A DNA stretch of 64,000 bases from Collinsella aerofaciens (GCF_963360655.1 NZ_OY725717.1:124001-188000), one strand, 5' to 3'. Numbered from the stretch's first letter, positions 1 to 64,000 are shown. A program made the numbers and translations. The notes: generated by a model not told the origin, from the sequence alone.

Positions 1-330
1 ACGCTCAAGCTTAAGTATTCGTATGGCAGCGGGCGTACGGCACAGCGCCGGCTGCCTCATCCGACCGACGATGAGAACATCTTCGTGGCGGTTGCACTCG
101 AACTGCTCGACAACATCTGGCAGGATGGCATGCATGTTCGCTTAGCGGGCATCGGCATGAGCGACTTCGACCACCAAGGCGGCATCCAGACTGACCTGTT
201 CTGCGAGATCGATGACCGCGGAGCCCAATCCAGCGACCGCCGCGACCTCTCCGTCGCCATCGACGCCGTCCGAGACAAATTCGGCGACACCGCCCTTTCC
301 TTCGGCCGCCAATCCCGCTTCAACGATTAA
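1..330 (+). CDS. dinB: DNA polymerase IV (DinB), C-terminal fragment
   Basis: This is the 3' end of a Y-family translesion polymerase gene whose start lies before the window. The reading frame is open from base 1 and ends with TAA at 328-330. The 109 visible residues match the little-finger domain and tail of DinB: a basic beta-strand start (TLKLKYSYGSG), the strand VRLAGIGMSDFD, the QTDLF segment and a final helix AIDAVRDKFGDTAL. The polymerase active site is outside the window. It converges on the minus-strand rsfS operon and is separated from it by a strong hairpin terminator. The family assignment rests on this C-terminal pattern only. Confidence 0.8.
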   Translation, partial: TLKLKYSYGSGRTAQRRLPHPTDDENIFVAVALELLDNIWQDGMHVRLAGIGMSDFDHQGGIQTDLFCEIDDRGAQSSDRRDLSVAIDAVRDKFGDTALSFGRQSRFND

Positions 331-340
331 CCGCCTTTGG

Positions 341-384
341 GCAAAAAGAAAGCCGGGCAGGTGCGGAAACCGCACCTGCCCGGC
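341..384 (-). terminator. Rho-independent terminator downstream of rsfS
   Basis: A perfect 15-bp stem (352-366 with 370-384) closes on a 3-base AAA loop. On the minus strand it is followed by a T-rich stretch (complement of 341-351). It ends the rsfS-side operon and may also stop readthrough from dinB. Confidence 0.85.
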
Positions 385-395
385 GATATGCGTGA

Positions 396-428
396 GGGTA
401 GCTAAACCCCGTCTCAAATGAGCTACTA
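396..428. repeat. Single palindromic element related to the pair at 26 kb
   Basis: The stretch starts with AGGGTAGCTAAA, continues with CCCCGTCTCAAAT and ends with GAGCTACT, so GTAGCT and AGCTAC form outer inverted arms. The same layout (GGGTAGCTAAA, then CCCCGTCCCAAAT, then CTACCC) is seen in each arm of the inverted pair at 26021-26147. It overlaps the rsfS stop codon. It looks like a dispersed REP-like element. Confidence 0.6.
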
Positions 429-881
429 GAGGAGGTTGAGGGGGAGCTGGGGGGCGTCTCCCCAGAGTTTCTCGAGGCGGTAGAAGTCGCGGGCTTCGGG
501 AGTGAAGACGTGGACGACAACCGAACCGTAGTCCATGAGCATCCAGGTCTTCTGCTCGCGACCCTCGATGGAGAACGGGTGCTCGCCGCAAGCCTCGGCG
601 ACCTTCTCCTCGATCTCGTCGACGATCGAATCGACCTGGCGGTTATTGGTACCGGTGGCAAGCACAAAGTAGTCGCATACGTCGGAAAGCTCGGTCAGGT
701 CGAGCACCTGAACGTCCTCGCCCTTCTTGTCGTAGGCGGCCTGCGCGGCGGCGCGGGCGACATCCTCGGCGGCGACACCGCTCGCGGACAGCGAGGCGGC
801 AGTGCGGTCGGACGTGGCGGCGAAGCTCTTGTGCTCCACATGTTCAAGAATCTGCTCGTCGGTCATGGTCTCGTCGGCCAT
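426..881 (-). CDS. rsfS: Ribosomal silencing factor RsfS
   Basis: RsfS binds ribosomal protein L14 and blocks subunit joining when nutrients are scarce. The 151-residue product has the family core after an N-terminal extension of about 40 residues: the KKGEDVQVLDLTELSDVCDYFVLATG strand-helix region, followed by TNNRQVDSIVDEIEEK, then the WMLMDYGSVVVHVF strand and the RDFYRLEKLWGDA end. An AAGAGG ribosome site lies 6 bases before the ATG. It is the last gene of the rplU-to-rsfS cluster, 27 bases after yqeK, a typical bacterial placement. Confidence 0.93.
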   Translation of the reverse strand: MADETMTDEQILEHVEHKSFAATSDRTAASLSASGVAAEDVARAAAQAAYDKKGEDVQVLDLTELSDVCDYFVLATGTNNRQVDSIVDEIEEKVAEACGEHPFSIEGREQKTWMLMDYGSVVVHVFTPEARDFYRLEKLWGDAPQLPLNLL

Positions 882-908
882 GGAATACCTCTTTCTAGAC
901 AGCCCGAG

Positions 909-1517
909 CTAGCGCAGCTGGGCGTAATGGTTGTAAATCGTAATAGCCGTGGGATAAAGATAACGCCCGGTCTGGATCACATAGACCAGACCCTGCGCAA
1001 AACAGGAGAAGAACAACTCGTCGAGCGAGGACCTCCCCACCATCTTGCGCAGCGCATGGGCATAATCGCCGTGGCGGTTGGGTTCGATGGCATCGGCCAC
1101 AAAGACCACCATATCGAGCGGCGTCATGTCGCAAGCGCCCACGGTGTGACGGTCGACAGCCTGAAAGACTGCCGGCGACAGCCCGGGAAAAAGCTGGGGA
1201 AGCTCATAGGCGGCAACCGGGCCATGCAAAAGCGGCGTCGCGGCAGACGGAGAGCCGGCAATCTTAATGCCATAATGCAGAGCGCGCGTGACTAGCTCGT
1301 CGTCGGAGAGCACCTTATCCCAGTCATGGATCAGGCCGGCGGCAGCGGCATCAAAGCGGTCGACACCGTACACCTCGGCTAGGTGCAACGCAGTCTCGGC
1401 AACCCCGAGCGAATGCACGTAGCGCTTACGCTTATCCTTCATGCGCACATCGAGCAACTCGTGGATACGCGTCAAGAGAGCGCGCTCGTCGCCCTCAAAC
1501 TGATCTTCTACCGACAA
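909..1517 (-). CDS. yqeK: YqeK-type HD-domain nucleotide hydrolase
   Basis: YqeK proteins are HD-superfamily metal-dependent hydrolases; characterised members split diadenosine tetraphosphate symmetrically. The 202-residue product shows the HD ligands in order: His in KRYVHSLGVA (about residue 35), the HD pair in GLIHDWDK (about 64-65), His in LLHGPVAA, His in DRHTVG and Asp in VFVADAIEP. The start is TTG with a strong GGGGGAG site 4 bases upstream. It sits between nadD and rsfS, the usual context. Substrate is assigned from the family only. Confidence 0.88.
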   Translation of the reverse strand: MSVEDQFEGDERALLTRIHELLDVRMKDKRKRYVHSLGVAETALHLAEVYGVDRFDAAAAGLIHDWDKVLSDDELVTRALHYGIKIAGSPSAATPLLHGPVAAYELPQLFPGLSPAVFQAVDRHTVGACDMTPLDMVVFVADAIEPNRHGDYAHALRKMVGRSSLDELFFSCFAQGLVYVIQTGRYLYPTAITIYNHYAQLR

Positions 1518-1529
1518 CGTTCTCCCCCA

Positions 1530-2207
1530 TCAATCAAAATCGTCTTGCCCAAGATCGGCATACAGACCGCGCTTACGGATATAGCCGAGCACGGACTCGC
1601 TCGTAAGATAGCGCACGCTCATGCCGCGAGCAACTCGCTTACGAATGTTCGTCGAGCTAATCGCCAGCGCCGGAATCTGAATATAGCGAACGTCGAATGG
1701 CAGTCCCGATTCCTTAATCCGCGCCCGGGCCGTATCGATGTCAAAGCCGGGACGCGTCGCAGCAATAAAGGTTGCCAGTTCGGCAATCTCATCTGCATTG
1801 TGCCAGGTCACAATATCGATAATCGCATCGGCACCCGTAATAAAGTAAAGCTTCACCTGTGTTGGGTAAAACTCGCGAAGGGCACGCAGCGTATCGGCTG
1901 TGTAGGTGACACCGGCACGATCGATCTCGAAGCGGCTTGCCAAAAAGGCCGGGTTCGCGGCGGTCGCGAGGACCGTCATGGCATAACGGTCCTCAGCAGG
2001 CGTCACCGGTTTGTCGAGCTTAAAGGCAGGAGAGCCGGCCGGCATAAAAAGCACAGCGTCCAAGTCGAGTGACTCGCGAGCCTGCTCGGCAGTAACCAAG
2101 TGCCCGTAATGAATCGGGTCAAAGGTGCCGCCCATAATGCCGAGCCTAAACTCCCGCCCATCCTTGATGGGCAGTTCAGGCAATCCGATTCCACCGCGCA
2201 GCGACAT
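1530..2207 (-). CDS. nadD: Nicotinate-nucleotide adenylyltransferase
   Basis: NadD adenylates nicotinate mononucleotide to deamido-NAD in NAD synthesis. The 225-residue protein has the nucleotidyltransferase signature GIMGGTFDPIHYGHL near residue 24, with the HxGH-type HYGH element, and the C-terminal ISSTNIRKRV motif that binds the phosphates. About 20 residues precede the first beta strand, so the true start could lie slightly downstream. The chosen ATG is 3 bases after the obgE stop, which implies translational coupling. Confidence 0.92.
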   Translation of the reverse strand: MSLRGGIGLPELPIKDGREFRLGIMGGTFDPIHYGHLVTAEQARESLDLDAVLFMPAGSPAFKLDKPVTPAEDRYAMTVLATAANPAFLASRFEIDRAGVTYTADTLRALREFYPTQVKLYFITGADAIIDIVTWHNADEIAELATFIAATRPGFDIDTARARIKESGLPFDVRYIQIPALAISSTNIRKRVARGMSVRYLTSESVLGYIRKRGLYADLGQDDFD

Positions 2208-2210
2208 GGC

Positions 2211-3689
<1,479 letters not shown>

Positions 3690-3692
3690 CTA

Positions 3693-3738
3693 CAAAAAAG
3701 AGGGAGACCCTTGAATCCTAAAACTCAAGTGCCTCCCA
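3693..3738 (-). terminator. Hairpin terminator between rpmA and obgE
   Basis: On the minus strand GGGAG and CTTGAG pair imperfectly with TCAAG and CTCCC across about 36 bases, followed immediately by CTTTTTTG. It lies 16 bases before the obgE TTG start, and no clear new promoter is visible between. It probably lowers expression of obgE-nadD-yqeK-rsfS relative to the ribosomal protein genes. Confidence 0.65.
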
Positions 3739-3762
3739 CATATGTGCTCTATGAAGGGTGAA

Positions 3763-4020
3763 TTACGCGTTCGCGAGCGGGCGTACGCTGACCCTGTGCT
3801 TGATACCCTTGTGGAACTCAACGGTACCGTCGACCAGCGCGAACAGCGTGTCGTCCTTACCACGGCCAACGTTCTCACCCGGGTGGATGTGCGTGCCGTG
3901 CTGACGGACGAGAATCGTGCCCGTGGTTACCGTCTGGCCGGCATAGCGCTTCGTGCCAAGGCGCTGACCGCGGGAGTCACGGCCATTACGGGAGGAACCG
4001 AGTCCTTTTTTGTGTGCCAT
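3763..4020 (-). CDS. rpmA: 50S ribosomal protein L27
   Basis: L27 reaches towards the peptidyl-transferase centre of the large subunit. The 85-residue product begins [16 protein letters not shown] and contains [27 protein letters not shown] and DGTVEF, all family hallmarks. The start has no cleavable N-terminal extension of the Firmicutes type. It follows rplU by 33 bases, the near-universal bacterial pair. Confidence 0.97.
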
Positions 4021-4053
4021 TGTGTATACCTACTCTTTCGTTACGAGTGTAAT

Positions 4054-4428
4054 CTACTCGGCGACGGGAGCCTCGGCAACAGCCTCGGCCTCTGCCTTGA
4101 CAGCCTTCTTGGCGCGGGACGTAGCCTGGACCTTCACGATCTTCAGCTTGGTGAGCTGCTGACGGTGACCCTTCAGACGACGATAGCGCTTACGCTTGTG
4201 GAACTTGAAGACCAGCTGCTTCTCGCCCTTGAACTGCTCAACGATCTGAGCGGTAACCTTGGCCTTGGCCAGCTTGTCGGGATCGGTGACGATCTTCTTA
4301 CCATCGTTGAGGAAGATAACCGGCAGGGTGACCTTGTCGCCCTCATTGCCCTCGATCTTCTCGACGGTGATGACATCGTCGGTGGCGACCTTGTACTGCT
4401 TGCCGCCCGTGTTAACGATTGCGTACAT
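4054..4428 (-). CDS. rplU: 50S ribosomal protein L21
   Basis: L21 binds 23S rRNA in the large subunit. The start was placed at the ATG giving MYAIVNTGGKQYKV, because this is the standard L21 N-terminus and a GAAGGGC site lies just upstream; an in-frame ATG 7 codons earlier is less likely. The 124-residue product carries the family HKRKRYRRLKGHRQQLTKLKI region. Its tail is extended by an Ala/Glu/Lys-rich stretch of about 20 residues, compared with the roughly 103-residue E. coli protein. A good promoter sits directly upstream. Confidence 0.95.
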   Translation of the reverse strand: MYAIVNTGGKQYKVATDDVITVEKIEGNEGDKVTLPVIFLNDGKKIVTDPDKLAKAKVTAQIVEQFKGEKQLVFKFHKRKRYRRLKGHRQQLTKLKIVKVQATSRAKKAVKAEAEAVAEAPVAE

Positions 4429-4470
4429 GTTTACTTGCCCTTCATGCATCAGTTAGTGCAACAGCCGAAT

Positions 4471-4499
4471 ATAGTAGCAGGCGAAAATACCCCCGTCAA
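4471..4499 (-). promoter_or_regulatory. Sigma-70-type promoter of rplU-rpmA
   Basis: On the minus strand a -35 TTGACG (4494-4499) and a -10 TACTAT (4471-4476) are spaced by exactly 17 bases. The -35 overlaps the stop codon of the upstream DUF2344 gene. This gives the ribosomal protein pair its own start inside the longer gene cluster. Confidence 0.75.
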
Positions 4500-5308
4500 C
4501 GAGTATGTGGAGCAAATCCACAAGTTCGCACAGGTATGGGGCTGACGAGTCGGCCCTCGTCGTCCTCGCATGCTTGATTCTGACGCTCGACATCGTAGGA
4601 GCAGATGGTCACGAGGTCTTGCATACCGGTGGAAACAATAGGTGCATCCACGCCCGGGGTCAAGCCCTGCAACAAAACATCAGCAGCAGAAAGCAAAATT
4701 TCCGGACGCATAGAGCCCTCGTTGTCGGCATGGGTGTCGAGCATGAGAACCAAATGGTCCGGGCGCTCCCCCGCCGTGAGCTCATAGCCAACGAGCGTGT
4801 GATCCAAATCCAAGCGCTTGCTCTTTTTGCCGCGCGCGTAGTCGATGCCATGATCCGCGCGCAGCGTGTCGATCGCACGACGCACCTCGTCGGCGCTTAC
4901 GGGCGCCTCGGGATCCAGGTGTAAGTCGATGCGATACGACAGGCGCGTGAGCTGCGCCGTCAATGCCGGCGTGCGCACGTCGATGTACGCCGCCTCGATG
5001 GGCGCCAGATCGGCCGGAGACGCCGCAGCCAGGCGCTCAAACGCCTCGTCGAGCGCCACGAACTCGGTCATAAACAGGTCATACCACTCGCAGGTCGACG
5101 ACGTACCAACCGGTAGCGCCGAAGAGAAGCCCACGCGCATGTGCGGAGAGAAGCCCTGCGTGACGGCATAGGGAAGTCCCGCACGGCGCACGATGCGCTC
5201 AATGGTATGGATCACTTCGAGATGGCCCAGGTACTTAAGGCGATCGCGCTTGCCATAGCGAACACGAAGTCTAAAGAGCGTGGGGTTGTCGGTCAGGCGC
5301 TCACTCAT
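4496..5308 (-). CDS. TIGR03936-type radical-SAM-associated protein (DUF2344)
   Basis: The 270-residue protein begins with the family pattern FRLRVRYGKRDRLKYLGHLEV, followed by RRAGLPYAVTQGFSPHMRVGFSSALPVG. These are typical of the small partner of the TIGR03960 radical SAM enzyme; some bacteria fuse the two. Its ATG overlaps the stop of that gene by 4 bases, so the two are translationally coupled. The biochemical role is not known. The usual neighbours (radical SAM partner upstream, rplU downstream) are present, but no RNase E/G gene is seen. Confidence 0.88.
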   Translation of the reverse strand: MSERLTDNPTLFRLRVRYGKRDRLKYLGHLEVIHTIERIVRRAGLPYAVTQGFSPHMRVGFSSALPVGTSSTCEWYDLFMTEFVALDEAFERLAAASPADLAPIEAAYIDVRTPALTAQLTRLSYRIDLHLDPEAPVSADEVRRAIDTLRADHGIDYARGKKSKRLDLDHTLVGYELTAGERPDHLVLMLDTHADNEGSMRPEILLSAADVLLQGLTPGVDAPIVSTGMQDLVTICSYDVERQNQACEDDEGRLVSPIPVRTCGFAPHTR

Positions 5309-7182
5309 GCGCGATCACCCATCAATACATTCTTGGCGTGGAGCGTGGGGCAGATCCCGCAGCCGGTGCACGACGTGCGGGTGCAGTCGGGAGTCGTGAC
5401 GCCCTCGAGCGAGCGACGGTACTCGCGCTCGAGGAAGCCGCGCGTGCAGCCGGGGCTCACGTGCTCCCACGGCAGGCGCCAGTCCAACTCGTAGGGCAGG
5501 TGCACGAGCTCATTGAGGTCGATGCCGTTTTTGGCAGCAGCTTCCTTCCAGTTATCGAGCGAGAAATGCTCTACCCAGGCGTCAAAGCGAGAGCCCGAGC
5601 GCCAAGCGTCGATGATGACGGGCGTCATGTCACGACCGGCGCGGGACAGCGCAGCCTCGATGAGCGAGGTCTCGGCATCGTGGTAATGAACGCGGACGGC
5701 ACGGTTGCGAACGCTCGTGATGAGCAGCTTCTGGCGACGCTTGACGTCGTCGTAGTCGAGCTGCGGGCACCACTGGAACGGCGTGGCAGCCTTGGGGATA
5801 AAGACCGAAACCGAGATCGACACCGAGATCGAGCCGCGACGAGCCTTGGGCACCACGGAACGACCGAGCTCCAGCACGTGATCGGCCAGATTGGCGATGG
5901 CCACGATGTCCTCGTCGCGCTCGCCGGGAAGGCCCATCATAAAGTAGAGCTTCATGCGGTTCCAACCGGCCTCGAAGGCCGCCTTGGCCGCACGGTCCAG
6001 GTCCTCCTCGGTCACGTTCTTGTTAATGATGTCGCGCATGCGCTGGCTGCCGGCCTCGGGCGCGAACGTCAGTCCGCCCTTCTTTTCGCCGGCGACCGAC
6101 TCGGCCATATCCACGCCAAACGAATCCAGGCGCTGCGACGGAATAGACACGCGAATACCCGTATCCTCCAGGCGATGGTTGAGCCTGCCGAGCACATCGC
6201 GAATGCAGGAGTGGTCGGTCGTGGAGAGCGAGGTCAGCGACACCTCGTCATAGCCGGTCTTTTCCAGACCCTGAATCACCGACGAGACGATCTGGTCGGC
6301 CGAGCGCTCACGCACCGGGCGATACGTCATGCCGGCCTGGCAAAAACGACAGCCGCGGGCGCAGCCGCGCAGGATCTCGATAGACAGGCGGTCGTGGACC
6401 AGCTGCGCATAGGGCACGCACGACTGCGACAGCGGATTCGTGGCGCCGAAATCCTCGACGACGCGCTTGTAGACCACGGTCGGCGCATCCTTGCCCTCAC
6501 GCGGCACGGTGTAGCCATGCGGCGAGCAGGGCTCGTCGTGACAAACCTCATAGAGCGACGGCACGTAGTTGCCGGCAATGGATGCAAGCTGCTCGACAAT
6601 CTGCGCGCGCGGGACTCCTTCGTCACGCAGACGGCGATGCAACTGGCAGGTCTCGAGCAGCGATTCCTCGCCCTCGCCGATGAGGATAACATCGAAGAAG
6701 GCCGCGTACGGCTCGGGGTTGTACACCGAGGGGCCGCCGGCGATGATAATGGGGTCGTCCTCGGTGCGGTCAGCCGCTAACAGCGGAATACCTGCGAGGT
6801 CGAGTGCCTCGAGGAAGTTCGTCACCGCCATCTCGTGCGGCACATGCAGGCCGACGATATCAAACGAAGCGACCGGCGCTGCACCCTCGAGCGACAGCAG
6901 CGGAATGCCTGCCTCGCGCATGGCGTCACCCATATCGGGCCACGGCACATAGCCGCGCTCGCAGGAGATGCCCTCGGCCTGGTTAAGGATGTTGTAGAGG
7001 ATGGCGATGCCCTGGTTGGGCAGACCGACCTCGTACACATCCGGGTAGATCAGGCAGCAACGGTAGTCGGCATCGGCCTTGGAAAGCGTGCCCCACTCGT
7101 GATCGATATAGCGACTCGGCTTCTCGACCTTGGCGAGCAACGGCTCAATTAAATGAAAACAGTCTTGGTATGCAACGCGCAA
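5305..7182 (-). CDS. TIGR03960-type B12-binding radical SAM protein
   Basis: The 625-residue protein has an N-terminal B12-binding-like domain (about 35-190, including DVYEVGLPNQGIAILY and GLHVPHEMAVTNF) and a radical SAM domain with the CxxxCxxC cluster motif in RGCARGCRFCQAG (about residue 275). The SAM-binding stretch EVSLTSLSTTDHS follows. A further Cys-rich tail, CTGCGICP, ends the protein and could hold a second metal site. The reaction is unknown for the family. The start appears to be TTG with a GGGG-type site upstream. Confidence 0.88.
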   Translation of the reverse strand: MRVAYQDCFHLIEPLLAKVEKPSRYIDHEWGTLSKADADYRCCLIYPDVYEVGLPNQGIAILYNILNQAEGISCERGYVPWPDMGDAMREAGIPLLSLEGAAPVASFDIVGLHVPHEMAVTNFLEALDLAGIPLLAADRTEDDPIIIAGGPSVYNPEPYAAFFDVILIGEGEESLLETCQLHRRLRDEGVPRAQIVEQLASIAGNYVPSLYEVCHDEPCSPHGYTVPREGKDAPTVVYKRVVEDFGATNPLSQSCVPYAQLVHDRLSIEILRGCARGCRFCQAGMTYRPVRERSADQIVSSVIQGLEKTGYDEVSLTSLSTTDHSCIRDVLGRLNHRLEDTGIRVSIPSQRLDSFGVDMAESVAGEKKGGLTFAPEAGSQRMRDIINKNVTEEDLDRAAKAAFEAGWNRMKLYFMMGLPGERDEDIVAIANLADHVLELGRSVVPKARRGSISVSISVSVFIPKAATPFQWCPQLDYDDVKRRQKLLITSVRNRAVRVHYHDAETSLIEAALSRAGRDMTPVIIDAWRSGSRFDAWVEHFSLDNWKEAAAKNGIDLNELVHLPYELDWRLPWEHVSPGCTRGFLEREYRRSLEGVTTPDCTRTSCTGCGICPTLHAKNVLMGDRA

Positions 7183-7192
7183 CGGAAAACCC

Positions 7193-8122
7193 CTAAGCAG
7201 CGAGATCTGATGCGTCCTGATAGGACGCCATAGGACGGGTAGCGCCCGCGACCGCAGTCACCAGATCGCGAACGCGGGAAAACGTGGCAGTGACCACCTC
7301 GTTAGCACGGCTGTAGTCGACATCGCGCTCGTAGAGCGAAACGAGCGCACGGCCCATGCCATAGGTGCCCGCGGCAGCAGCGAGCGCCTTGACGGCAAAC
7401 CCAATATGCGGCGTCTGCTTGACGAGCGCGCGGGTGACCGCGCGGATCACAAGACCGCCGGCAAGCACGCCCGCGACCTCGTAGCCGCGCTCAGGCTTAA
7501 TGCCGCGTCCAAAGACGGCAGCGAGCTCAAAGAGCATGCCCACCTGCGCCAGCGCCATAACGGGATAATCGGTGCCCGGCAAAAACACCAAAGCCCCGGT
7601 CGCCATATTGGTGAGCGCACACGAGGTGATGATACGATTGGCCGCCGCGATGCGCATGAAGGCAAAGTTCGCCGCAAAAGCCGTTTCCTTGTCGGTGCGA
7701 TCGAGAATCCAGCGGGCAAGCGTCTCGAGCAGATACGTCTTATCGGTTGCCGCCACCACACCGAGCATGGGCGTGGACTCCTCGATAAACGGCACCTCCA
7801 CAGCAGACTCGGCAAGCACGCACACGGGCGCGCCGGCGATCACGAGCTCCTGCACGGCACTCTCCAAGCGGTCGGAACCACACGAGAGCACCAGCACCAC
7901 ATCGGTATCGGTCTTTGGAGCAATTCGCTCCTCCCCCAGACGCTCGACGCGCACAATGCCCGAGGTCGTCTGCGGCACAAAGGCGTCACGCACCGTCTCG
8001 GCCAGAAAGCGCGAGGCGGACGAATCCAGATAGACCGAGACGCGCACCGGCGTATCGGAATCCTTCTTAACGGACGCGCCCATCTTAAAAGCGCGGGTCA
8101 GCTTATCTACGGGAATTTTCAT
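7193..8122 (-). CDS. DUF697-like membrane-associated protein
   Basis: The 309-residue product has a soluble N-terminal half (about 25-135, alternating strands and helices, VVLVLSCGSDRL and GAPVCVLAES) and a hydrophobic half. The latter carries AAANRIITSCALTNM, FLPGTDYPVMALAQVGMLFELA and a final GTYGMGRALVSLYE, resembling the DUF697/YcjF pattern. The N-terminal half may be a degenerate GTPase-like fold: no P-loop is visible. It lies between the radical SAM gene and rodA, with 17- and 10-base gaps. A GGAGGGG site precedes the ATG. Function is unknown. Confidence 0.6.
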   Translation of the reverse strand: MKIPVDKLTRAFKMGASVKKDSDTPVRVSVYLDSSASRFLAETVRDAFVPQTTSGIVRVERLGEERIAPKTDTDVVLVLSCGSDRLESAVQELVIAGAPVCVLAESAVEVPFIEESTPMLGVVAATDKTYLLETLARWILDRTDKETAFAANFAFMRIAAANRIITSCALTNMATGALVFLPGTDYPVMALAQVGMLFELAAVFGRGIKPERGYEVAGVLAGGLVIRAVTRALVKQTPHIGFAVKALAAAAGTYGMGRALVSLYERDVDYSRANEVVTATFSRVRDLVTAVAGATRPMASYQDASDLAA

Positions 8123-8140
8123 AGCAAACCCCTCCAGCGG

Positions 8141-9367
8141 TTACGCGGCGCCCGAACGATGCCGCCATATGGATTGTACGATACCCACCGTCAGCAGCTG
8201 GATCATCATCGAAGACGAACCGAAGCTAATAAACGGTAGCGGAATACCGGTAATCGGCATCATGCCGATGCACATGCCGATGTTCTCGAAGGTCTGGAAT
8301 GCCCACATGCCGACGATACCTACGCACGACAGACGCAGGAACAGCGACTCACACTTAAAGGCGACGCGAATCGTCGAAAAGATCAGCAGCACGTAGAGGC
8401 ACAAGAGAAAAAAGGAACCGCAAAAACCAAAGGTCTCGGACAAAAAGGCGAAGACGAAGTCGGTGTGGAACTCAGGCAGAAAGCCGCCGGCCGACTGCGT
8501 CGCATGGCCCAAACCCTTACCAAAGAAGCCGCCCGAGCCAACGGCGATAAGCGACTGCTGCAGGTTGTAGGCATCGTCCGAATCGGCATTATCGGGGTCG
8601 ATAAAGACCGTCAGACGGTTCATCTGATACTGCTTGATGAGCACATCGTGGCCGAGCAACGAATCAAAGACCGAATCGAGCGCCAGAACGAGGGCCACCA
8701 AGCCCACGAGCAGGGCCAGGGTCGACAGCACCCATTCGCGGCGTGCACCGCTCATACAAATGACGATGGCGCCCGAAACCAGCACGACCAGGCCCGATCC
8801 CAGGTCGCCCATGGCAACGACGGCCAAAAACGGAATGGACAGCATGCCGCAGAGCTTGACGTAGTCGCGAACGGTATCGATGCGACCGTTATACTGCGAG
8901 CCAAGCGTAGCAATAAAGAAGATGGTGATGAGCTTGGCAAGCTCAACCGGCTGGAATGTCAAGCCGATACCGGGAATCTTGATCCAGCCCGTCATGCCCA
9001 GACCGCCCGTATAGGACAGACCCGGAATCTTGGGCGAGAGGATCACGATCAGGTCGATGACGAGCAACGCCGTCGAGAAATTGGAAATACCGCGCAGGTC
9101 GGAGCGCCAGACCAGCACCGCCAGCACCGCCCCGATGCCGATTCCCAGCAGATGGCGTGAGAACGAGGCATCGGCCTTAAACTGCGAAGCCGACCAGATG
9201 ATGATGGCACCGTAGGCGACGAGCGCCACAGTAGCCACGAGCACACCGATATGCACCTTTTGGCGAAACGTGCCGCGCGAGGCCGAAAGTTGCTTGTTGA
9301 CGCGGTCCAGGCTGCTGCGAGAGCCGGTCTTGGTTGAACGGAACAGATCCGCCGGAGAAAAATCCAT
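8141..9367 (-). CDS. rodA: Peptidoglycan glycosyltransferase RodA
   Basis: RodA is the SEDS-family polymerase of the elongation complex and works with PBP2. The 408-residue protein has a cytoplasmic N-terminus of about 40 residues, then about ten hydrophobic segments. The hallmarks FQPVELAKL (about 140), MGDLGSGLV (about 185), the loop with AVGSGGFFGKGLGHATQSAGGFLPEFHTDFVFA pattern, and GIPLPFISFGSSS near the C-terminus are all visible. It is 9 bases downstream of the PBP2 gene with an AGGAGG site, matching the functional partnership. Confidence 0.93.
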   Translation of the reverse strand: MDFSPADLFRSTKTGSRSSLDRVNKQLSASRGTFRQKVHIGVLVATVALVAYGAIIIWSASQFKADASFSRHLLGIGIGAVLAVLVWRSDLRGISNFSTALLVIDLIVILSPKIPGLSYTGGLGMTGWIKIPGIGLTFQPVELAKLITIFFIATLGSQYNGRIDTVRDYVKLCGMLSIPFLAVVAMGDLGSGLVVLVSGAIVICMSGARREWVLSTLALLVGLVALVLALDSVFDSLLGHDVLIKQYQMNRLTVFIDPDNADSDDAYNLQQSLIAVGSGGFFGKGLGHATQSAGGFLPEFHTDFVFAFLSETFGFCGSFFLLCLYVLLIFSTIRVAFKCESLFLRLSCVGIVGMWAFQTFENIGMCIGMMPITGIPLPFISFGSSSMMIQLLTVGIVQSIWRHRSGAA

Positions 9368-9376
9368 CGCAACCTC

Positions 9377-11446
9377 CTATCGAACCGAAGAATCGCCCGA
9401 GGCCGAAGAGGTATCGGGCTCGTCATAAATCACGCCGAGCACGTCGCGCACGACATGCATCGCGGTATCTGAGCCGCCGCCGCCCTGCTCCAGGACAGTA
9501 GCGATGACATACTTGGGGTCATCGGCCGGCGCATAGGCGCAGAACCACGCGTATTCGTCCTCGCCACTTTTCTCGCCCGTGCCCGACTTGCCGTATACCT
9601 GCGGCGTCAGGGTGCCAAAGTGCGCCGCCAGGGACGTCGATGCCGTGTAAATCACGTCGTGCATACCGTTGCGAACAAGAGCCAAATCCGAATCGCTGTT
9701 GATCTTGGCCTCCAGGCGCTTCTTCTTGCCCTTGCCGTTGTACTTATAGGCATCGCCGTCGCCATCGCGCGACACGGCAGACAAAAACACGTGAGGCACG
9801 TACTGTTTGCCGCCGTTGGCAAGACCCATATAGGCGCACGCCATCTGCAGGGGCGTCACCAGGATATCGCCCTGGCCGATGGCGATGTTGGTCATATCGC
9901 CGGCATTCCACTTGCGGTCCTCGGCAGAGGCGTCGGTGAAGTACGACTCTTTCCACTCGGCATCGGGAATACGGCCCGCGCCCTCACTCGGCAGATCGAT
10001 ACCGCAGGTCTTGCCTAGGCCCCAGCGACGAAAGACCTCCTGCAAGCCCTCGGGATGTTGCTCGTCATAAAAGAACGCCTTGCCCATGTCGTAGAAGACA
10101 GGGTCGCACGAGTTGGCGATACCCGACTGCAGCGTCATGGTGCCGTGGCCGGAATGCAACCAGCAGTACTTGCCCCACGACTTGCCCAGACCCGTCCAAT
10201 AGCCCGTGCAGTTGGTCGTCTGCCCCGACGTGTAGGTTCCAAACTCAAGACCGGCCAGTGCCGAGAGCGGCTTGATGGTCGAGGCCGACATGTACTGTCC
10301 GCTAATGGCGCGGTTGAGCAGCGGGTGCGAACCCTTGTCATCATTGAGCTCGGTCCACACGTCATTTGAGACGCCGCCGATAAAGACAGACGGATCGAAC
10401 TTGGGCTGGCTCGCCATGCCCAGGATCTCGCCATTGTTGGGATCGAGACACACCACAGCGCCGTTGCCGGCATTGCTGTAGCCAGTGGTCTTGGCAAGCT
10501 CGATAGCGCTCGCCAGCGCCGTCTCGCAGGCCTGCTGGATCTTAAGGTCGAGCGTGAGCTTAATGTCGGAGCCGGCCTTCGCAGGCACGGCACCGGCCTG
10601 ACCGGTCACATTGCCCGAGGCATCGACCTTGACGGTCTGCTCGCCACGAATACCCTGCAGCAGGTTTTCGTAGTAGCTCTCAACGCCCGCCTGGCCCACG
10701 ATATCGCCCGACTGGTACGTAATCTTGCCAGCAGAAGCATCATCATCGCCAGAGGTTTTCTTATTCTGGGCCTCGAGCTGCTCGGAGGTAATGGTGCCGG
10801 TATAGCCCAAGATATGGCATGCCGTCTCGCCATATGGATACTGGCGCTCGGTACGCTCGGCAATCTTGACGCCCGGGAACTCGCCGGCATGCTCCTGAAT
10901 ATAGGCAACCGTGGAGCGACGGACGTCCGTCGCGATGGTATGCAGGCTCTGAGCGCCCTCTGTATTGTCCTGAATATTGCGAAGGACCGCCACGTAAGGC
11001 ATTCCAAGCACGTTGGCAAGATGGCGAACCAGAACCTCATCCTCGGCAAGGTCGCGGTAGGCCACGACAGCAAGTGAGGGACGGTTCTGGACAAGCGCCA
11101 CGCCATTGCGGTCGAGGATGCGGCCGCGCACAGCGGGAGTGGTAACGGTGCGAGTCTGATTGCTATTAGCCTGCTTCTCGTAATAGTCCGACGAGACCAT
11201 CTGCATGCCCCACAGCTTGACGGCGAGCGCCGCAAACATCGCGCCCACACCCGTGGTGAGGATGGAAAAGCGGCCCTTAAAGGCGGTCGCCGCGGTATTG
11301 CCCTCGCCCTCGGTGGCGCGCGGGGCCGTTCCATGCTGCGTATCGTAGGTAAAACGGGAATCGCCACGACGCATGATGACCAGCGCGACCACGATGGCCA
11401 CAACCAGCACGATACCGGCGATAATAACCGTCAACTGGGAAGACAT
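9377..11446 (-). CDS. mrdA: Penicillin-binding protein 2 (elongasome transpeptidase)
   Basis: This class B PBP cross-links peptidoglycan in the elongasome. The 689-residue protein has the dimerisation domain (about 100-300, RGRILDRNGVALVQNRPS) and the transpeptidase domain. The catalytic motifs are SxxK in SASTIKPL (about 390), SCD in ANSCDPVFYDMG (about 445) and KSGT in YGKSGTGEKSG (about 620). It has two hydrophobic segments, at about 5-27 and 62-82, where most family members have a single anchor; the linker between them is polar. A GGGGAGG site precedes the ATG. It is encoded between mreD and rodA. Confidence 0.93.
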   Translation of the reverse strand: MSSQLTVIIAGIVLVVAIVVALVIMRRGDSRFTYDTQHGTAPRATEGEGNTAATAFKGRFSILTTGVGAMFAALAVKLWGMQMVSSDYYEKQANSNQTRTVTTPAVRGRILDRNGVALVQNRPSLAVVAYRDLAEDEVLVRHLANVLGMPYVAVLRNIQDNTEGAQSLHTIATDVRRSTVAYIQEHAGEFPGVKIAERTERQYPYGETACHILGYTGTITSEQLEAQNKKTSGDDDASAGKITYQSGDIVGQAGVESYYENLLQGIRGEQTVKVDASGNVTGQAGAVPAKAGSDIKLTLDLKIQQACETALASAIELAKTTGYSNAGNGAVVCLDPNNGEILGMASQPKFDPSVFIGGVSNDVWTELNDDKGSHPLLNRAISGQYMSASTIKPLSALAGLEFGTYTSGQTTNCTGYWTGLGKSWGKYCWLHSGHGTMTLQSGIANSCDPVFYDMGKAFFYDEQHPEGLQEVFRRWGLGKTCGIDLPSEGAGRIPDAEWKESYFTDASAEDRKWNAGDMTNIAIGQGDILVTPLQMACAYMGLANGGKQYVPHVFLSAVSRDGDGDAYKYNGKGKKKRLEAKINSDSDLALVRNGMHDVIYTASTSLAAHFGTLTPQVYGKSGTGEKSGEDEYAWFCAYAPADDPKYVIATVLEQGGGGSDTAMHVVRDVLGVIYDEPDTSSASGDSSVR

Positions 11447-11459
11447 CTACGGGCCTCCC

Positions 11460-12032
11460 CTATTTGAGCTTGCGGGTCTTGGGCTTAAAGCGCATACCCG
11501 TCTGGCGTCCGCCACGTGCGGAGAATCCATAGCCGGACTGCGGCACGACGCCGGACATCAAAAACGGAATGGCAACCAGACCCGTCAGGATCGAGGACGG
11601 CAGCGCATGGCCGAAGATCGCCACGGCAAAGCTCGTCTCCAAACCCATAAACAGCAAGATGATGCTGTAGATCACATTAATGACCAGCGCGAAGGCGCCC
11701 ACAGTGATGCCGCGCGCACTCGGGGTACCGCCCGTCTGACCGACGGCGCTGTGCACCAGGGCAAAAGAACCCACGGTCAGTAGGAGCGACATAACGCCCA
11801 CCGGCACGGCAGCGGACAGGTCATAAAACAAGCCGCTGCAAAAACCGCACACGACGGCACGGGTCGGGTCGCCCGAGAACACGCTTAGGCACACCAGGAT
11901 AATCATGAAGTTGACGCGACCGCCCGCAATGGAGATCTGCGGTGCCAGGCCTGCCTGCAGCAGCACGCACACGATGGCGGCGATCACAAACGTGCGGGAG
12001 CTCATCCCCTGCTCGTGTAGATCCATGGACAT
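11460..12032 (-). CDS. mreD: Rod shape-determining protein MreD
   Basis: MreD is a small integral membrane protein of the elongasome. The 190-residue product has about five or six hydrophobic stretches, and ILVCLSVFSGDPTRAVVCGFCSGLFYDL fits the conserved MreD central region. A positively charged tail (KPKTRKLK) ends it. It is 8 bases after mreC and 13 before mrdA. Sequence similarity in this family is weak, so the order mreB-mreC-mreD-mrdA-rodA carries much of the evidence. Confidence 0.88.
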   Translation of the reverse strand: MSMDLHEQGMSSRTFVIAAIVCVLLQAGLAPQISIAGGRVNFMIILVCLSVFSGDPTRAVVCGFCSGLFYDLSAAVPVGVMSLLLTVGSFALVHSAVGQTGGTPSARGITVGAFALVINVIYSIILLFMGLETSFAVAIFGHALPSSILTGLVAIPFLMSGVVPQSGYGFSARGGRQTGMRFKPKTRKLK

Positions 12033-12040
12033 GCCCCCCC

Positions 12041-13039
12041 CTATTCGCTCGAGCCAGAATCGGTCGTCTCGGACGTGTCGGAACTGTCATCCGAGCTCTC
12101 GTCCTTCGTCTTGGTCGCAGCATCGCGCGACGTTCCCTGCGGCGTGCTGTTGGCCGTGCTCACGTCCTCATCCGAGGCCGACTGTTCGTCGGTCAGCGAG
12201 GTGATGACCAGCGCTTCCTCGTTGTTCTCGGCCGTGGTCTGAGCGCGCACCACAATGGTGTAGTACACGTCGTTTGCCGATTTCTCAACCGACGAGACGG
12301 TGCCAAGCGGAAGGCCCTTGGGGAACACGCCACCGATGCCAGAGGTCACGATGATATCGCCAACCTTAACATCGGAGTCGACGCTCACGTACTCAAGACG
12401 CAGCGTGCCGTCAGCCTGACCCTGCAGCATACCCTGGGCGCGCGTGTCCTGCACCATGGCGGACACGCCCGAGTTCTCGTCGCCAATCAGGCGCACGGTA
12501 GAGGTCTTGGCCGATACCTCGATAATCTGGCCGATAACACCGGCAGAACTCGTCACGGGCATGTTGATGGTAAGGCCGTCGGCAGAGCCCTTGTCGATGG
12601 TTACGGTCGAGGTCCAGGCATCGCCCGAGGCACCAACGATACGAGCTGCGGTCGATTTAAGGTTGTAGGTCGACTGCAGGCCGACCAGCCCCTCCAGGCG
12701 CTCGGCAGTCTTTTGAGCCTCAGAAAGCTCGGCGACCTTAGAGGTCAGTTCCTCGTTTTGCTTCTTAAGCTCGTCAAGCGTGTCCTGCGACGCCGTAAGG
12801 TTGGAGAACACGTTGCCAATCGCATTGAAGGGAGCCGCCACAGCCGAGCCCACAAAGCGCACCGGCGAGGTAATCGTCGTTACGCCCGAACGCACGGCAT
12901 GAATCGGTCCTGCCTCGCCCTCGCGGATGTAAAACGTGAGCAGCAACACCGAAATCAGGCTGAAAACAATCAACGGGCGCATACCCGTTGATTGTCGCTT
13001 GGTATTCAGATTTGTGGAGAAACCCGAAGATCGTGCCAA
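12041..13039 (-). CDS. mreC: Rod shape-determining protein MreC
   Basis: MreC spans the membrane once and activates the PBP2-RodA pair. The 332-residue protein has one membrane helix at about 20-40, a coiled-coil segment (about 85-115, LDELKKQNEELTSKVAEL) and a beta-rich domain to about 270 with VTIDKGSADGL, GVIGQIIEV, RLIGDENSGVSAMV and VTSGIGGVFPKGLPLG. A Ser/Thr/Asp/Glu-rich tail of about 60 residues is added and looks disordered. The start is TTG with AAGGTGG upstream. Confidence 0.93.
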   Translation of the reverse strand: MARSSGFSTNLNTKRQSTGMRPLIVFSLISVLLLTFYIREGEAGPIHAVRSGVTTITSPVRFVGSAVAAPFNAIGNVFSNLTASQDTLDELKKQNEELTSKVAELSEAQKTAERLEGLVGLQSTYNLKSTAARIVGASGDAWTSTVTIDKGSADGLTINMPVTSSAGVIGQIIEVSAKTSTVRLIGDENSGVSAMVQDTRAQGMLQGQADGTLRLEYVSVDSDVKVGDIIVTSGIGGVFPKGLPLGTVSSVEKSANDVYYTIVVRAQTTAENNEEALVITSLTDEQSASDEDVSTANSTPQGTSRDAATKTKDESSDDSSDTSETTDSGSSE

Positions 13040-13060
13040 ATGGAATCCACCTTTTGGAAA

Positions 13061-14104
13061 TTAAGCATTGGTCTGGACGAAGCCGCCATCAAACGCATTG
13101 GCCTCGAGCACGCGGGCACAGCCGTTAACGACGTTATCGAGCGCCGTGGGGCTGACGTTGACCGAAACGCCGGTCTCATCGCGCAGGCGCACGTCGAGAC
13201 CGCGCAGCAGCGCGCCGCCACCGGTCAGCAATATGCCATAGTACATAAGGTCCGAGGCAAGATCGGGCGGCGTGGCATCGAGTGCGTCCTTGACGGCCTT
13301 GGCCATCTCGTCGAGCGGCTTGTTGAGTGCGCGACGAATCTCCTCGCTCTCGATGCGTACGGTCTTGGGCAGACCGGTGATCACGTCACGGCCGTTGACC
13401 TCGACGTCGAGCTCGTCCTTGAGCGGCACGGCGGAACCGACCTTGATCTTGATGTCCTCTGCCGTACGCTCGCCGATGGCCAGGTTGTAGGCATCTCGAA
13501 CGTGCGTGAGGATAGCCTGATCGAACTCGTCGCCGGCAATGCGGATGGACTGCGACACGACAATGCCGCCCATAGCAATAACGGCAACCTCGGTGGTACC
13601 GCCGCCGATGTCGATGACCATGGAGCCGGTGGGTTCCTCGACGGGCAGATCGGCGCCGATAGCGGCAGCCATGGGCTCTTCGATCAGGTAGGCCTGGCGA
13701 GCGCCAGCCTGGATCGTGGCCTCAAATACGGCACGCTTCTCGACCGACGTGACGCCGGAGGGAACGCAGACGACAACGCGCGGACGCGGGGTCCACGGAT
13801 AGCGCTTCTCGGACGCCTTGTCGATAAAATAGCGAAGCATGGCCTCGGTAACGTCAAAGTCGGCGATAACGCCGTCCTTCAGGGGACGAACGGCCACGAT
13901 GTTGCCGGGCGTACGGCCGAGCATGCGCTTTGCCTCGATACCGACCGCCAGGATGCGCTCGTCGTTCTTGTCGATGGCGACAACAGAGGGCTCGCGGATG
14001 ACGATGCCCTTGCCGCGCACGGAGACAAGCGTATTTGCGGTGCCGAGGTCGATGGCGAGATCGCCCGCATAGCTACCGAAGAACATATCCATCAAAGAAA
14101 ACAA
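13061..14104 (-). CDS. mreB: Rod shape-determining protein MreB
   Basis: MreB is the actin-like filament that guides lateral wall synthesis. The 347-residue protein has the actin-fold phosphate loops DLAIDLGTANTLV (about 17) and DIGGGTTEVAV (about 165), plus LTGGGALLRGL near the C-terminus. The start is TTG at 14104: an AGGAG site lies 5 bases upstream, a better fit than the ATG four codons later. It heads the mreBCD-mrdA-rodA cluster. Confidence 0.96.
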   Translation of the reverse strand: MFSLMDMFFGSYAGDLAIDLGTANTLVSVRGKGIVIREPSVVAIDKNDERILAVGIEAKRMLGRTPGNIVAVRPLKDGVIADFDVTEAMLRYFIDKASEKRYPWTPRPRVVVCVPSGVTSVEKRAVFEATIQAGARQAYLIEEPMAAAIGADLPVEEPTGSMVIDIGGGTTEVAVIAMGGIVVSQSIRIAGDEFDQAILTHVRDAYNLAIGERTAEDIKIKVGSAVPLKDELDVEVNGRDVITGLPKTVRIESEEIRRALNKPLDEMAKAVKDALDATPPDLASDLMYYGILLTGGGALLRGLDVRLRDETGVSVNVSPTALDNVVNGCARVLEANAFDGGFVQTNA

Positions 14105-14164
14105 CGCAACTCCTGATGTGTTGGATGATTGCTGGAAAACTACTAGCTCATGATACTAGCGCAA

Positions 14165-14197
14165 GCCCGGCACCTCACTTGCGGTGAAGCGCCGGGC
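14165..14197 (-). terminator. Possible terminator after the TPR gene
   Basis: GCCCGGCACC and GGTG plus GCCGGGC can pair with a small AAGC bulge. On the minus strand the hairpin follows the TPR gene stop by about 20 bases and is trailed only by TTGCGCT, so the T-tract is weak. It could also be a processing site before mreB. Confidence 0.4.
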
Positions 14198-14219
14198 AAA
14201 GCTAAATCCCATAAGGTCA

Positions 14220-15524
14220 CTACTGGTTGTCAGCAGCCGAGAAATCCATATCGAGCGAGGAAACGGCCCAGCCGATATGGTTGTCAGAGCGCACGAATTT
14301 GACGGTGTACTCCTGCTCGCCGCCCTTGGACAGCGATGCCTTAACCTTGGCGGTCGTCTCGGTCATGGACTGATCCATGCCCTCGACGGACACGGTGGCG
14401 CCCTGCGGAATCGAGGAGATGATCATCGATTTGGCGTCCTCGGACAGGCTCGAGGCCAGGCAAGACTCGGCCTTTGCGGTGTCACCGTCGCCGGCAGCCT
14501 GGAACAGATCGGTGATAACCGACTCCTGCGAGGGGAAGCCAAAGCCGCGCGTGTAGGCAAAGCCCAGACCGCCCGCGGCGATCAAAATGAGCAGAAGCAG
14601 CACGATGAAGACTTTGAGACCCGTGTGGCGATGGCGACGACGGACCTTGGCCTGCTTACGATCCTGACGGTCCTGCTGGACCATCTCGGACTCGGACAGC
14701 GTAAAGAAGCCGGTGTCCGAGGGATCGGGCATAAACTGACCGGTCGCGCCCGTAGGATCGAGCGGATCGACGGCAGGAGCGTCCATCGCGGGCGCCGGAG
14801 CCGTGGCCATAGCCGTCTGGGCAGACAGCGCGGCAAGCGAATCGTGCACGCGGGCAAGCTCATCGGCCTGCTCGGAGGTGAGCTGGTAGATGCCATCGGC
14901 AGTAGCGGCGTTAAAGGCGTCGAGTGCGTCGGAGGGGCGGCCGGCGGCAGAAAGTGCCTGACCCATGCCGGCGTTGAGCGCACGCGTGTCGTCACGGGGA
15001 CCGGCAAAGTCGATAGCCGTACGGTAGGTCTCCACGGCATCCGCCGGACGGCCGAGCTTGATGAAGCAACGACCGAGCTCGCCGAGTGCGGCGGCAGGAG
15101 CCGGATTGGCGCCGTCGATGGCAGCCTGACGGAAGGCAGTACCTGCGTTGGCATAATCGCCCGACTGGAACAGCGCATTGCCCAGGCCCAGATAGGCCTT
15201 GAACGGCGTGGCATAGGAAGCATCCTGCGTAGCAGCAGAGAACGCCTGGGCGGCCGTCGTGTAGTCGCCCACGGCGGCGAGCGCCTTGCCGCGGTTGGTG
15301 AGCAGCGCGCCGCGCTTGCCGTAGGTGCCGTCGTTGAGGGCGGCAGCATAAGCCTCGGCGGCCTCGGCATACATGCCCAGGTGCATCAAGGCGTTGCCAC
15401 GAAGGTGATCGGCCTCGCCCATAATCTCATCGGGAGTTTTTGCCGCCCCAAGCATCTGGGCTGCAGCGGAAAAATCACCCGCGCGGTAAGCGGCGCGGCC
15501 CTGTTGGATCAGCTGGCTATTCAA
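14220..15524 (-). CDS. TPR-repeat protein with single membrane anchor
   Basis: The 434-residue product has an N-terminal half (about 1-210) built from tetratricopeptide repeats, seen as repeated A-Y-x-G-D and LG-x-A motifs such as AYRAGDFSAAAQML and YAEAAEAYAAAL. A Pro/Ala linker follows, then a basic stretch (RRRHRHTG), one membrane helix (about 298-318) and a C-terminal domain of about 110 residues predicted outside the cell. That domain contains ITDLFQAAGDGDTAKAESCLA and resembles DUF4878-like lumazine folds, a weak call. The start is TTG with AAGGGGA upstream. Function is unknown. Confidence 0.75.
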   Translation of the reverse strand: MNSQLIQQGRAAYRAGDFSAAAQMLGAAKTPDEIMGEADHLRGNALMHLGMYAEAAEAYAAALNDGTYGKRGALLTNRGKALAAVGDYTTAAQAFSAATQDASYATPFKAYLGLGNALFQSGDYANAGTAFRQAAIDGANPAPAAALGELGRCFIKLGRPADAVETYRTAIDFAGPRDDTRALNAGMGQALSAAGRPSDALDAFNAATADGIYQLTSEQADELARVHDSLAALSAQTAMATAPAPAMDAPAVDPLDPTGATGQFMPDPSDTGFFTLSESEMVQQDRQDRKQAKVRRRHRHTGLKVFIVLLLLILIAAGGLGFAYTRGFGFPSQESVITDLFQAAGDGDTAKAESCLASSLSEDAKSMIISSIPQGATVSVEGMDQSMTETTAKVKASLSKGGEQEYTVKFVRSDNHIGWAVSSLDMDFSAADNQ

Positions 15525-15535
15525 GGAAGTCCCCT

Positions 15536-16078
15536 TTACTCGTGAACGATCTCGACATGGACGATCTCGTCGCCGGCACGCAGCTGCGAAATCACATCGA
15601 GACCCTCGACCGTGGTACCAAAGACGGTGTAACCGGAATCGAGGTTATGCTGGGCACCCAGGCAGAAGTAGAACTGCGAACCCGCGGAATCGGGGTCCAT
15701 GGAGCGTGCCATGGCAAGGGCACCATCAACATGGCTGTTGCGCGGATTGGTGGCAAACTCGCCCTTGATGCAGTAGCCGGGACCACCGGTACCGGGCATG
15801 CCGTCGGGGCCCTCAAGGCCGGCAGCGACGTCGGCGCCGGACATATCGCGGGTATTGGGGTCGCCGCCCTGAATGACAAAGCCGGGCACATAGCGATGGA
15901 ACTTAAGGCCATCATAGAAACCCATCGTGGAAAGCTCGCAGAAGTTCGCGACATGAATGGGAGCGCCCTCGCCGTCAAACTTGACCTTGATGGTACCCTT
16001 CGACGTCTCGATAACGGCGCACTCGTCGCCGGCAAGCTGATACTCGGGCGTGTAGAGCTCTTTCTTAAAACCAAACAT
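15536..16078 (-). CDS. Cyclophilin-type peptidyl-prolyl isomerase
   Basis: Cyclophilins isomerise peptidyl-prolyl bonds. The 180-residue product is a single cyclophilin domain. It has the catalytic FHRYVPGFVIQGGDP motif (Arg at about residue 62), MARSMDPDSAGSQFYFCL, and the final VFGTTVEGLDVI. There is no signal peptide, so it is probably cytoplasmic. A clear promoter lies about 40 bases upstream. It is followed after 11 bases by the TPR gene, perhaps in the same transcript. Confidence 0.93.
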   Translation of the reverse strand: MFGFKKELYTPEYQLAGDECAVIETSKGTIKVKFDGEGAPIHVANFCELSTMGFYDGLKFHRYVPGFVIQGGDPNTRDMSGADVAAGLEGPDGMPGTGGPGYCIKGEFATNPRNSHVDGALAMARSMDPDSAGSQFYFCLGAQHNLDSGYTVFGTTVEGLDVISQLRAGDEIVHVEIVHE

Positions 16079-16117
16079 GTGGTTCCTTCCTCGTGCGTTT
16101 AAAGCATATTTGTACGA

Positions 16118-16147
16118 ATTGTAGCAATAAGCATGCGCTTACATCAA
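16118..16147 (-). promoter_or_regulatory. Promoter of the cyclophilin gene
   Basis: On the minus strand TTGATG (16142-16147) and TACAAT (16118-16123) are separated by 18 bases, ending about 40 bases before the cyclophilin ATG. Confidence 0.6.
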
Positions 16148-16179
16148 TTGCGCACGTAGGTTATGCCGACTATGGCGAA

Positions 16180-17328
16180 CTAATTTTGGGAACGCTGCTG
16201 CGGCTTCCAGGAGCCCACATTGGCGTCGTACTGGCTCAGCGCGCTGTTGCCGCCCTGTGCGATGGGCGCCAGGATCTCGCTTTGGTGGGAACTCATCGAC
16301 TCGCCATCGGGAATGGCCAGCGAGATATCCCAGCTCTGGCAGATCACGTCGACACGCTCGTACATCCACTCGGCAAGCTGCTTTAAGTGGGCGATGTCGT
16401 CCGCATAGACCGTATCGTCCTGATACTTAAGGTTGTTAAGCTCATCTTGCGTCTTTTTGATCTGGTCGCGCAGGGCGTAGGCACTCTGCGACAGCTCCTG
16501 GCGGGTGGACAGCGGCGTTCGGAGATAGCCGTTGTTAAAGGAATCGATGACCTCGCCGATCTGGTCCTCATCACCGTAGGACACGATGGTCTGATACAGA
16601 CCGTCGAGTCTAGTATAGAGCTGATCATCGGTGAGCACGGTTTCTTCCTGGACCACCTCGGCAGAATCGTCCTGCTTGGTATCGTCCTCAGTCGCCTCGC
16701 CCTTTTGGCGCGTGGGGAAGGTGGTTTGTGCAGCTTGGCCAAACTGGTCGTAGAAGCCAGGCATGACACCCATGGGATCGGTCGTCACGAACCAATAGGC
16801 ACCGCCGCAAACGACGGCAAGTACCGCGATGACGATGAGCGGCTTGGGGATATGACGCTTGTGCTTGTGATAGGCGTCCTCGTCGGGATGCACTTTGCGC
16901 TTGGGTTTTTGAGCATCGTCGTGCAGGGAAACGGGCGTGGGAATATCGACCTTGGGGATACCGAAATCCTTATCGAAAGCCGGCAGCACGCAGGTCTCGT
17001 TAGGATCGGCGGCGTCCGAAAGAACCGCGGCAGCCGAGGCGGGCGCATGAGGCACCTCGGTATCGATCTGCTCTTGCGTTAGGCGCGGAAAGCCCGCCGT
17101 GTGGCCCGCTGCCAGGTCGGATGCAGCCGCGTCCTCGGAGAGGATACCCGGAGCGGGGCGTCCGCATTTGGGACACGTACGATCGTGCGGAGAAAGACGG
17201 GCACCGCAGCCCTCGCAGAACACGAACTCGGTGTGCTCGGGGCCATCGCCCGGACCCACATAGGCGTTGCAGTAGGGGCAGAACGAGGCGCCGTCCTCGA
17301 TAGTCTTAAGGCAATGCGGGCAGATCAC
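16180..17328 (-). CDS. Zinc-ribbon membrane protein
   Basis: The product has two zinc-ribbon modules at its N-terminus (CPHCLKTIEDGASFCPYC and CEGCGARLSPHDRTCPKCG). A low-complexity linker, a basic stretch (KRKVHPDEDAYHKHKRH), one membrane helix (IVIAVLAVVCGGAYWFV) and a C-terminal domain of about 190 residues follow. The start is placed at GTG 17328, which gives the typical MICPHC beginning and has AAGAGGA just upstream; a TTG ten codons earlier is possible. The zinc ribbons would be cytoplasmic and the C-terminal domain outside. Function is unknown. Confidence 0.75.
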   Translation of the reverse strand: MICPHCLKTIEDGASFCPYCNAYVGPGDGPEHTEFVFCEGCGARLSPHDRTCPKCGRPAPGILSEDAAASDLAAGHTAGFPRLTQEQIDTEVPHAPASAAAVLSDAADPNETCVLPAFDKDFGIPKVDIPTPVSLHDDAQKPKRKVHPDEDAYHKHKRHIPKPLIVIAVLAVVCGGAYWFVTTDPMGVMPGFYDQFGQAAQTTFPTRQKGEATEDDTKQDDSAEVVQEETVLTDDQLYTRLDGLYQTIVSYGDEDQIGEVIDSFNNGYLRTPLSTRQELSQSAYALRDQIKKTQDELNNLKYQDDTVYADDIAHLKQLAEWMYERVDVICQSWDISLAIPDGESMSSHQSEILAPIAQGGNSALSQYDANVGSWKPQQRSQN

Positions 17329-17431
17329 GGCATCCTCTTTTCGAAGCAATTCAAACAATCGAGGTTAGAGCATAACATCGCCACGGCCCCACAGGAGCAA
17401 GGCACCAATTCAACATCGGCAGGGCGCGTAG

Positions 17432-20155
17432 TTACTTCTTCTTTTTGCTTGGCATCGAGACTTTGATGCCTTGGGCGGACTTGGTCACGCGAGAGCGCTT
17501 GGCTCCGGTACTCTTCTTTTTCTTGGGCTGGGCCTGGGCCACGCCCTCGAGTGCGCGGGCCTCGGCCTCGCGAGCGGTGCGATCTTCGCGGCGCTGCGCC
17601 ATGTCGGCGGCGACGCGCTTGGCAAAACGTTCGGCCGTCGAGCCCGTCGAGCTCACCTTGCCGCCACCGCGACCCAGGCGGACGCGCACACCGCGGCCAA
17701 AACCAGTTGCGGCATGACGACGACGCGGCTTGAGCGAATCCATCATCGTGGCGAGCTTAAAGAACACCGAGCAGGTAAAGACCACGATAACAGCCAAGAT
17801 AACCATCTGGCCCATCGACAGGTTGGCAATAGACAGCAGCTCCGGGAATCCGATAACGCCCACCAGGATGCCGGCGACTACAAACACAAAGAGCACCACA
17901 CGTAAGGGCGTGAGAGGCTGCGAGATGCGCCAGATTAGGCTGACGCTCGCCGCGCACGACGTAAGCAGGCACATCGTAGACAGCGTGAGCTGGCTAAAGC
18001 CAAACACGCGCGCCACAAAGATATCGAGCGCCGCAGCCAAAATGACCGCAATCGACGCCGGCAGTGCACGCTTGAGTGCGTTGCTCAAAAACGCACCCTT
18101 CACACGAGCATTGTTGGGCTCCAGGCCCAACACAAAGCCCGGCGCGCCGATGCAGAAGAAGTTAATGAGCGTCATCTGGATGGGCTCGAAGGGGTACGGC
18201 GGCAGCGCGATACACAGCGCCGCCAGGCCCATCGAGAGCAGCGTCTTGGTCAGGAACAGTGAGGCCGAACGCTGCAGGTTGTTGATGGAGCGACGGCCCT
18301 CGGCCACCACGGCGGGCATCGAGGCAAAATCGTTGTCGACGAGTACGATCTCGGCCACGTTACGCGCGGCATCGGAGCCGGCCGCCATGGCGACGGAGCA
18401 GTCGGCCTCCTTGAGCGCCAGCACGTCGTTGACGCCGTCGCCCGTCATGGCCACGGTGTGCTCGCGGCGCTTGAGCGCCTGCACGAGCTCGCGCTTCTGC
18501 TGCGGGGTCACACGACCAAAGACATGGTAGCGGTCCACTGCGGCATCGAGCTTGGCCGGCGTATCGAGCGTCGTAGCGTCCACATAAGCGTCCGCCCCTG
18601 GCACGCCCACCGCGCGCGCGATCGACGACACCGTACGCGGGTCGTCACCACTGATCACGTTGAGGGTCACGCCCTGCTCGTTAAAATAGCCGATGGTCTC
18701 GGCCGCCGAGGTACGAATCTCGTCGCGGATGGTCACAAAGCCCACGGGCTCGGCCTCGCCCACCATATCCCCATCGGGCGTAAAGCCGTCCACGCGCGCC
18801 ACCACGAGCACGCGGCAGGTATCGGCAAGCTCGGCGACACGGTTCTCGACCTGCGAAAACACACGATCAGAGAGCACAAACTGCGCGGCACCCATCACAT
18901 AGGAGCCCTGCGCAAAAGAAGCGCCACTCCATTTTTTAGACGACGAGAACGGAATGACCGACAGCGGCTCAGACACCTCGACCGGGCGATCGGCGTAATA
19001 GTTGAGCAGCGCCTGGCAGGTCTCGTTGGCATCGGCCGAAGTCGCACGCGCGACGTTAGCCAGCGCAAAATCGAGCACTGTGGTATCGACGGGAACAGCC
19101 GCCTCCTCCGAGTCCACGCCAAAGCCAACACCCTCAACAGGCAGCGGGTAGGTGCCCTCGACCTCCATACGACCCGACGTGATGGTGCCCGTCTTGTCCA
19201 GGCACAGCACGTCGACGCGCGCGAGCGTCTCGATGCAGTAGAGCTGCTGCGCCAGCACCTTGCGGCGGGCCAGGCGCACCGTGGCGATGGCGAGCACCGA
19301 CGAGGTCAGCAGCACCAGGCCTTGCGGGATCATGCCCAGCAGGGCGCCCACCGTGGACAGCAGCGCCGACGAAGGCACGTGACCAGCCAACAGCTCGGAG
19401 AAGCACCACGAAAGCGCGCTATCGCCCGGGGTTCCCGCGGCATCCCACAGCCCACTTACACTCGAGGCGAACAGAGCCAGGCCAAGCGGAATCATGATGA
19501 TGCTCGCAAAGCGCACGATGGCGTTAAGCGCGTTCATGATCTCGGAATTGACCTTTTTGACGTACTTGGCCTCGTTATTAATTTTGGCCACGTAGTTGTC
19601 GGCGCCGACATGGATCACGCGGGCGCGCAGCAGGCCCGAGTCGATAAAGCTGCCGCTCATGAGCTCGGAACCGGGCTGTTTCTTAATAAGGTCGCTCTCG
19701 CCCGTCAGCAGGCTCTCGTTCACGAGCGCCTCGCCGGAAACCACCACGGCGTCAGCGGGAATCTGGTCGCCGCGCCCCAGGCGGATGATGTCGTCGAGCA
19801 CGATCTGGTCCAGGTCGAGCTCCACCTCGGCGCCATCGCGCACCGCGATGGCCTTCTTGGAGGTCAGCAGCGTGAGCTTATCGACCATCTTCTTGGAACG
19901 CATGGACTGAATGACGCCAATAGCGGTATTGAGGAACACCACGAACAGGAACGTCAGATTCTTAAACGAACCGGTCAAAATGACCAGGAAAGCCAAGATC
20001 ACGTTGATCAAATTGAACAGCGTGCAGAGGTTCTCGATGATGAGCTCTTTGACCGACTTGGTCTTGAGCTCCATGTTGCGGTTGATCTTACCGGCGGCGA
20101 TGCGCTCCTCGACCTCGGCGGTTGAGAGTCCGCGCTCGATATCCGTTGCTGCCAT
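17432..20155 (-). CDS. CtpE-like P-type cation-transporting ATPase
   Basis: This is a P-type ATPase of about 907 residues. TGES (actuator domain), DKTGTITSG (phosphorylated Asp), a TGDGVNDVLALKEADC hinge and about ten membrane helices are visible. The M4 motif reads IPQGLVLL rather than the PEGLP of SERCA-type pumps; this and the overall pattern resemble mycobacterial CtpE, for which calcium transport has been reported. Substrate here is inference. A Lys-rich tail of about 90 residues (KKKKSTGAKRSR and PSKKKK) is added. The start was moved to 20155 because the longer open frame begins inside tRNA-Arg. Confidence 0.88.
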   Translation of the reverse strand: MAATDIERGLSTAEVEERIAAGKINRNMELKTKSVKELIIENLCTLFNLINVILAFLVILTGSFKNLTFLFVVFLNTAIGVIQSMRSKKMVDKLTLLTSKKAIAVRDGAEVELDLDQIVLDDIIRLGRGDQIPADAVVVSGEALVNESLLTGESDLIKKQPGSELMSGSFIDSGLLRARVIHVGADNYVAKINNEAKYVKKVNSEIMNALNAIVRFASIIMIPLGLALFASSVSGLWDAAGTPGDSALSWCFSELLAGHVPSSALLSTVGALLGMIPQGLVLLTSSVLAIATVRLARRKVLAQQLYCIETLARVDVLCLDKTGTITSGRMEVEGTYPLPVEGVGFGVDSEEAAVPVDTTVLDFALANVARATSADANETCQALLNYYADRPVEVSEPLSVIPFSSSKKWSGASFAQGSYVMGAAQFVLSDRVFSQVENRVAELADTCRVLVVARVDGFTPDGDMVGEAEPVGFVTIRDEIRTSAAETIGYFNEQGVTLNVISGDDPRTVSSIARAVGVPGADAYVDATTLDTPAKLDAAVDRYHVFGRVTPQQKRELVQALKRREHTVAMTGDGVNDVLALKEADCSVAMAAGSDAARNVAEIVLVDNDFASMPAVVAEGRRSINNLQRSASLFLTKTLLSMGLAALCIALPPYPFEPIQMTLINFFCIGAPGFVLGLEPNNARVKGAFLSNALKRALPASIAVILAAALDIFVARVFGFSQLTLSTMCLLTSCAASVSLIWRISQPLTPLRVVLFVFVVAGILVGVIGFPELLSIANLSMGQMVILAVIVVFTCSVFFKLATMMDSLKPRRRHAATGFGRGVRVRLGRGGGKVSSTGSTAERFAKRVAADMAQRREDRTAREAEARALEGVAQAQPKKKKSTGAKRSRVTKSAQGIKVSMPSKKKK

Positions 20156-20182
20156 ACCACGTCCCATCACGTCGCGTCGGTA

Positions 20183-20221
20183 TAAGAAAACCGCCCGGAC
20201 CATGCGAGGTTCGGACGGTCT
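20183..20221 (-). terminator. Terminator of tRNA-Arg(CCG)
   Basis: ACCGTCCGAACC pairs with GGTCCGGGCGGT (one G-T pair and one mismatch) around TCGCAT, followed on the minus strand by TTTTCTTAT. It lies between the tRNA and the P-type ATPase start, so the ATPase probably depends on readthrough or on an unseen promoter. Confidence 0.65.
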
Positions 20222-20230
20222 TACGTTCGA

Positions 20231-20307
20231 TGGTGCCCCATGTTGGATTCGAACCAACGGCCTTCTGCTCCGGAGGCAGACGCTCTAATCCCCTGAGCTA
20301 ATAGGGC
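20231..20307 (-). tRNA. tRNA-Arg (anticodon CCG)
   Basis: The minus strand folds into a full cloverleaf: acceptor GCCCTAT with ATGGGGC, D stem GCTC/GAGC, anticodon stem TCTGC/GCAGA with loop CTCCGGA, T arm GTTGG TTCGAAT CCAAC, discriminator A and an encoded CCA. The anticodon CCG reads the CGG arginine codon. Confidence 0.95.
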
Positions 20308-20318
20308 CAACGTTTGGC

Positions 20319-20348
20319 ATTATACCCAAGTGCACCACGGGCTATCAA
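20319..20348 (-). promoter_or_regulatory. Promoter of tRNA-Arg(CCG)
   Basis: On the minus strand TTGATA (20343-20348) and a perfect TATAAT (20319-20324) are spaced by 18 bases, ending 11 bases before the mature tRNA. Confidence 0.75.
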
Positions 20349-20452
20349 AAAAAAGAAAAAGCTTTGCAATTACGTGGGAGACGCGGCGCAACGGCCCGCT
20401 TTAGAAGGCAAAAGCGAGTCAGATGGTATAAACTCTCATGCACCATATATAC

Positions 20453-20477
20453 ACGGCTCGCGATGCGGGCCGTTTTT
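20453..20477 (+). terminator. Terminator-like hairpin in the aro operon leader
   Basis: ACGGCTCGC pairs with GCGGGCCGT (one G-T pair) around a GAT loop, followed directly by TTTTT. It lies 34 bases before the aroF ATG and downstream of a plausible TATAAA box (20427-20432). It has the shape of an intrinsic terminator, so it may attenuate the operon. No leader peptide or competing antiterminator is obvious. Confidence 0.5.
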
Positions 20478-20510
20478 GCAAGGATTATCCATCGAGGTGA
20501 GAGGCACACC

Positions 20511-21533
20511 ATGATTGCAATTTTAAAGCAGAGCGCCAGCGACGAGGCCGTCGGCCATATCGTCAGCTGGATTGAGAAAAAGGGCCTGAAGACCGATGTC
20601 TCGCGCGGCGAGAACGAGACGATCATCGGCCTGGTGGGCGATACGACCAAGATCGACCCGTTCCTGCTCGAGTCCATGGATGTCGTCGAGCGTGTGCAGC
20701 GCGTCTCCGAGCCGTTCAAGCGCGCCAACCGCAAGTTCCACCCCGAGGACTCCGTCATCGACTGCGGCCACGGCGTCAAGATCGGCGGCGACCAGTTCCA
20801 GGTCATCGCCGGTCCCTGCTCCGTCGAGGGCGAGAACCTCATCCGCATCGCACGTCGCGTAAAGGCCGCCGGCGCCACGATGCTGCGCGGCGGTGCCTAC
20901 AAGCCCCGCACCTCCCCCTACGCCTACCAGGGCATGGGCCCTGCCGGCCTCGACCTGCTGTGCGAGGCGTCTGCCGAGCTCGACATGCCGATCGTCACCG
21001 AGATCATGGACCCACGCGACGTGCAGGTCTTCCTTGACAAGAAGATCGACGTCATGCAGATCGGCGCCCGCAACGCCCAGAACTTCCCCCTGCTCAAGGA
21101 GGTCGGCAAGACCAAGACTCCGGTCCTGCTCAAGCGCGGTATGTCCGGCACGATCGATGAGCTGCTCATGGCCGCCGAGTACATCATGAGCGAGGGCAAC
21201 GACAACGTCATCCTGTGCGAGCGCGGCATCCGCACCTTCGAGACCCGTACCCGCAATACCTTCGACCTCAACGCCGTGCCGGTGCTGCACCACCTGTCGC
21301 ACCTGCCCGTCGTCGCCGACCCCAGCCACGCCACCGGCTACACCCGCTACGTTGAGCCCATGGCGCTCGCCGCGACCGCCTGCGGCGCCAACGGTCTGGA
21401 GATCGAGGTCCACGACGAACCGAGCCGCGCCTGGTCCGACGGCGCCCAGGCCCTCACCCCCGATCAGTTCGACGACACCATGCGCCGCATCCGAGCCATC
21501 CGCGAGGTTGTCTGCCAAGAGACCATGGAGTAG
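20511..21533 (+). CDS. aroF: DAHP synthase (3-deoxy-7-phosphoheptulonate synthase)
   Basis: This enzyme condenses phosphoenolpyruvate with erythrose 4-phosphate, the first shikimate step. The 340-residue product is of the type with an N-terminal ferredoxin-like domain (residues 1-70) followed by a KDO8P-synthase-like barrel. The barrel shows IAGPCSVEG, RGGAYKPRTSPYAYQGMG, QIGARNAQNF, LKRGMSGTIDELLMAAEYI and DPSHATG. The ATG has GAGGTGAGAGG upstream; the longer open frame has no such support. It is the first gene of the aromatic operon. The N-terminal domain is regulatory in studied relatives. Confidence 0.95.
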   Translation: MIAILKQSASDEAVGHIVSWIEKKGLKTDVSRGENETIIGLVGDTTKIDPFLLESMDVVERVQRVSEPFKRANRKFHPEDSVIDCGHGVKIGGDQFQVIAGPCSVEGENLIRIARRVKAAGATMLRGGAYKPRTSPYAYQGMGPAGLDLLCEASAELDMPIVTEIMDPRDVQVFLDKKIDVMQIGARNAQNFPLLKEVGKTKTPVLLKRGMSGTIDELLMAAEYIMSEGNDNVILCERGIRTFETRTRNTFDLNAVPVLHHLSHLPVVADPSHATGYTRYVEPMALAATACGANGLEIEVHDEPSRAWSDGAQALTPDQFDDTMRRIRAIREVVCQETME

Positions 21534-21536
21534 CCC

Positions 21537-22451
21537 ATGGGTACGGTGAGAAACGCACGCGTTAACCAGGGCGGCCCCAAATGCGCGGGCATCGTGGGCC
21601 TGGGCCTCATCGGCGGCAGCTTTGCCCGCGGCTATGCGCAGGCGGGCGTCCGCGTGCTGGCCTGGGACCCCGATGACGATGTCATGACGGCCGCTAGCAT
21701 GGGCACTGTCGCCGGAGAGCTCAACGACAAGACACTCGGCGAGTGCGACATCATCGTCCTGGCTTGCTACCCCGAGGCATGCATCGAGTGGCTCGAGACG
21801 CACGCCAAGGCGCTCGCCGACGCCACCGACACCGACGCCATCATGGGTCCCGTGGTGATCGACACGGTGGGCGTCAAGGGCATCGTGTGCGAGCGCGCCT
21901 TTGAGCTTGCCCGCGAGCACGGCTTTTACTTTGTGGGCGCGCACCCCATGGCGGGCACGCAGTACTCGGGCTATGCACACTCCCGCGCCGACCTGTTCCA
22001 GGGCGCCCCGCTCGTGCTCGTGCCGCCCGCGGTGAACGACGCACTCAAGCTGGAGCTTTTGGGCCAGGTACGCGAGATGGTGCGCCCCTTGGGCTTTGGC
22101 AAGTTCAGCGTGACCAGCGCAGCCGAGCACGACCGCGTCATCGCCTTCACGAGCCAGCTTGCGCACGTGGTATCCAACGCCTATGTTAAGAGCCCGACCG
22201 CTCAGGTCCACCACGGCTTTTCGGCCGGCAGCTACCGCGACCTCACCCGCGTGGCGCACCTCAATCCGCAGATGTGGTCCGAGCTCATGATCGACGACGC
22301 CGATGCTCTCGCCTTCGAGATCGACCACCTGATCGAGTCGCTTGGCGCCTACAGCCGTGCGCTCAAGGACCGCGACCAGCGCTATCTGGAGAATCTCCTT
22401 GCCGAGGGCGACCGCATCAAGCGCGCACTCGACGACGAGGCCTCCCACTAG
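21537..22451 (+). CDS. tyrA: Prephenate dehydrogenase
   Basis: TyrA oxidises and decarboxylates prephenate to 4-hydroxyphenylpyruvate on the tyrosine branch. The 304-residue protein has the Rossmann motif GIVGLGLIGGSFARGY near residue 20, the central AHPMAGTQYSGYAHSRADLFQGAP segment with the prephenate-site His, and the helical C-terminal domain (FTSQLAHVVSNAY, SAGSYRDLTRVA). No ACT domain is present. Its start follows the aroF stop by 3 bases. An arogenate preference cannot be excluded from sequence. Confidence 0.92.
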   Translation: MGTVRNARVNQGGPKCAGIVGLGLIGGSFARGYAQAGVRVLAWDPDDDVMTAASMGTVAGELNDKTLGECDIIVLACYPEACIEWLETHAKALADATDTDAIMGPVVIDTVGVKGIVCERAFELAREHGFYFVGAHPMAGTQYSGYAHSRADLFQGAPLVLVPPAVNDALKLELLGQVREMVRPLGFGKFSVTSAAEHDRVIAFTSQLAHVVSNAYVKSPTAQVHHGFSAGSYRDLTRVAHLNPQMWSELMIDDADALAFEIDHLIESLGAYSRALKDRDQRYLENLLAEGDRIKRALDDEASH

Positions 22452-22487
22452 ACCACCTATCACGCCAGGTCGAAAGGACCGAAGCTT

Positions 22488-23594
22488 ATGGCGATTACCA
22501 TCGATATCGACACTGCACGCCCCTACCAGGTGCATGTTGGCACGTTTTTGCTGGAGCAAACGGGACCGCTCGTGCGCGCCACTGCCGGCGGCACCAAGGC
22601 CGTCATCGTGACGGACACCAACGTGGGCCCGCTCTACCAGATGCCCGTTAAGCAGAGTCTGGAGGCATCAGGCTACGAGGTGAGCATCTGCACCTTCGAG
22701 GCCGGCGAGGCCCATAAGCGCGCCGAAACCTATGTTGCCATTTTGGAGTTTGTGGCCGAGCACGAGCTTTCACGCTCCGACGTGATCGTTGCACTCGGCG
22801 GCGGTGTCGTGGGCGACGTGGCCGGCTTTGTGGCCGCCACCTACATGCGCGGCTGCAAGTTTGTGCAGATCCCCACGAGTCTGCTCGCCATGGTGGATTC
22901 GTCGGTGGGCGGCAAGACGGCCATCGACCTGGCTGCCGGCAAGAACTTGGCCGGCGCCTTTTGGCAGCCGAGCGTGGTTATCGCCGACGTGGGGTGCCTG
23001 GCCACCCTCACGCCCGAGCAGTTCGCCGACGGCTGCGGCGAGGTCGTCAAGCACGCCGTGATCGCCGACCCGGAGCTTTTCGCCGAGCTGGAGAAGACCC
23101 CGCTCACGCTGGAGCTGCTCAACCGCGATGTGGCCCGCGTAGCGCTCATCATCGCCCGCAATATCGACATCAAGCGCGCCGTGGTCGTCGCCGACGAGCG
23201 CGAAACCAACCAGCGCAAGCTCCTCAACTTTGGACACAGCGCCGGACATGCCGTCGAGGCCTGCGAGCGCTTTGAGCTCGGACACGGCAACTGCGTGTCG
23301 ATCGGCATGGGCATCATCACGCGCGCCGCGGCCCTGCACGGCGTCTGCGATGCCGCACTGCCCGGTCGTATTGAGGAGCTCTGCGCCCGTCACGGCCTCA
23401 AGACCCGCTGCGACCTCGATGTCGATGCCGTCTTTGCCGAGGCGCTCCACGACAAGAAGCGCGCGGGCGACACCATCGACCTGGTGATTCCGCACGGCAT
23501 TGGCCGCTGCAGCATCGACCGCACGCCGCTTTCCACTTTCCACGAACTCATTGCCGAAGGCCTCGGCCAGAAGGGAGACGCATCCGCATGCTAG
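22488..23594 (+). CDS. aroB: 3-dehydroquinate synthase
   Basis: AroB cyclises DAHP to 3-dehydroquinate using NAD and a divalent metal. The 368-residue product has the NAD-binding GGGVVGDVAGFVAATYMRG region (about 104), PTSLLAMVDSSVGGKTAIDL (about 128), the metal-ligand Glu in GCGEVVKHAVI (about 183) and the two His of LLNFGHSAGHAVEA and GHGNCVSIGM. Its 3' end overlaps aroA by 7 bases. Confidence 0.96.
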   Translation: MAITIDIDTARPYQVHVGTFLLEQTGPLVRATAGGTKAVIVTDTNVGPLYQMPVKQSLEASGYEVSICTFEAGEAHKRAETYVAILEFVAEHELSRSDVIVALGGGVVGDVAGFVAATYMRGCKFVQIPTSLLAMVDSSVGGKTAIDLAAGKNLAGAFWQPSVVIADVGCLATLTPEQFADGCGEVVKHAVIADPELFAELEKTPLTLELLNRDVARVALIIARNIDIKRAVVVADERETNQRKLLNFGHSAGHAVEACERFELGHGNCVSIGMGIITRAAALHGVCDAALPGRIEELCARHGLKTRCDLDVDAVFAEALHDKKRAGDTIDLVIPHGIGRCSIDRTPLSTFHELIAEGLGQKGDASAC

Positions 23595-24907
23595 CCCGCA
23601 TCACCCCGTCCCCGCTCAAGGGCACCGTTCCCGCCATCGCGTCCAAGTCGATGGCGCACCGCCTGATCATCTGCGCAGCACTCGCCAACGGTGAGACACA
23701 CGTCGCCTGCAATACCACCTGCGCCGACATCGAGGCCACGGTCCGCTGCCTTACGGCACTCGGCGCCCGCATCGAGACCGTCGAGGACGGCTTCCAGGTC
23801 CATCCCACCATGAAGAGTGTTGAGTTTGGCCTGCTCAAGGCCCTTGCCGGCGGCACGCTTGACTGCGGCGAAAGCGGCTCCACACTGCGCTTTATGCTGC
23901 CTGTCGCCTGCGCGTTGGGTGCGGATGCCACCTTCGTGGGCCAGGGCCGCCTTGGCACCCGCCCGCTCTCCCCGCTCTCGGACGAGATCATCGCCGCCGG
24001 CTGCGACCTACAGGGTCTGGGCGGTTTTCCGCTCAAGACGAGCGGACGCATGCGCCCGGGCACCTTTGTGCTGCCGGGCAACGTAAGCTCGCAGTATATC
24101 TCCGGCCTGCTGTTGGCAGCCCCGTTGCTCGCCCAGCCCTCCTGCGTGCAGGTGACCGGCCTCATTGAGAGCCGCCCCTACATCAACCTGACGATCCAGG
24201 CCATGAAGGCCTTCGGCGTCGAGGTCAACGTCGAGCGCATCCCCGCCAAGAATGGCAAGCCCGAGGTCACAAACTTCCGAGTGAGCAGCGGCTCGTATCG
24301 CACGCCCGGCAGCGTTGCTGTCGAAGGCGACTGGTCCAACGCTGCCTTTTGGCTGTGTGCCGGCGCCATCGGTACCGACCCCATCACCGTCGAGGGCGTG
24401 TCGCTGAGCTCTGCACAGGGCGACCGCAACGTGCTCGCCGCGCTTTCGCGCTTTGGGGCCCGCATCGAGCGCTCAACCAACGCCGCCACCGTGCAGTCCG
24501 ACAAACTCGCCGGCTTCGAGATGAGCGCCCACGACATTCCCGACCTGGTACCCGTCATCTCTGCCGTGGCATCGCTGGCCCAGGGCCGCACGTTCATCCG
24601 CGATTGCGCCCGCCTGCGCATCAAGGAATCCGACCGCCTGGTCACCACCACCCGCGAGCTCACCGCGCTGGGCGCGCAGGTGCGCATTGCCGGCGACGAC
24701 CTCATCATCAAGGGCGTCGATGCCTTCACCGGCGGCGAGGTCGATTCGCACAACGACCACCGCATCGCCATGATGGCCGCCATCGCCGCGAGCCGCGCCA
24801 CCGGCGAGGTCGTGATCCACGGCGCCGAGGCCGTCAACAAGTCCTATCCCGATTTCTTCGACCACTACCGCCTGCTGGGCGGCAAGGTCACACTCGAGGA
24901 GGAATAG
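23588..24907 (+). CDS. aroA: EPSP synthase (3-phosphoshikimate 1-carboxyvinyltransferase)
   Basis: AroA transfers enolpyruvyl from PEP to shikimate 3-phosphate. The 439-residue protein shows PPIASKSMAHR-type substrate loop (here PAIASKSMAHR), LDCGESGSTLRFMLP (about 92), the region NVSSQYISGLLLAAPLL, and RDCARLRIKESDRL with DSHNDHRIAMM near the C-terminus. It overlaps aroB and is one base short of touching aroC, so the three are probably coupled. Confidence 0.96.
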   Translation: MLARITPSPLKGTVPAIASKSMAHRLIICAALANGETHVACNTTCADIEATVRCLTALGARIETVEDGFQVHPTMKSVEFGLLKALAGGTLDCGESGSTLRFMLPVACALGADATFVGQGRLGTRPLSPLSDEIIAAGCDLQGLGGFPLKTSGRMRPGTFVLPGNVSSQYISGLLLAAPLLAQPSCVQVTGLIESRPYINLTIQAMKAFGVEVNVERIPAKNGKPEVTNFRVSSGSYRTPGSVAVEGDWSNAAFWLCAGAIGTDPITVEGVSLSSAQGDRNVLAALSRFGARIERSTNAATVQSDKLAGFEMSAHDIPDLVPVISAVASLAQGRTFIRDCARLRIKESDRLVTTTRELTALGAQVRIAGDDLIIKGVDAFTGGEVDSHNDHRIAMMAAIAASRATGEVVIHGAEAVNKSYPDFFDHYRLLGGKVTLEEE

Positions 24908-24908
24908 C

Positions 24909-26006
24909 ATGTCCTCGACCTTTGGCAACGTTTTGCATCTGAGCATTTTCGGCCAGTCGCACTCCCCCGCCATCGGCTGCTCGCTTGATGGCATACCCGC
25001 TGGCATTGCCGTTGACCAGGAGCAGCTACAGGCCTTTTTGGATCGTCGCGCCCCCGGTCGCGACGAAACCGCAACCAAGCGCCGCGAGGCCGACGCCGCC
25101 CACATCATCGCCGGTGTTGTCGATGGACATACCACCGGCGCGCCCATCGCCGCGATTATCGAGAACACCAACACGCGCTCCAAGGATTACTCCGAGCTGC
25201 GCCGCAAGCCCCGTCCCGGACATGCGGACTTCCCTGCGCGCGTGAAGTACCGCAACATGCACGATGTCGCCGGCGGCGGGCACTTCTCCGGCCGCCTAAC
25301 GGCCCCCTTATGCATCGCCGGCGGCATTGCGCTGCAGGCACTCGAGGCCCGCGGTATTCGGGTGATGGCTCACGTGGCGCAGATCGGCGGCATCTCCGAC
25401 CTGCCGATGGACGATATGGTCTATCGCGAGGCCGACCGCAAGGCGATCCTTACAAATGACCTGCCCTGCATTGACGCCGCCGCAGCCGGCCGCATGCGCG
25501 AGGAGATTCTGGCCGCGCGCGACGAACTCGACAGCATCGGCGGCATCGTGGAGTGCGGCATCTACGGCCTGCCTGCAGGCATCGGCGACCCCATGTTCGA
25601 CGGCATCGAGAACCGCATCGCGCACATCGCGTTTGGCATTCCCGCCGTAAAGGGTGTGGAGTTTGGCATGGGCTTTGCCGTGGCCGCCATGCGCGGCAGC
25701 GAGAACAACGATCCGTATCGCATCGATGCCGAGACCGGCGAGATCGAGGTCGAGTCCAATAACGCCGGCGGCATCCTGGGCGGCATCTCCACCGGCGCGC
25801 CCGTCATGTGGCGCATGGCCGTAAAGCCGACGCCCTCCATCGGCCGCGAGCAGCAGACCGTGGACATGGACGCCATGGAAAATGCCGAGCTCTCGGTCCA
25901 CGGCCGTCACGATCCCTGCATCGTCCCCAGAGCCGTCCCCGTAGCCGAAGCAGCCGCAGCGCTGGCCATCTGGGACGCCCTCCTCGAGGGCGCAGGCCAG
26001 CTTTAG
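24909..26006 (+). CDS. aroC: Chorismate synthase
   Basis: AroC removes phosphate from EPSP to give chorismate and needs reduced FMN. The 365-residue product has FGQSHSPAIGCSLDGIPAG at the start, the RRPG-like RRAPGRDE, RPGHADFPARVKY, HDVAGGGHFSGRLTA, and the C-terminal GGISTGAPVMWRMAVKPTPSI and RHDPCIVPRAVPVAEAAAAL motifs. A paired inverted repeat follows its stop. Confidence 0.96.
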   Translation: MSSTFGNVLHLSIFGQSHSPAIGCSLDGIPAGIAVDQEQLQAFLDRRAPGRDETATKRREADAAHIIAGVVDGHTTGAPIAAIIENTNTRSKDYSELRRKPRPGHADFPARVKYRNMHDVAGGGHFSGRLTAPLCIAGGIALQALEARGIRVMAHVAQIGGISDLPMDDMVYREADRKAILTNDLPCIDAAAAGRMREEILAARDELDSIGGIVECGIYGLPAGIGDPMFDGIENRIAHIAFGIPAVKGVEFGMGFAVAAMRGSENNDPYRIDAETGEIEVESNNAGGILGGISTGAPVMWRMAVKPTPSIGREQQTVDMDAMENAELSVHGRHDPCIVPRAVPVAEAAAALAIWDALLEGAGQL

Positions 26007-26020
26007 TCCACCCACCCCAA

Positions 26021-26147
26021 GGGTAGTTAATTTGGGACGGGGCTATTTTAGCTACCCCCATATGCCAGTTGATATTTGCCTTGGCACCCATCGATTCGAC
26101 GACAGTCAAAGGGTAGCTAAAAAAGCCCCGTCCCAAATTAACTACCC
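26021..26147. repeat. Inverted pair of 37-base palindromic elements (REPIN-like)
   Basis: Arm 1 (26021-26057) and the reverse complement of arm 2 (26111-26147) are identical at 36 of 37 positions, separated by 53 bases. Each arm is itself a loose palindrome, starting GGGTAG and ending CTACCC. The pair fills the gap between aroC and pheA and could fold into a long hairpin in the transcript. A single related element is at 396-428. Confidence 0.8.
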
Positions 26148-26175
26148 CAGGCAACCATTCACGAAAGGGGTCTAG

Positions 26176-27321
26176 ATGGACCTTGCCGATATTCGCCAGA
26201 CCATCGATGCCATCGACACCACGCTCCTCAACAGCTTTGTCGAGCGCATGGACATTGCCACCGAGGTCGCCAAGTCAAAAATCGAGATGGGCAAGGCCGT
26301 CTTCGACCCCGCCCGCGAGCGCTCCAAACTCAACAACCTCGCCAGCCGCGCGCCCGAGCGCTACGAGGCACAGACCATCGCCCTGTTCCGTCTCCTCATG
26401 AGCATGAGCAAGGCCGAGCAGCAGCGCTACATCAACGAGCTCAACGGCATCACGGTCTCGCAAAAGGCCCACGCCACGGCCGTAGCCTCCGACACGCCCT
26501 TCCCCCAAACGGCCAGCGTTGCCTGCCAGGGCGTGGAAGGCGCCTACAGCCAAATCGCCGCGTGCAAGCTCTTCGACGTGCCCGACATCGCGTTCTTCGA
26601 GACCTTCGAGGGCGTCATGCGCGCCGTGCGCGACGGCTTCTGCGAGTTTGGCGTGCTGCCCATCGAGAACTCCACGGCGGGCTCGGTCAACGCGGTCTAC
26701 GACCTGCTCGCCCAGTTCGACTTCCACATCGTGCGCTCGCTGCGCCTCAAGATCGACCACAACCTGCTCGTCAAGCCCGGCACCAAGCTCGCCGACGTGC
26801 GCGAGGTCTACAGCCACGGTCAGGCCATCGCCCAGTGTGCCGGCTTTATCGAGGCGCATGACCTACACGCCACCAAGTACCCCAACACGGCCATGTCGGC
26901 CGAGATGGTGGCGAACTCCGAGCGAGGCGACGTCGCCGCCATCGCCTCGCGCAGCTGTGCGGCACTCTATGGCCTGGAGGTGCTGGAGCCCAACATCCAG
27001 GACTCGGACAACAACTACACGCGCTTTGTCGTCATCAGCCGCGAACCGCGCGTCTACCCCGGCGCCAACCGCACCTCGCTCATGATCACCACCGCCAACG
27101 AGCCGGGCGCCCTCTACCGCGTGCTCGAGCGCTTCTACGCGCTCAACATCAACCTCATCAAGCTCGAGAGCCGCCCCATCCCCGGTCGCGACTTTGAGTT
27201 TATGTTCTACTTTGACCTGGACTGCCCCTTTGGCAGCAAGGCCCTCGACAACCTGCTCGATTCCATCGATGACGTGTGCGAGAGCTTCACCTACTTTGGC
27301 AGCTACACGGAGGTGCTCTAG
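26176..27321 (+). CDS. pheA: Chorismate mutase / prephenate dehydratase (P-protein)
   Basis: This bifunctional enzyme makes prephenate from chorismate and converts it to phenylpyruvate. The 381 residues split into a chorismate mutase domain (about 1-90: DLADIRQTIDAIDTTLLNSFVERM), a prephenate dehydratase domain (about 112-290: CQGVEGAYSQIAA, LPIENSTAGSV, and the catalytic TRF in NNYTRFVVI), and an ACT domain (about 300-375) with EPGALYRVL and KLESRPIPG, the phenylalanine-sensing motifs. Feedback inhibition by phenylalanine is therefore expected. Its stop is immediately followed by the next start. Confidence 0.95.
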   Translation: MDLADIRQTIDAIDTTLLNSFVERMDIATEVAKSKIEMGKAVFDPARERSKLNNLASRAPERYEAQTIALFRLLMSMSKAEQQRYINELNGITVSQKAHATAVASDTPFPQTASVACQGVEGAYSQIAACKLFDVPDIAFFETFEGVMRAVRDGFCEFGVLPIENSTAGSVNAVYDLLAQFDFHIVRSLRLKIDHNLLVKPGTKLADVREVYSHGQAIAQCAGFIEAHDLHATKYPNTAMSAEMVANSERGDVAAIASRSCAALYGLEVLEPNIQDSDNNYTRFVVISREPRVYPGANRTSLMITTANEPGALYRVLERFYALNINLIKLESRPIPGRDFEFMFYFDLDCPFGSKALDNLLDSIDDVCESFTYFGSYTEVL

Positions 27322-28572
27322 ATGACCGATACCGCCGCAACCCGCCCCTACGGCGTGCTGGGCCGTGTGCTTGGCCACAGCTACACCCCGACCATCTACA
27401 AGGAGCTCGCCGGCCTAGAGTACGTGCGCTTTGAGCGAGAGCCCGAGGACCTAGAGGCCTTTATGACCGGCGACGAGTGGGAGGGCACCAACGTGACCAT
27501 CCCCTACAAGCGCGCCGTCATGGAGTACCTGGACGAGCTGAGCCCGCTCGCCGAGCGCATGGGCAACGTCAACACGATCACCCGCCTGGCCGACGGCCGC
27601 CTGCGCGGCGACAATACCGACTACTTCGGTTTCCAGTGTCTGGTCGAGGAGCTGGGTGTGGAGGTTGCCGGTAAGAAGGCGCTCGTACTCGGCGCCACCG
27701 GCGGGGCTGGCACTACGGCAAGCATGGTACTGGACGATCTGGGCGCCACCGTCGTGCCCGTAGGCCGCACGAGCGAGGTCAACTACGACAACATCGCCCA
27801 GCAGTCCGACGCCGCGCTGCTCGTCAACTGCACGCCCGCCGGCATGTTCCCCCATTGCCCCGACGCGCCTTGCACGCTCGAAGGCCTCGATGCGCTCGAG
27901 GGCGTCATCGACATTGTCTACAACCCCGCCCGTACGGGACTCATGCTCGAGGCCGAGCGCCGCAGCATCCCGTGCATCGGCGGTCTGCTGATGCTCGTGG
28001 CCCAGGCCGCACAAGCCGTCGAGCGCTATACCGGCCAGGTCACCCTGCGCGAGCGCATCTTGGACGTAACGGAGCGCCTGTCACGCCATGAACAGAACAT
28101 CGCGCTGATCGGTATGCCGGGTTCGGGCAAGACCCGCGTGGGTGAGCAGGTCGCTCTGCTCACCGGCCGCGAGCATATCGACCTGGATCGCGCGCTTGAA
28201 GGACGCCTCGGCATGCCCTGCGCCGACTTTATCGTCGAGCGCGGCGAGCCGGCCTTCCGCGAGCAGGAAACGGCGGCCTTGGCCGAAATTTCCAAGCGCA
28301 GCGGCCTGGTGCTCTCCACGGGAGGTGGCGTCGTCACGCGCGACGAGAACTATCCGCTGCTGCACCAGAACAGCCTGATCGTAATGCTCAACCGCAAGCT
28401 CGACGAGCTCGCCCACAAGGGTCGTCCCATCACCGCCCGCGACGGCATCGACAAGCTGGCCGAACAGCGCATGCCGCGCTACCGTGCCTGGGCCGATTAC
28501 ATCATCGACTCGCGCGACTGCGCCGCCAACACCGCCCAAGCCCTCCTCGACACCCTCTCACCCGCTCTCTAA
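27322..28572 (+). CDS. Shikimate dehydrogenase-shikimate kinase fusion
   Basis: The 416-residue protein joins two pathway enzymes. Residues 1-240 are AroE-like: GRVLGHSYTPTIY, the catalytic Lys in NVTIPYK, GDNTDYFGF, the NADP-binding VLGATGGAGTTAS, NCTPAGMFP, and GGLLMLVAQAAQA. After a linker of about 20 residues, residues 255-416 are AroK: P-loop GMPGSGKT, DLDRALEGRLG, FREQETAAL, STGGGVV, and the KGRPI lid. AroE's usual GHS-L-SP start reads GHS-Y-TP here. The fusion is read through without any stop, and both active sites look intact. Confidence 0.93.
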   Translation: MTDTAATRPYGVLGRVLGHSYTPTIYKELAGLEYVRFEREPEDLEAFMTGDEWEGTNVTIPYKRAVMEYLDELSPLAERMGNVNTITRLADGRLRGDNTDYFGFQCLVEELGVEVAGKKALVLGATGGAGTTASMVLDDLGATVVPVGRTSEVNYDNIAQQSDAALLVNCTPAGMFPHCPDAPCTLEGLDALEGVIDIVYNPARTGLMLEAERRSIPCIGGLLMLVAQAAQAVERYTGQVTLRERILDVTERLSRHEQNIALIGMPGSGKTRVGEQVALLTGREHIDLDRALEGRLGMPCADFIVERGEPAFREQETAALAEISKRSGLVLSTGGGVVTRDENYPLLHQNSLIVMLNRKLDELAHKGRPITARDGIDKLAEQRMPRYRAWADYIIDSRDCAANTAQALLDTLSPAL

Positions 28573-28574
28573 CC

Positions 28575-28615
28575 AAAACCACCACAAAGGAGACAGGCAC
28601 CTTTGTGGTGGTTTT
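28575..28615. repeat. 16-bp perfect palindromic element between aroEK and aroQ
   Basis: AAAACCACCACAAAGG (28575-28590) is perfectly complementary to 28600-28615, with a 9-base AGACAGGCA spacer. It begins 3 bases after the fusion gene stop and ends 21 bases before aroQ. Its right arm ends in TTTT, so it could act as a weak terminator, but the compact symmetric form also fits a small mobile palindrome. Confidence 0.75.
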
Positions 28616-28636
28616 CCAACCGCAAAGGAAGCAACC

Positions 28637-29074
28637 ATGAAAGCACTCGTCATCAACGGCCCCAACCTCAACATGCTCGGCATTCGCGAGCCGGGCATCT
28701 ATGGCAGCGACAACTACGACCGCTTAGTGCAGATCTGCCAGGAAGCGGGCGCCGCACAGGGCTTCGACGAGATCGAGGTTTTCCAGTCCAACCACGAGGG
28801 CAGCATCGTCGACAAGATCCAAGAGGCCTACGGCAAGGTCGACGGCATCGTCATCAACCCGGCCGCCTACACGCACACGAGCGTGGCGATCCTCGACGCC
28901 CTCAAGGCCGTCGCCATCCCTGCCGTCGAGGTCCACATCAGCGCCGTCGAGACCCGCGAGGACTTCCGCCAGGTGAGCTACGCACGCCTAGCCTGCTTCG
29001 CCACCATCACCGGCGAGGACCTGCAGGGGTATGCACATGCGCTAGAGCTGTTGAAAGAGCATCTGGAAAAGTAA
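28637..29074 (+). CDS. aroQ: Type II 3-dehydroquinate dehydratase
   Basis: AroQ dehydrates 3-dehydroquinate to 3-dehydroshikimate by the type II route. The 145-residue product has NGPNLNMLGIREPGIYG with the catalytic Tyr, FQSNHEGSIVDKIQEA, INPAAYTHTSVAI, and VEVHISAVETRE with the catalytic His. The ATG was chosen because AAAGGAAG lies upstream and the protein then starts at the first beta strand. It completes the shikimate set. Confidence 0.95.
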   Translation: MKALVINGPNLNMLGIREPGIYGSDNYDRLVQICQEAGAAQGFDEIEVFQSNHEGSIVDKIQEAYGKVDGIVINPAAYTHTSVAILDALKAVAIPAVEVHISAVETREDFRQVSYARLACFATITGEDLQGYAHALELLKEHLEK

Positions 29075-29133
29075 AATGCCAACCCCAACAAACAGCAGCG
29101 GCTTGCTCGCGCTCGGCTTCAGCAGCATACAAG

Positions 29134-29171
29134 ATGAAAAAAGCCCGGACCACCAAGCGGTCCGGGCTTAA
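29134..29171 (-). terminator. Terminator of tRNA-Arg(TCT)
   Basis: An 11-bp perfect stem (29141-29151 with 29159-29169) is followed on the minus strand by TTTTCATC. It is 9 bases downstream of the tRNA. The A/T flanks on both sides suggest that it also ends the aro operon from the other direction. Confidence 0.85.
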
Positions 29172-29178
29172 TAAACGA

Positions 29179-29255
29179 TGGTGCTCCATGGCGGATTCGA
29201 ACCGTCGACCTTGGGATTAGAAGTCCCCTGCTCTATCCAACTGAGCTAATGGAGC
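29179..29255 (-). tRNA. tRNA-Arg (anticodon TCT)
   Basis: The minus strand folds as acceptor GCTCCAT/ATGGAGC, D stem GCTC/GAGC, anticodon loop CTTCTAA, T arm GACGG TTCGAAT CCGCC (one wobble or mismatch), discriminator A and encoded CCA. The anticodon TCT reads AGA and AGG arginine codons. Confidence 0.93.
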
Positions 29256-29309
29256 AAATAACCGCACGCCCAAGCACGCGCACGCGTGCCAAGCGCAGAT
29301 AATTATAAC

Positions 29310-30080
29310 CTAGTTGAACTGCTCGCGGTACGCCTTACAGACCTCGTCAACCGGGCCGTCCATGCGAAGGTCGCCCTTCTCAATCCAAACGGCGCGCTGG
29401 CAGATGCGCTCAACCTGCTCCATGGAGTGCGAAACGAACAGAACCGTCACGTCGCCGCTCTGGATAAAGTGCTGAATACGCGCCTCACACTTTTGCTGGA
29501 AGAACACATCGCCGACGGACAGCGTCTCGTCAACGATCAGAATATCGGGCTCGGTAATCGTCGCGATTGCAAAGGCGATACGCGCCACCATGCCCGAGGA
29601 GAAGTTCTTAAGCGGCATATCGACAAAGTTCTGCAGCTCAGCGAATTCGATAATGCCGTCAAAGTTGGCATCGATGAACTCCTTGGTATAGCCAAGCAGG
29701 GCGCCGTTCAGATAGATGTTCTCGCGGGCGGTCAGCTCGGGGTCAAAACCAGCACCAAGCTCAATCAGCGGCGCGATGTTACCGTGCACCTTAACGCTGC
29801 CCTCGCTTGGCTCAAGCACGCCAGCGATAATCTTGAGCATCGTAGACTTGCCGGAGCCATTGGTGCCGACCAGACCCACGACCTCGCCACGATGAATATC
29901 AAACGAGATATGCTTAAGCGCCCTAAACTCCTCAAAGAACAACTCATGCTTGGCAAGCTTAATGAAGTACTCCTTGAGGTTGGTCAGCGACTCGGACGCC
30001 ATGTTAAAGATCATGGTAACGTCGTCGACCTCGACAGCCAGAGGCTGCTCGCTGTAATCAACAACAGATTCAGTCATCAC
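29310..30080 (-). CDS. Polysaccharide ABC exporter, ATP-binding subunit (Wzt/TagH-like)
   Basis: The 256-residue protein energises export of a lipid-linked glycan. It has the Walker A motif GTNGSGKST (about 75), the signature FSSGMVARIAFA (about 165) and the Walker B stretch ILIVDETLSVGD. It lacks the C-terminal carbohydrate-binding domain of the long Wzt type, so it resembles TagH/RfbE short forms. The permease gene lies 8 bases upstream. Export of the polymer made by the downstream locus is inferred. Confidence 0.92.
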   Translation of the reverse strand: MMTESVVDYSEQPLAVEVDDVTMIFNMASESLTNLKEYFIKLAKHELFFEEFRALKHISFDIHRGEVVGLVGTNGSGKSTMLKIIAGVLEPSEGSVKVHGNIAPLIELGAGFDPELTARENIYLNGALLGYTKEFIDANFDGIIEFAELQNFVDMPLKNFSSGMVARIAFAIATITEPDILIVDETLSVGDVFFQQKCEARIQHFIQSGDVTVLFVSHSMEQVERICQRAVWIEKGDLRMDGPVDEVCKAYREQFN

Positions 30081-30088
30081 AGCACTCC

Positions 30089-30934
30089 TTAGATGTAGAG
30101 GATGAACTTGCGCTCGGACTTATGGAACACGGTATAGCCAATAATAAGCGCAAGAACCGCCCAGGCAACGCACATACCAAACGTCATAAGCGAGGGCGTA
30201 GTCTGGAACAGGAAGATATCGCGCATAAACTGCAGGTAGTTGAACATGGGGTTCGCATACATCAAGATACGCACGAGATGCGGCATTTGCGCAATATAGT
30301 CAGTCGTCCAGAAGATGGGCGTAATGTAAGTCCACGCCGTAATGACGACGCTCCACAGATGCATAACGTCGCGGAAGAAGACCGTAAGGGCAGAGAGCAT
30401 CATGCCCAGGCCCATGCAGAAGCACATAAGCAGCAGCAGGCAAACCGGCAGCAGAATCAGGTGCCAAGAAGGCATAACGCGGAACCACAGCATGACGATG
30501 GCGACGGCGACCAGCGAGAAGGCAAAGTTGACCAGCGAGAAGAGCACCTTCTGCACCGGGAAGACCCAGCGGTGCACCTTAACCTTCTTGAGCAGAGGGG
30601 CAGCGCCCACGATCGACGTCAGGGCCTGGTTCGTAGACTCGGACATGACGGCAAAGGTAATGTTACCCACGATCAAGTACAGCGGGTACATCTCGGGCGT
30701 CATTGAGCCATTGCGACCCTGGCCAAAAATCGTCGAGAACACGATGGCCATGACGATCATCATCAGCAGCGGGTTGAGCACCGACCATGCGACGCCCAGA
30801 ACGCTACGGCGATACTTGATCTTAAAATCCTTGGTAACCAGCTGACGAAGGATAAACGCGTCCTTCTCAAATTCGTTCTTAGCAAACGTCGCAGGCAGAC
30901 TGCGAGTTTCTTGTTGCTTTGTCTGATCCGACAC
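30089..30934 (-). CDS. Polysaccharide ABC exporter, permease subunit (Wzm/TagG-like)
   Basis: The 281-residue product is an ABC-2 type permease with six hydrophobic segments. It has the typical start FILRQLVTKDFKIKYRRSVLGVAWSVLNPLL and the ITPIFW-type re-entrant region (WTYITPIFWTTD). The start is GTG 30934, because AAAGGAG lies 8 bases upstream; an earlier in-frame start lacks such a site. It pairs with the ATPase gene 8 bases downstream. Confidence 0.92.
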   Translation of the reverse strand: MSDQTKQQETRSLPATFAKNEFEKDAFILRQLVTKDFKIKYRRSVLGVAWSVLNPLLMMIVMAIVFSTIFGQGRNGSMTPEMYPLYLIVGNITFAVMSESTNQALTSIVGAAPLLKKVKVHRWVFPVQKVLFSLVNFAFSLVAVAIVMLWFRVMPSWHLILLPVCLLLLMCFCMGLGMMLSALTVFFRDVMHLWSVVITAWTYITPIFWTTDYIAQMPHLVRILMYANPMFNYLQFMRDIFLFQTTPSLMTFGMCVAWAVLALIIGYTVFHKSERKFILYI

Positions 30935-31035
30935 GGATGCAACTCCTTTACTCGTAATCGTTGACAAACGAACAGTATAGACCCGACGGCCATGCAAACG
31001 ATTCGCGCAACAAAACTGGAGAACTAACCCACATC

Positions 31036-31064
31036 TTAGGATGCCAAGCCCAAACGGCTATACT
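31036..31064 (+). promoter_or_regulatory. Promoter of the GT2 gene
   Basis: TTAGGA (31036-31041) and TATACT (31059-31064) are spaced by 17 bases, about 30 bases before the gene's GTG start. The -35 is only a partial match. Confidence 0.45.
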
Positions 31065-31094
31065 TTCAAGGATTGAACGTATAAGGAGCATTGA

Positions 31095-32066
31095 GTGAAT
31101 TCTGAATCCATCGCCGTCATCATCCCCTGCTACAACGAAGCGCCCACGATCGGCAAAGTCATCGACGACTTTCACCGCGAGCTTCCGCAAGCGACGGTCT
31201 ATGTCTATGACAACAACTCGTCGGACGATACCTCACGCATCGCCACCGAGCACGGCGCCACGGTCCGCTTTGAGCCCCGTCAGGGAAAGGGCAACGTATG
31301 CCGCCAGATGTTTCGCGACATCGACGCCGATTGCTACCTGATGGTCGACGGCGACGACACCTACCCCGCCGAGGCGGCCAAGGCCCTCTGCGAGCCCATC
31401 CTTAACGGTACGGCCGACATGACCGTAGGCGATCGCCTTTCCAACGGCACCTACGCCGAGGAAAACAAGCGCGCCTTCCACGGCTTTGGCAATAATCTGG
31501 TCCGCGCCATGATCAAGTGGATCTATGGCTACAGCTTCGATGACGTCATGACAGGCTACCGCGCCATGAGCCGCCCGTTCGTTAAAACCTTCCCAGTGCT
31601 TTCCGAGGGCTTTCAGATCGAAACCGAGCTCTCGATCCACGCCGTCGACCACCGCTGGCGTATCAAAGATGTGCCCATCGAGTACCGCGACCGTCCCGAG
31701 GGTTCCGAGTCCAAACTCAACACCGTGAGCGACGGCATTAAAGTCGTTGCGATGATCGGCACGCTGTTCAAGGACTACCGCCCGCTGAAGTTCTTCAGCC
31801 TCGTTGCGCTTCTGTTCGCGGTATTCGGCCTCGCCCTGGGCATGCCCATCGTTGTCGAATATTTCCAGACCGGCCTCGTCCCGCGCTTCCCCACCGCTGT
31901 GCTCGCCGCCTCGTTTATGTTCCTGTGCGGCCTGAGCCTTGCGACCGGCTTCATCCTAGATTCTGTAGCAAAGGTCGAAAAAAAGCAGTGGGAGGTCAAC
32001 GTGTACAGCAAATACGCCTACGACGACCAGCCCGGCCACCCTACTTCCATGCCAAGCGAGAGGTAG
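31095..32066 (+). CDS. GT2 glycosyltransferase, DPM1/GtrB-like
   Basis: The 323-residue protein is a family 2 glycosyltransferase that probably loads a sugar on undecaprenyl phosphate. It has the N-terminal IIPCYNEAPTIGKVI, the DNNSSDDT segment, and the metal-binding DGDDTYPAE (about 92). GYRAMSRPF and the acceptor-loop residues EGFQIETEL are also visible. Two membrane helices (about 235-255 and 270-292) end it. The start is GTG with AAGGAG 6 bases upstream. It is divergent from the exporter genes and ends at a bidirectional terminator. Confidence 0.88.
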   Translation: MNSESIAVIIPCYNEAPTIGKVIDDFHRELPQATVYVYDNNSSDDTSRIATEHGATVRFEPRQGKGNVCRQMFRDIDADCYLMVDGDDTYPAEAAKALCEPILNGTADMTVGDRLSNGTYAEENKRAFHGFGNNLVRAMIKWIYGYSFDDVMTGYRAMSRPFVKTFPVLSEGFQIETELSIHAVDHRWRIKDVPIEYRDRPEGSESKLNTVSDGIKVVAMIGTLFKDYRPLKFFSLVALLFAVFGLALGMPIVVEYFQTGLVPRFPTAVLAASFMFLCGLSLATGFILDSVAKVEKKQWEVNVYSKYAYDDQPGHPTSMPSER

Positions 32067-32116
32067 ATCTTCCGCAAAATACTATTGGCACCACTGCGCA
32101 GATAGCCACCAACAAG

Positions 32117-32146
32117 AAAAGCCGCCGTTAAAGAACGGCGGCTTTT
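32117..32146. terminator. Bidirectional terminator between convergent genes
   Basis: A 13-bp perfect stem (32117-32129 with 32134-32146) with an AAAG loop has AAAA and TTTT at its two ends, so it can end transcription from both the GT2 gene (+) and the rmlCD gene (-). Confidence 0.85.
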
Positions 32147-32168
32147 ACTCTCGAAAAGTTAATAGCGG

Positions 32169-33623
32169 CTAGAGCGTCTTGATGTACTCCCCCAGCTCTT
32201 CCTCCCAGTCGGGCATGTGGAAGCCGGCAGCCTCGAGCTTGGACAGGTCGAGCGCGGAGTGGACCGGGCGCGGGGCGACGGGGCCCGCGGCGCTCGCGTA
32301 GTAGTCGGCGGTCGATACCGGCACGACCCTGTCCCCGTTGCCGTTGGCGGCCTCGAAGACGGCGCGGGCGATATCGGCCCAGGACTTGACGGTGCCGGAG
32401 CCGGTGCAGTCGTAGGTGCCGTAGGGGGCGTGCGTCCCCAGCACGTGGAAGATGGCCTCGGCCATGTCGCGCGTGAAGGTCAGGCGGCCCAGCTGGTCGT
32501 CAACGACCGTGACCTGCGTGAGCTTATCCTCGGGGTCGGCGACGCGGTCGGACAGCCCCTTCATCGTCTTGACGAAGTTGCGGCCCTCGCCGATGACCCA
32601 GCTGGAGCGCATGATGTAGTGGCGCGGGCACCCGGCCACGGCGATGTCGCCGGCGGCCTTGGTCTGGCCGTAGACGGACAGCGGGCTGAGGGGCTCGTCC
32701 TCGTCATGCACCTCGGCGGTGCCGTCGAAGACGTAGTCGCTGGACACGTGGACGAGGGTGATCCCGTGATCAGAGCATGTGCGGGCGAGGAGGGCGGGGC
32801 CGGTCGCGTTGGCCTTCCAGGCGGTCGCGCGGCCCTCGGCGGTCTCCGCCCTATCCACGGCGGTGTAGGCGCCGCAGTTGATGACGGTGCCGTAGAGCGA
32901 CCAGTCGTACTGTGTGTAGGCGTCCGGGTCTGACATATCGAAGGTGTCGATGTCGCAGAAGTCGAAGTCCTTGGCGACGCCGCGCTCCTCCGCCAGCCTG
33001 CGCACGGCATGGCCCAGCTGGCCGTTGCAGCCGGTGACGAGCGTCCTCTTGGGCGCCATTGGGACGACGTCCCTGAGCATCGGGTGGTTGAGGTCGGCCT
33101 CGGAGACGGTGGCCTCATCGAGCGGGATCGGCCACTCGATGGCGAGCTCGGGGTCGGCGAGGTTCACGAAGGTGTAGGTCTTCTTGAGCTCGAGGGACCA
33201 GTGGGCGTCCACCAGGTAGGTGTAGGCGGTGCCGTCCTCCAGGGCCTGGAAGGAGTTGCCCACGCCGCGCGGGACGTAGATGGCCTTGGACGGGTCGAGC
33301 GTGCAGGTGAACACCTTCCCGTAGGTCTCGCTGCCCTCGCGCAGGTCCACCCAGGCGCCGAAGACGCTGCCGCGCGCCACGGAGATGAACTTGTCCCAGG
33401 GCTCGGCGTGGATGCCGCGGGTGACGCCGCGGCTGTCGTTGTAGGAGATGTTGTTCTGGACGACCCTGAGGTCCGGGATGCCCAGGGCGGTCATCTTGGC
33501 GCGCTGCCAGTTCTCCTTGAACCAGCCGCGCGAGTCGCCGTGGACGGCGAGGTCGACGACCTTGAGGCCCTCGATGCCGGTCTCGGCGACGGAGAGGTCC
33601 TTCTCGAATGCGATGTCAGCCAT
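32169..33623 (-). CDS. RmlC-RmlD fusion (dTDP-rhamnose synthesis)
   Basis: The 484-residue protein carries two rhamnose-pathway enzymes. Residues 1-195 form a cupin epimerase like RmlC (DSRGWFKENWQ, RGVTRGIHAEPWDKFISV with the catalytic His, and YVPRGVGNSFQAL). Residues 200-484 form a reductase like RmlD (VTGCNGQLGHAV, NCGAYTAVDRAE, SSDYVFDG and the YGQTKAAGD catalytic Tyr/Lys). It is markedly more GC-rich than the genes at 35-36 kb. Together with RmlB it would make dTDP-L-rhamnose, but the first gene, rmlA, is broken in this locus. Confidence 0.93.
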   Translation of the reverse strand: MADIAFEKDLSVAETGIEGLKVVDLAVHGDSRGWFKENWQRAKMTALGIPDLRVVQNNISYNDSRGVTRGIHAEPWDKFISVARGSVFGAWVDLREGSETYGKVFTCTLDPSKAIYVPRGVGNSFQALEDGTAYTYLVDAHWSLELKKTYTFVNLADPELAIEWPIPLDEATVSEADLNHPMLRDVVPMAPKRTLVTGCNGQLGHAVRRLAEERGVAKDFDFCDIDTFDMSDPDAYTQYDWSLYGTVINCGAYTAVDRAETAEGRATAWKANATGPALLARTCSDHGITLVHVSSDYVFDGTAEVHDEDEPLSPLSVYGQTKAAGDIAVAGCPRHYIMRSSWVIGEGRNFVKTMKGLSDRVADPEDKLTQVTVVDDQLGRLTFTRDMAEAIFHVLGTHAPYGTYDCTGSGTVKSWADIARAVFEAANGNGDRVVPVSTADYYASAAGPVAPRPVHSALDLSKLEAAGFHMPDWEEELGEYIKTL

Positions 33624-33659
33624 GTGGGAAAAGCTCCTATCGAAGAGGTTGTATAACCG

Positions 33660-33720
33660 GGGGCGCCCGCGCGGGGACGCAGGATCATCCCCATGCCCAG
33701 CCTCCCCGCGCGGGCGCCCC
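33660..33720. repeat. 17-bp perfect inverted repeat between rmlB and rmlCD
   Basis: The GC-only arm at 33660-33676 is perfectly complementary to 33704-33720, with a 27-base loop. It is downstream of rmlB and upstream of rmlCD on the minus strand. No T-tract follows, so it is not a classical terminator; an RNA-stability or boundary element is possible. Confidence 0.7.
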
Positions 33721-33746
33721 GCGGTGCGGTTCGCCGGAATGCAGTC

Positions 33747-34832
<1,086 letters not shown>

Positions 34833-34841
34833 TCAACAAAA

Positions 34842-35816
34842 CTATCGGACATTTCGGCATGCGATAAGAGCCATGACCTTCGCAGAATTACTTCCCCTAC
34901 AAAACGCCTCCGGAATGCAGTCTTTGTCGTACCGGAAGACCGAATTCCCAGTTTTATCGCGTAAGTACTTATAGAAGAAGTCTTCCCAGCTTTTAAACTT
35001 CTCACTGTTTACAAAGGCTTCTGGGGTTTCCAAAACCGCCTTAACATCTAACCCTGAAATTACGCCAGAGCTCAGCAGAAGCCACTCGAATGACTCGGGA
35101 AGACAAACCGTAACAGTATCGCGATGAATGTCTTGCAGCTTAAGGACGCGGTCCGCATAGCACCCAAATGCCGCTCCGTCCGCGACAACAAACACGCGAT
35201 CGTCGAAATGCTGATCCAACCAGCCCAAAATCGCGCTGTTCGTCATGGCCGAAGCGCAGGTAAGCTCACTGTCAGCGAAATGCCGTTCAAAGAACTGGAA
35301 ACCAGAATTACTGTCCTCGCATAGAAGGATAGAAAAGTCCCGTTTTGGCGCCGACCGGGAAATAGCATAACGATGATTCCCGCGATCTTGATAAACAGGG
35401 ACGAAGGAATGGTATTTTCCGCTCGTCTTAATCTTGTAAATCTCATCCACGCTATACGGAAGATTGGGGAAATCAGCCCTTGAGATCAGCACGAAATAAT
35501 TCGAGGAATACAGCACATGATGGGCAAACTCATCAGAATGGATCTCTTTTAAGCCCTCATCGACAAATACAATCGAGTCATGAACGGACGAAAGCTGGTT
35601 TCGCCAATCATAATCGGTCAGGGCGACACAGGGACAATCGCATTGCAAGGAGACACCCGACTGCTCGCCCGTTCGCATGTAGTCTGCGACCATGTCAAAC
35701 AGTGTCGTCTTACCCGTGCCACTATCGCCACGCACAATAGTGATGTTCCGCTTGATGGTAAATGTGTACTTAGTTCCCCTGCGGCGGGAAATCTTAACGA
35801 GATGCGAACCGTTCAT
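34842..35816 (-). CDS. P-loop ATPase-like protein of unknown function
   Basis: The 324-residue protein has a clear Walker A motif GDSGTGKTT (about residue 30) and a Walker B-like SIVFVDEGL about 55 residues later, then YFVLISRADFPNLPY. This spacing is too short for a typical ABC ATPase and recalls small P-loop or Zot-like folds. The second half has ILLCEDSNSGFQFFE and VFVVADGAAFG, a strand-Glu then strand-Asp layout that recalls TOPRIM nuclease domains, although the second Asp of DxD is absent. The gene lies 9 bases after the DUF4869-like gene, in an AT-richer patch inside the GC-rich rml genes. No function is known to me. Confidence 0.6.
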   Translation of the reverse strand: MNGSHLVKISRRRGTKYTFTIKRNITIVRGDSGTGKTTLFDMVADYMRTGEQSGVSLQCDCPCVALTDYDWRNQLSSVHDSIVFVDEGLKEIHSDEFAHHVLYSSNYFVLISRADFPNLPYSVDEIYKIKTSGKYHSFVPVYQDRGNHRYAISRSAPKRDFSILLCEDSNSGFQFFERHFADSELTCASAMTNSAILGWLDQHFDDRVFVVADGAAFGCYADRVLKLQDIHRDTVTVCLPESFEWLLLSSGVISGLDVKAVLETPEAFVNSEKFKSWEDFFYKYLRDKTGNSVFRYDKDCIPEAFCRGSNSAKVMALIACRNVR

Positions 35817-35825
35817 AAGCAGTAC

Positions 35826-36263
35826 CTACAGATACGGAATCGACTCGTGAATCAATTCGGCCATGTTGTGAACGATTCGGCCGCTATTCACGACTTTAAT
35901 TTTAAAATCCTCGCGACCAAAGTCCATCACATGATAGAGATTCACAACGAGCTTGCGGTCTTTCGCCATGTCAAGAATCCACTTGGCACAGTTGTCACCA
36001 CAGGTAGAGGCGTTAAAAATATGCTTACGATCAAATCTCATAAGCAGCAGCGTTTTCACGCCACCAGAAAGCTGGAGTGGGGAGATGGATCCAAGCACGG
36101 GGCTTTCGATGACGTTTTCGGAGACAACATCCGATCGATCGACATCTTTAATTATCGAGACTGCATAGGGATCCGTAATCCAAGTAGACCGGTAAGAGTT
36201 TTTGAAATATGTCGCTGTGTTGTAAATCGCTTCTGGCATATCGCCAAAGTAGACGCTTAACAC
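35826..36263 (-). CDS. DUF4869-like small protein
   Basis: The product is about 145 residues from a GTG start with GGGAG 5 bases upstream, giving MLSVYFGDMPEAI. An earlier TTG adds four residues. It contains the segment SPLQLSGGVKTLLLM, then a CGDNC motif and a strand ending HVMDFG. From memory it resembles DUF4869 proteins of gut bacteria, of unknown role. It is coupled to the P-loop gene downstream, and both are AT-richer than the flanking rml genes, which suggests joint transfer. Confidence 0.55.
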   Translation of the reverse strand: MLSVYFGDMPEAIYNTATYFKNSYRSTWITDPYAVSIIKDVDRSDVVSENVIESPVLGSISPLQLSGGVKTLLLMRFDRKHIFNASTCGDNCAKWILDMAKDRKLVVNLYHVMDFGREDFKIKVVNSGRIVHNMAELIHESIPYL

Positions 36264-36311
36264 ATCCACTCCCAATCATATTATCTTTATGGTCAACGTA
36301 ATCATAACGAA

Positions 36312-36339
36312 AGGGGCCACCAGATAAACGGTGACCCCT
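36312..36339 (-). terminator. Hairpin after the rmlA remnant
   Basis: AGGGGTCACC pairs with GGTGGCCCCT (one mismatch) around GTTTATCT, followed on the minus strand by TTCGTTAT. It lies between the rmlA remnant and the DUF4869-like gene and probably insulates the latter. Confidence 0.5.
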
Positions 36340-36358
36340 AAAAGAAAACAAGCTGGCG

Positions 36359-37121
36359 CTAGTACTCGCGCGGGCTGTTGACGATCTCGCCGGCGGCGAC
36401 CTTCTTCAGGTGCCGGCCGTAGACCGACTTGCCGTAGGCCTTCGCGGCCTCCTCGAGCTCGGCGGTGGTGATCCAGCCGTTCTCCCAGGCGATCTCCTCG
36501 GGGACCGAGACCGGCAGGTCCTGGGAGTGTTCCACGGCGCGGACGAACTCCGCGGCCTCGTGCAGGCTCTCCATGGTGCCGGTGTCCAGCCACGCGTAGC
36601 CGCGGCCGAGGGTGACCACTGACAGCGTCCCCTCCTCCAGGTACATCTGGTTGAGCGTGGTGATCTCCAGCTCGCCGCGCGCGGAGGGCTGCACCTCATG
36701 CGCCTTGGCGGCCACGTCGCCCGGGTAGAAGTACAGGCCGGTGACGGCGTAGGAGCTCTTGGGCTGGGCGGGTTTCTCCTCGATGGAGACGGCCCTGCCC
36801 TCCCCGTCGAACTCCACGACGCCGAAGCGCTCGGGGTCGTCCACGTGGTAGCCGAAGACCGTGGCCCGGCCCGACTCGGCGTTCTGGACGGCGCGCGTCA
36901 GGTGACGGCTGAGGCCGTTGCCGTAGAAGATGTTGTCGCCGAGCACCAGGGCGCACGGCTCGCCGGCGATGAACTCCTCGCCGATGGTGAACGCCTGCGC
37001 CAGGCCGTCCGGCGAGGGCTGCTCGGCGTAGGAGAGGTTCACGCCGTAGCGCGAGCCGTCCCACGAGCGTGAGCGGGTATAGGCGGGTGCCGGACCCGCC
37101 GGCGAGGATGATGCCTTTCAT
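36359..37121 (-). pseudogene. rfbA: Glucose-1-phosphate thymidylyltransferase, broken by internal deletion
   Basis: RmlA should couple dTTP and glucose 1-phosphate. The start (ATG 37121, GAGAGGA upstream) reads [18 protein letters not shown], the correct N-terminus. The rest ([63 protein letters not shown], to the stop at 36359) is in another frame. By comparison with known RmlA, about 47 codons with the KQLLPVYDKP-type active-site segment are missing at about 37066, and the total length (763 bases) is not a multiple of three. It is non-functional unless this is an assembly error. Confidence 0.88.
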
Positions 37122-37277
37122 AAAAATCCTCTCGATTGACAATCGTTGAGCAAAAGCCGCTGATTACAGATGCATAGTTAATTAAATTATACGCACCGGC
37201 AGCAACCTCCCCGTCTTCTTATTTAAATCGGACAGCAGAAACACGCAACTCTTTCTGCATTTCTAGCGAGGCAACAA

Positions 37278-39749
37278 ATGAAAAAGTACAATGAGCAGTG
37301 TCCAACAAACGAAAGGCAAACAATGCGAGTCGAAACAACCGGAGTATGCAGAGGAAACTGGAAAATCTACCAGCAGCTTAAGATTGAAGGCATCCATAAA
37401 GGCTCCAGCGTAACAGCCCAGGCGGCTACAGACGATAACCGCCGCTCACCTTTATCCCTCCTAAAATTCCGGGACAATAGTTGTGACTCGAACTCATACG
37501 TCCTTGTAGTCCCCGATCCCGATGCTCGCACCATCAAAATTGAGTTTAGCGAAATCGGCCAAGACGGTCGCACCCTGAGCAGCGACTCCCTTTCGCTAAA
37601 TTGCAAGAACATCAAATGGGAGTCGCGCCTTAACTACAAAATTAAACCTGACATGTGCAGCAAACTCCGAAACTACGATGACGTTTCAGAGTTTGACATG
37701 GCAACGATTGATTTCTGGCAGTGCATCGAAGATTCAAGCGACTATATCCTTAGGTGCACGGTGAGAACTCCTTATCGTAGCGACTCGCAAATCAAACTTC
37801 GTTGTTTCGATCGAACCCTTAATGAAGTTAATTTGAGCATCGTCAATTTCGGTTCGAATGTAACAAGCGTTGGATTTACGTCTGAGAAAAAGCAGCTTGA
37901 AACGCAGCTCTCAATTCGAATGCCAAAGGCGTTCGATCGTTACTACTTTGTTATTGACGATCAAAATCACCCATCATTCAGTGCATTTGACTGCTTAACA
38001 CCCGATAAGTTAGGCTTGCTTCTTGAGGAGACCAACTTTCTCTTTACCCATGCGCAGTTTGACCCTGAATACCCCGAATGGTTCACGGAGCATAAGGCAA
38101 CCATCGGCGCTCTGGAGAAGCAGAGAAAAATCGTCTTCAACAGTGCTCCGAAGTTCAGCATTATTGTCCCTCTATACAACACACCCATTTCGTTCTTTAA
38201 CGATATGACCGAATCCGTAAAAAACCAGTCTTATGCAAACTGGGAGCTCATCCTAGTTAATGCAAGTCCTGACAATCAGGAACTAAAGGTTCACGTTGAG
38301 CAGGAGACGGCCCACGACAACAGAATTAAATCAATTAACCTTACCGAGAATAAGGGCATTTCCGAAAATACAAACGCCGGCGTTGCCATCGCTTCGGGTG
38401 ATTTCGTTAGCTTCTTTGACCATGACGATATTCTTGAACCGGACTTGTTGTTCTCATATGCCGAGGCAATTGAAAACAATGATGACGTCGATCTTCTATA
38501 TTGTGATGAAGATAAACTCATGCCTGATGGAAAGCTAGCGCAGCCGTTCTTTAAGCCGGATTTCAATATCGATCTGCTCAGAAACAATAACTATATCTGC
38601 CATATGCTTACCATCCGTAAGTCTCTGCTTGACACTCTAGAACCGAACACGAAAGAGTTCGATGGAGCGCAGGATCATAATCTGACTCTCCGCGCCGTGG
38701 AAAAGGCAAGGAAAGTTCATCATGTTCCAAAGGTTCTATATCACTGGCGCCTAAGCGAGACCTCCACCGCAGCAAATGCCGATAGCAAGCCGTATGCCAC
38801 TATCGCAGGTATCAAAGCGGTCCAGAGTCATTTGGACAGGCTTGGGCTCAATGCGAAGGTCGAACAAGCGCGTCGTCCCTTTACATATAAAGTAACCTAC
38901 GCTGTGCCAGATTCCCATCCACTCGTGTCAATTATCATTCCAACTAAAGACCACGCCAACATTCTGGACAACTGCATTAAGTCAATTGTTGAGAAATCAA
39001 CGTACGACAATTTCGAGCTTGTCATAATCGAAAACAACAGCACAGAAAAGGAGACGTTCGATTATTACGATAAGTTGCAAGCAAAATATCCTGACATCGT
39101 TCGTCTTGTAACTTGGAAGCACGAATTCAATTTCTCCAAGCTCATGAACTTTGGCGTTGCTCACGCCAAGGGCGACTATCTCTTGCTGTTGAATAACGAT
39201 ACTGAGGTAATTACGCCCAATTGGATTGAGACTATGCTTGGCATCTGCGCACGTGAGGATGTTGGCGCAGTTGGTGCAAAACTCTACTATCCCGACAACA
39301 CCATCCAGCACGCGGGCTTATGCGTCACTGGTAGCGTGGCAGGACATCTTTGCCAAAGCATGCCAAGGGATAACTGGGGCTACTTTGCACTCAACGATGC
39401 ACAACAAGACTTCAGCGCCGTCACCGCAGCTTGCATAATGACCAAGCGTGATGAATATGAGAAAGTCGGAGGTTTCACGGAAGAGCTTCAAGTTGCATTT
39501 AATGACGTTGACTTTTGCTTAAAGCTACGCGAGATCAACGACCTAATTGTATACACACCCGAAGTCGAGCTCTATCACTACGAGTCGATTTCTAGAGGCG
39601 TTGAAAACAATACGGAGAAGCAGATTCGCTTCCACAAAGAGGTCGCGTACATGAATTATCGATGGGCTAAGTATTACGTCGAAGGCGATCCCTATATGAA
39701 TCCAAACTTCACCGTCGGGGAACCCGCGAATCGTTATTATCATTTATAA
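37278..39749 (+). CDS. Tandem two-domain GT2 glycosyltransferase
   Basis: The 823-residue protein has an N-terminal region of about 280 residues with no domain I recognise, rich in beta strands. Two GT2 domains follow. The first (about 295-520) has FSIIVPLYNTP and a FFDHDDILEPD metal site; the second (about 545-790) has VSIIIPTKDHANILDNCI, LLNNDTEVITPNW, GAKLYYPDNTIQHAG and AFNDVDFCLKLRE. Such enzymes extend rhamnan or similar chains with alternating linkages in other bacteria. The ATG at 37278 has GAGG upstream. It is divergent from the rmlA remnant. Confidence 0.85.
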   Translation: MKKYNEQCPTNERQTMRVETTGVCRGNWKIYQQLKIEGIHKGSSVTAQAATDDNRRSPLSLLKFRDNSCDSNSYVLVVPDPDARTIKIEFSEIGQDGRTLSSDSLSLNCKNIKWESRLNYKIKPDMCSKLRNYDDVSEFDMATIDFWQCIEDSSDYILRCTVRTPYRSDSQIKLRCFDRTLNEVNLSIVNFGSNVTSVGFTSEKKQLETQLSIRMPKAFDRYYFVIDDQNHPSFSAFDCLTPDKLGLLLEETNFLFTHAQFDPEYPEWFTEHKATIGALEKQRKIVFNSAPKFSIIVPLYNTPISFFNDMTESVKNQSYANWELILVNASPDNQELKVHVEQETAHDNRIKSINLTENKGISENTNAGVAIASGDFVSFFDHDDILEPDLLFSYAEAIENNDDVDLLYCDEDKLMPDGKLAQPFFKPDFNIDLLRNNNYICHMLTIRKSLLDTLEPNTKEFDGAQDHNLTLRAVEKARKVHHVPKVLYHWRLSETSTAANADSKPYATIAGIKAVQSHLDRLGLNAKVEQARRPFTYKVTYAVPDSHPLVSIIIPTKDHANILDNCIKSIVEKSTYDNFELVIIENNSTEKETFDYYDKLQAKYPDIVRLVTWKHEFNFSKLMNFGVAHAKGDYLLLLNNDTEVITPNWIETMLGICAREDVGAVGAKLYYPDNTIQHAGLCVTGSVAGHLCQSMPRDNWGYFALNDAQQDFSAVTAACIMTKRDEYEKVGGFTEELQVAFNDVDFCLKLREINDLIVYTPEVELYHYESISRGVENNTEKQIRFHKEVAYMNYRWAKYYVEGDPYMNPNFTVGEPANRYYHL

Positions 39750-39807
39750 GAAGTTTGCATTTCTTTTCTTATTCAATCTAGGCAAATTAGCATGTGTCTA
39801 GGCTAGA

Positions 39808-39841
39808 TAGGGGAATCGAGGATTAACCCTCGATTCCCCTA
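39808..39841. terminator. Hairpin terminator between convergent genes
   Basis: A 14-bp perfect stem (39808-39821 with 39828-39841) with a 6-base loop lies between the GT2 gene (+) and the repeat protein gene (-). The T-tracts are short on both sides. Confidence 0.7.
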
Positions 39842-39881
39842 TTGTGATAAGTTGTCCTTCACTCGACAGTCAGAGAGCATC

Positions 39882-41729
39882 TTATTCCAAAGGCGTATTT
39901 AAAACCCAGCCCCACTGAGGCGTAGCGGTAGTGTGGTAGTAGTTCAGCCACCAGGCCAGTGATGTCGTCCTGATGTAGCCGATGTTATCCATAACCATAC
40001 CGTTACCGACGTAAATAGCAATGTGTCCCCAGCGAGCCCCCGCATTTGTATGCGTATGAGTAGGGACCGCAACTATCATTCCAACCTTAAGCTGCGATAT
40101 ATCTCGACTGTGACACCAATTCCAAAACATGTCGCATGCGTCACCGTTGGGATAAGACCCTAGCACGGGATAAAAAACCTCGCTAACCCACTCCGAGCAC
40201 AACCCCACTCCAGGAGAAGGAACGTTGTAGCAGCGGCCAACAATTTGAGACTGAGAGGAAGTGTGGGCAGAACGTTCGGGCTCTACCCAAGCACCAGCTG
40301 CATTAAAGAAATACTCGCCATTATCGATACTGTTCCAGCCGGTTGCCATTTGACCTGACGACATAAGGTAATACCATAGCCTGTCAGCATCGCGGAACCA
40401 GCCTGTATTCATAACGCCAGATTCGTTGTCGAGGTGATACCACCTCTCGCCAATTAATTGCCAACCGTGCTGCAGCACCCCGTCTGAATCTGTGTAAAAC
40501 CACGTCTGAGCAGCGGAAGACCAATACCAGCCTACCATGGGCTTTCCTTCGGCGTCGTTGAGCTTAATCGCGCCCACGCTGTCCTTGACACCCGTTAACA
40601 CAATTGCTCCACTGCCGCACGCATAATATGCGCTTCCATCTTGCGAGAAGATCCAGGCGTTGCACTCTAATGCACCACCGCTATCGGGATCCAAATAATA
40701 AATAGAGCCATTCACAGTTTGAAAACCTAGGAGCATGGCACCATTATTGTTAGGATCAAGCCAATACCAGTTAGAGCCATAGTAAAACCATCCAGCGCGA
40801 ATCGCTCCAGTGGCATTGGCACAATACCATGTCCCATCGTCAACAAACCAACCAGTGCTCATGGATCCAGATTGAGAAAAATGATACAACGCACCGTTAA
40901 CAAGTTTAAAGCCCGTAGCCATTAATCCAGAAGGTTCAAGCCAATACCAAGTATTGTCAAGGAACAGCCAGCCAGTCTGCATAGCGCCCGAAAGGTCCAA
41001 ATAGTACCAGTTATGATTGACTAAAACCCAGCCGGTCTTCATTAAACCTGATGTTTCGTCAAGGTAGAACCAATGACTACCGCTGGCAGCCCATCCCTTC
41101 AAATGCGCACAGGACCCAGAGAATAAGTGCCATCCATCACTCAGATATCTCCAGCCAGTAGCTGCGTAGCCTTCGGAATCAAAATAATATTCCGCTCCCC
41201 CAATAGTCAGAAAACAGTTTGACGGCCAGCCACCGTCCTCATATCTCCACCACCATTTACCATTTTGGTAGGCCCAAGAACCAGGAAGAGCGATGCTATT
41301 ATCGGAGGAACGAACAATTCGAAATGACAACTGGGCTGAAATACCGGAGTAATCCCCTAGCCCATTCACACTTATAGCGGCACAGCCAGGGGCAACATTA
41401 TTTGAATACAAGACTTCGTAATTGATACCGTTTACTAGCACAGACCCATCGACGGCAAAAACAGAAACCTCAGGAGTAATCGCGGCGCCGGTATATTCAT
41501 ATGTCGAAAAATCAATAGACGCTTTTAAATTAACGGAATCCGAAGTCAAGCGGTCGCCGCCCAGTGTCCCAAATGCCTCCAGGCCCGCTTGAACCAAAGA
41601 TCCATCAGCGCCTTCAACTGCATAATCATAAGATAATGAAAATGCGGTCGTAGGCCATATAAGAGGGGTGAAACAAATTGATACAAGACAAATCGCGCTG
41701 AATAAACTCAAATGCCGATTTCTCATCAT
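39882..41729 (-). CDS. Choline-binding-type repeat protein with CHAP/NlpC-like C-terminal domain
   Basis: The 615-residue protein has a signal peptide (about 1-30). An Ig-like surface domain follows (about 70-160: YTGAAITPEVSV, GINYEVLYSNN, GDYSG). More than ten GW-type repeats (about 165-490, pattern GWxxxxxxWYYLxxxGxMxTGW) come next. The C-terminal domain of about 110 residues has a Cys in GLCSEWVSEVF and a His in RWGHIAIYVGNG, as expected for a CHAP or NlpC-like amidase/peptidase. It would bind the cell surface through the repeats and cut peptidoglycan. The ATG has AGGAAG upstream. Confidence 0.85.
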   Translation of the reverse strand: MMRNRHLSLFSAICLVSICFTPLIWPTTAFSLSYDYAVEGADGSLVQAGLEAFGTLGGDRLTSDSVNLKASIDFSTYEYTGAAITPEVSVFAVDGSVLVNGINYEVLYSNNVAPGCAAISVNGLGDYSGISAQLSFRIVRSSDNSIALPGSWAYQNGKWWWRYEDGGWPSNCFLTIGGAEYYFDSEGYAATGWRYLSDGWHLFSGSCAHLKGWAASGSHWFYLDETSGLMKTGWVLVNHNWYYLDLSGAMQTGWLFLDNTWYWLEPSGLMATGFKLVNGALYHFSQSGSMSTGWFVDDGTWYCANATGAIRAGWFYYGSNWYWLDPNNNGAMLLGFQTVNGSIYYLDPDSGGALECNAWIFSQDGSAYYACGSGAIVLTGVKDSVGAIKLNDAEGKPMVGWYWSSAAQTWFYTDSDGVLQHGWQLIGERWYHLDNESGVMNTGWFRDADRLWYYLMSSGQMATGWNSIDNGEYFFNAAGAWVEPERSAHTSSQSQIVGRCYNVPSPGVGLCSEWVSEVFYPVLGSYPNGDACDMFWNWCHSRDISQLKVGMIVAVPTHTHTNAGARWGHIAIYVGNGMVMDNIGYIRTTSLAWWLNYYHTTATPQWGWVLNTPLE

Positions 41730-42996
41730 TTCACTCTTCCTATGTAATCAGATAAACCTTTGAATATCCAGGCACAATCGACCTAGAGCCACAGTTCCCA
41801 AAATAAACAGCATGCCCAAAAAATCGTTTAACATGTCGCATCAGATAAAACGACACATCACTCATCAGCATATGGATTGTATATCTATTAGGCAATTATG
41901 GAGCAGCAGACGAGAGTGATCAATGTTAGACAAACGACTTTTTAGTCAAAGATAAGTGTGAATTAATCGTCCTTCTTCCGATATCGACAGTCAGGCAACA
42001 AGCCATCACCAGCGATGGAATCACCATCACTAACAGTATTCCAAGTTGATTTCCCAGATTGGTAAAGGTAAACAGACGCTTCCAGAGCCAGCTTTGAGCA
42101 AGTGAATTGTCGGAAATCAGATATACGGCAAAAGCGGATCCCGCAAGCCAATTGACACGGGCAGAATTAAATTAATATTTCAGACACAATTTAAATACTG
42201 ATAGAAATACTGCAAACGAGAGACCCATTGAAAGAATGCTAGCTGATGAATAAACATACCCGTTAAATAGATTCACAGCAAAGTCGTGAATTATTCCTTG
42301 CGAATGATACGGAAGGTACAGCAAGAGAAGTCCTGATATAAAACATGCAGTCCCAACAAGCGCCAACTTATTCCAGCTAGTGGTATTAAAATTTACTGTT
42401 ATCGTAAATAACAGACACCAATTGCGAGAACGATGAGATCGATGAGCATTCCTTCGGCTGGAAACGAAACGAACGGCAAATATCGAAATAATCCAAATGC
42501 AAACGATAATGATAGTGAAAGGAATTTGTGCTCGCTTCTACTACAGGCTCGAAGCCCCTCCAATATATAGGGGAGCAGCAAAATAAGGCCGGCATCAGAA
42601 GTGTTAAACCACCATCCATACCCCGTGGCAATTGGAAAGACCGTATTGATAAAGAAAGAGGCCGAAAGGGGCAAACTGCCCGTAAAAATAGAAATAATCC
42701 CTAAAGTTATACTGTAAAAAACAACCTCATTATTAAGAATTATTAGCTTCTTGACCGCATCTTTAATGCTAAAAGAAGCTCTGTCGGCTATAAACCAAAC
42801 GGCGATAGACACGAAGCAGCCAACTGCAACTTTTCCAATAGGGAGAAACACTCCCTTAATGTTAGCGCCGGGCGATTTTAGCCGCTAATAGTCAAACTAT
42901 TTTGACCAATCCCGGTCACCGAATAATGGCCACCGTGCCTCCCCGCCGCCACTACGCTGGTGGTGCCAACACGCCGGCGTTAGGAGGACCATTGAG

Positions 42997-44304
42997 GTGA
43001 ACGAGAGACACGATGACCTACAGGAGATTATAGACGCGGCGCTCCGGGAGATGGCCGCGGAGGAGGGCGACGGGTTCGACCCGCAGGCATGCAACCTCGC
43101 GGAGTTCTGCAGGAGGACGGGGCTCACCCGCTCCCGCGCGAGGACGGTCAGGGCACACGGGTTCAGGGCCCTGCCCCACGGGAACAGCGGGAGGAGGGCC
43201 GCGCCGGGCGTGCTCGCCGGCCACACCGGCCTGGTGGACGACCTCCTGCGGAAGGGCGTCACCAACTCGCAGGTGATATTCGAGCGGCTGCTCGGCCAGG
43301 GCTACGCCGGCGGCCTCACCACGGTGAAGACCTATATCGCCGCGCACCGGGACCTCGTGCCCGCGAAGAGGCGGCAGGCGGCCCCGCAGGGCTGCCGCGG
43401 CCAGCGCTTCAGGACGGCGCCCGGAGAGGCCTACCAGATGGACTGGGGCTTCGTCGCGGTCGAGCGCCCTGGCGGGGAGCGGGCGCGGATCGCCTGCTTC
43501 GCCATGGTCTGCCACCATTGCGGGGGCGCCCACGTCGAGTTCTTCCCGAACGCACGCCAGGAGAACCTCCTCATCGGGATGCTGCACGCGTTCTCGGCGC
43601 TGGGCGTGCCCGCGACCGTGCTCACCGACAACATGAAGAGCGTGGTCGTCCGCCGCGATGCCGACGGCCGGCCCGTCTGGCAGGCCGACTACGCCGAGTT
43701 CATGGGCGTCGTCGGCTTCCGCACCAGGTTGTGCAGGCCGCGCCACCCCTATACGAAGGGCAAGGTGGAGAGGCTCGTCCGCTTCGTGAAGGGGAACTTC
43801 CTCGCGGGAAGGTCCTTTACCGACCTTGACGCCCTCAACCGGGAGGCCGCCCTCTGGTGCGCCGAGCAGGGAGGCCGCTGGCGGCGCGCGGCGGCATGCG
43901 TCCCGATGCGCGAGCACGAGGCGGCGTGCTCGGCGAACACCAGGCCGCTCGAGGTCACGGCCGAGGTCGAGCGGTACCTGTGCCCGCGCCGGAAGATCTC
44001 CTTCGACGGCTTCGTGAGCTTCGAGGGGCACCGCTACGGCGTGCCCTACTGGTACGTCCGCCGCGAGTGCAGGGTGAACCGGGAGGGGCGCGTGGTGCAC
44101 ATATACAGCGACGACCTCTCCCGCGAGCTCGTCGCCCACGCCGTCGGCACCGGCGCCGACAGCTGGTGCGAGGGGCAGTGGGAGACATCGCCGGCGCAGC
44201 CCGAGGAGCTGCCGACCCAGCCGGTGGGGACCGTGGTCGAGCAAATCGCCCCGCCCAGGACGAAACCCGGTTTCGAGAGGTTCGACTTCGGGAGGGCCGA
44301 ATGA
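42997..44304 (+). CDS. istA: IS21-family transposase IstA
   Basis: The 435-residue transposase starts at GTG with AGGAGG 9 bases upstream. It has an N-terminal helix-turn-helix part (about 20-110: FCRRTGLTRSRARTV) and an integrase core with the DDE residues in YQMDWGFV (Asp about 149), LTDNMKSVV (Asp about 210) and KGKVERLVRF (Glu about 256). The C-terminal beta region has GHRYGVPYWYV. Its stop overlaps the istB start (ATGA), giving the coupled expression typical of IS21. Confidence 0.96.
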   Translation: MNERHDDLQEIIDAALREMAAEEGDGFDPQACNLAEFCRRTGLTRSRARTVRAHGFRALPHGNSGRRAAPGVLAGHTGLVDDLLRKGVTNSQVIFERLLGQGYAGGLTTVKTYIAAHRDLVPAKRRQAAPQGCRGQRFRTAPGEAYQMDWGFVAVERPGGERARIACFAMVCHHCGGAHVEFFPNARQENLLIGMLHAFSALGVPATVLTDNMKSVVVRRDADGRPVWQADYAEFMGVVGFRTRLCRPRHPYTKGKVERLVRFVKGNFLAGRSFTDLDALNREAALWCAEQGGRWRRAAACVPMREHEAACSANTRPLEVTAEVERYLCPRRKISFDGFVSFEGHRYGVPYWYVRRECRVNREGRVVHIYSDDLSRELVAHAVGTGADSWCEGQWETSPAQPEELPTQPVGTVVEQIAPPRTKPGFERFDFGRAE

Positions 44305-45128
44305 TGGCGGGCGCGGGGGCGAGCCCCTACGAGCTCGCGAGCGACGCCGCGTCGAGGCTCGGGATCGCCGTCGGGGCGGAGGAGCTCGCGACCCTCGCCT
44401 CGGACCTCGACCTCGGCGACGGGGAGATGGCCGCCGTGGCAGCCACCTTCTCCTACCTTGCGGAGAAGAGGAGGCTCGCCTCCATCGAGACGCTGCTGAG
44501 GCTGAGCAGGCTGCCCAGGCGCGAGCCCAAGACCTTCGAGGGCTTCGACTTCTCCAGGATCCAGGGCCGGGACGCGGCCGCGCTGGGCAAGCTCCCGTCG
44601 CTGGCCGACCTCTACGCGCACCGCAACGTCGCCTTCGTCGGGCCCGGCGGCATAGGGAAGACGCACCTCGCGCAGGCCTACGGGCGCGAGTGCTGCATGC
44701 GGGGGCTCAAGACCTACTACATCAAGGCGGCCGAGCTCAGGGACAGGTTCCAGAAGGCCGTCCAGCGGGGAAACACCTCGCGGGTCGTCTCCTCGCTCGT
44801 CAAGCCGTCGTGCCTCATCGTGGACGAGGTGGGGAGATGCGTCTACGACAGGCCGTGCACCGACCTGTTCTTCGATGTCGTCGACAGGCGCTACGAGAAG
44901 GAGGGGCCGAACGCGATGGTCCTTACGAGTAACATCGCCCCGAGCGGGTGGGATGAGTTCTTCACGGGCGACGACACGCTCCTCTGCGCCCTCGACAGGC
45001 TGTTCGACAAGGCGTCGGTGTTCGTGATGCGGGGCCCGAGCTACCGCGGCAGGGGGCTCGACACCTACTCGGTGGAGGCCGTCCCCCAGGCGGTGAAGGT
45101 GAGGGGGATCCAGCCCGAGGGGATGTAG
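44301..45128 (+). CDS. istB: IS21-family ATPase IstB
   Basis: IstB is the AAA+ helper that assembles target DNA for IstA. The 275-residue product has an N-terminal helical part, the Walker A motif GPGGIGKTH (about 118), the Walker B stretch CLIVDEVG (about 173), sensor residues in MVLTSNIAPSGW, and ALDRLFDKASVF. ATG 44301 overlaps the istA stop; the next codon is also ATG. Confidence 0.95.
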   Translation: MMAGAGASPYELASDAASRLGIAVGAEELATLASDLDLGDGEMAAVAATFSYLAEKRRLASIETLLRLSRLPRREPKTFEGFDFSRIQGRDAAALGKLPSLADLYAHRNVAFVGPGGIGKTHLAQAYGRECCMRGLKTYYIKAAELRDRFQKAVQRGNTSRVVSSLVKPSCLIVDEVGRCVYDRPCTDLFFDVVDRRYEKEGPNAMVLTSNIAPSGWDEFFTGDDTLLCALDRLFDKASVFVMRGPSYRGRGLDTYSVEAVPQAVKVRGIQPEGM

Positions 45129-45373
45129 GAATGCGATAGGAAAGTCATAGATGCGGGCGTGTTGGCTAAAATGGGTCGGCCGTGATTGGTCAATCTCGGC
45201 CGACTATATTTGGCTAAATTATTCCGGCGCTAACACTTAAAAATTAAACGGGTTAAAGGACTAGCAAAAACCGATATATCATCTGCATTATGTATTACAA
45301 AATGATGCGCAAATACACACCACATTGAGATTAACCAAAAAAGCTCGACAATGGAATTACGTTCTTTTGCCAT

Positions 45374-45723
45374 GGAGTTCTCCGGCTGGCTTAAGTTGAC
45401 TCTATGCATCGATACAAGCCAATTGGCGTACAGTAGTGGTGAATTATAACGGCTGAGACGATTTAACAATCGGACCAAGGACCTCGTCACCGCAGTCCAT
45501 CCAGATGACGATTTACAGCGAAACACCCCAGTCAAATTATGCTTCGGAAAGAATATTGCTCAGGCAGTTCGATAATGAAAGGACTTTTGACTCAAGAGCG
45601 AGCCCCCACCACCGGGACCACTCGAGCATAACGGTCCCTGGGCTCCGGCACTAGATTGACAACCACCCTGGGAGACTTAATGAGGAATAGCCGAAGGAAC
45701 TGAATCAAACCATCGTATTGAGC
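45374..45723. other. Non-coding stretch upstream of the acyltransferase remnant
   Basis: No supported gene is seen. It holds the acyltransferase ribosome site at its left end and a GC-rich patch at about 45600-45680 with short inverted pieces (GGGACC and GGTCCC), which may be a decayed insertion-sequence end. That reading is weak. Confidence 0.4.
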
Positions 45724-46077
45724 TCATTCATGATTAGACCATTTCTCAAGTTCCTTTTCGAGTAGGGCAATCCTATGAGTAAGGTTTTTAATCGCCAAAA
45801 CATGACGACTCACGGCAACGCTAAGAGACAGAGAGATTGCAAGCAACAGCACGATTGCACCCAAAAAAAGGAAATTGGCTGGGTTGACAAACCCAATAGC
45901 TGTTGAGCAACTATAAATAATTTGAGGACATATATCACAAATCAAGGCCGCCATACACATCAAAATCCACAACAGAGAGTACTTAAGAAGCATCTTTCCG
46001 TTGGACACGAGCCGCAAAACATAGACGAGAAAGCCGCCGAAAAAGAGGGCCGCACCAATCCTCAAAATTAGATTCAT
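45724..46077 (-). CDS. DUF2304 membrane protein
   Basis: The 117-residue product has three hydrophobic segments (about 5-22, 32-50 and 65-88) and a C-terminal coiled coil (IALLEKELEKW), matching the DUF2304 pattern. Its start overlaps the stop of the glycosyltransferase gene by one base. Such proteins often accompany DPM1-like GT2 enzymes in polysaccharide loci and may form a membrane subunit with them; that role is inferred. Confidence 0.8.
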   Translation of the reverse strand: MNLILRIGAALFFGGFLVYVLRLVSNGKMLLKYSLLWILMCMAALICDICPQIIYSCSTAIGFVNPANFLFLGAIVLLLAISLSLSVAVSRHVLAIKNLTHRIALLEKELEKWSNHE

Positions 46078-46823
46078 TATTTATCTCCCCTATGAACCCA
46101 GCACACAAGAACAATGGCTAACGTGACCTTGATCATGTAGTAGACGGAAGAGAAGCCCCCGATGGACGAACGTCCGCCTTGGCGTTCATTCATCTTTACA
46201 GGCGCCTCCATAACGGGAAGACCAAGCTTCATAGCCAAAGCAATCGACTCTGGCTCCGGGTAGTCATCAGGATAACTCTTGCAGAACAGGTCGATAGCAT
46301 CTTTATTGCATGCCCTAAAACCAGAAGTGGGATCGGTGACCACCTTACCCGTAAGCAGCTCGAGCAAAAATGAAAGCCACCTGATTCCAACGCGACGCAT
46401 AAAAGTTGACTGAAAACCATCAGTCTCAACCAGAAATCGAGAGCCTATCGCCAGGCTCGCCCCACCCTCAATCAGCTTTACAAGCTCAGGAACATAAGAA
46501 GGATCATGCTGGCCATCGCCGTCAACCTGAATGTCAATATCATAGCCAAATCTCTGAGCATACTTATGGCCCGCTTGGACCGCTCCACCGATACCAAGGT
46601 TCTGTGGCAGGTCCAATATGTTGACACCATGCTCTCGACAAAGCTCAAGCGTTCCATCTTGTGACCCGTCGTTGATTACAACATAGTCATATCCCGCAGC
46701 TTTTATAGACGCAACGGTATCGAGAATGCACTCCTGTTCGTTATAGGCAGGGATTATTACGAGAACACGCGGATATCCTTTTGAACATGTTGTTGCAGCA
46801 AGAGACAATCGAGATTCATCCAT
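46077..46823 (-). CDS. GT2 glycosyltransferase, DPM1-like
   Basis: The 248-residue protein has VLVIIPAYNEQECILDTV, VVINDGSQDGT, the metal-binding VDGDGQHDPSYVPEL (about 100) and GSRFLVETDGFQSTFMRR. The cytoplasmic catalytic domain is followed by one hydrophobic stretch (about 225-243). It probably transfers a sugar to a polyprenyl phosphate. It is coupled to the DUF2304 gene and lies in the minus-strand polysaccharide run. Confidence 0.88.
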   Translation of the reverse strand: MDESRLSLAATTCSKGYPRVLVIIPAYNEQECILDTVASIKAAGYDYVVINDGSQDGTLELCREHGVNILDLPQNLGIGGAVQAGHKYAQRFGYDIDIQVDGDGQHDPSYVPELVKLIEGGASLAIGSRFLVETDGFQSTFMRRVGIRWLSFLLELLTGKVVTDPTSGFRACNKDAIDLFCKSYPDDYPEPESIALAMKLGLPVMEAPVKMNERQGGRSSIGGFSSVYYMIKVTLAIVLVCWVHRGDK

Positions 46824-47132
46824 TCCAAAAAAGTTGGCTCTTAGCGACGCTTGAAGAAATTGCGACTCTTACAGCCCAACGCACAGTTTAACTCAAACTT
46901 AAGTTTACAGTATCCTGACTAGCCATCGCGAAGTTACATCTCAAGCTTAGATATTTAGCTTGCTTAACTGGGGCCCACACGGAGTCCCCACCCATCATGG
47001 CAGGGTAAGGGCCCCGTGCACCTCTGTCTCAAATGCGGAACGCATGTCCTGAGTCCTCAACGCCGTCCCATTCGAACCAATCTAATCCAACTATTATCCC
47101 CTCTTACTATAGCCATGACTTATAGCGCTAGT
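46824..47132. other. Non-coding stretch with a GC-rich patch
   Basis: No gene is supported. At about 46970-47025 a GC-rich patch contains GGGGCCC and GGGCCCC in inverted order about 40 bases apart, unlike the AT-rich surroundings. It may be a mobile-element scar or a weak terminator, and nothing else is visible. Confidence 0.35.
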
Positions 47133-49124
47133 TTAGAAAAATCGGATATACAAAAGCTCGAAAAACACAAAATACAGCAGCCCAAATGGAATCCCGAGCA
47201 TAAAGGCTGTACATTTAGTCTTCTCTTCCTCGTCGCAGTAAATAGGAAACCTGAGCAAAAGACAGGCGAAAGGTATTAACAAAGGTATGAGGTATCGCGC
47301 CTGAACACCCGCAACTGTCTGGCTTCCAACTCCTGTAAAGGCGATGTATAGAGCCAAAGCAACTAAATAGCAAGTAGCAAGAACCAGGAATAGAGTCCAA
47401 ACAATCCCGAAACGGCTAAACTTAAATTTAGTAACTTTTTCATTATCAATAATGCATATAGCCTCAAACAACACGATGGGAAGATATGAAAGCCATGGGA
47501 ACAGATTGGACACGTCCCCAAGATAAGCCATATTCGTTGATATTGAATTGAGAAACGCCGGGGTCAGCATCGATCCAAAAACGAAATTCGAGATTACAAC
47601 TATAGTTCCAACTGGATTTGCAAGCACTCCCGTCGTTTGACCAGCCGTAGAGACTTCGGAGCCACCACGTGCATCAGAAATGTTATTTACGACAGAAGAG
47701 AAATATGGCGTCAAGAAAGATAAAATCATTATGGCGCAAACGAATAGTGCAGCTCCAATCAAGATACGTCTTTGCTTGCTCGAAGTATATTTATCTGCAG
47801 GAATTAAAAGCGCAAGTCCGAATAAGGGAAAATAAATCGCTTTAGCTGCAAATCCGATTGCAAAAGATAATAGAAATCCGAAGAATGTTTTTGCAGAAAT
47901 ATCCTCTTCAGAAACAAGCATCTTCAACAAAAGAGCTGTTCCTAGCAAACTGAACGATATCACACAGGGATCATACGAGTAACTGGCTGCCATTAACACG
48001 GCAGACGGGAACAACGCAATACAAGTGAAAAGACATTTTCTGCAAGGGGCTATACGAATTGCGATTCCGCAGATAACTGCATACGCAAGTAAATTAAATA
48101 ATTTTCCCAATGCAAATTTGATAGAAAATGGGAGATGAAGCAAGCGACCCAAACAAAGGCCGATAGAAGAAGGAATATAGGCAATTTTAGAAAGAGCCAC
48201 ACTATCAAAACAATTAACACGTTCGATACCTTCAGCTATATTATTTTTATCGGCCTCTCTGACTAATTGCTCAACAGAGCCACGGTTAAACTCTCTTGTT
48301 TCATCTATTGGGTACTTACCCAAAGATGCATCCAAACTAAAGCCGTCCCCCCTATAAAACTGTTCGACTATCATTCGGTCAGAATTTGTTATTTCAGCAT
48401 TTGTGAGGTAGGAAACACTATTTGCATTTCCATAGTGGACCTCATCATCCCATGTCAGAAAATTTGTAACGGGGAAGCAAATAATTACGGATAGACCGAC
48501 CGAGACAATGCATGCGAAAGCGAACAGTTCGGGCTTCAGATAAGAAGTGCCCCCATTAATAGCAATCAACCCGATCAAAACAGTAATGGGCAAAGCAGAC
48601 GCGAACAACACCGTCTTTGACTTATCGAGCGGAATGCCAATAAAAGCGATTAAAACAGCAAAACCAACAGAAACCGTCAAAAAAAAGAAACACTTCTTAG
48701 TATCAGTTTTCTTAACCGAGGCTACAAAGCTCTTCACCAGGCCATAGCAAAGCTCAATGCCTTGAAACGCTAAAACTAAATGAAAGCATATAACAAGACT
48801 TGCGATATTCCATGCGTCAAGATCGAAGGGGCCAAACGTCTTCGCACCAGTCAATATGATTAAAACTAGCAGAAAGCTGCAGAGAATGCTGGACGCGACG
48901 AGGACGGTTATCTGACGAATAGCGTCACCACCCGACTGTGATTTCGGTTGCAAATATAAGCACGCAACAGCAACGACATCGCAAAAGAGTTCAAGAATGA
49001 ATAGATTTAAATTCTTATAGTGCAATGATGTCGCAACAGCTAATAAAAGAAGTCCCAGCCCAAAGATGGCAAGCGCGTACTCGCTTTTCTTAATTGCAGG
49101 ATTATTCAAAACGTGCATCTCCAA
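47133..49124 (-). CDS. DUF2142 polytopic membrane protein
   Basis: The 663-residue protein has about twelve to fourteen membrane segments and the DUF2142 features FLTWDDEVHY in the first large outer loop and ASYSYDPCVISFSLLGTALL. The family resembles GT-C glycosyltransferases that use polyprenyl-linked sugars, so it may add side residues to the exported glycan; this is inference. The start is uncertain: TTG 49124 or ATG 49118, neither with a well-spaced ribosome site. Confidence 0.8.
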   Translation of the reverse strand: MEMHVLNNPAIKKSEYALAIFGLGLLLLAVATSLHYKNLNLFILELFCDVVAVACLYLQPKSQSGGDAIRQITVLVASSILCSFLLVLIILTGAKTFGPFDLDAWNIASLVICFHLVLAFQGIELCYGLVKSFVASVKKTDTKKCFFFLTVSVGFAVLIAFIGIPLDKSKTVLFASALPITVLIGLIAINGGTSYLKPELFAFACIVSVGLSVIICFPVTNFLTWDDEVHYGNANSVSYLTNAEITNSDRMIVEQFYRGDGFSLDASLGKYPIDETREFNRGSVEQLVREADKNNIAEGIERVNCFDSVALSKIAYIPSSIGLCLGRLLHLPFSIKFALGKLFNLLAYAVICGIAIRIAPCRKCLFTCIALFPSAVLMAASYSYDPCVISFSLLGTALLLKMLVSEEDISAKTFFGFLLSFAIGFAAKAIYFPLFGLALLIPADKYTSSKQRRILIGAALFVCAIMILSFLTPYFSSVVNNISDARGGSEVSTAGQTTGVLANPVGTIVVISNFVFGSMLTPAFLNSISTNMAYLGDVSNLFPWLSYLPIVLFEAICIIDNEKVTKFKFSRFGIVWTLFLVLATCYLVALALYIAFTGVGSQTVAGVQARYLIPLLIPFACLLLRFPIYCDEEEKTKCTAFMLGIPFGLLYFVFFELLYIRFF

Positions 49125-49221
49125 CTAAAGACAAAATCGAATAGGGTAAGTCGACAATAACAAATTCGTATCTCAAATCCAACTTCACTCAAAAGCTAAG
49201 CAAAAGCCAGCCAAGTATCAC

Positions 49222-50367
49222 TTAGCAAATACAAAACGCCTTCTCGACATCCATAGCAGTGGCATCCCAGTTATATCGATTTTCAACAAGCGCCCTAGAG
49301 TTTCGAGACTGAAGAGAAAGCAGCTTTCGATCATCAAAAAGCCTGCATAATGCCGAAACCACCTCATCAGATGCCATGGACCGAATTATTGTGCCGTAGC
49401 TATCATCTAAGATAAGCTCGCGTGCCCCGCCCACGTCTGTTACCACTGCAGGCGTTCCGCAGGCTGAAGCTTCAAGAAGTACCGTTGAAAAGCCTTCGGA
49501 ACGAGTTGGAAGACAAAGCACATCTGCTTGCTGAAGTAAGGAGGAAATATCCTCTGTGTTACATCTCCCAAGCCAAAACAAGTTAGACGAACAAGCTTCC
49601 TTGACCTCATTAGCCAGCGGACCATCCCCTGCAAGAACAAAACAAATATCACGCTTGGTAATATCTTTTGTGCGAGCCGCCTCAATAATTGAATAAATTC
49701 CCTTTTCAGGAATAAGCCGCCCGACAAAAGCTACAACCAAAGATGACTGAGGGATACCTAATTCAGATCGGAAATCTCTCCCCGAAGAAATACTCCTATA
49801 GAATGAGGCATTGATTGAGTTTGAAATTACGCCTTTTGCAGTGATATTAAAGTGCTGAAGCCATTCAACACTTTTAGAAGAAATCCCATAGAAATCAGGT
49901 TCAAACGACTTTACGCGATCAGTAATCCAATCTTCATATCGGCGAACAAAATAATCAAGAAATGGCTGATTGAAAGAGAGATACGCTGAGCCGTGGTCGA
50001 GAACAACAGCCTTAGCACTATGATCCGCAGCAAACTTCAGCCCTTCGAGCGAGAGAGGGAAAAGTCTCGTGTTTATCAGAACACCATTCCACTCATAATC
50101 ATCAAGGGTTTGCAGGAGTCGGTAATAATCACTGGTTTTTTTGGGAAGAGGAAGTCTTCCATCAAGTAACGGAATGCAAGGAAGACGAATTACCTCCAGG
50201 CCGTTTTCGACTGAATGACCGACTCCCACGCGCATCGAATCATTAGTAACGATAACCACCCTATCGCCGCGTGCAGTCAAGGCGTGAGCGAGACCATCGA
50301 CAAAATTACCAATTCCACTAAGTTGCGGGTGATAATGGTGAGTGAAAATACAAATAGAGGAGCTCAT
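49222..50367 (-). CDS. GT4 glycosyltransferase
   Basis: The 381-residue protein is a GT-B fold enzyme of family 4. The N-terminal domain has THHYHPQLSGIGNFVDGLAHAL; the C-terminal domain has VVAFVGRLIPEKGI, FVLAGDGPL, and the EGFSTVLLEASACGTPAVVTDVGGARELI motif with the conserved Glu residues. ATG 50367 is favoured because GAGG lies 7 bases upstream; the preceding GTG is possible. It works in the minus-strand glycan operon between the DUF2142 and licD genes. Confidence 0.9.
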   Translation of the reverse strand: MSSSICIFTHHYHPQLSGIGNFVDGLAHALTARGDRVVIVTNDSMRVGVGHSVENGLEVIRLPCIPLLDGRLPLPKKTSDYYRLLQTLDDYEWNGVLINTRLFPLSLEGLKFAADHSAKAVVLDHGSAYLSFNQPFLDYFVRRYEDWITDRVKSFEPDFYGISSKSVEWLQHFNITAKGVISNSINASFYRSISSGRDFRSELGIPQSSLVVAFVGRLIPEKGIYSIIEAARTKDITKRDICFVLAGDGPLANEVKEACSSNLFWLGRCNTEDISSLLQQADVLCLPTRSEGFSTVLLEASACGTPAVVTDVGGARELILDDSYGTIIRSMASDEVVSALCRLFDDRKLLSLQSRNSRALVENRYNWDATAMDVEKAFCIC

Positions 50368-50400
50368 CACATAACCTCATCTGATATAGATGTCATATCC

Positions 50401-51261
50401 TTAATTCTGTGCCGTCCAGACTTCCCCATCTCCAAAGTCGAGCAAGAGCGGAAGATGGGTATGTCGATTATCCGGTGACGGTATTTTTTTCCAATCGCCA
50501 TACATCGTTGTAAGATATTTATCCGTCATACGAGGAACAGGGAATTCACTGCCTTCGAAAACCGCACTGCTCAGAGGGAAAATCTCTGAAATAGGCACTG
50601 GCGCCATATTCGGCCAGCTTAACGTCAGACAGTAATCAGAGACCTCACCCGTATTTGAGTCGGCAATACAGGAATCGAACAAATCCTGGTAAGAGCATGC
50701 GCCTCGAGAAACCAGTTGTTCCACCACGTGCATAGCAGAACAACCAATTTGCTCGAGTTGACCAAGGAACCCTTTATGAGGGACAACAATGGAAGAAGAA
50801 TGATATAAATAGGCTCTTTTCTGTGCAATTGATGCAGTTCGGACTTGCTTTGCACGAAGGCGTTTATCTGTATAGAGCTGGTCATATGGAAAGATGTCGA
50901 CAAAAATGCCCATCGAACTGGAAGCCTCTCGAGCCTCTTGATTCTCGAAGCGAGTTCCATCGCGATACACCTTAGCAAACATCGCAGCATAGCCAGTAGT
51001 ATTCCGCGATGTATGGAGCGAATATCCTTCCGGTAACCCACCCTCGGCTAAAGAGCAAAAGCGGTCATAATCTGAACGCATCATTCCGATATCTATATCA
51101 TCATCCCAAGGGATAAACCCCCTATGACGCATTGCTCCTAAACATGTTCCACCGTCAAGCCACCACCTGATGCCGTGCTTAGAGCAGAATGCGGCGACAA
51201 CCTGAAGGATATCCAATTCAGTGTTTTGAAGCTTTAATAGCGCGTGAGCTTTAGACATCAT
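50401..51261 (-). CDS. LicD-family phosphotransferase
   Basis: LicD proteins move phosphocholine (or related phospho groups) from CDP-activated donors to glycans. The 286-residue protein has the hallmark WWLDGGTCLGAMRHRG followed by FIPWDDDIDIGM (about 35-60) with the metal-binding Asp cluster, and MGIFVDIFPYD. The start was set at ATG 51261 (tandem ATG), five bases after the flippase stop. Presence of LicA, LicB and LicC homologues at 58-60.8 kb supports phosphocholine as the group moved, but it is not proved by sequence. Confidence 0.87.
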   Translation of the reverse strand: MMSKAHALLKLQNTELDILQVVAAFCSKHGIRWWLDGGTCLGAMRHRGFIPWDDDIDIGMMRSDYDRFCSLAEGGLPEGYSLHTSRNTTGYAAMFAKVYRDGTRFENQEAREASSSMGIFVDIFPYDQLYTDKRLRAKQVRTASIAQKRAYLYHSSSIVVPHKGFLGQLEQIGCSAMHVVEQLVSRGACSYQDLFDSCIADSNTGEVSDYCLTLSWPNMAPVPISEIFPLSSAVFEGSEFPVPRMTDKYLTTMYGDWKKIPSPDNRHTHLPLLLDFGDGEVWTAQN

Positions 51262-51265
51262 CGGC

Positions 51266-52510
51266 CTATCTCTTTTCCCCGAACCATTGTTGCGTCTGTT
51301 TCCCCAAAACAGAAGACTGATAAATAAGGCAAATGGCATTGGATATAAGCGCCGATACAGTAGGGCCATTTAAGCCAAACAGCATTTGCGCAGGAGCCAT
51401 AACAGCGACAGCACTAATTAAGGACAGCATGCTGCCAACAAATACCCCTCGGTAATTATCAAGAGAAACCAACAAATCGTTGACAAACCAAGCGATGCCA
51501 GTCAAAAAGGCACAAGCCAACATAGGCTGAAGGAGATCGGTATGTTTAGCTATTCCAGCGCCATAAAACAGTGACAGCAATAATTTACCGAAAAAGAAAA
51601 GGGCAACTGAAGATATGACACCGACAAAAAAGATGCCAGCAAGTATTTTACCTATGAGCGAAAAAAAGGACTTTTCTCTAGAATGGTAACGCTCTACTAG
51701 ATAACCTAATAAAGGATTATAAATATAGGTCGCACCCATTTGGATAATTGCCACAGGTGCAGCAACTGATGCATAAATACCCAGAGCAGAATCTCCGAAT
51801 GAATAAGATAAATACTGCCTGGGAATATTCGGCGCCGCAGAAGCAGCAATGCCGCCCAGAACGATGGGCAAACAGCTACATAGGAAGGCTCTGACCTTCG
51901 CTCGGCTAATTCCAAGCTTGATTGCAGAAATCCGATTTGATCTTGGATAATCGTAAATAACTCCGATGCCTATTGTCACTACCGTCATAAGCAACAGTGC
52001 ACCTTCGAGGCTATTAAAAAATCCAAAGACAAGAATGAATGAAAGGAGAGAGCCGATGCCCTGCATTATGAGGGATTTCCCAATATAGTCCATCCTATGA
52101 CCAACCTGATCATTAGCATGCATGACATCAATGACTAAGCCAGCGGTTTTATAGAGAGCATACAGAAGAATAGCGGGCACCGTACCAATACGACACGTTG
52201 CAATGGAATAGACGGCTAACATTGCAAACGCTATAAAAGTAGTAAAGAAACGAAAAGTCAGGTATTCACCAGCAGAGTTTTTCCTTTCAACATCTGCAAT
52301 TTGCACCGTGTACATCCTGTATTGGGCTAATTGAGAAAACATGTTGAAAATAGACATAGCCAGCGAATAAATGCCTGCAGCACTATATCCATCAGACAGC
52401 CGAACGACCAAAATGGTGATAAGCCACTGACAGCCTAAATTAGTCAACGAACCGACGGTATTCCAGAACATATTATGTTTAATCGAAAGAGTCTTCTCTG
52501 TGGCCTTCAC
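51266..52510 (-). CDS. Wzx-like oligosaccharide flippase
   Basis: The 414-residue protein has about twelve membrane segments of the MATE/Wzx type: FWNTVGSLTNLGCQWLITILVVRL at the start, YSAAGIYSLAMSIFNMFSQLA, and later PRQYLSYSFGDSALGIYASV, a repeat of that motif. It would turn a lipid-linked unit across the membrane. With the Wzm/Wzt exporter at 29-31 kb, two export routes are present, perhaps for two polymers or because of mosaic assembly. It lies upstream of licD. Confidence 0.85.
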   Translation of the reverse strand: MKATEKTLSIKHNMFWNTVGSLTNLGCQWLITILVVRLSDGYSAAGIYSLAMSIFNMFSQLAQYRMYTVQIADVERKNSAGEYLTFRFFTTFIAFAMLAVYSIATCRIGTVPAILLYALYKTAGLVIDVMHANDQVGHRMDYIGKSLIMQGIGSLLSFILVFGFFNSLEGALLLMTVVTIGIGVIYDYPRSNRISAIKLGISRAKVRAFLCSCLPIVLGGIAASAAPNIPRQYLSYSFGDSALGIYASVAAPVAIIQMGATYIYNPLLGYLVERYHSREKSFFSLIGKILAGIFFVGVISSVALFFFGKLLLSLFYGAGIAKHTDLLQPMLACAFLTGIAWFVNDLLVSLDNYRGVFVGSMLSLISAVAVMAPAQMLFGLNGPTVSALISNAICLIYQSSVLGKQTQQWFGEKR

Positions 52511-52554
52511 AAATATAAGCGCCCTTCTAAACCTGTCGAAATGAGGATACGGAG

Positions 52555-53490
52555 CTATCTCGCAGCTTTAAGTTCTTTTAAAATCAAAATAAACAGCCAA
52601 TTCGGCATAAGACGTATAATGATATCTGCTTTAGCGATAGACGGGCAAGCTCGTCGGTATTTAAGTAAACCAATTATGGAGCGCCGCTCCCTTGCTTCAG
52701 CGAACCCCAATATTTCCTTTAGATGCGGTGAATCGGGAAATCTATCGGCAAATCGCCTAGCAGTATCAACCCTGTTTTTAACTCTTGTCGAATACCAATC
52801 ATCTTTTGAAGAAACACCTGCAAGGAATCCAGTTTCGTTACCACCATGTCGACGATACTTAACCAAAGGAGTCATAGTAAAGCTGCACTTCCCCAGTTCA
52901 CTGCAACCCAATGTCAACCACAAGTCATGTGCAGTCGATTCCGGAAAGGGAATCATCGACTTCGCCGCACTCGCATCTAACATGAGAGCCATACCAATGC
53001 CGTAACATACGCTTGCGGCCTGTACAGTAATATCCTCTCCAGAGCACCAATTTACTTCCGGCGAATTAGGATGAGCTTTCCTATAACTCTTTACCAGAAT
53101 ATTTCCGTTTTCGTCAATTACCGATCTATCACAAACATCTAGAATTGAGCCTTCTTCTAGCATATGGTTGAGCGAAACTTCAACTCTATTAGGCTCCCAA
53201 ATATCATCCTGATCGCAAAGTACTACGTAATCCCCTTCCGCCAAGGAGAGCAGCGCCTCGAACGATTTGACATAACCGAGATTATTATCACCGTGATAAT
53301 ACCGATAGGCGTTTTTCGTTATATGCGCTTGGATAAACCGCTCTAATGAATCCGATTCAGGGCAGTCATTTCTAACTAGAAGCGTAAGCGGAAACGTTTG
53401 TTTATCTATCGAATCAAGTTGTTCCGCGAAAAACTTAAGATCGGGTTTATAAGCTGAGAGAAGTACGCATACGTCAATATCATTTCCCAT
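52555..53490 (-). CDS. GT2 glycosyltransferase, rhamnosyltransferase-like
   Basis: The product (about 311 residues) has VCVLLSAYKPDLKFFAEQL, GYVKSFEALLSLAEGDYVVLCDQDDIWEPNRV with the DQDD metal site (about 90), and a C-terminal region YRRHGGNETG as in WbbL/RfbF-like enzymes. The start is uncertain: ATG 53490 matches the family N-terminus, while an earlier ATG adds ten residues and a GGGAGG site lies between them. It is the first gene of the minus-strand run that includes wzx and licD. Confidence 0.85.
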   Translation of the reverse strand: MGNDIDVCVLLSAYKPDLKFFAEQLDSIDKQTFPLTLLVRNDCPESDSLERFIQAHITKNAYRYYHGDNNLGYVKSFEALLSLAEGDYVVLCDQDDIWEPNRVEVSLNHMLEEGSILDVCDRSVIDENGNILVKSYRKAHPNSPEVNWCSGEDITVQAASVCYGIGMALMLDASAAKSMIPFPESTAHDLWLTLGCSELGKCSFTMTPLVKYRRHGGNETGFLAGVSSKDDWYSTRVKNRVDTARRFADRFPDSPHLKEILGFAEARERRSIIGLLKYRRACPSIAKADIIIRLMPNWLFILILKELKAAR

Positions 53491-53610
53491 TTCTATTTCC
53501 AAAAATCCTCCCAAATTCATTGCTTAAAGATTATCAAAGCACCCTCAGTTAAAAGAAACTCTTTTAAAAATAGAGTATTTATCCCTGTCTCTTAAAACGA
53601 GTGCCTAATA

Positions 53611-55680
53611 TCAATAAGTAACAACCTTTGTTCCATAAGGAATGTTATCGTAAATCCATTTTGCATTCTGAATCTCAAGGCGTACGCATCCAGCAGAGGA
53701 TGGAACGCCCATCGTGGGATCCATCACGCGGTTGCTGTTGACGTAGTAGGGTGAGGAATGGAATAAGTAATCACCATAGAACTGCGTGTAGTAATAGCAA
53801 GTATATCCATGCCCAAAGGAGTATCCCTTACCGTAGACTTGATACTCCCCTATCACCGTAGGCGTGCTAGCTTTTCCCGTCGAACATACATATCGACGGT
53901 TTAAGGACCAGTTATTCCAGGATCCAGTGTAAATACTCGTAACGCAACGTGACGTATCGACAAGTATCAGCCAATTTGTATTGCTTGAATAACTTTGAGC
54001 CTTGGCATCCATATAGTCTGACACCCACGCGCCGTTAGCCATAAAGAAATTCCAGGATCCGTCCACAACGCGCCAGCCAGTAGCCATAGCTCCACTAGCA
54101 TCAAGCCAATACCAGGTGGCGCCCAGATTGAGCCATCCTGTCTGCATATAACCAGACGAATTCAAGTAACACCAAGATCCGTTAACGGCAACCCAACCGG
54201 TTTTCATAGCATAAGTGGACGGATCTAAATAGAACCAGGAGCCATCCTTGTACAGCCAGCCAGATCGTGCATAGCCAGCGGTCTCATCAAAAAAGTACCA
54301 TTTTCCGTTAACGTTCTTCCATCCAGCGCAGGGGGAGCCATCGGTTGAATCAGCATAGAACTTACAGCCTCCAAGCATCACAAACCCGTGAGCTTCGACC
54401 AATTCGCCATCGCCGTTTGATGTAAACAGTTTTCCATTACGCAATGCTCCACACAATGAGCAATCAGAACCAGCAAAAGCCTTAGATGGCTCATCCTGAA
54501 CCGAGTCCTGGACATCTACCCATTCACGACAAGCAACAGCGCCTGAAGCTTTTGCATAATAGCTTTTCCCATTTACAGAAAAATGACCAAGAAGCATTTT
54601 ACCGTCGGCGGCAGGATCGAGATAATAGTATTGACCACCGTCCTTCAGCCATTCAGTCTTTATAATGCCCGACGCTTGAGAAGGCTCAGCGTAATACCAG
54701 TCTCCATCGCTCATAAACCAGCCAAGTGACAACGCTCCCGTTGAAGAAAAATGATACCGGTTGGATCCGATGACATAAAAGCCGGTAGCCATTCTATTGT
54801 CATTTGCGACATCGAGCCAATACCAAACGCCATTCACCAAACGCCAGCCCGATGCAAGTGCGCCGGAACCGTCAGCGTAATACCAGTCCGTCCCATCAAA
54901 CGCCCAACCAACAGTCATTGCGCCGGAATCCGATAAATAGTAACGAGACGAACCGACAGAAACGATTCCTCTAGACATAACACCATCATTGGCGGGATCA
55001 AGCCAATACCAGTTATTGCCAGTTTGAAGCCAGCCGGTTAAGACTTCACCATTGCTACCCCAATACCATAAACCGTTATCAAGGTACCATCCATTAATCA
55101 GTCCATAGGTTCCAAGAAGATAAGGGTGCCCATCAATAACACGTCGACCAGTAGCCATAGAACAGCTGTTAAGGGAGTCAAACCAGTACCATTGGTCTCC
55201 AATAAACTGCCAGCCACTTGCCAAAGCGCCTGACGGACCCGCGTAATACCACTTATTTTCAGTAAAAATCCAGCCGCAGCTCATTGCGCCGTCACGAGCG
55301 GGGTCCAAGTAGTACAGCAAGTCGTCAATATTCTGAATTCCGGTCAAACGACAGCCATCTAGATAGTAATACCAGGACAAACCGTTCCATTGCCATCCAG
55401 ATAGTTGTTCTGTAGTCGACGGGTCATGGCTATCGACAACCTGTAGGCTCGAATCTTCCGTTGTTTTGCCGGCACAATCGCTGGAGTCTTGAGAGCAACC
55501 GCCACCGACCAATGCTCCCGGCCCTCCTGTCGAGTCGCGCTCTACGACACCGTTATCCGCCCCCTCTTCCACGGCATAAGCAGTGCAAGAAAATGCGGGG
55601 GCTGTAACTGAAAGTAAGGCGGAAAATAGCATCAAGCCAATTACTCGCCAGCAAATTCGATGATCAATCCGAGCATTCAT
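53611..55680 (-). CDS. Choline-binding-type repeat protein with L,D-transpeptidase domain
   Basis: The 689-residue protein has a signal peptide (about 1-36), a Ser/Asp-rich spacer and about twenty GW-type repeats (about 90-565: GWYLDNGLWYWGSNGEVLTG and similar). The C-terminal YkuD domain (about 575-689) has NWLILVDTSRCVTSIYTG, the His in YLFHSSPYYV, and the catalytic Cys in SSAGCVRLE. The common motif is SHGCVR; here it is SAGCVR, so one His is Ala. It would anchor to the wall and form or edit 3-3 cross-links or attach proteins. The gene is followed by an AT-rich gap. Confidence 0.87.
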   Translation of the reverse strand: MNARIDHRICWRVIGLMLFSALLSVTAPAFSCTAYAVEEGADNGVVERDSTGGPGALVGGGCSQDSSDCAGKTTEDSSLQVVDSHDPSTTEQLSGWQWNGLSWYYYLDGCRLTGIQNIDDLLYYLDPARDGAMSCGWIFTENKWYYAGPSGALASGWQFIGDQWYWFDSLNSCSMATGRRVIDGHPYLLGTYGLINGWYLDNGLWYWGSNGEVLTGWLQTGNNWYWLDPANDGVMSRGIVSVGSSRYYLSDSGAMTVGWAFDGTDWYYADGSGALASGWRLVNGVWYWLDVANDNRMATGFYVIGSNRYHFSSTGALSLGWFMSDGDWYYAEPSQASGIIKTEWLKDGGQYYYLDPAADGKMLLGHFSVNGKSYYAKASGAVACREWVDVQDSVQDEPSKAFAGSDCSLCGALRNGKLFTSNGDGELVEAHGFVMLGGCKFYADSTDGSPCAGWKNVNGKWYFFDETAGYARSGWLYKDGSWFYLDPSTYAMKTGWVAVNGSWCYLNSSGYMQTGWLNLGATWYWLDASGAMATGWRVVDGSWNFFMANGAWVSDYMDAKAQSYSSNTNWLILVDTSRCVTSIYTGSWNNWSLNRRYVCSTGKASTPTVIGEYQVYGKGYSFGHGYTCYYYTQFYGDYLFHSSPYYVNSNRVMDPTMGVPSSAGCVRLEIQNAKWIYDNIPYGTKVVTY

Positions 55681-55719
55681 TTCAAGCCCCCAACCGGTAC
55701 CGACTGTCTTGCAGGGAAT

Positions 55720-57894
55720 CTATTTAATAAACGGACGAGCTGCGCCGATTACATTTCCCCTTGCGCTAATAGGATGAATTCCGACACCTTGATGAGGCCA
55801 GGAATCAATCATCAAGCCGCCGCCAAGTGCAATTGCAATATGACCGCGGTAATAAATCACATCGCCGCGTTGAATCGAGCTCGTGCTCACGGGCATAAAG
55901 ATATTGCTTCGATACCAATTCATGGAATTGTAGGTTTGGCTTGGATCCCAGCGATGGTTATAAGGGTTGTAAACACCCATATCCATGCCAGTAGCATAAA
56001 GGCACTGCAAGACAAAACCAGAGCAATCAACAGCTCCACCGGGAGCGGTAGACCAAGGCTCAATATATTGCGTACCGATATACTCATAGGCGCGCTGGAT
56101 AAAGGCGTTCACGCAATCTTCCCGCGTTGCTTCGACAGAAATGCGAGAAGGGGTCACATAGGTAAAGTATCCGGTGCAATAGCTAGGCAGCTGAACAGTC
56201 CAAGAACTGACCTGAGGATACTGGGATGGATTTTGCCAGCCAACTTTGTCGCACTGGCCATCGCTCCAGAAAATTCGGCGAACACCGTCGATGGTCCTTG
56301 CGCCCGTTGCCATAGCGCCGCTGCCGTCTAACCAATACCACTTACCCGAATCTTTAAGCCAGCCAACATGCATGCTTCCATTGGACTCAAGGTAATACCA
56401 TGTTCCATTCAGGCTTTTCCAACCAGTTGCCATTTTTCCGTCAGCGTTTAGGTAATACCATGCACCGCCAGTAAAAACCCATCCGGTCTTCATCACGCCA
56501 GAATCGGCATCAAGCCAATACCAATCGCCGTCAATCTTCAGCCATCCACGATGAATGGCACCCGTCCCGGGCTCAGCGTAAAACCTTAAATTTGCGACAT
56601 TAACCCAGCCGGAAGCAACCTGCCAACCATCAGCTCCAGCGATTTTTAGGATAGTGCCGTTTTCGCGAATCACATCCTTGCAAAGATATCCATTATCATC
56701 GGCGTATCTTTGAACGCCGTCATTAACGGTAACCCAACTTGAAACCACAAGCCTACCGCTCTGGTTTGCAAAACAATCGTTGCCGCCCACCTCAAATAAG
56801 CCCGTTTTCATGAGATGGCTAACAGGGTCCAGGTAATACCAGCTTGTGCCTTCTTTATACCAGCCAGAAATAAGTGCACCAGATTGGGAGGCGAAATACC
56901 AGCCGTCCTCGACCTGAGCCCAACCAACAGCCATAGCCCCGTTAGGCTTTAAATAATAAGCTGCATTGCCAAGGTCTAAATACCCAACGGACATCTTACC
57001 ATCGGAGGCTGGGTCGAGATAATACCAAGCGCCGTTAACGAGTTTCCAGTCAGTGGCCGCAATACCGTTAGAGCAGTAATACCAATCTACTCCGTCTTTG
57101 TACCATCCATTTGCGAGACCATAGTCACCAAAAATGTAGGTTCTTCCATCAATCTTTTGACGACCCTTAAACATGATGAACGTCTGTGAGTCAAAATAAT
57201 AGCGAGCCCCACCTATCGTTTGCCATGACGAAGCAAGGGCACCCGATGAATAAGCCCAGTACCAATTCCCGTCAACGAGAATCCAGCCGGTTTTCATAGC
57301 ACCAGTGGCATCTAAATAGTATTTCCCGCTCCCGAGGTCGACAAAACCAACCTGCATTATATTGGTGGCAGGATCCAGGTAATACCATGTGCCGTCTTGA
57401 TAAAACCAACCGGCAGCTAAATCGCCTCCAGCATTGGCATAAAACCAATTTCCATCTGAGTTACGTAGCCAGCAGTTCTGATATAGCGCGCCAAAAGGCG
57501 TTGCGGCATTGCCGTCATTCGCATAAAACGAAGCAATCGATCCGCCAGCATCGGTCACATTGAAATAACCTGTCTGCATTGCACCATCATTGGCTGGATC
57601 AAGCCAATACCAATAGCCCCCGCTTTGCAGCCAGCCAGTTTGGTGTTTACCGTTTTTTCCGTAATACCAAACTCCAGACGACTCGTCTCGTTGCCAGCCA
57701 TCTTTTATGGCGGAAGAATTATCAGGTTGCAAATCATCGGAAACCACAGAAGAAAAATCCGCTTTTGACTCAATACTCTGAGCCTCAACGGAATCCTGTG
57801 CAAACGCGACATTCGCACTCAGGGGCAAGCAGCAAGCAGTGATTAATGACGCAGCAGCACAAACAAGCGTGGCCTTCTTTTCGAATCGATACAT
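55720..57894 (-). CDS. Choline-binding-type repeat protein with NlpC/P60 domain
   Basis: The 724-residue protein has a signal peptide (about 1-35: KKATLVCAAASLITACCLPLS), then about 20 GW-type repeats (about 65-545), then an NlpC/P60 domain (about 595-724) with the catalytic Cys in AVDCSGFVLQCLY and His in RGHIAIALGGG. It should cut peptide stems in peptidoglycan. ATG 57894 has GGGAGG 7 bases upstream; the longer frame adds 8 residues. It is transcribed away from the lic operon, sharing a 165-base intergenic region with an operator-like palindrome. Confidence 0.9.
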   Translation of the reverse strand: MYRFEKKATLVCAAASLITACCLPLSANVAFAQDSVEAQSIESKADFSSVVSDDLQPDNSSAIKDGWQRDESSGVWYYGKNGKHQTGWLQSGGYWYWLDPANDGAMQTGYFNVTDAGGSIASFYANDGNAATPFGALYQNCWLRNSDGNWFYANAGGDLAAGWFYQDGTWYYLDPATNIMQVGFVDLGSGKYYLDATGAMKTGWILVDGNWYWAYSSGALASSWQTIGGARYYFDSQTFIMFKGRQKIDGRTYIFGDYGLANGWYKDGVDWYYCSNGIAATDWKLVNGAWYYLDPASDGKMSVGYLDLGNAAYYLKPNGAMAVGWAQVEDGWYFASQSGALISGWYKEGTSWYYLDPVSHLMKTGLFEVGGNDCFANQSGRLVVSSWVTVNDGVQRYADDNGYLCKDVIRENGTILKIAGADGWQVASGWVNVANLRFYAEPGTGAIHRGWLKIDGDWYWLDADSGVMKTGWVFTGGAWYYLNADGKMATGWKSLNGTWYYLESNGSMHVGWLKDSGKWYWLDGSGAMATGARTIDGVRRIFWSDGQCDKVGWQNPSQYPQVSSWTVQLPSYCTGYFTYVTPSRISVEATREDCVNAFIQRAYEYIGTQYIEPWSTAPGGAVDCSGFVLQCLYATGMDMGVYNPYNHRWDPSQTYNSMNWYRSNIFMPVSTSSIQRGDVIYYRGHIAIALGGGLMIDSWPHQGVGIHPISARGNVIGAARPFIK

Positions 57895-57992
57895 AAGCGA
57901 CCCTCCCAGATATCTCATTTATTTATTTTAATCCACATTCCAGGATTGATTTTCGTTACTGTCTGTTCAGTCTATGTAGATAAATATATTTA

Positions 57993-58022
57993 ATTGAACA
58001 TAACGTTCAATCATTCTATTCT
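57993..58022 (+). promoter_or_regulatory. Promoter of the lic operon with overlapping operator palindrome
   Basis: TTGAAC (57994-57999) and TATTCT (58017-58022) are spaced by 17 bases. The palindrome ATTGAAC-ATAAC-GTTCAAT (57993-58011) covers the -35 and most of the spacer. A protein bound there would block the promoter. The winged-helix domain at the start of the first lic gene is an obvious candidate for the binder. Confidence 0.6.
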
Positions 58023-58059
58023 TTCCATAAGCAATGAACATCTTAATTGGAGGCCTGCA

Positions 58060-59832
58060 GTGGAACTGACCAAGCGTAACTTTACTGTTCTGTACGAATA
58101 CCTAAAGAACCCATATGCTAGCCAGCGAGAAGTTGCCGAGCGCACTGGCCTCTCACTTGGATCGGTAAACGCAGCAAATAAAGAGCTTACGAATGAGGGC
58201 CTTCTCGAATCGGACAGCCTAACCGACAGCGGTTACGAAGCACTTCACCCCTATAAGGTTGAAAACGCAGTGATATTGGCTGCGGGGCTTTCGAGCCGCT
58301 TTGCTCCCATTTCGTATGAAAAGCCCAAAGGCCTTTTAAAGGTACGTGGTGAGATTCTCATCGAACGTCAGATTAGGCAGCTGCAAGACGCGGGTATCAG
58401 CAATATCACCGTCGTTGTCGGCTATAAAAAAGAGTATTTCTTCTATCTTGAAAGCAAGTTCGGCGTCTCGATTGTCGTCAACAACGAATATGCATCCAAA
58501 AATAACCACGCATCGCTTATGTGCGTAAAAGAGCGGCTTGGCAACACCTATATTTGCTCAAGCGATGATTACCTTCTAAACAATCCGTTTGAAGCATACG
58601 TTTGGAAAGCATTTTATTCTGCTCAATATGCTGAAGGCGCCACCAAAGAATGGTGCATTCAAACCGGAGCAATGGACCGAATCACCAATGTTACGATTGG
58701 CGGTTCCGATGCTTGGTATATGCTCGGACATGTCTACTTTGATAAAGCCTTCTCGCTTGCATTTAAGCAGATTCTCGAAACGGAATATAACAAGCCCGAA
58801 ACAACGGACAAGCTTTGGGAAGATCTATATATCGAGCACATCAAGGAGCTCGATATGGTTATCAAGAAGTATCCTAAGGGCGAGATCAACGAATTCGATT
58901 CTCTTGATGAACTGCGTGCCTTTGATCCGCATTTTATCGAAAACGTTGACTCCGATATTTTCGATAACATCGAGCAAGTGCTCGGCTGCTCCAAATCAGA
59001 GATTCACGACGTTTATCCCCTTAAACAAGGTCTTACGAATCTATCGTGCCACTTTAGAACCAATGACGGAGAGTACGTTTACCGCCATCCGGGAGTCGGG
59101 ACCGAACTGCTTATTAACAGAAATGGAGAAGTAGCCGCACTTAAAAAGGCCAAGGAACTCGGCCTTGACGACACGTTCATTCATGAGGACCCAAAGCGCG
59201 GTTGGAAAATTTCGAAGTTTGTACCCAACGCAAAGCAGCCTGATCCGCATGATGCTGCCCAAATGAATCGAATGATGCAGATGTGTCATTCGCTTCACGA
59301 GAGTGGTGCAAATGTCGAAACCGAATTTGACTTCTACCTCGAAGCGAAGCGCTACGAATCGCTTCTTCTGGAAAAAGGTCCCATCGACATTCCAGGCTAC
59401 AGGGAAATGTCCGCCGAAATCGATGAATTGGAGCGCTTTGTACAGGCCGACAATGCACCAAAATGCCTTTGCCACAATGACTTCTTTTACCTCAATTTCC
59501 TTATCGATGAGAACGACAAGTACTATCTCATTGACTGGGAATATGCTGGCATGAGCGATTACGCAAACGATTTTGGAACGTGCAGTGTCTGCTGCGAGCT
59601 TTCCGAAGATGAAGTCGACCGCGCGCTTGATGCATATTTTGGGCGCAAGGCAACAAACAACGAAGTTGCGCATAACTACGCGCACATTGCCCTTGCAGGA
59701 TGGTGCTGGTACCTCTGGTCTCTTCTGAAAGAAGCCGAAGGCGACTTCGTAGGCGAATGGCTCTATATCTACTTCAATTACAGTGCCAAATACCTTAAAA
59801 AGGCACTGGAGATCTATCGGAAAGGTGAGTAA
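58060..59832 (+). CDS. Winged-helix / LicC cytidylyltransferase / LicA choline kinase fusion
   Basis: The 590-residue protein joins three parts. Residues 1-65 form a MarR-like winged helix (TKRNFTVLYEYLKN, REVAERTGLSLGSVNAANKEL). Residues 68-290 form a nucleotidyltransferase like LicC (AVILAAGLSSRFAPISYEKPKGLLKV, SSDDYLL), which makes CDP-choline. Residues 315-590 form a choline-kinase-like domain (LicA: KQGLTNLSCHF, LCHNDFFYLNFLID with the catalytic Asp, LIDWEYAGMSD). The start is GTG with GGAGG 6 bases upstream. It activates choline in the cytoplasm for LicD and may also sense and regulate. Confidence 0.88.
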   Translation: MELTKRNFTVLYEYLKNPYASQREVAERTGLSLGSVNAANKELTNEGLLESDSLTDSGYEALHPYKVENAVILAAGLSSRFAPISYEKPKGLLKVRGEILIERQIRQLQDAGISNITVVVGYKKEYFFYLESKFGVSIVVNNEYASKNNHASLMCVKERLGNTYICSSDDYLLNNPFEAYVWKAFYSAQYAEGATKEWCIQTGAMDRITNVTIGGSDAWYMLGHVYFDKAFSLAFKQILETEYNKPETTDKLWEDLYIEHIKELDMVIKKYPKGEINEFDSLDELRAFDPHFIENVDSDIFDNIEQVLGCSKSEIHDVYPLKQGLTNLSCHFRTNDGEYVYRHPGVGTELLINRNGEVAALKKAKELGLDDTFIHEDPKRGWKISKFVPNAKQPDPHDAAQMNRMMQMCHSLHESGANVETEFDFYLEAKRYESLLLEKGPIDIPGYREMSAEIDELERFVQADNAPKCLCHNDFFYLNFLIDENDKYYLIDWEYAGMSDYANDFGTCSVCCELSEDEVDRALDAYFGRKATNNEVAHNYAHIALAGWCWYLWSLLKEAEGDFVGEWLYIYFNYSAKYLKKALEIYRKGE

Positions 59833-59834
59833 CG

Positions 59835-60776
59835 ATGCAATTCGGCTTTTTTAGCGGCCTTCTTTGGGGCCTTGATACAGTAATTCTTGGAATCGGTTTG
59901 GCGCTCGCGCCCTATATAGGATCGGCGGAAGCGCTTGCATGCGCCTCCATTGCAGGATCTTTTCTCCATGATGCCTTCTGTGCAATCTGGCTCTTTGGGT
60001 ACATGGGAGTTCGAGGCAGATTAAAAGATACGCTCGCTGCACTTAAAACTCGTTCGGGCAAGGTCGTCATCGCCGGCGCTCTGCTCGGTGGACCTATCGG
60101 AATGACCGGTTACGTATTGGCGATTAATAACATCGGAGCTGCCTACACGGCAATCATCTCCGCCTTCTATCCCGCGGTCGGAGCATTCCTTTCGTTCGTG
60201 CTGCTGAAGGAGAAAATGGGCAAAGGTCAGATGCTTTCCCTTCTCGTTGCTCTTTGCGGCGTAATGACGATGGGCTATCTATCGGCCGGATCGAGCGAGA
60301 TTGCAAATGCCCCCCTCGGCTTACTCGGCGCGGTGCTTGCCGTTATTGGATGGGGATCCGAAGCGGTGCTGTGCGCATGGGGAATGAAAGATGATGCCGT
60401 TGATGACGAAACGGCTTTGCAAATCCGCGAAACTACGAGTGCGCTTGTTTATGGAGTGCTCGTACTCCCCCTCTTCGGAGCATGGCATTTCACGCTGGGT
60501 GCTATCCCGAGCATGCCCACATTGATTATTGCACTCGCCGGACTCGCAGGAACTGCATCCTATCTGTTCTATTACAAGGGCATTGCGGCAATCGGAGCAG
60601 CGCGTGCGATGGCTCTGAATATATCCTATTCGGCATGGTCGGTGGTCTTTGGCCTGATCTTGCTTGGAACAATTCCCGACATGGCATCTGTAATCTGCTG
60701 CATTGTAATTGTATGCGGAACAGTTTTGGCAGCCAGTAACTGGGACGAACTATTTGGACGAAATAAGACAGCGTAG
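59835..60776 (+). CDS. licB: LicB-like choline transporter (DMT superfamily)
   Basis: The 313-residue protein has ten membrane helices in two EamA-type halves (QFGFFSGLLWGLDTVILGIGLAL; IIALAGLAGTASYLFYYKGIAAIGAARAMALN). This is the pattern of LicB, the choline permease of phosphocholine-decorating bacteria. It starts 2 bases after the fusion kinase gene stop, so the two are coupled. Import of choline is inferred from homology and from the kinase next to it. Confidence 0.85.
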   Translation: MQFGFFSGLLWGLDTVILGIGLALAPYIGSAEALACASIAGSFLHDAFCAIWLFGYMGVRGRLKDTLAALKTRSGKVVIAGALLGGPIGMTGYVLAINNIGAAYTAIISAFYPAVGAFLSFVLLKEKMGKGQMLSLLVALCGVMTMGYLSAGSSEIANAPLGLLGAVLAVIGWGSEAVLCAWGMKDDAVDDETALQIRETTSALVYGVLVLPLFGAWHFTLGAIPSMPTLIIALAGLAGTASYLFYYKGIAAIGAARAMALNISYSAWSVVFGLILLGTIPDMASVICCIVIVCGTVLAASNWDELFGRNKTA

Positions 60777-60794
60777 CTTGATTAACAATGCAGT

Positions 60795-60827
60795 AAAAAG
60801 GGAGAGCTCGTCGAGCTCTCCCTTTTT
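60795..60827. terminator. Bidirectional terminator after licB
   Basis: A perfect 16-base inverted repeat (60795-60810 with 60812-60827) has AAAAA and TTTTT ends, so it stops both licB (+) and the C39-type gene (-). Confidence 0.9.
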
Positions 60828-60837
60828 AGCATTATGG

Positions 60838-62979
60838 CTATTCAATTACCACGGCCTGGCTATCCATCTGTTGCCACGTGCCGAAGAACACCTGGGCATT
60901 TCGCGTAACATTGCCGTTAATCGAATCCGAAAGATAGACAATTCCCCGCTCGTCATCATAGCCTTTAAGGACTACGGCATGATTACCGCCCCACAGACCA
61001 TAGGAATACCCGTTATACCAACGAGCAGCATAACGGCCTCCTGGCCAACTTCCCCACTCGGTATTCCACATCTCAACAGGTTGACCAAAGGTCAGCCTGT
61101 TCTTAATGGAAGAAATTGACGAGAAAGAGACGTCTTTTGCCTGCTTGCCACTTCCAGCAGCACGCAGAAAGTTATTACCAGCAATCGTAATAGCAGGGGC
61201 GACACATCCCATGAGACCCCCGCTACTACGCCTTGGGTTGCCATCAAAGGCGGTAACAAAGTTGCCGTTGCTTCCCTTGGGCAAGTAATAATCCGCAATA
61301 ATCGTCTTACCTAAACCGAAACCATAGTAGTTAAGCAAGTTTGTAAGGGCGACCGACTCACAGCCAGTAGGAAGTTCCGGGTACTGCGAATAGCACGGGA
61401 CATCGACCCAAGCGCCAACCATTGCGCCGGATGAACTGAACTTGTAGTCAGTAGAGCCGATCCAATACCAACCGTTGCTCAACATTACTCCCCCACGTGC
61501 GGCATCAAGGTAATACCATGTGCCCCCAAGGGATAGCCATCCCGTTTTCATTGCGCCAGAAGAGGAATCTAGCCAGAACCAGTTACCGCCATCGATAAGC
61601 CAGCCGGTCGCCATTCGACCATCCGAGTTAAAGTAATACCAAGACCCAGCTATTTGCTGCCATCCAGTCAGAATTACCCCATTAGCAGAACAATAATATC
61701 GAGAACCCTGACTCTCAATCCAGCCCGTTCTAACATTCCCGCCATCGTCAATCAGCTGGATTCCCGAATCAGTCATGATGCCTTTAAGGTCAATTGCACC
61801 GCTGGATGAAGAATGATACATCCAGGACCCATCACCGTTTGACCAGCAATTAGCCATCATCTTGCCGGAACTATTAAATATGTATTCACATGATCCAATA
61901 GTTTGGACACCCGTAGCCATGACGTACGTCGAGGGATCGAGCCAGTACCACGCACCGTTTAGGTTGAGCCAGCCGGAGGCGAGGGCGCCGGAGCCAATCG
62001 CGTAGTACCAGGTCCCGCCATCGAGGACCCATCCGGTCGCCATCGCGCCGGAGGCGTTGAACCAGTACGCGGAGCCGTTGCACGAATGGAGGCCCGTCGC
62101 CATGGCGCCGCCCGCGTCGGGGTCGAGCCAGTACCAGGAGCCGCCAGTGTAAAGCCAGCCGGTCGAGGCGATACCGTCAGCGAACCAGTACCAGGAGCCG
62201 TCGACGAGGCCCCAGCCGTTAAGGGGACCGCAGCTGCCGAAGTAGCGGCGGACGCCCTGCGCATCAGTCTGGTAACCCGTCAGCATGGCTCCCGTCCGGG
62301 CGTCGAAGCAGTAGGGCACGCCGCCGACGGAAACGGGGCCGCGCGCCAGCGCGCCGGAGCCAGTCGCGTAGTACCAGGTGCCGCCGTCGAGCACCCAACC
62401 GGTCGCCATCGCGCCGGAGGAGTTGAACCAGTACATGGAGCCGTTGCACTCGTGAAGGCCGGTAGCCATGGCATGGGTGGAGGGATCAAGCCAGTACCAG
62501 GCGCTGCCGACGTAGGCCCAACCGGAGGCGAGGGCGCCGGAGCCCGTCGCGTAGTACCAGGTACCGCCGTCGAGGACCCACCCGGTCGCCATCGCGCCGG
62601 AGCCATTGAACCAGTACGCGGAGCCATTGCACTCATGGAGCCCGATGGCCATGGCATGCGTCGAGGGGTCGAGCCAATACCAGGCCCCATTGGTATAGAG
62701 CCAGCCAGAATGCAACGAGACCGGATTGACTGAATCCACATAGAACCAGTTGCCGTCAAACGAATTCCAACCCAGATTCCATTTAACGGATTCTTGAGCA
62801 GGACCATCATCGATTGAATCGGAAGGAGAAAGAGTCGAGGGGACGGATTGCCGCTCAAAATCAGTAGGGATGGAGGAGCTTATGGGTTCTGCGTTCGCGA
62901 TATCAACCACACCGGGTCCAGCGAGCAGTAGAGTTGAAAGAATGATTAGGATTAATGTTATTTGCTTTTTCCTTGCCAT
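60838..62979 (-). CDS. Choline-binding-type repeat protein with C39-like peptidase domain
   Basis: The 713-residue protein has a signal peptide (about 1-30), about twenty GW-type repeats (about 70-525), and a C-terminal C39-like cysteine peptidase domain (about 530-713) with the Cys in LPTGCESVALTNLL, a His in GGNHAVVLKGYDD, and YLSDSINGN. The coding sequence is visibly GC-rich from about 61917 to 62690 and AT-richer on both sides, so the gene is mosaic. A 554-bp part is nearly identical to the next gene in the same frame. Confidence 0.87.
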   Translation of the reverse strand: MARKKQITLILIILSTLLLAGPGVVDIANAEPISSSIPTDFERQSVPSTLSPSDSIDDGPAQESVKWNLGWNSFDGNWFYVDSVNPVSLHSGWLYTNGAWYWLDPSTHAMAIGLHECNGSAYWFNGSGAMATGWVLDGGTWYYATGSGALASGWAYVGSAWYWLDPSTHAMATGLHECNGSMYWFNSSGAMATGWVLDGGTWYYATGSGALARGPVSVGGVPYCFDARTGAMLTGYQTDAQGVRRYFGSCGPLNGWGLVDGSWYWFADGIASTGWLYTGGSWYWLDPDAGGAMATGLHSCNGSAYWFNASGAMATGWVLDGGTWYYAIGSGALASGWLNLNGAWYWLDPSTYVMATGVQTIGSCEYIFNSSGKMMANCWSNGDGSWMYHSSSSGAIDLKGIMTDSGIQLIDDGGNVRTGWIESQGSRYYCSANGVILTGWQQIAGSWYYFNSDGRMATGWLIDGGNWFWLDSSSGAMKTGWLSLGGTWYYLDAARGGVMLSNGWYWIGSTDYKFSSSGAMVGAWVDVPCYSQYPELPTGCESVALTNLLNYYGFGLGKTIIADYYLPKGSNGNFVTAFDGNPRRSSGGLMGCVAPAITIAGNNFLRAAGSGKQAKDVSFSSISSIKNRLTFGQPVEMWNTEWGSWPGGRYAARWYNGYSYGLWGGNHAVVLKGYDDERGIVYLSDSINGNVTRNAQVFFGTWQQMDSQAVVIE
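61920..62473 (-). repeat. 554-bp direct repeat, copy 1 (in the C39-type gene)
   Basis: This block aligns base for base, without gaps at the points checked, with 63334-63887 (offset 1414) and with few substitutions. The offset keeps both in the same coding frame. It encodes the same order of GW-type repeats, including the distinctive segment with GVPYCFDARTGAMLTGYQ and FGSCGPLNGWG. Confidence 0.85.
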
Positions 62980-63079
62980 GTGCAGCCCCCAGTAGTTACC
63001 AATTTTTATATAAACATAGTCTACAAATGGATAGCTAAGAGCAATATGTAATTAGAAAAAAGCAATTAAGGAAGAGTTG

Positions 63080-64000
63080 CTAGCCGAGCCAAGCGCCATT
63101 ACTAGCAAAAGAGTATTTCACCCCATCGATTTCTTGAACACCCGTAGTCATAGCGTGCGTCGAGGGGTCAAGCCAGTACCAGGCGCCGCCGACGTAGGCC
63201 CAGCCGGAGGTGAGGGCGCCGGAGCTCGTCGCGTAGTACCATGTGCCGCCGTCGAGGACCCATCCGGTCGCCATCGAGCCGGAGCCGTTGAACCAGTACA
63301 TGGAGCCGTTGCACCCATGGAGCCCGGTGGCCATGGCGTGCGTCGAGGGGTCGAGCCAGTACCACGTACCGCTTAGGTTGAGCCAGCCGGAGGCGAGGGC
63401 GCCGGAGCCAGTCGCGTAGTACCAGGTCCCGCCGTCGAGCACCCATCCGGTCGCCATCGCGCCGGAGGCGCTGAACCAGTACGCTGAGTCGTTGCACGCG
63501 TGGAGGCCCGTCGCCATGGCGCCGCCCGCGTCGGGCTCGAGCCAGTACCAGGAACCGCCGGTGTAAAGCCAGCCGGTCGAGGCGATACCGTCAGCGAACC
63601 AGTACCAGGAGCCGTCGACGAAGCCCCAGCCGTTAAGGGGGCCGCAGCTGCCGAAGTAGCGGCGGACGCCCTGCGCGTCCGTCTGGTAGCCCGTCAGCAT
63701 GGCCCCCGTCCGGGCGTCGAAGCAGTAGGGCACGCCGCCGACGGATACGGGGCCGCGCGCCAGCGCGCCGGAGCCAGTCGCGTAGTACCAGGTCCCGCCG
63801 TCGAGGACCCACCCGGTCGCCATCGCGCCGGACGAATTAAACCAGTACAGGGAGCCGTTGCACTCGTGAAGGCCGGTAGCCATGGCACCGCCCACGTCGG
63901 GCTCGAGCCAGTACCACGTGCCACTCTGAAACAACCATCCGGTATACGCCTTGCCGTCAGAGGTTGCGTAATACCAAGTGCCCTCTTTTAACTGCCAGTA
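63080..64000 (-). CDS. Choline-binding-type repeat protein, C-terminal part (N-terminus beyond window)
   Basis: The frame is open from the window end (YWQLKEGTWYYATSDGKAY) to a stop at 63080. All 306 visible residues are GW-type repeats, and the protein ends in a repeat (DGVKYSFASNGAWLG) with no catalytic domain at the C-terminus, unlike its four neighbours. Any enzyme domain would have to be N-terminal and outside the window. The gene is GC-rich except at its very ends. It may be a repeat donor to the C39-type gene or its recipient. Confidence 0.85.
   Translation of the reverse strand, partial: YWQLKEGTWYYATSDGKAYTGWLFQSGTWYWLEPDVGGAMATGLHECNGSLYWFNSSGAMATGWVLDGGTWYYATGSGALARGPVSVGGVPYCFDARTGAMLTGYQTDAQGVRRYFGSCGPLNGWGFVDGSWYWFADGIASTGWLYTGGSWYWLEPDAGGAMATGLHACNDSAYWFSASGAMATGWVLDGGTWYYATGSGALASGWLNLSGTWYWLDPSTHAMATGLHGCNGSMYWFNGSGSMATGWVLDGGTWYYATSSGALTSGWAYVGGAWYWLDPSTHAMTTGVQEIDGVKYSFASNGAWLG
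63334..63887 (-). repeat. 554-bp direct repeat, copy 2 (in the partial repeat protein)
   Basis: This is the partner of 61920-62473, with the same orientation and frame. Differences are scattered and mostly at third codon positions (for example at the segments around 63540 and 63690). Confidence 0.85.

What the first reader, a model, noticed from the sequence alone, without database searches (positions are those of the whole stretch)
39882..64000. A linked phosphocholine-decoration and choline-binding-protein system in an actinobacterial glycan locus
The window has homologues of all four Lic functions: LicA and LicC (fused, 58060-59832), LicB (59835-60776) and LicD (50401-51261). Within the same 24 kb are five secreted proteins built from GW-type choline-binding repeats, four with different visible enzyme domains. 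In Streptococcus pneumoniae, lic genes decorate teichoic acid with phosphocholine and choline-binding proteins dock on it. Here the same parts sit together in a glycan locus with rhamnose genes and no teichoic-acid genes. This suggests that a different, possibly rhamnose-containing polymer carries phosphocholine and recruits a dedicated set of wall enzymes. The layout is seen in the sequence; the joint function is inference.
Basis: partly seen in the sequence, partly recalled or inferred. Interest (0 to 1): 0.78.

Follow-up and report, generated by a model that had tools for sequence, protein, structure and literature searches.

The report
Phosphocholine supply with matching wall enzymes
A Collinsella gut bacterium carries, in one gene cluster, the machinery to put choline on its surface and seven secreted proteins built to grip that choline, and in relatives without the choline genes the same wall enzymes carry different grips, so tag and grip appear to change together.

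Summary
The layout is real. The window (Collinsella aerofaciens group) holds a LicC-LicA fusion and a LicB transporter whose close solved relatives are the pneumococcal proteins, plus the genome's only LicD. It also holds five secreted choline-repeat proteins; two more lie just beyond the window. All choline repeats of the genome lie in this stretch, and it has no TagF-type gene. The functional link is strongly supported by comparison. Across 197 relatives, repeats with the tryptophan choline cage occur in 34 of 50 genomes with the fusion and 2 of 147 without. The same NlpC and L,D-transpeptidase domains carry choline repeats in 34 of 41 cases with the fusion and 1 of 66 without; the others carry ChW, ricin-B-like or other modules. 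A near relative keeps LicCA, LicB and most choline proteins (84-99% identical) but has exchanged LicD, flippase and glycosyltransferases. New here: LicCA has an N-terminal winged helix and a conserved inverted repeat (TGTTCA-N24-26-TGAACA) upstream in 56 of 77 loci (about 1 expected), so it probably regulates itself. Not supported: that the polymer contains rhamnose. Phosphocholine on this bacterium has not been shown.

The parts
58060..59832 (+). LicCA: winged helix (about residues 27-87 of the frame from 57994), LicC cytidylyltransferase (90-312), LicA choline kinase (320-612). Open frame starts at 57994 (TTG); GTG 58060 is the likelier start
   Evidence: Pfam HTH_24, NTP transferase, Choline_kinase; PDB LicC 1jyk E 8e-39, LicA 4r77 E 5e-25; fold search; alignment
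59835..60776 (+). LicB-type choline importer (EamA/DMT family)
   Evidence: only credible solved relative is pneumococcal LicB 7b0k/7paf, E 1.3e-33
50401..51369 (-). LicD-family phosphotransferase, the only one in the genome
   Evidence: PF04991 E 8e-45 full length; genome search
51266..52510 (-). probable polysaccharide flippase (MATE/Wzx-like by appearance), overlapping LicD
   Evidence: no Pfam hit; hydrophobic sequence and position; a distant relative (23%) sits beside LicD in G041; function inferred
52555..53520 (-). glycosyltransferase family 2
   Evidence: PF00535
49222..50370 (-). glycosyltransferase family 4
   Evidence: PF00534
47133..49124 (-). DUF2142 membrane protein, possible glycan-assembly enzyme
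   Evidence: PF09913; role inferred
46077..46823 (-). glycosyltransferase family 2, polyprenyl-phosphate type by appearance
   Evidence: PF00535
39882..41729 (-). choline-repeat protein 1, CHAP/NlpC-like end
   Evidence: PF19127/PF01473; 6 cage motifs; enzyme end weakly supported
53611..55680 (-). choline-repeat protein 2, L,D-transpeptidase (YkuD) domain
   Evidence: 6 cage motifs
55720..57918 (-). choline-repeat protein 3, NlpC/P60 peptidase domain
   Evidence: 6 cage motifs; solenoid model and fold search
60838..62979 (-). choline-repeat protein 4, peptidase C39-like domain
   Evidence: 7 cage motifs
63080..64000 (-). choline-repeat protein 5, C-terminal part; the gene runs to window coordinate 64813 (L034:1080-2813) and begins with a GH25 muramidase domain
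   Evidence: 4 cage motifs
57964..58000 (.). inverted repeat TGTTCA-N25-TGAACA (exact), proposed operator of LicCA
58004..58040 (.). second copy of the inverted repeat (one mismatch)
29310..37042 (.). context: ABC-2 exporter pair (29310-30997) and RmlA, RmlB, RmlC-D fusion; shared with lic-negative relatives, so not specific to the choline system

Best explanation
Choline is imported by LicB, phosphorylated and activated to CDP-choline by the LicA and LicC domains of one fused protein, and transferred by LicD onto a glycan made by the neighbouring glycosyltransferases. The glycan is exported and becomes a surface polysaccharide that is not a TagF-type teichoic acid. Seven secreted proteins, most of them with wall-enzyme domains (L,D-transpeptidase, NlpC-type peptidases, C39-like peptidase, GH25 muramidase), dock on the phosphocholine through tryptophan-cage repeats. 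The locus behaves as a cassette: the surface tag and the binding module of the wall enzymes change together between species, while the sugar backbone can change without changing the binders because they read choline. The winged helix of LicCA probably binds the TGTTCA/TGAACA repeats between LicCA and protein 3 and adjusts expression to choline status. Shown: gene content, families, linkage, co-variation, module exchange, conserved repeat. Inferred: every biochemical step, phosphocholine on the surface, docking, and regulation.
For: LicC, LicA and LicB assignments by sequence and fold. Cage repeats by profile, residues and fold. Co-occurrence 34/50 against 2/147 (p 1.5e-23), own genus 8/10 against 0/33, within-genus permutation p at most 5e-5. 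Module exchange: NlpC 11/15 against 0/32, YkuD 23/26 against 1/34. Same-locus replacement by ChW enzymes in G013. G041 keeps choline supply and binders, changes LicD and sugar genes. LicD present in 48 of 50 LicCA genomes. Operator 56/77 against about 1.
Against: No chemical or binding data exist for this bacterium. 16 of 50 LicCA genomes, including C. stercoris (G027, ChW enzymes), lack cage repeats, so lic genes do not require them. G195 has cage repeats but no listed LicCA. LicD substrate is not proven by sequence. The cage pattern and the 55% threshold were chosen after seeing the data, and related genomes are not independent.
Confidence: 0.8

Rival explanations
1. CDP-choline made by LicCA feeds phosphatidylcholine or another lipid, and the repeat proteins bind something else (glucan, host or dietary choline lipids).
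For: Repeat families PF01473/PF19127 also include glucan-binding members (PMC4929436); LicD families act on various acceptors; its best NCBIfam match, far below cut-off, is a diacylglycerol cholinephosphotransferase.
Against: Glucan repeat model not reached; cage tryptophans present; enzyme domains carry cage repeats almost only where LicCA is present, which lipid synthesis would not explain; LicD lies among glycan genes.
Confidence: 0.1
2. The lic genes and repeat proteins are merely neighbours in a variable glycan island and travel together without joint function.
For: The locus is rich in insertion sequences and variable between species; LicCA often occurs without the repeats.
Against: The link holds in many genera and in genomes where enzyme genes and LicCA are not adjacent; within-genus permutation; the binding module, not the enzyme, tracks LicCA.
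Confidence: 0.07
3. One reading: the choline-bearing polymer is a rhamnose polysaccharide made by the flanking Rml and ABC-exporter genes. It is compatible with the main explanation.
For: RmlA, B and CD and an ABC-2 exporter lie 3-30 kb away; Rml genes also occur near LicCA in several Actinomyces, Bifidobacterium and Atopobiaceae loci.
Against: The Rml genes are shared with lic-negative relatives at the same place and RmlCD has a second copy; the lic cluster has its own flippase-like gene beside LicD.
Confidence: 0.35

Closest known systems
Streptococcus pneumoniae Lic proteins with choline-binding proteins (LytA, LytC, Pce, CbpF, CbpJ)
   Same: LicA, LicB, LicC, LicD functions; tryptophan-cage repeats; wall enzymes on choline modules
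   Different: Actinobacterium; LicC and LicA fused behind a winged helix; all binders encoded beside the lic genes; no TagF; single variable LicD; different enzyme set
Phosphocholine capsules of Erysipelothrix rhusiopathiae and pneumococcal types 15 and 32F (listed in PMC10434233)
   Same: phosphocholine on a polysaccharide that is not teichoic acid, at least by listing; Erysipelothrix also has choline-binding surface proteins
   Different: Firmicutes; gene order and fusion not compared here
Lic-1 genes of Actinomyces (PMC10434233)
   Same: actinobacterial Lic-1 genes; the LicCA fusion found here also occurs in Actinomyces and Schaalia at 55-59% identity
   Different: those loci mostly lack nearby cage-repeat proteins
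ChW-repeat wall enzymes (PF07538) of lic-negative Collinsella relatives
   Same: same YkuD, NlpC, C39-like and GH25 domains, same locus
   Different: different binding module; ligand unknown

Membership tests
Lic-1 phosphocholine pathway | choline kinase (LicA) and CTP:phosphocholine cytidylyltransferase (LicC) | tested here: met
   motifs invariant in alignment
Lic-1 phosphocholine pathway | LicB-type choline importer in the same operon | tested here: met
   adjacent gene
Lic-1 phosphocholine pathway | LicD-family transferase | tested here: met
   its activity not tested
Lic-1 phosphocholine pathway | phosphocholine present on a surface glycan | not testable with these tools
   needs antibody or NMR
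Choline-binding proteins | PF01473/PF19127 repeats above curated cut-off, in a secreted protein | tested here: met
   signal-like N-termini by eye
Choline-binding proteins | two cage tryptophans (GW and WYY) per site and hairpin solenoid | tested here: met
   4-7 cage motifs per protein; model and fold search
Choline-binding proteins | binding to choline | not testable with these tools
   needs a binding assay
Glucan-binding repeat proteins | TIGR04035 above cut-off | tested here: not met
   best 104 bits, cut-off 147.7
TagF-type wall teichoic acid system | CDP-glycerol/ribitol phosphotransferase (PF04464) | tested here: not met
   none in the genome
Pneumococcal-type teichoic acid system | its own polymer genes (TarI, TarJ and others) | not tested
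   not searched genome-wide
Winged-helix autoregulator | DNA-binding domain plus conserved inverted repeat at its own promoter | tested here: met
Winged-helix autoregulator | binding of the protein to that repeat | not testable with these tools
   needs a gel shift

The most novel reading that the evidence does not exclude
Coriobacterial glycan loci are tag-and-grip cassettes: species exchange the surface tag and the binding module on a conserved set of wall enzymes together (phosphocholine with choline repeats; other, unknown tags with ChW, ricin-B-like or GBS_Bsp-like modules). In the choline version the enzyme that makes CDP-choline is itself the transcription factor that senses choline status and controls the cassette promoter through a conserved TGTTCA-N24-26-TGAACA operator.
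Probability: 0.5. Interest if true: 0.78.

Novelty: new variant of a known kind. Interest (0 to 1): 0.68.

Why it matters
It extends phosphocholine decoration with choline-anchored wall enzymes to a common human gut actinobacterium, for which my searches of the held literature found no report. Module exchange that follows lic status is a natural experiment on how wall enzymes are matched to the polymer of their own cell, and the alternative modules point to further, unidentified surface tags. The enzyme-regulator fusion with a defined upstream repeat is directly testable. Surface phosphocholine also bears on how host antibodies and C-reactive protein see gut bacteria.

Tried and rejected
Plain PF19127 counts against LicCA gave a weaker association (p 3e-14) with lic-negative exceptions; reading those proteins showed repeats without the full cage, hence the tryptophan pattern. 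The glucan-binding reading was rejected on profile cut-offs and residues. The rhamnose link was demoted after the synteny comparison. Literature searches for Collinsella or Coriobacteria with choline-binding proteins, for licCA, and for a helix-turn-helix/choline kinase fusion found nothing relevant in the held library. A PHROGs search failed on a frame error and was not repeated. The ChW counts use a simple regular expression and miss some true ChW proteins (the G003 YkuD protein scored 'other' but reads as ChW); this does not affect the choline/non-choline comparison. G101 was counted as 'choline' by the expression although its repeats are atypical.

Full report
What is there. The window is C6:124001-188000 of a 2.3 Mb, 99.9% complete genome. 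The LicCA gene is 98-99% identical to Collinsella aerofaciens and Collinsella sp. 4_8_47FAA records, so this is a C. aerofaciens-group bacterium. From 39.9 kb to about 6 kb beyond the window lie seven secreted proteins with choline-type repeats, the LicCA fusion, LicB, LicD and glycan-assembly genes. No PF01473 match occurs elsewhere in the genome, LicD occurs once, PF04464 not at all, and one LCP-family gene lies elsewhere.

Are they really Lic proteins? By sequence the LicC part matches pneumococcal LicC (1jyk, E 8e-39; the next family is at 1e-8) and the LicA part matches choline kinases (3dxq E 3e-25 and pneumococcal LicA 4r77 E 5e-25). The predicted structure has LicC and LicA as top Foldseek hits. 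LicB's only credible solved relative is pneumococcal LicB (E 1e-33). LicD is a full-length PF04991 member; its substrate is not proven by sequence.

Are the repeats choline-binding? In the pneumococcal consensus TGW..DNGSWYYLN.SG..M the first two aromatics, usually tryptophans, make cation-pi contacts with choline (PMC4929436). Each of the seven proteins has 4-7 copies of a WYY-type motif followed by GW at repeat spacing. They pass the choline-binding Pfam cut-offs and stay below the glucan-binding cut-off. A model of part of protein 3 shows a regular hairpin solenoid; Pce, CbpJ and CbpF are the best fold matches, ahead of toxin- and glucansucrase-type repeats, and the prophage LytA choline module superposes at 1.9 A. 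The repeat fold is shared by these families, so fold alone does not decide the ligand.

Does the pairing hold across relatives? The same 197 genomes of the order were searched for LicCA, PF19127, LicD and the DNA pattern for WY[YWF]-x9-GW. Three or more patterns occur in 34 of 50 genomes with a LicCA of 55% identity or more and in 2 of 147 others (p 1.5e-23); the two are G066, which has a 36% LicCA, and G195, which has none listed. In the own genus the split is 8/10 against 0/33. At genus level it is 17 with both, 5 with LicCA only and 1 with repeats only; shuffling LicCA within genera never reached the observed overlap in 20000 trials. Lic-negative relatives that match PF19127 have other repeats without the full cage. 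The reverse is not strict: 16 LicCA genomes have no such repeats. LicD is present in 48 of the 50.

Module exchange. In lic-negative G013 the locus with the same RmlA-B-CD flank carries YkuD, NlpC, C39-like and GH25 proteins with ChW repeats (PF07538) in place of choline repeats. I then took the NlpC domain of protein 3 and the YkuD domain of protein 2, found their relatives, fetched the rest of the open frames and classified the attached module. NlpC: choline repeats in 11 of 15 with LicCA against 0 of 32 without. YkuD: 23 of 26 against 1 of 34. Other modules confirmed by Pfam include ChW, RicinB_lectin_2, GBS_Bsp-like and DUF5648. So catalytic domains are kept and the binding domain follows the lic genes. 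I take this as the strongest evidence that choline on the cell's own surface is the ligand.

Glycan changes, choline readers stay. Relative G041 shares LicCA (98%), LicB (99%) and choline proteins 1 and 3-7 (84-96%) but has only distant LicD (27%), flippase (23%) and DUF2142 protein (25%), and no orthologue of protein 2. That is expected if LicD follows its acceptor sugar while the proteins read only choline (inference).

Regulation. LicCA has an N-terminal winged helix (modelled at pLDDT about 90), present in the aligned homologues. Of all 6-mers, TGAACA/TGTTCA is the most enriched in the 250 bases upstream of 77 LicCA genes (64 loci, 9 expected). Paired as TGTTCA-N24-26-TGAACA with at most one mismatch it occurs in 56 of 77 loci, against 1.1 in random windows of the same loci; exact half-sites lie 30-32 bases apart in 34 of 41 pairs. 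Among sites chosen with one mismatch allowed anywhere, the inner GTTC and GAAC do not vary. Upstream of other genes it is rare (28 of 1583 open frames), and several of those are genes divergent from LicCA. In this window two sites, 57964-58000 and 58004-58040, lie between LicCA and protein 3. I infer autoregulation; ligand and direction are unknown. The loci are related by descent, so the counts are not independent, but they span Coriobacteriia, Bifidobacterium and Actinomyces.

The polymer. Absence of PF04464 argues against a TagF-made teichoic acid, but pneumococcal teichoic acid needs other genes that I did not search one by one. The Rml genes also flank the locus without lic (G013, G023) and RmlCD has a second copy. 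Rhamnose in the choline-bearing polymer is therefore possible, not shown.

Known versus new. Phosphocholine on teichoic acid with choline-anchored enzymes is known in pneumococcus, phosphocholine capsules are listed for Erysipelothrix and two pneumococcal types, and Lic-1 genes are known in Actinomyces (PMC10434233); that survey does not mention Collinsella or Coriobacteria. New, as far as the held library shows, are the coriobacterial system, the tag-linked module exchange, and the LicCA regulator fusion with its upstream repeat. I rate it a new variant of a known kind.

Noticed in passing
   Followed up: yes
L136-L137 (G013), L148, L168, L175, L167: The same wall-enzyme domains carry ChW, ricin-B-like, GBS_Bsp-like or DUF5648 modules in lic-negative relatives; the ligands of these modules on the cell are unknown.
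   Followed up: partly
window 42997-45128; L034:3120-4472; L034:10340-12687: Insertion sequences inside the locus: an IS21-like pair, an IS30-like gene and a second IS21-like pair (types judged by eye). The first is 99.5% identical to two copies in the G013 locus.
   Followed up: no
window 42399-42851; L034:9432-10208; L034:8587-8973: Apparent remnants of acyltransferase-like and glycosyltransferase genes, suggesting repeated rearrangement of the locus.
   Followed up: no
G000:C1:22816-24258: A second RmlC-D fusion gene, 94% identical to the one in the window.
   Followed up: no
genome G195 (genus g32): Ten cage-repeat patterns but no LicCA match; either separate lic genes, an assembly gap, or a real exception.
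   Followed up: no
window 60794-60828: Perfect 17-base inverted repeat between LicB and protein 4, which converge; probably a two-way terminator.
   Followed up: no
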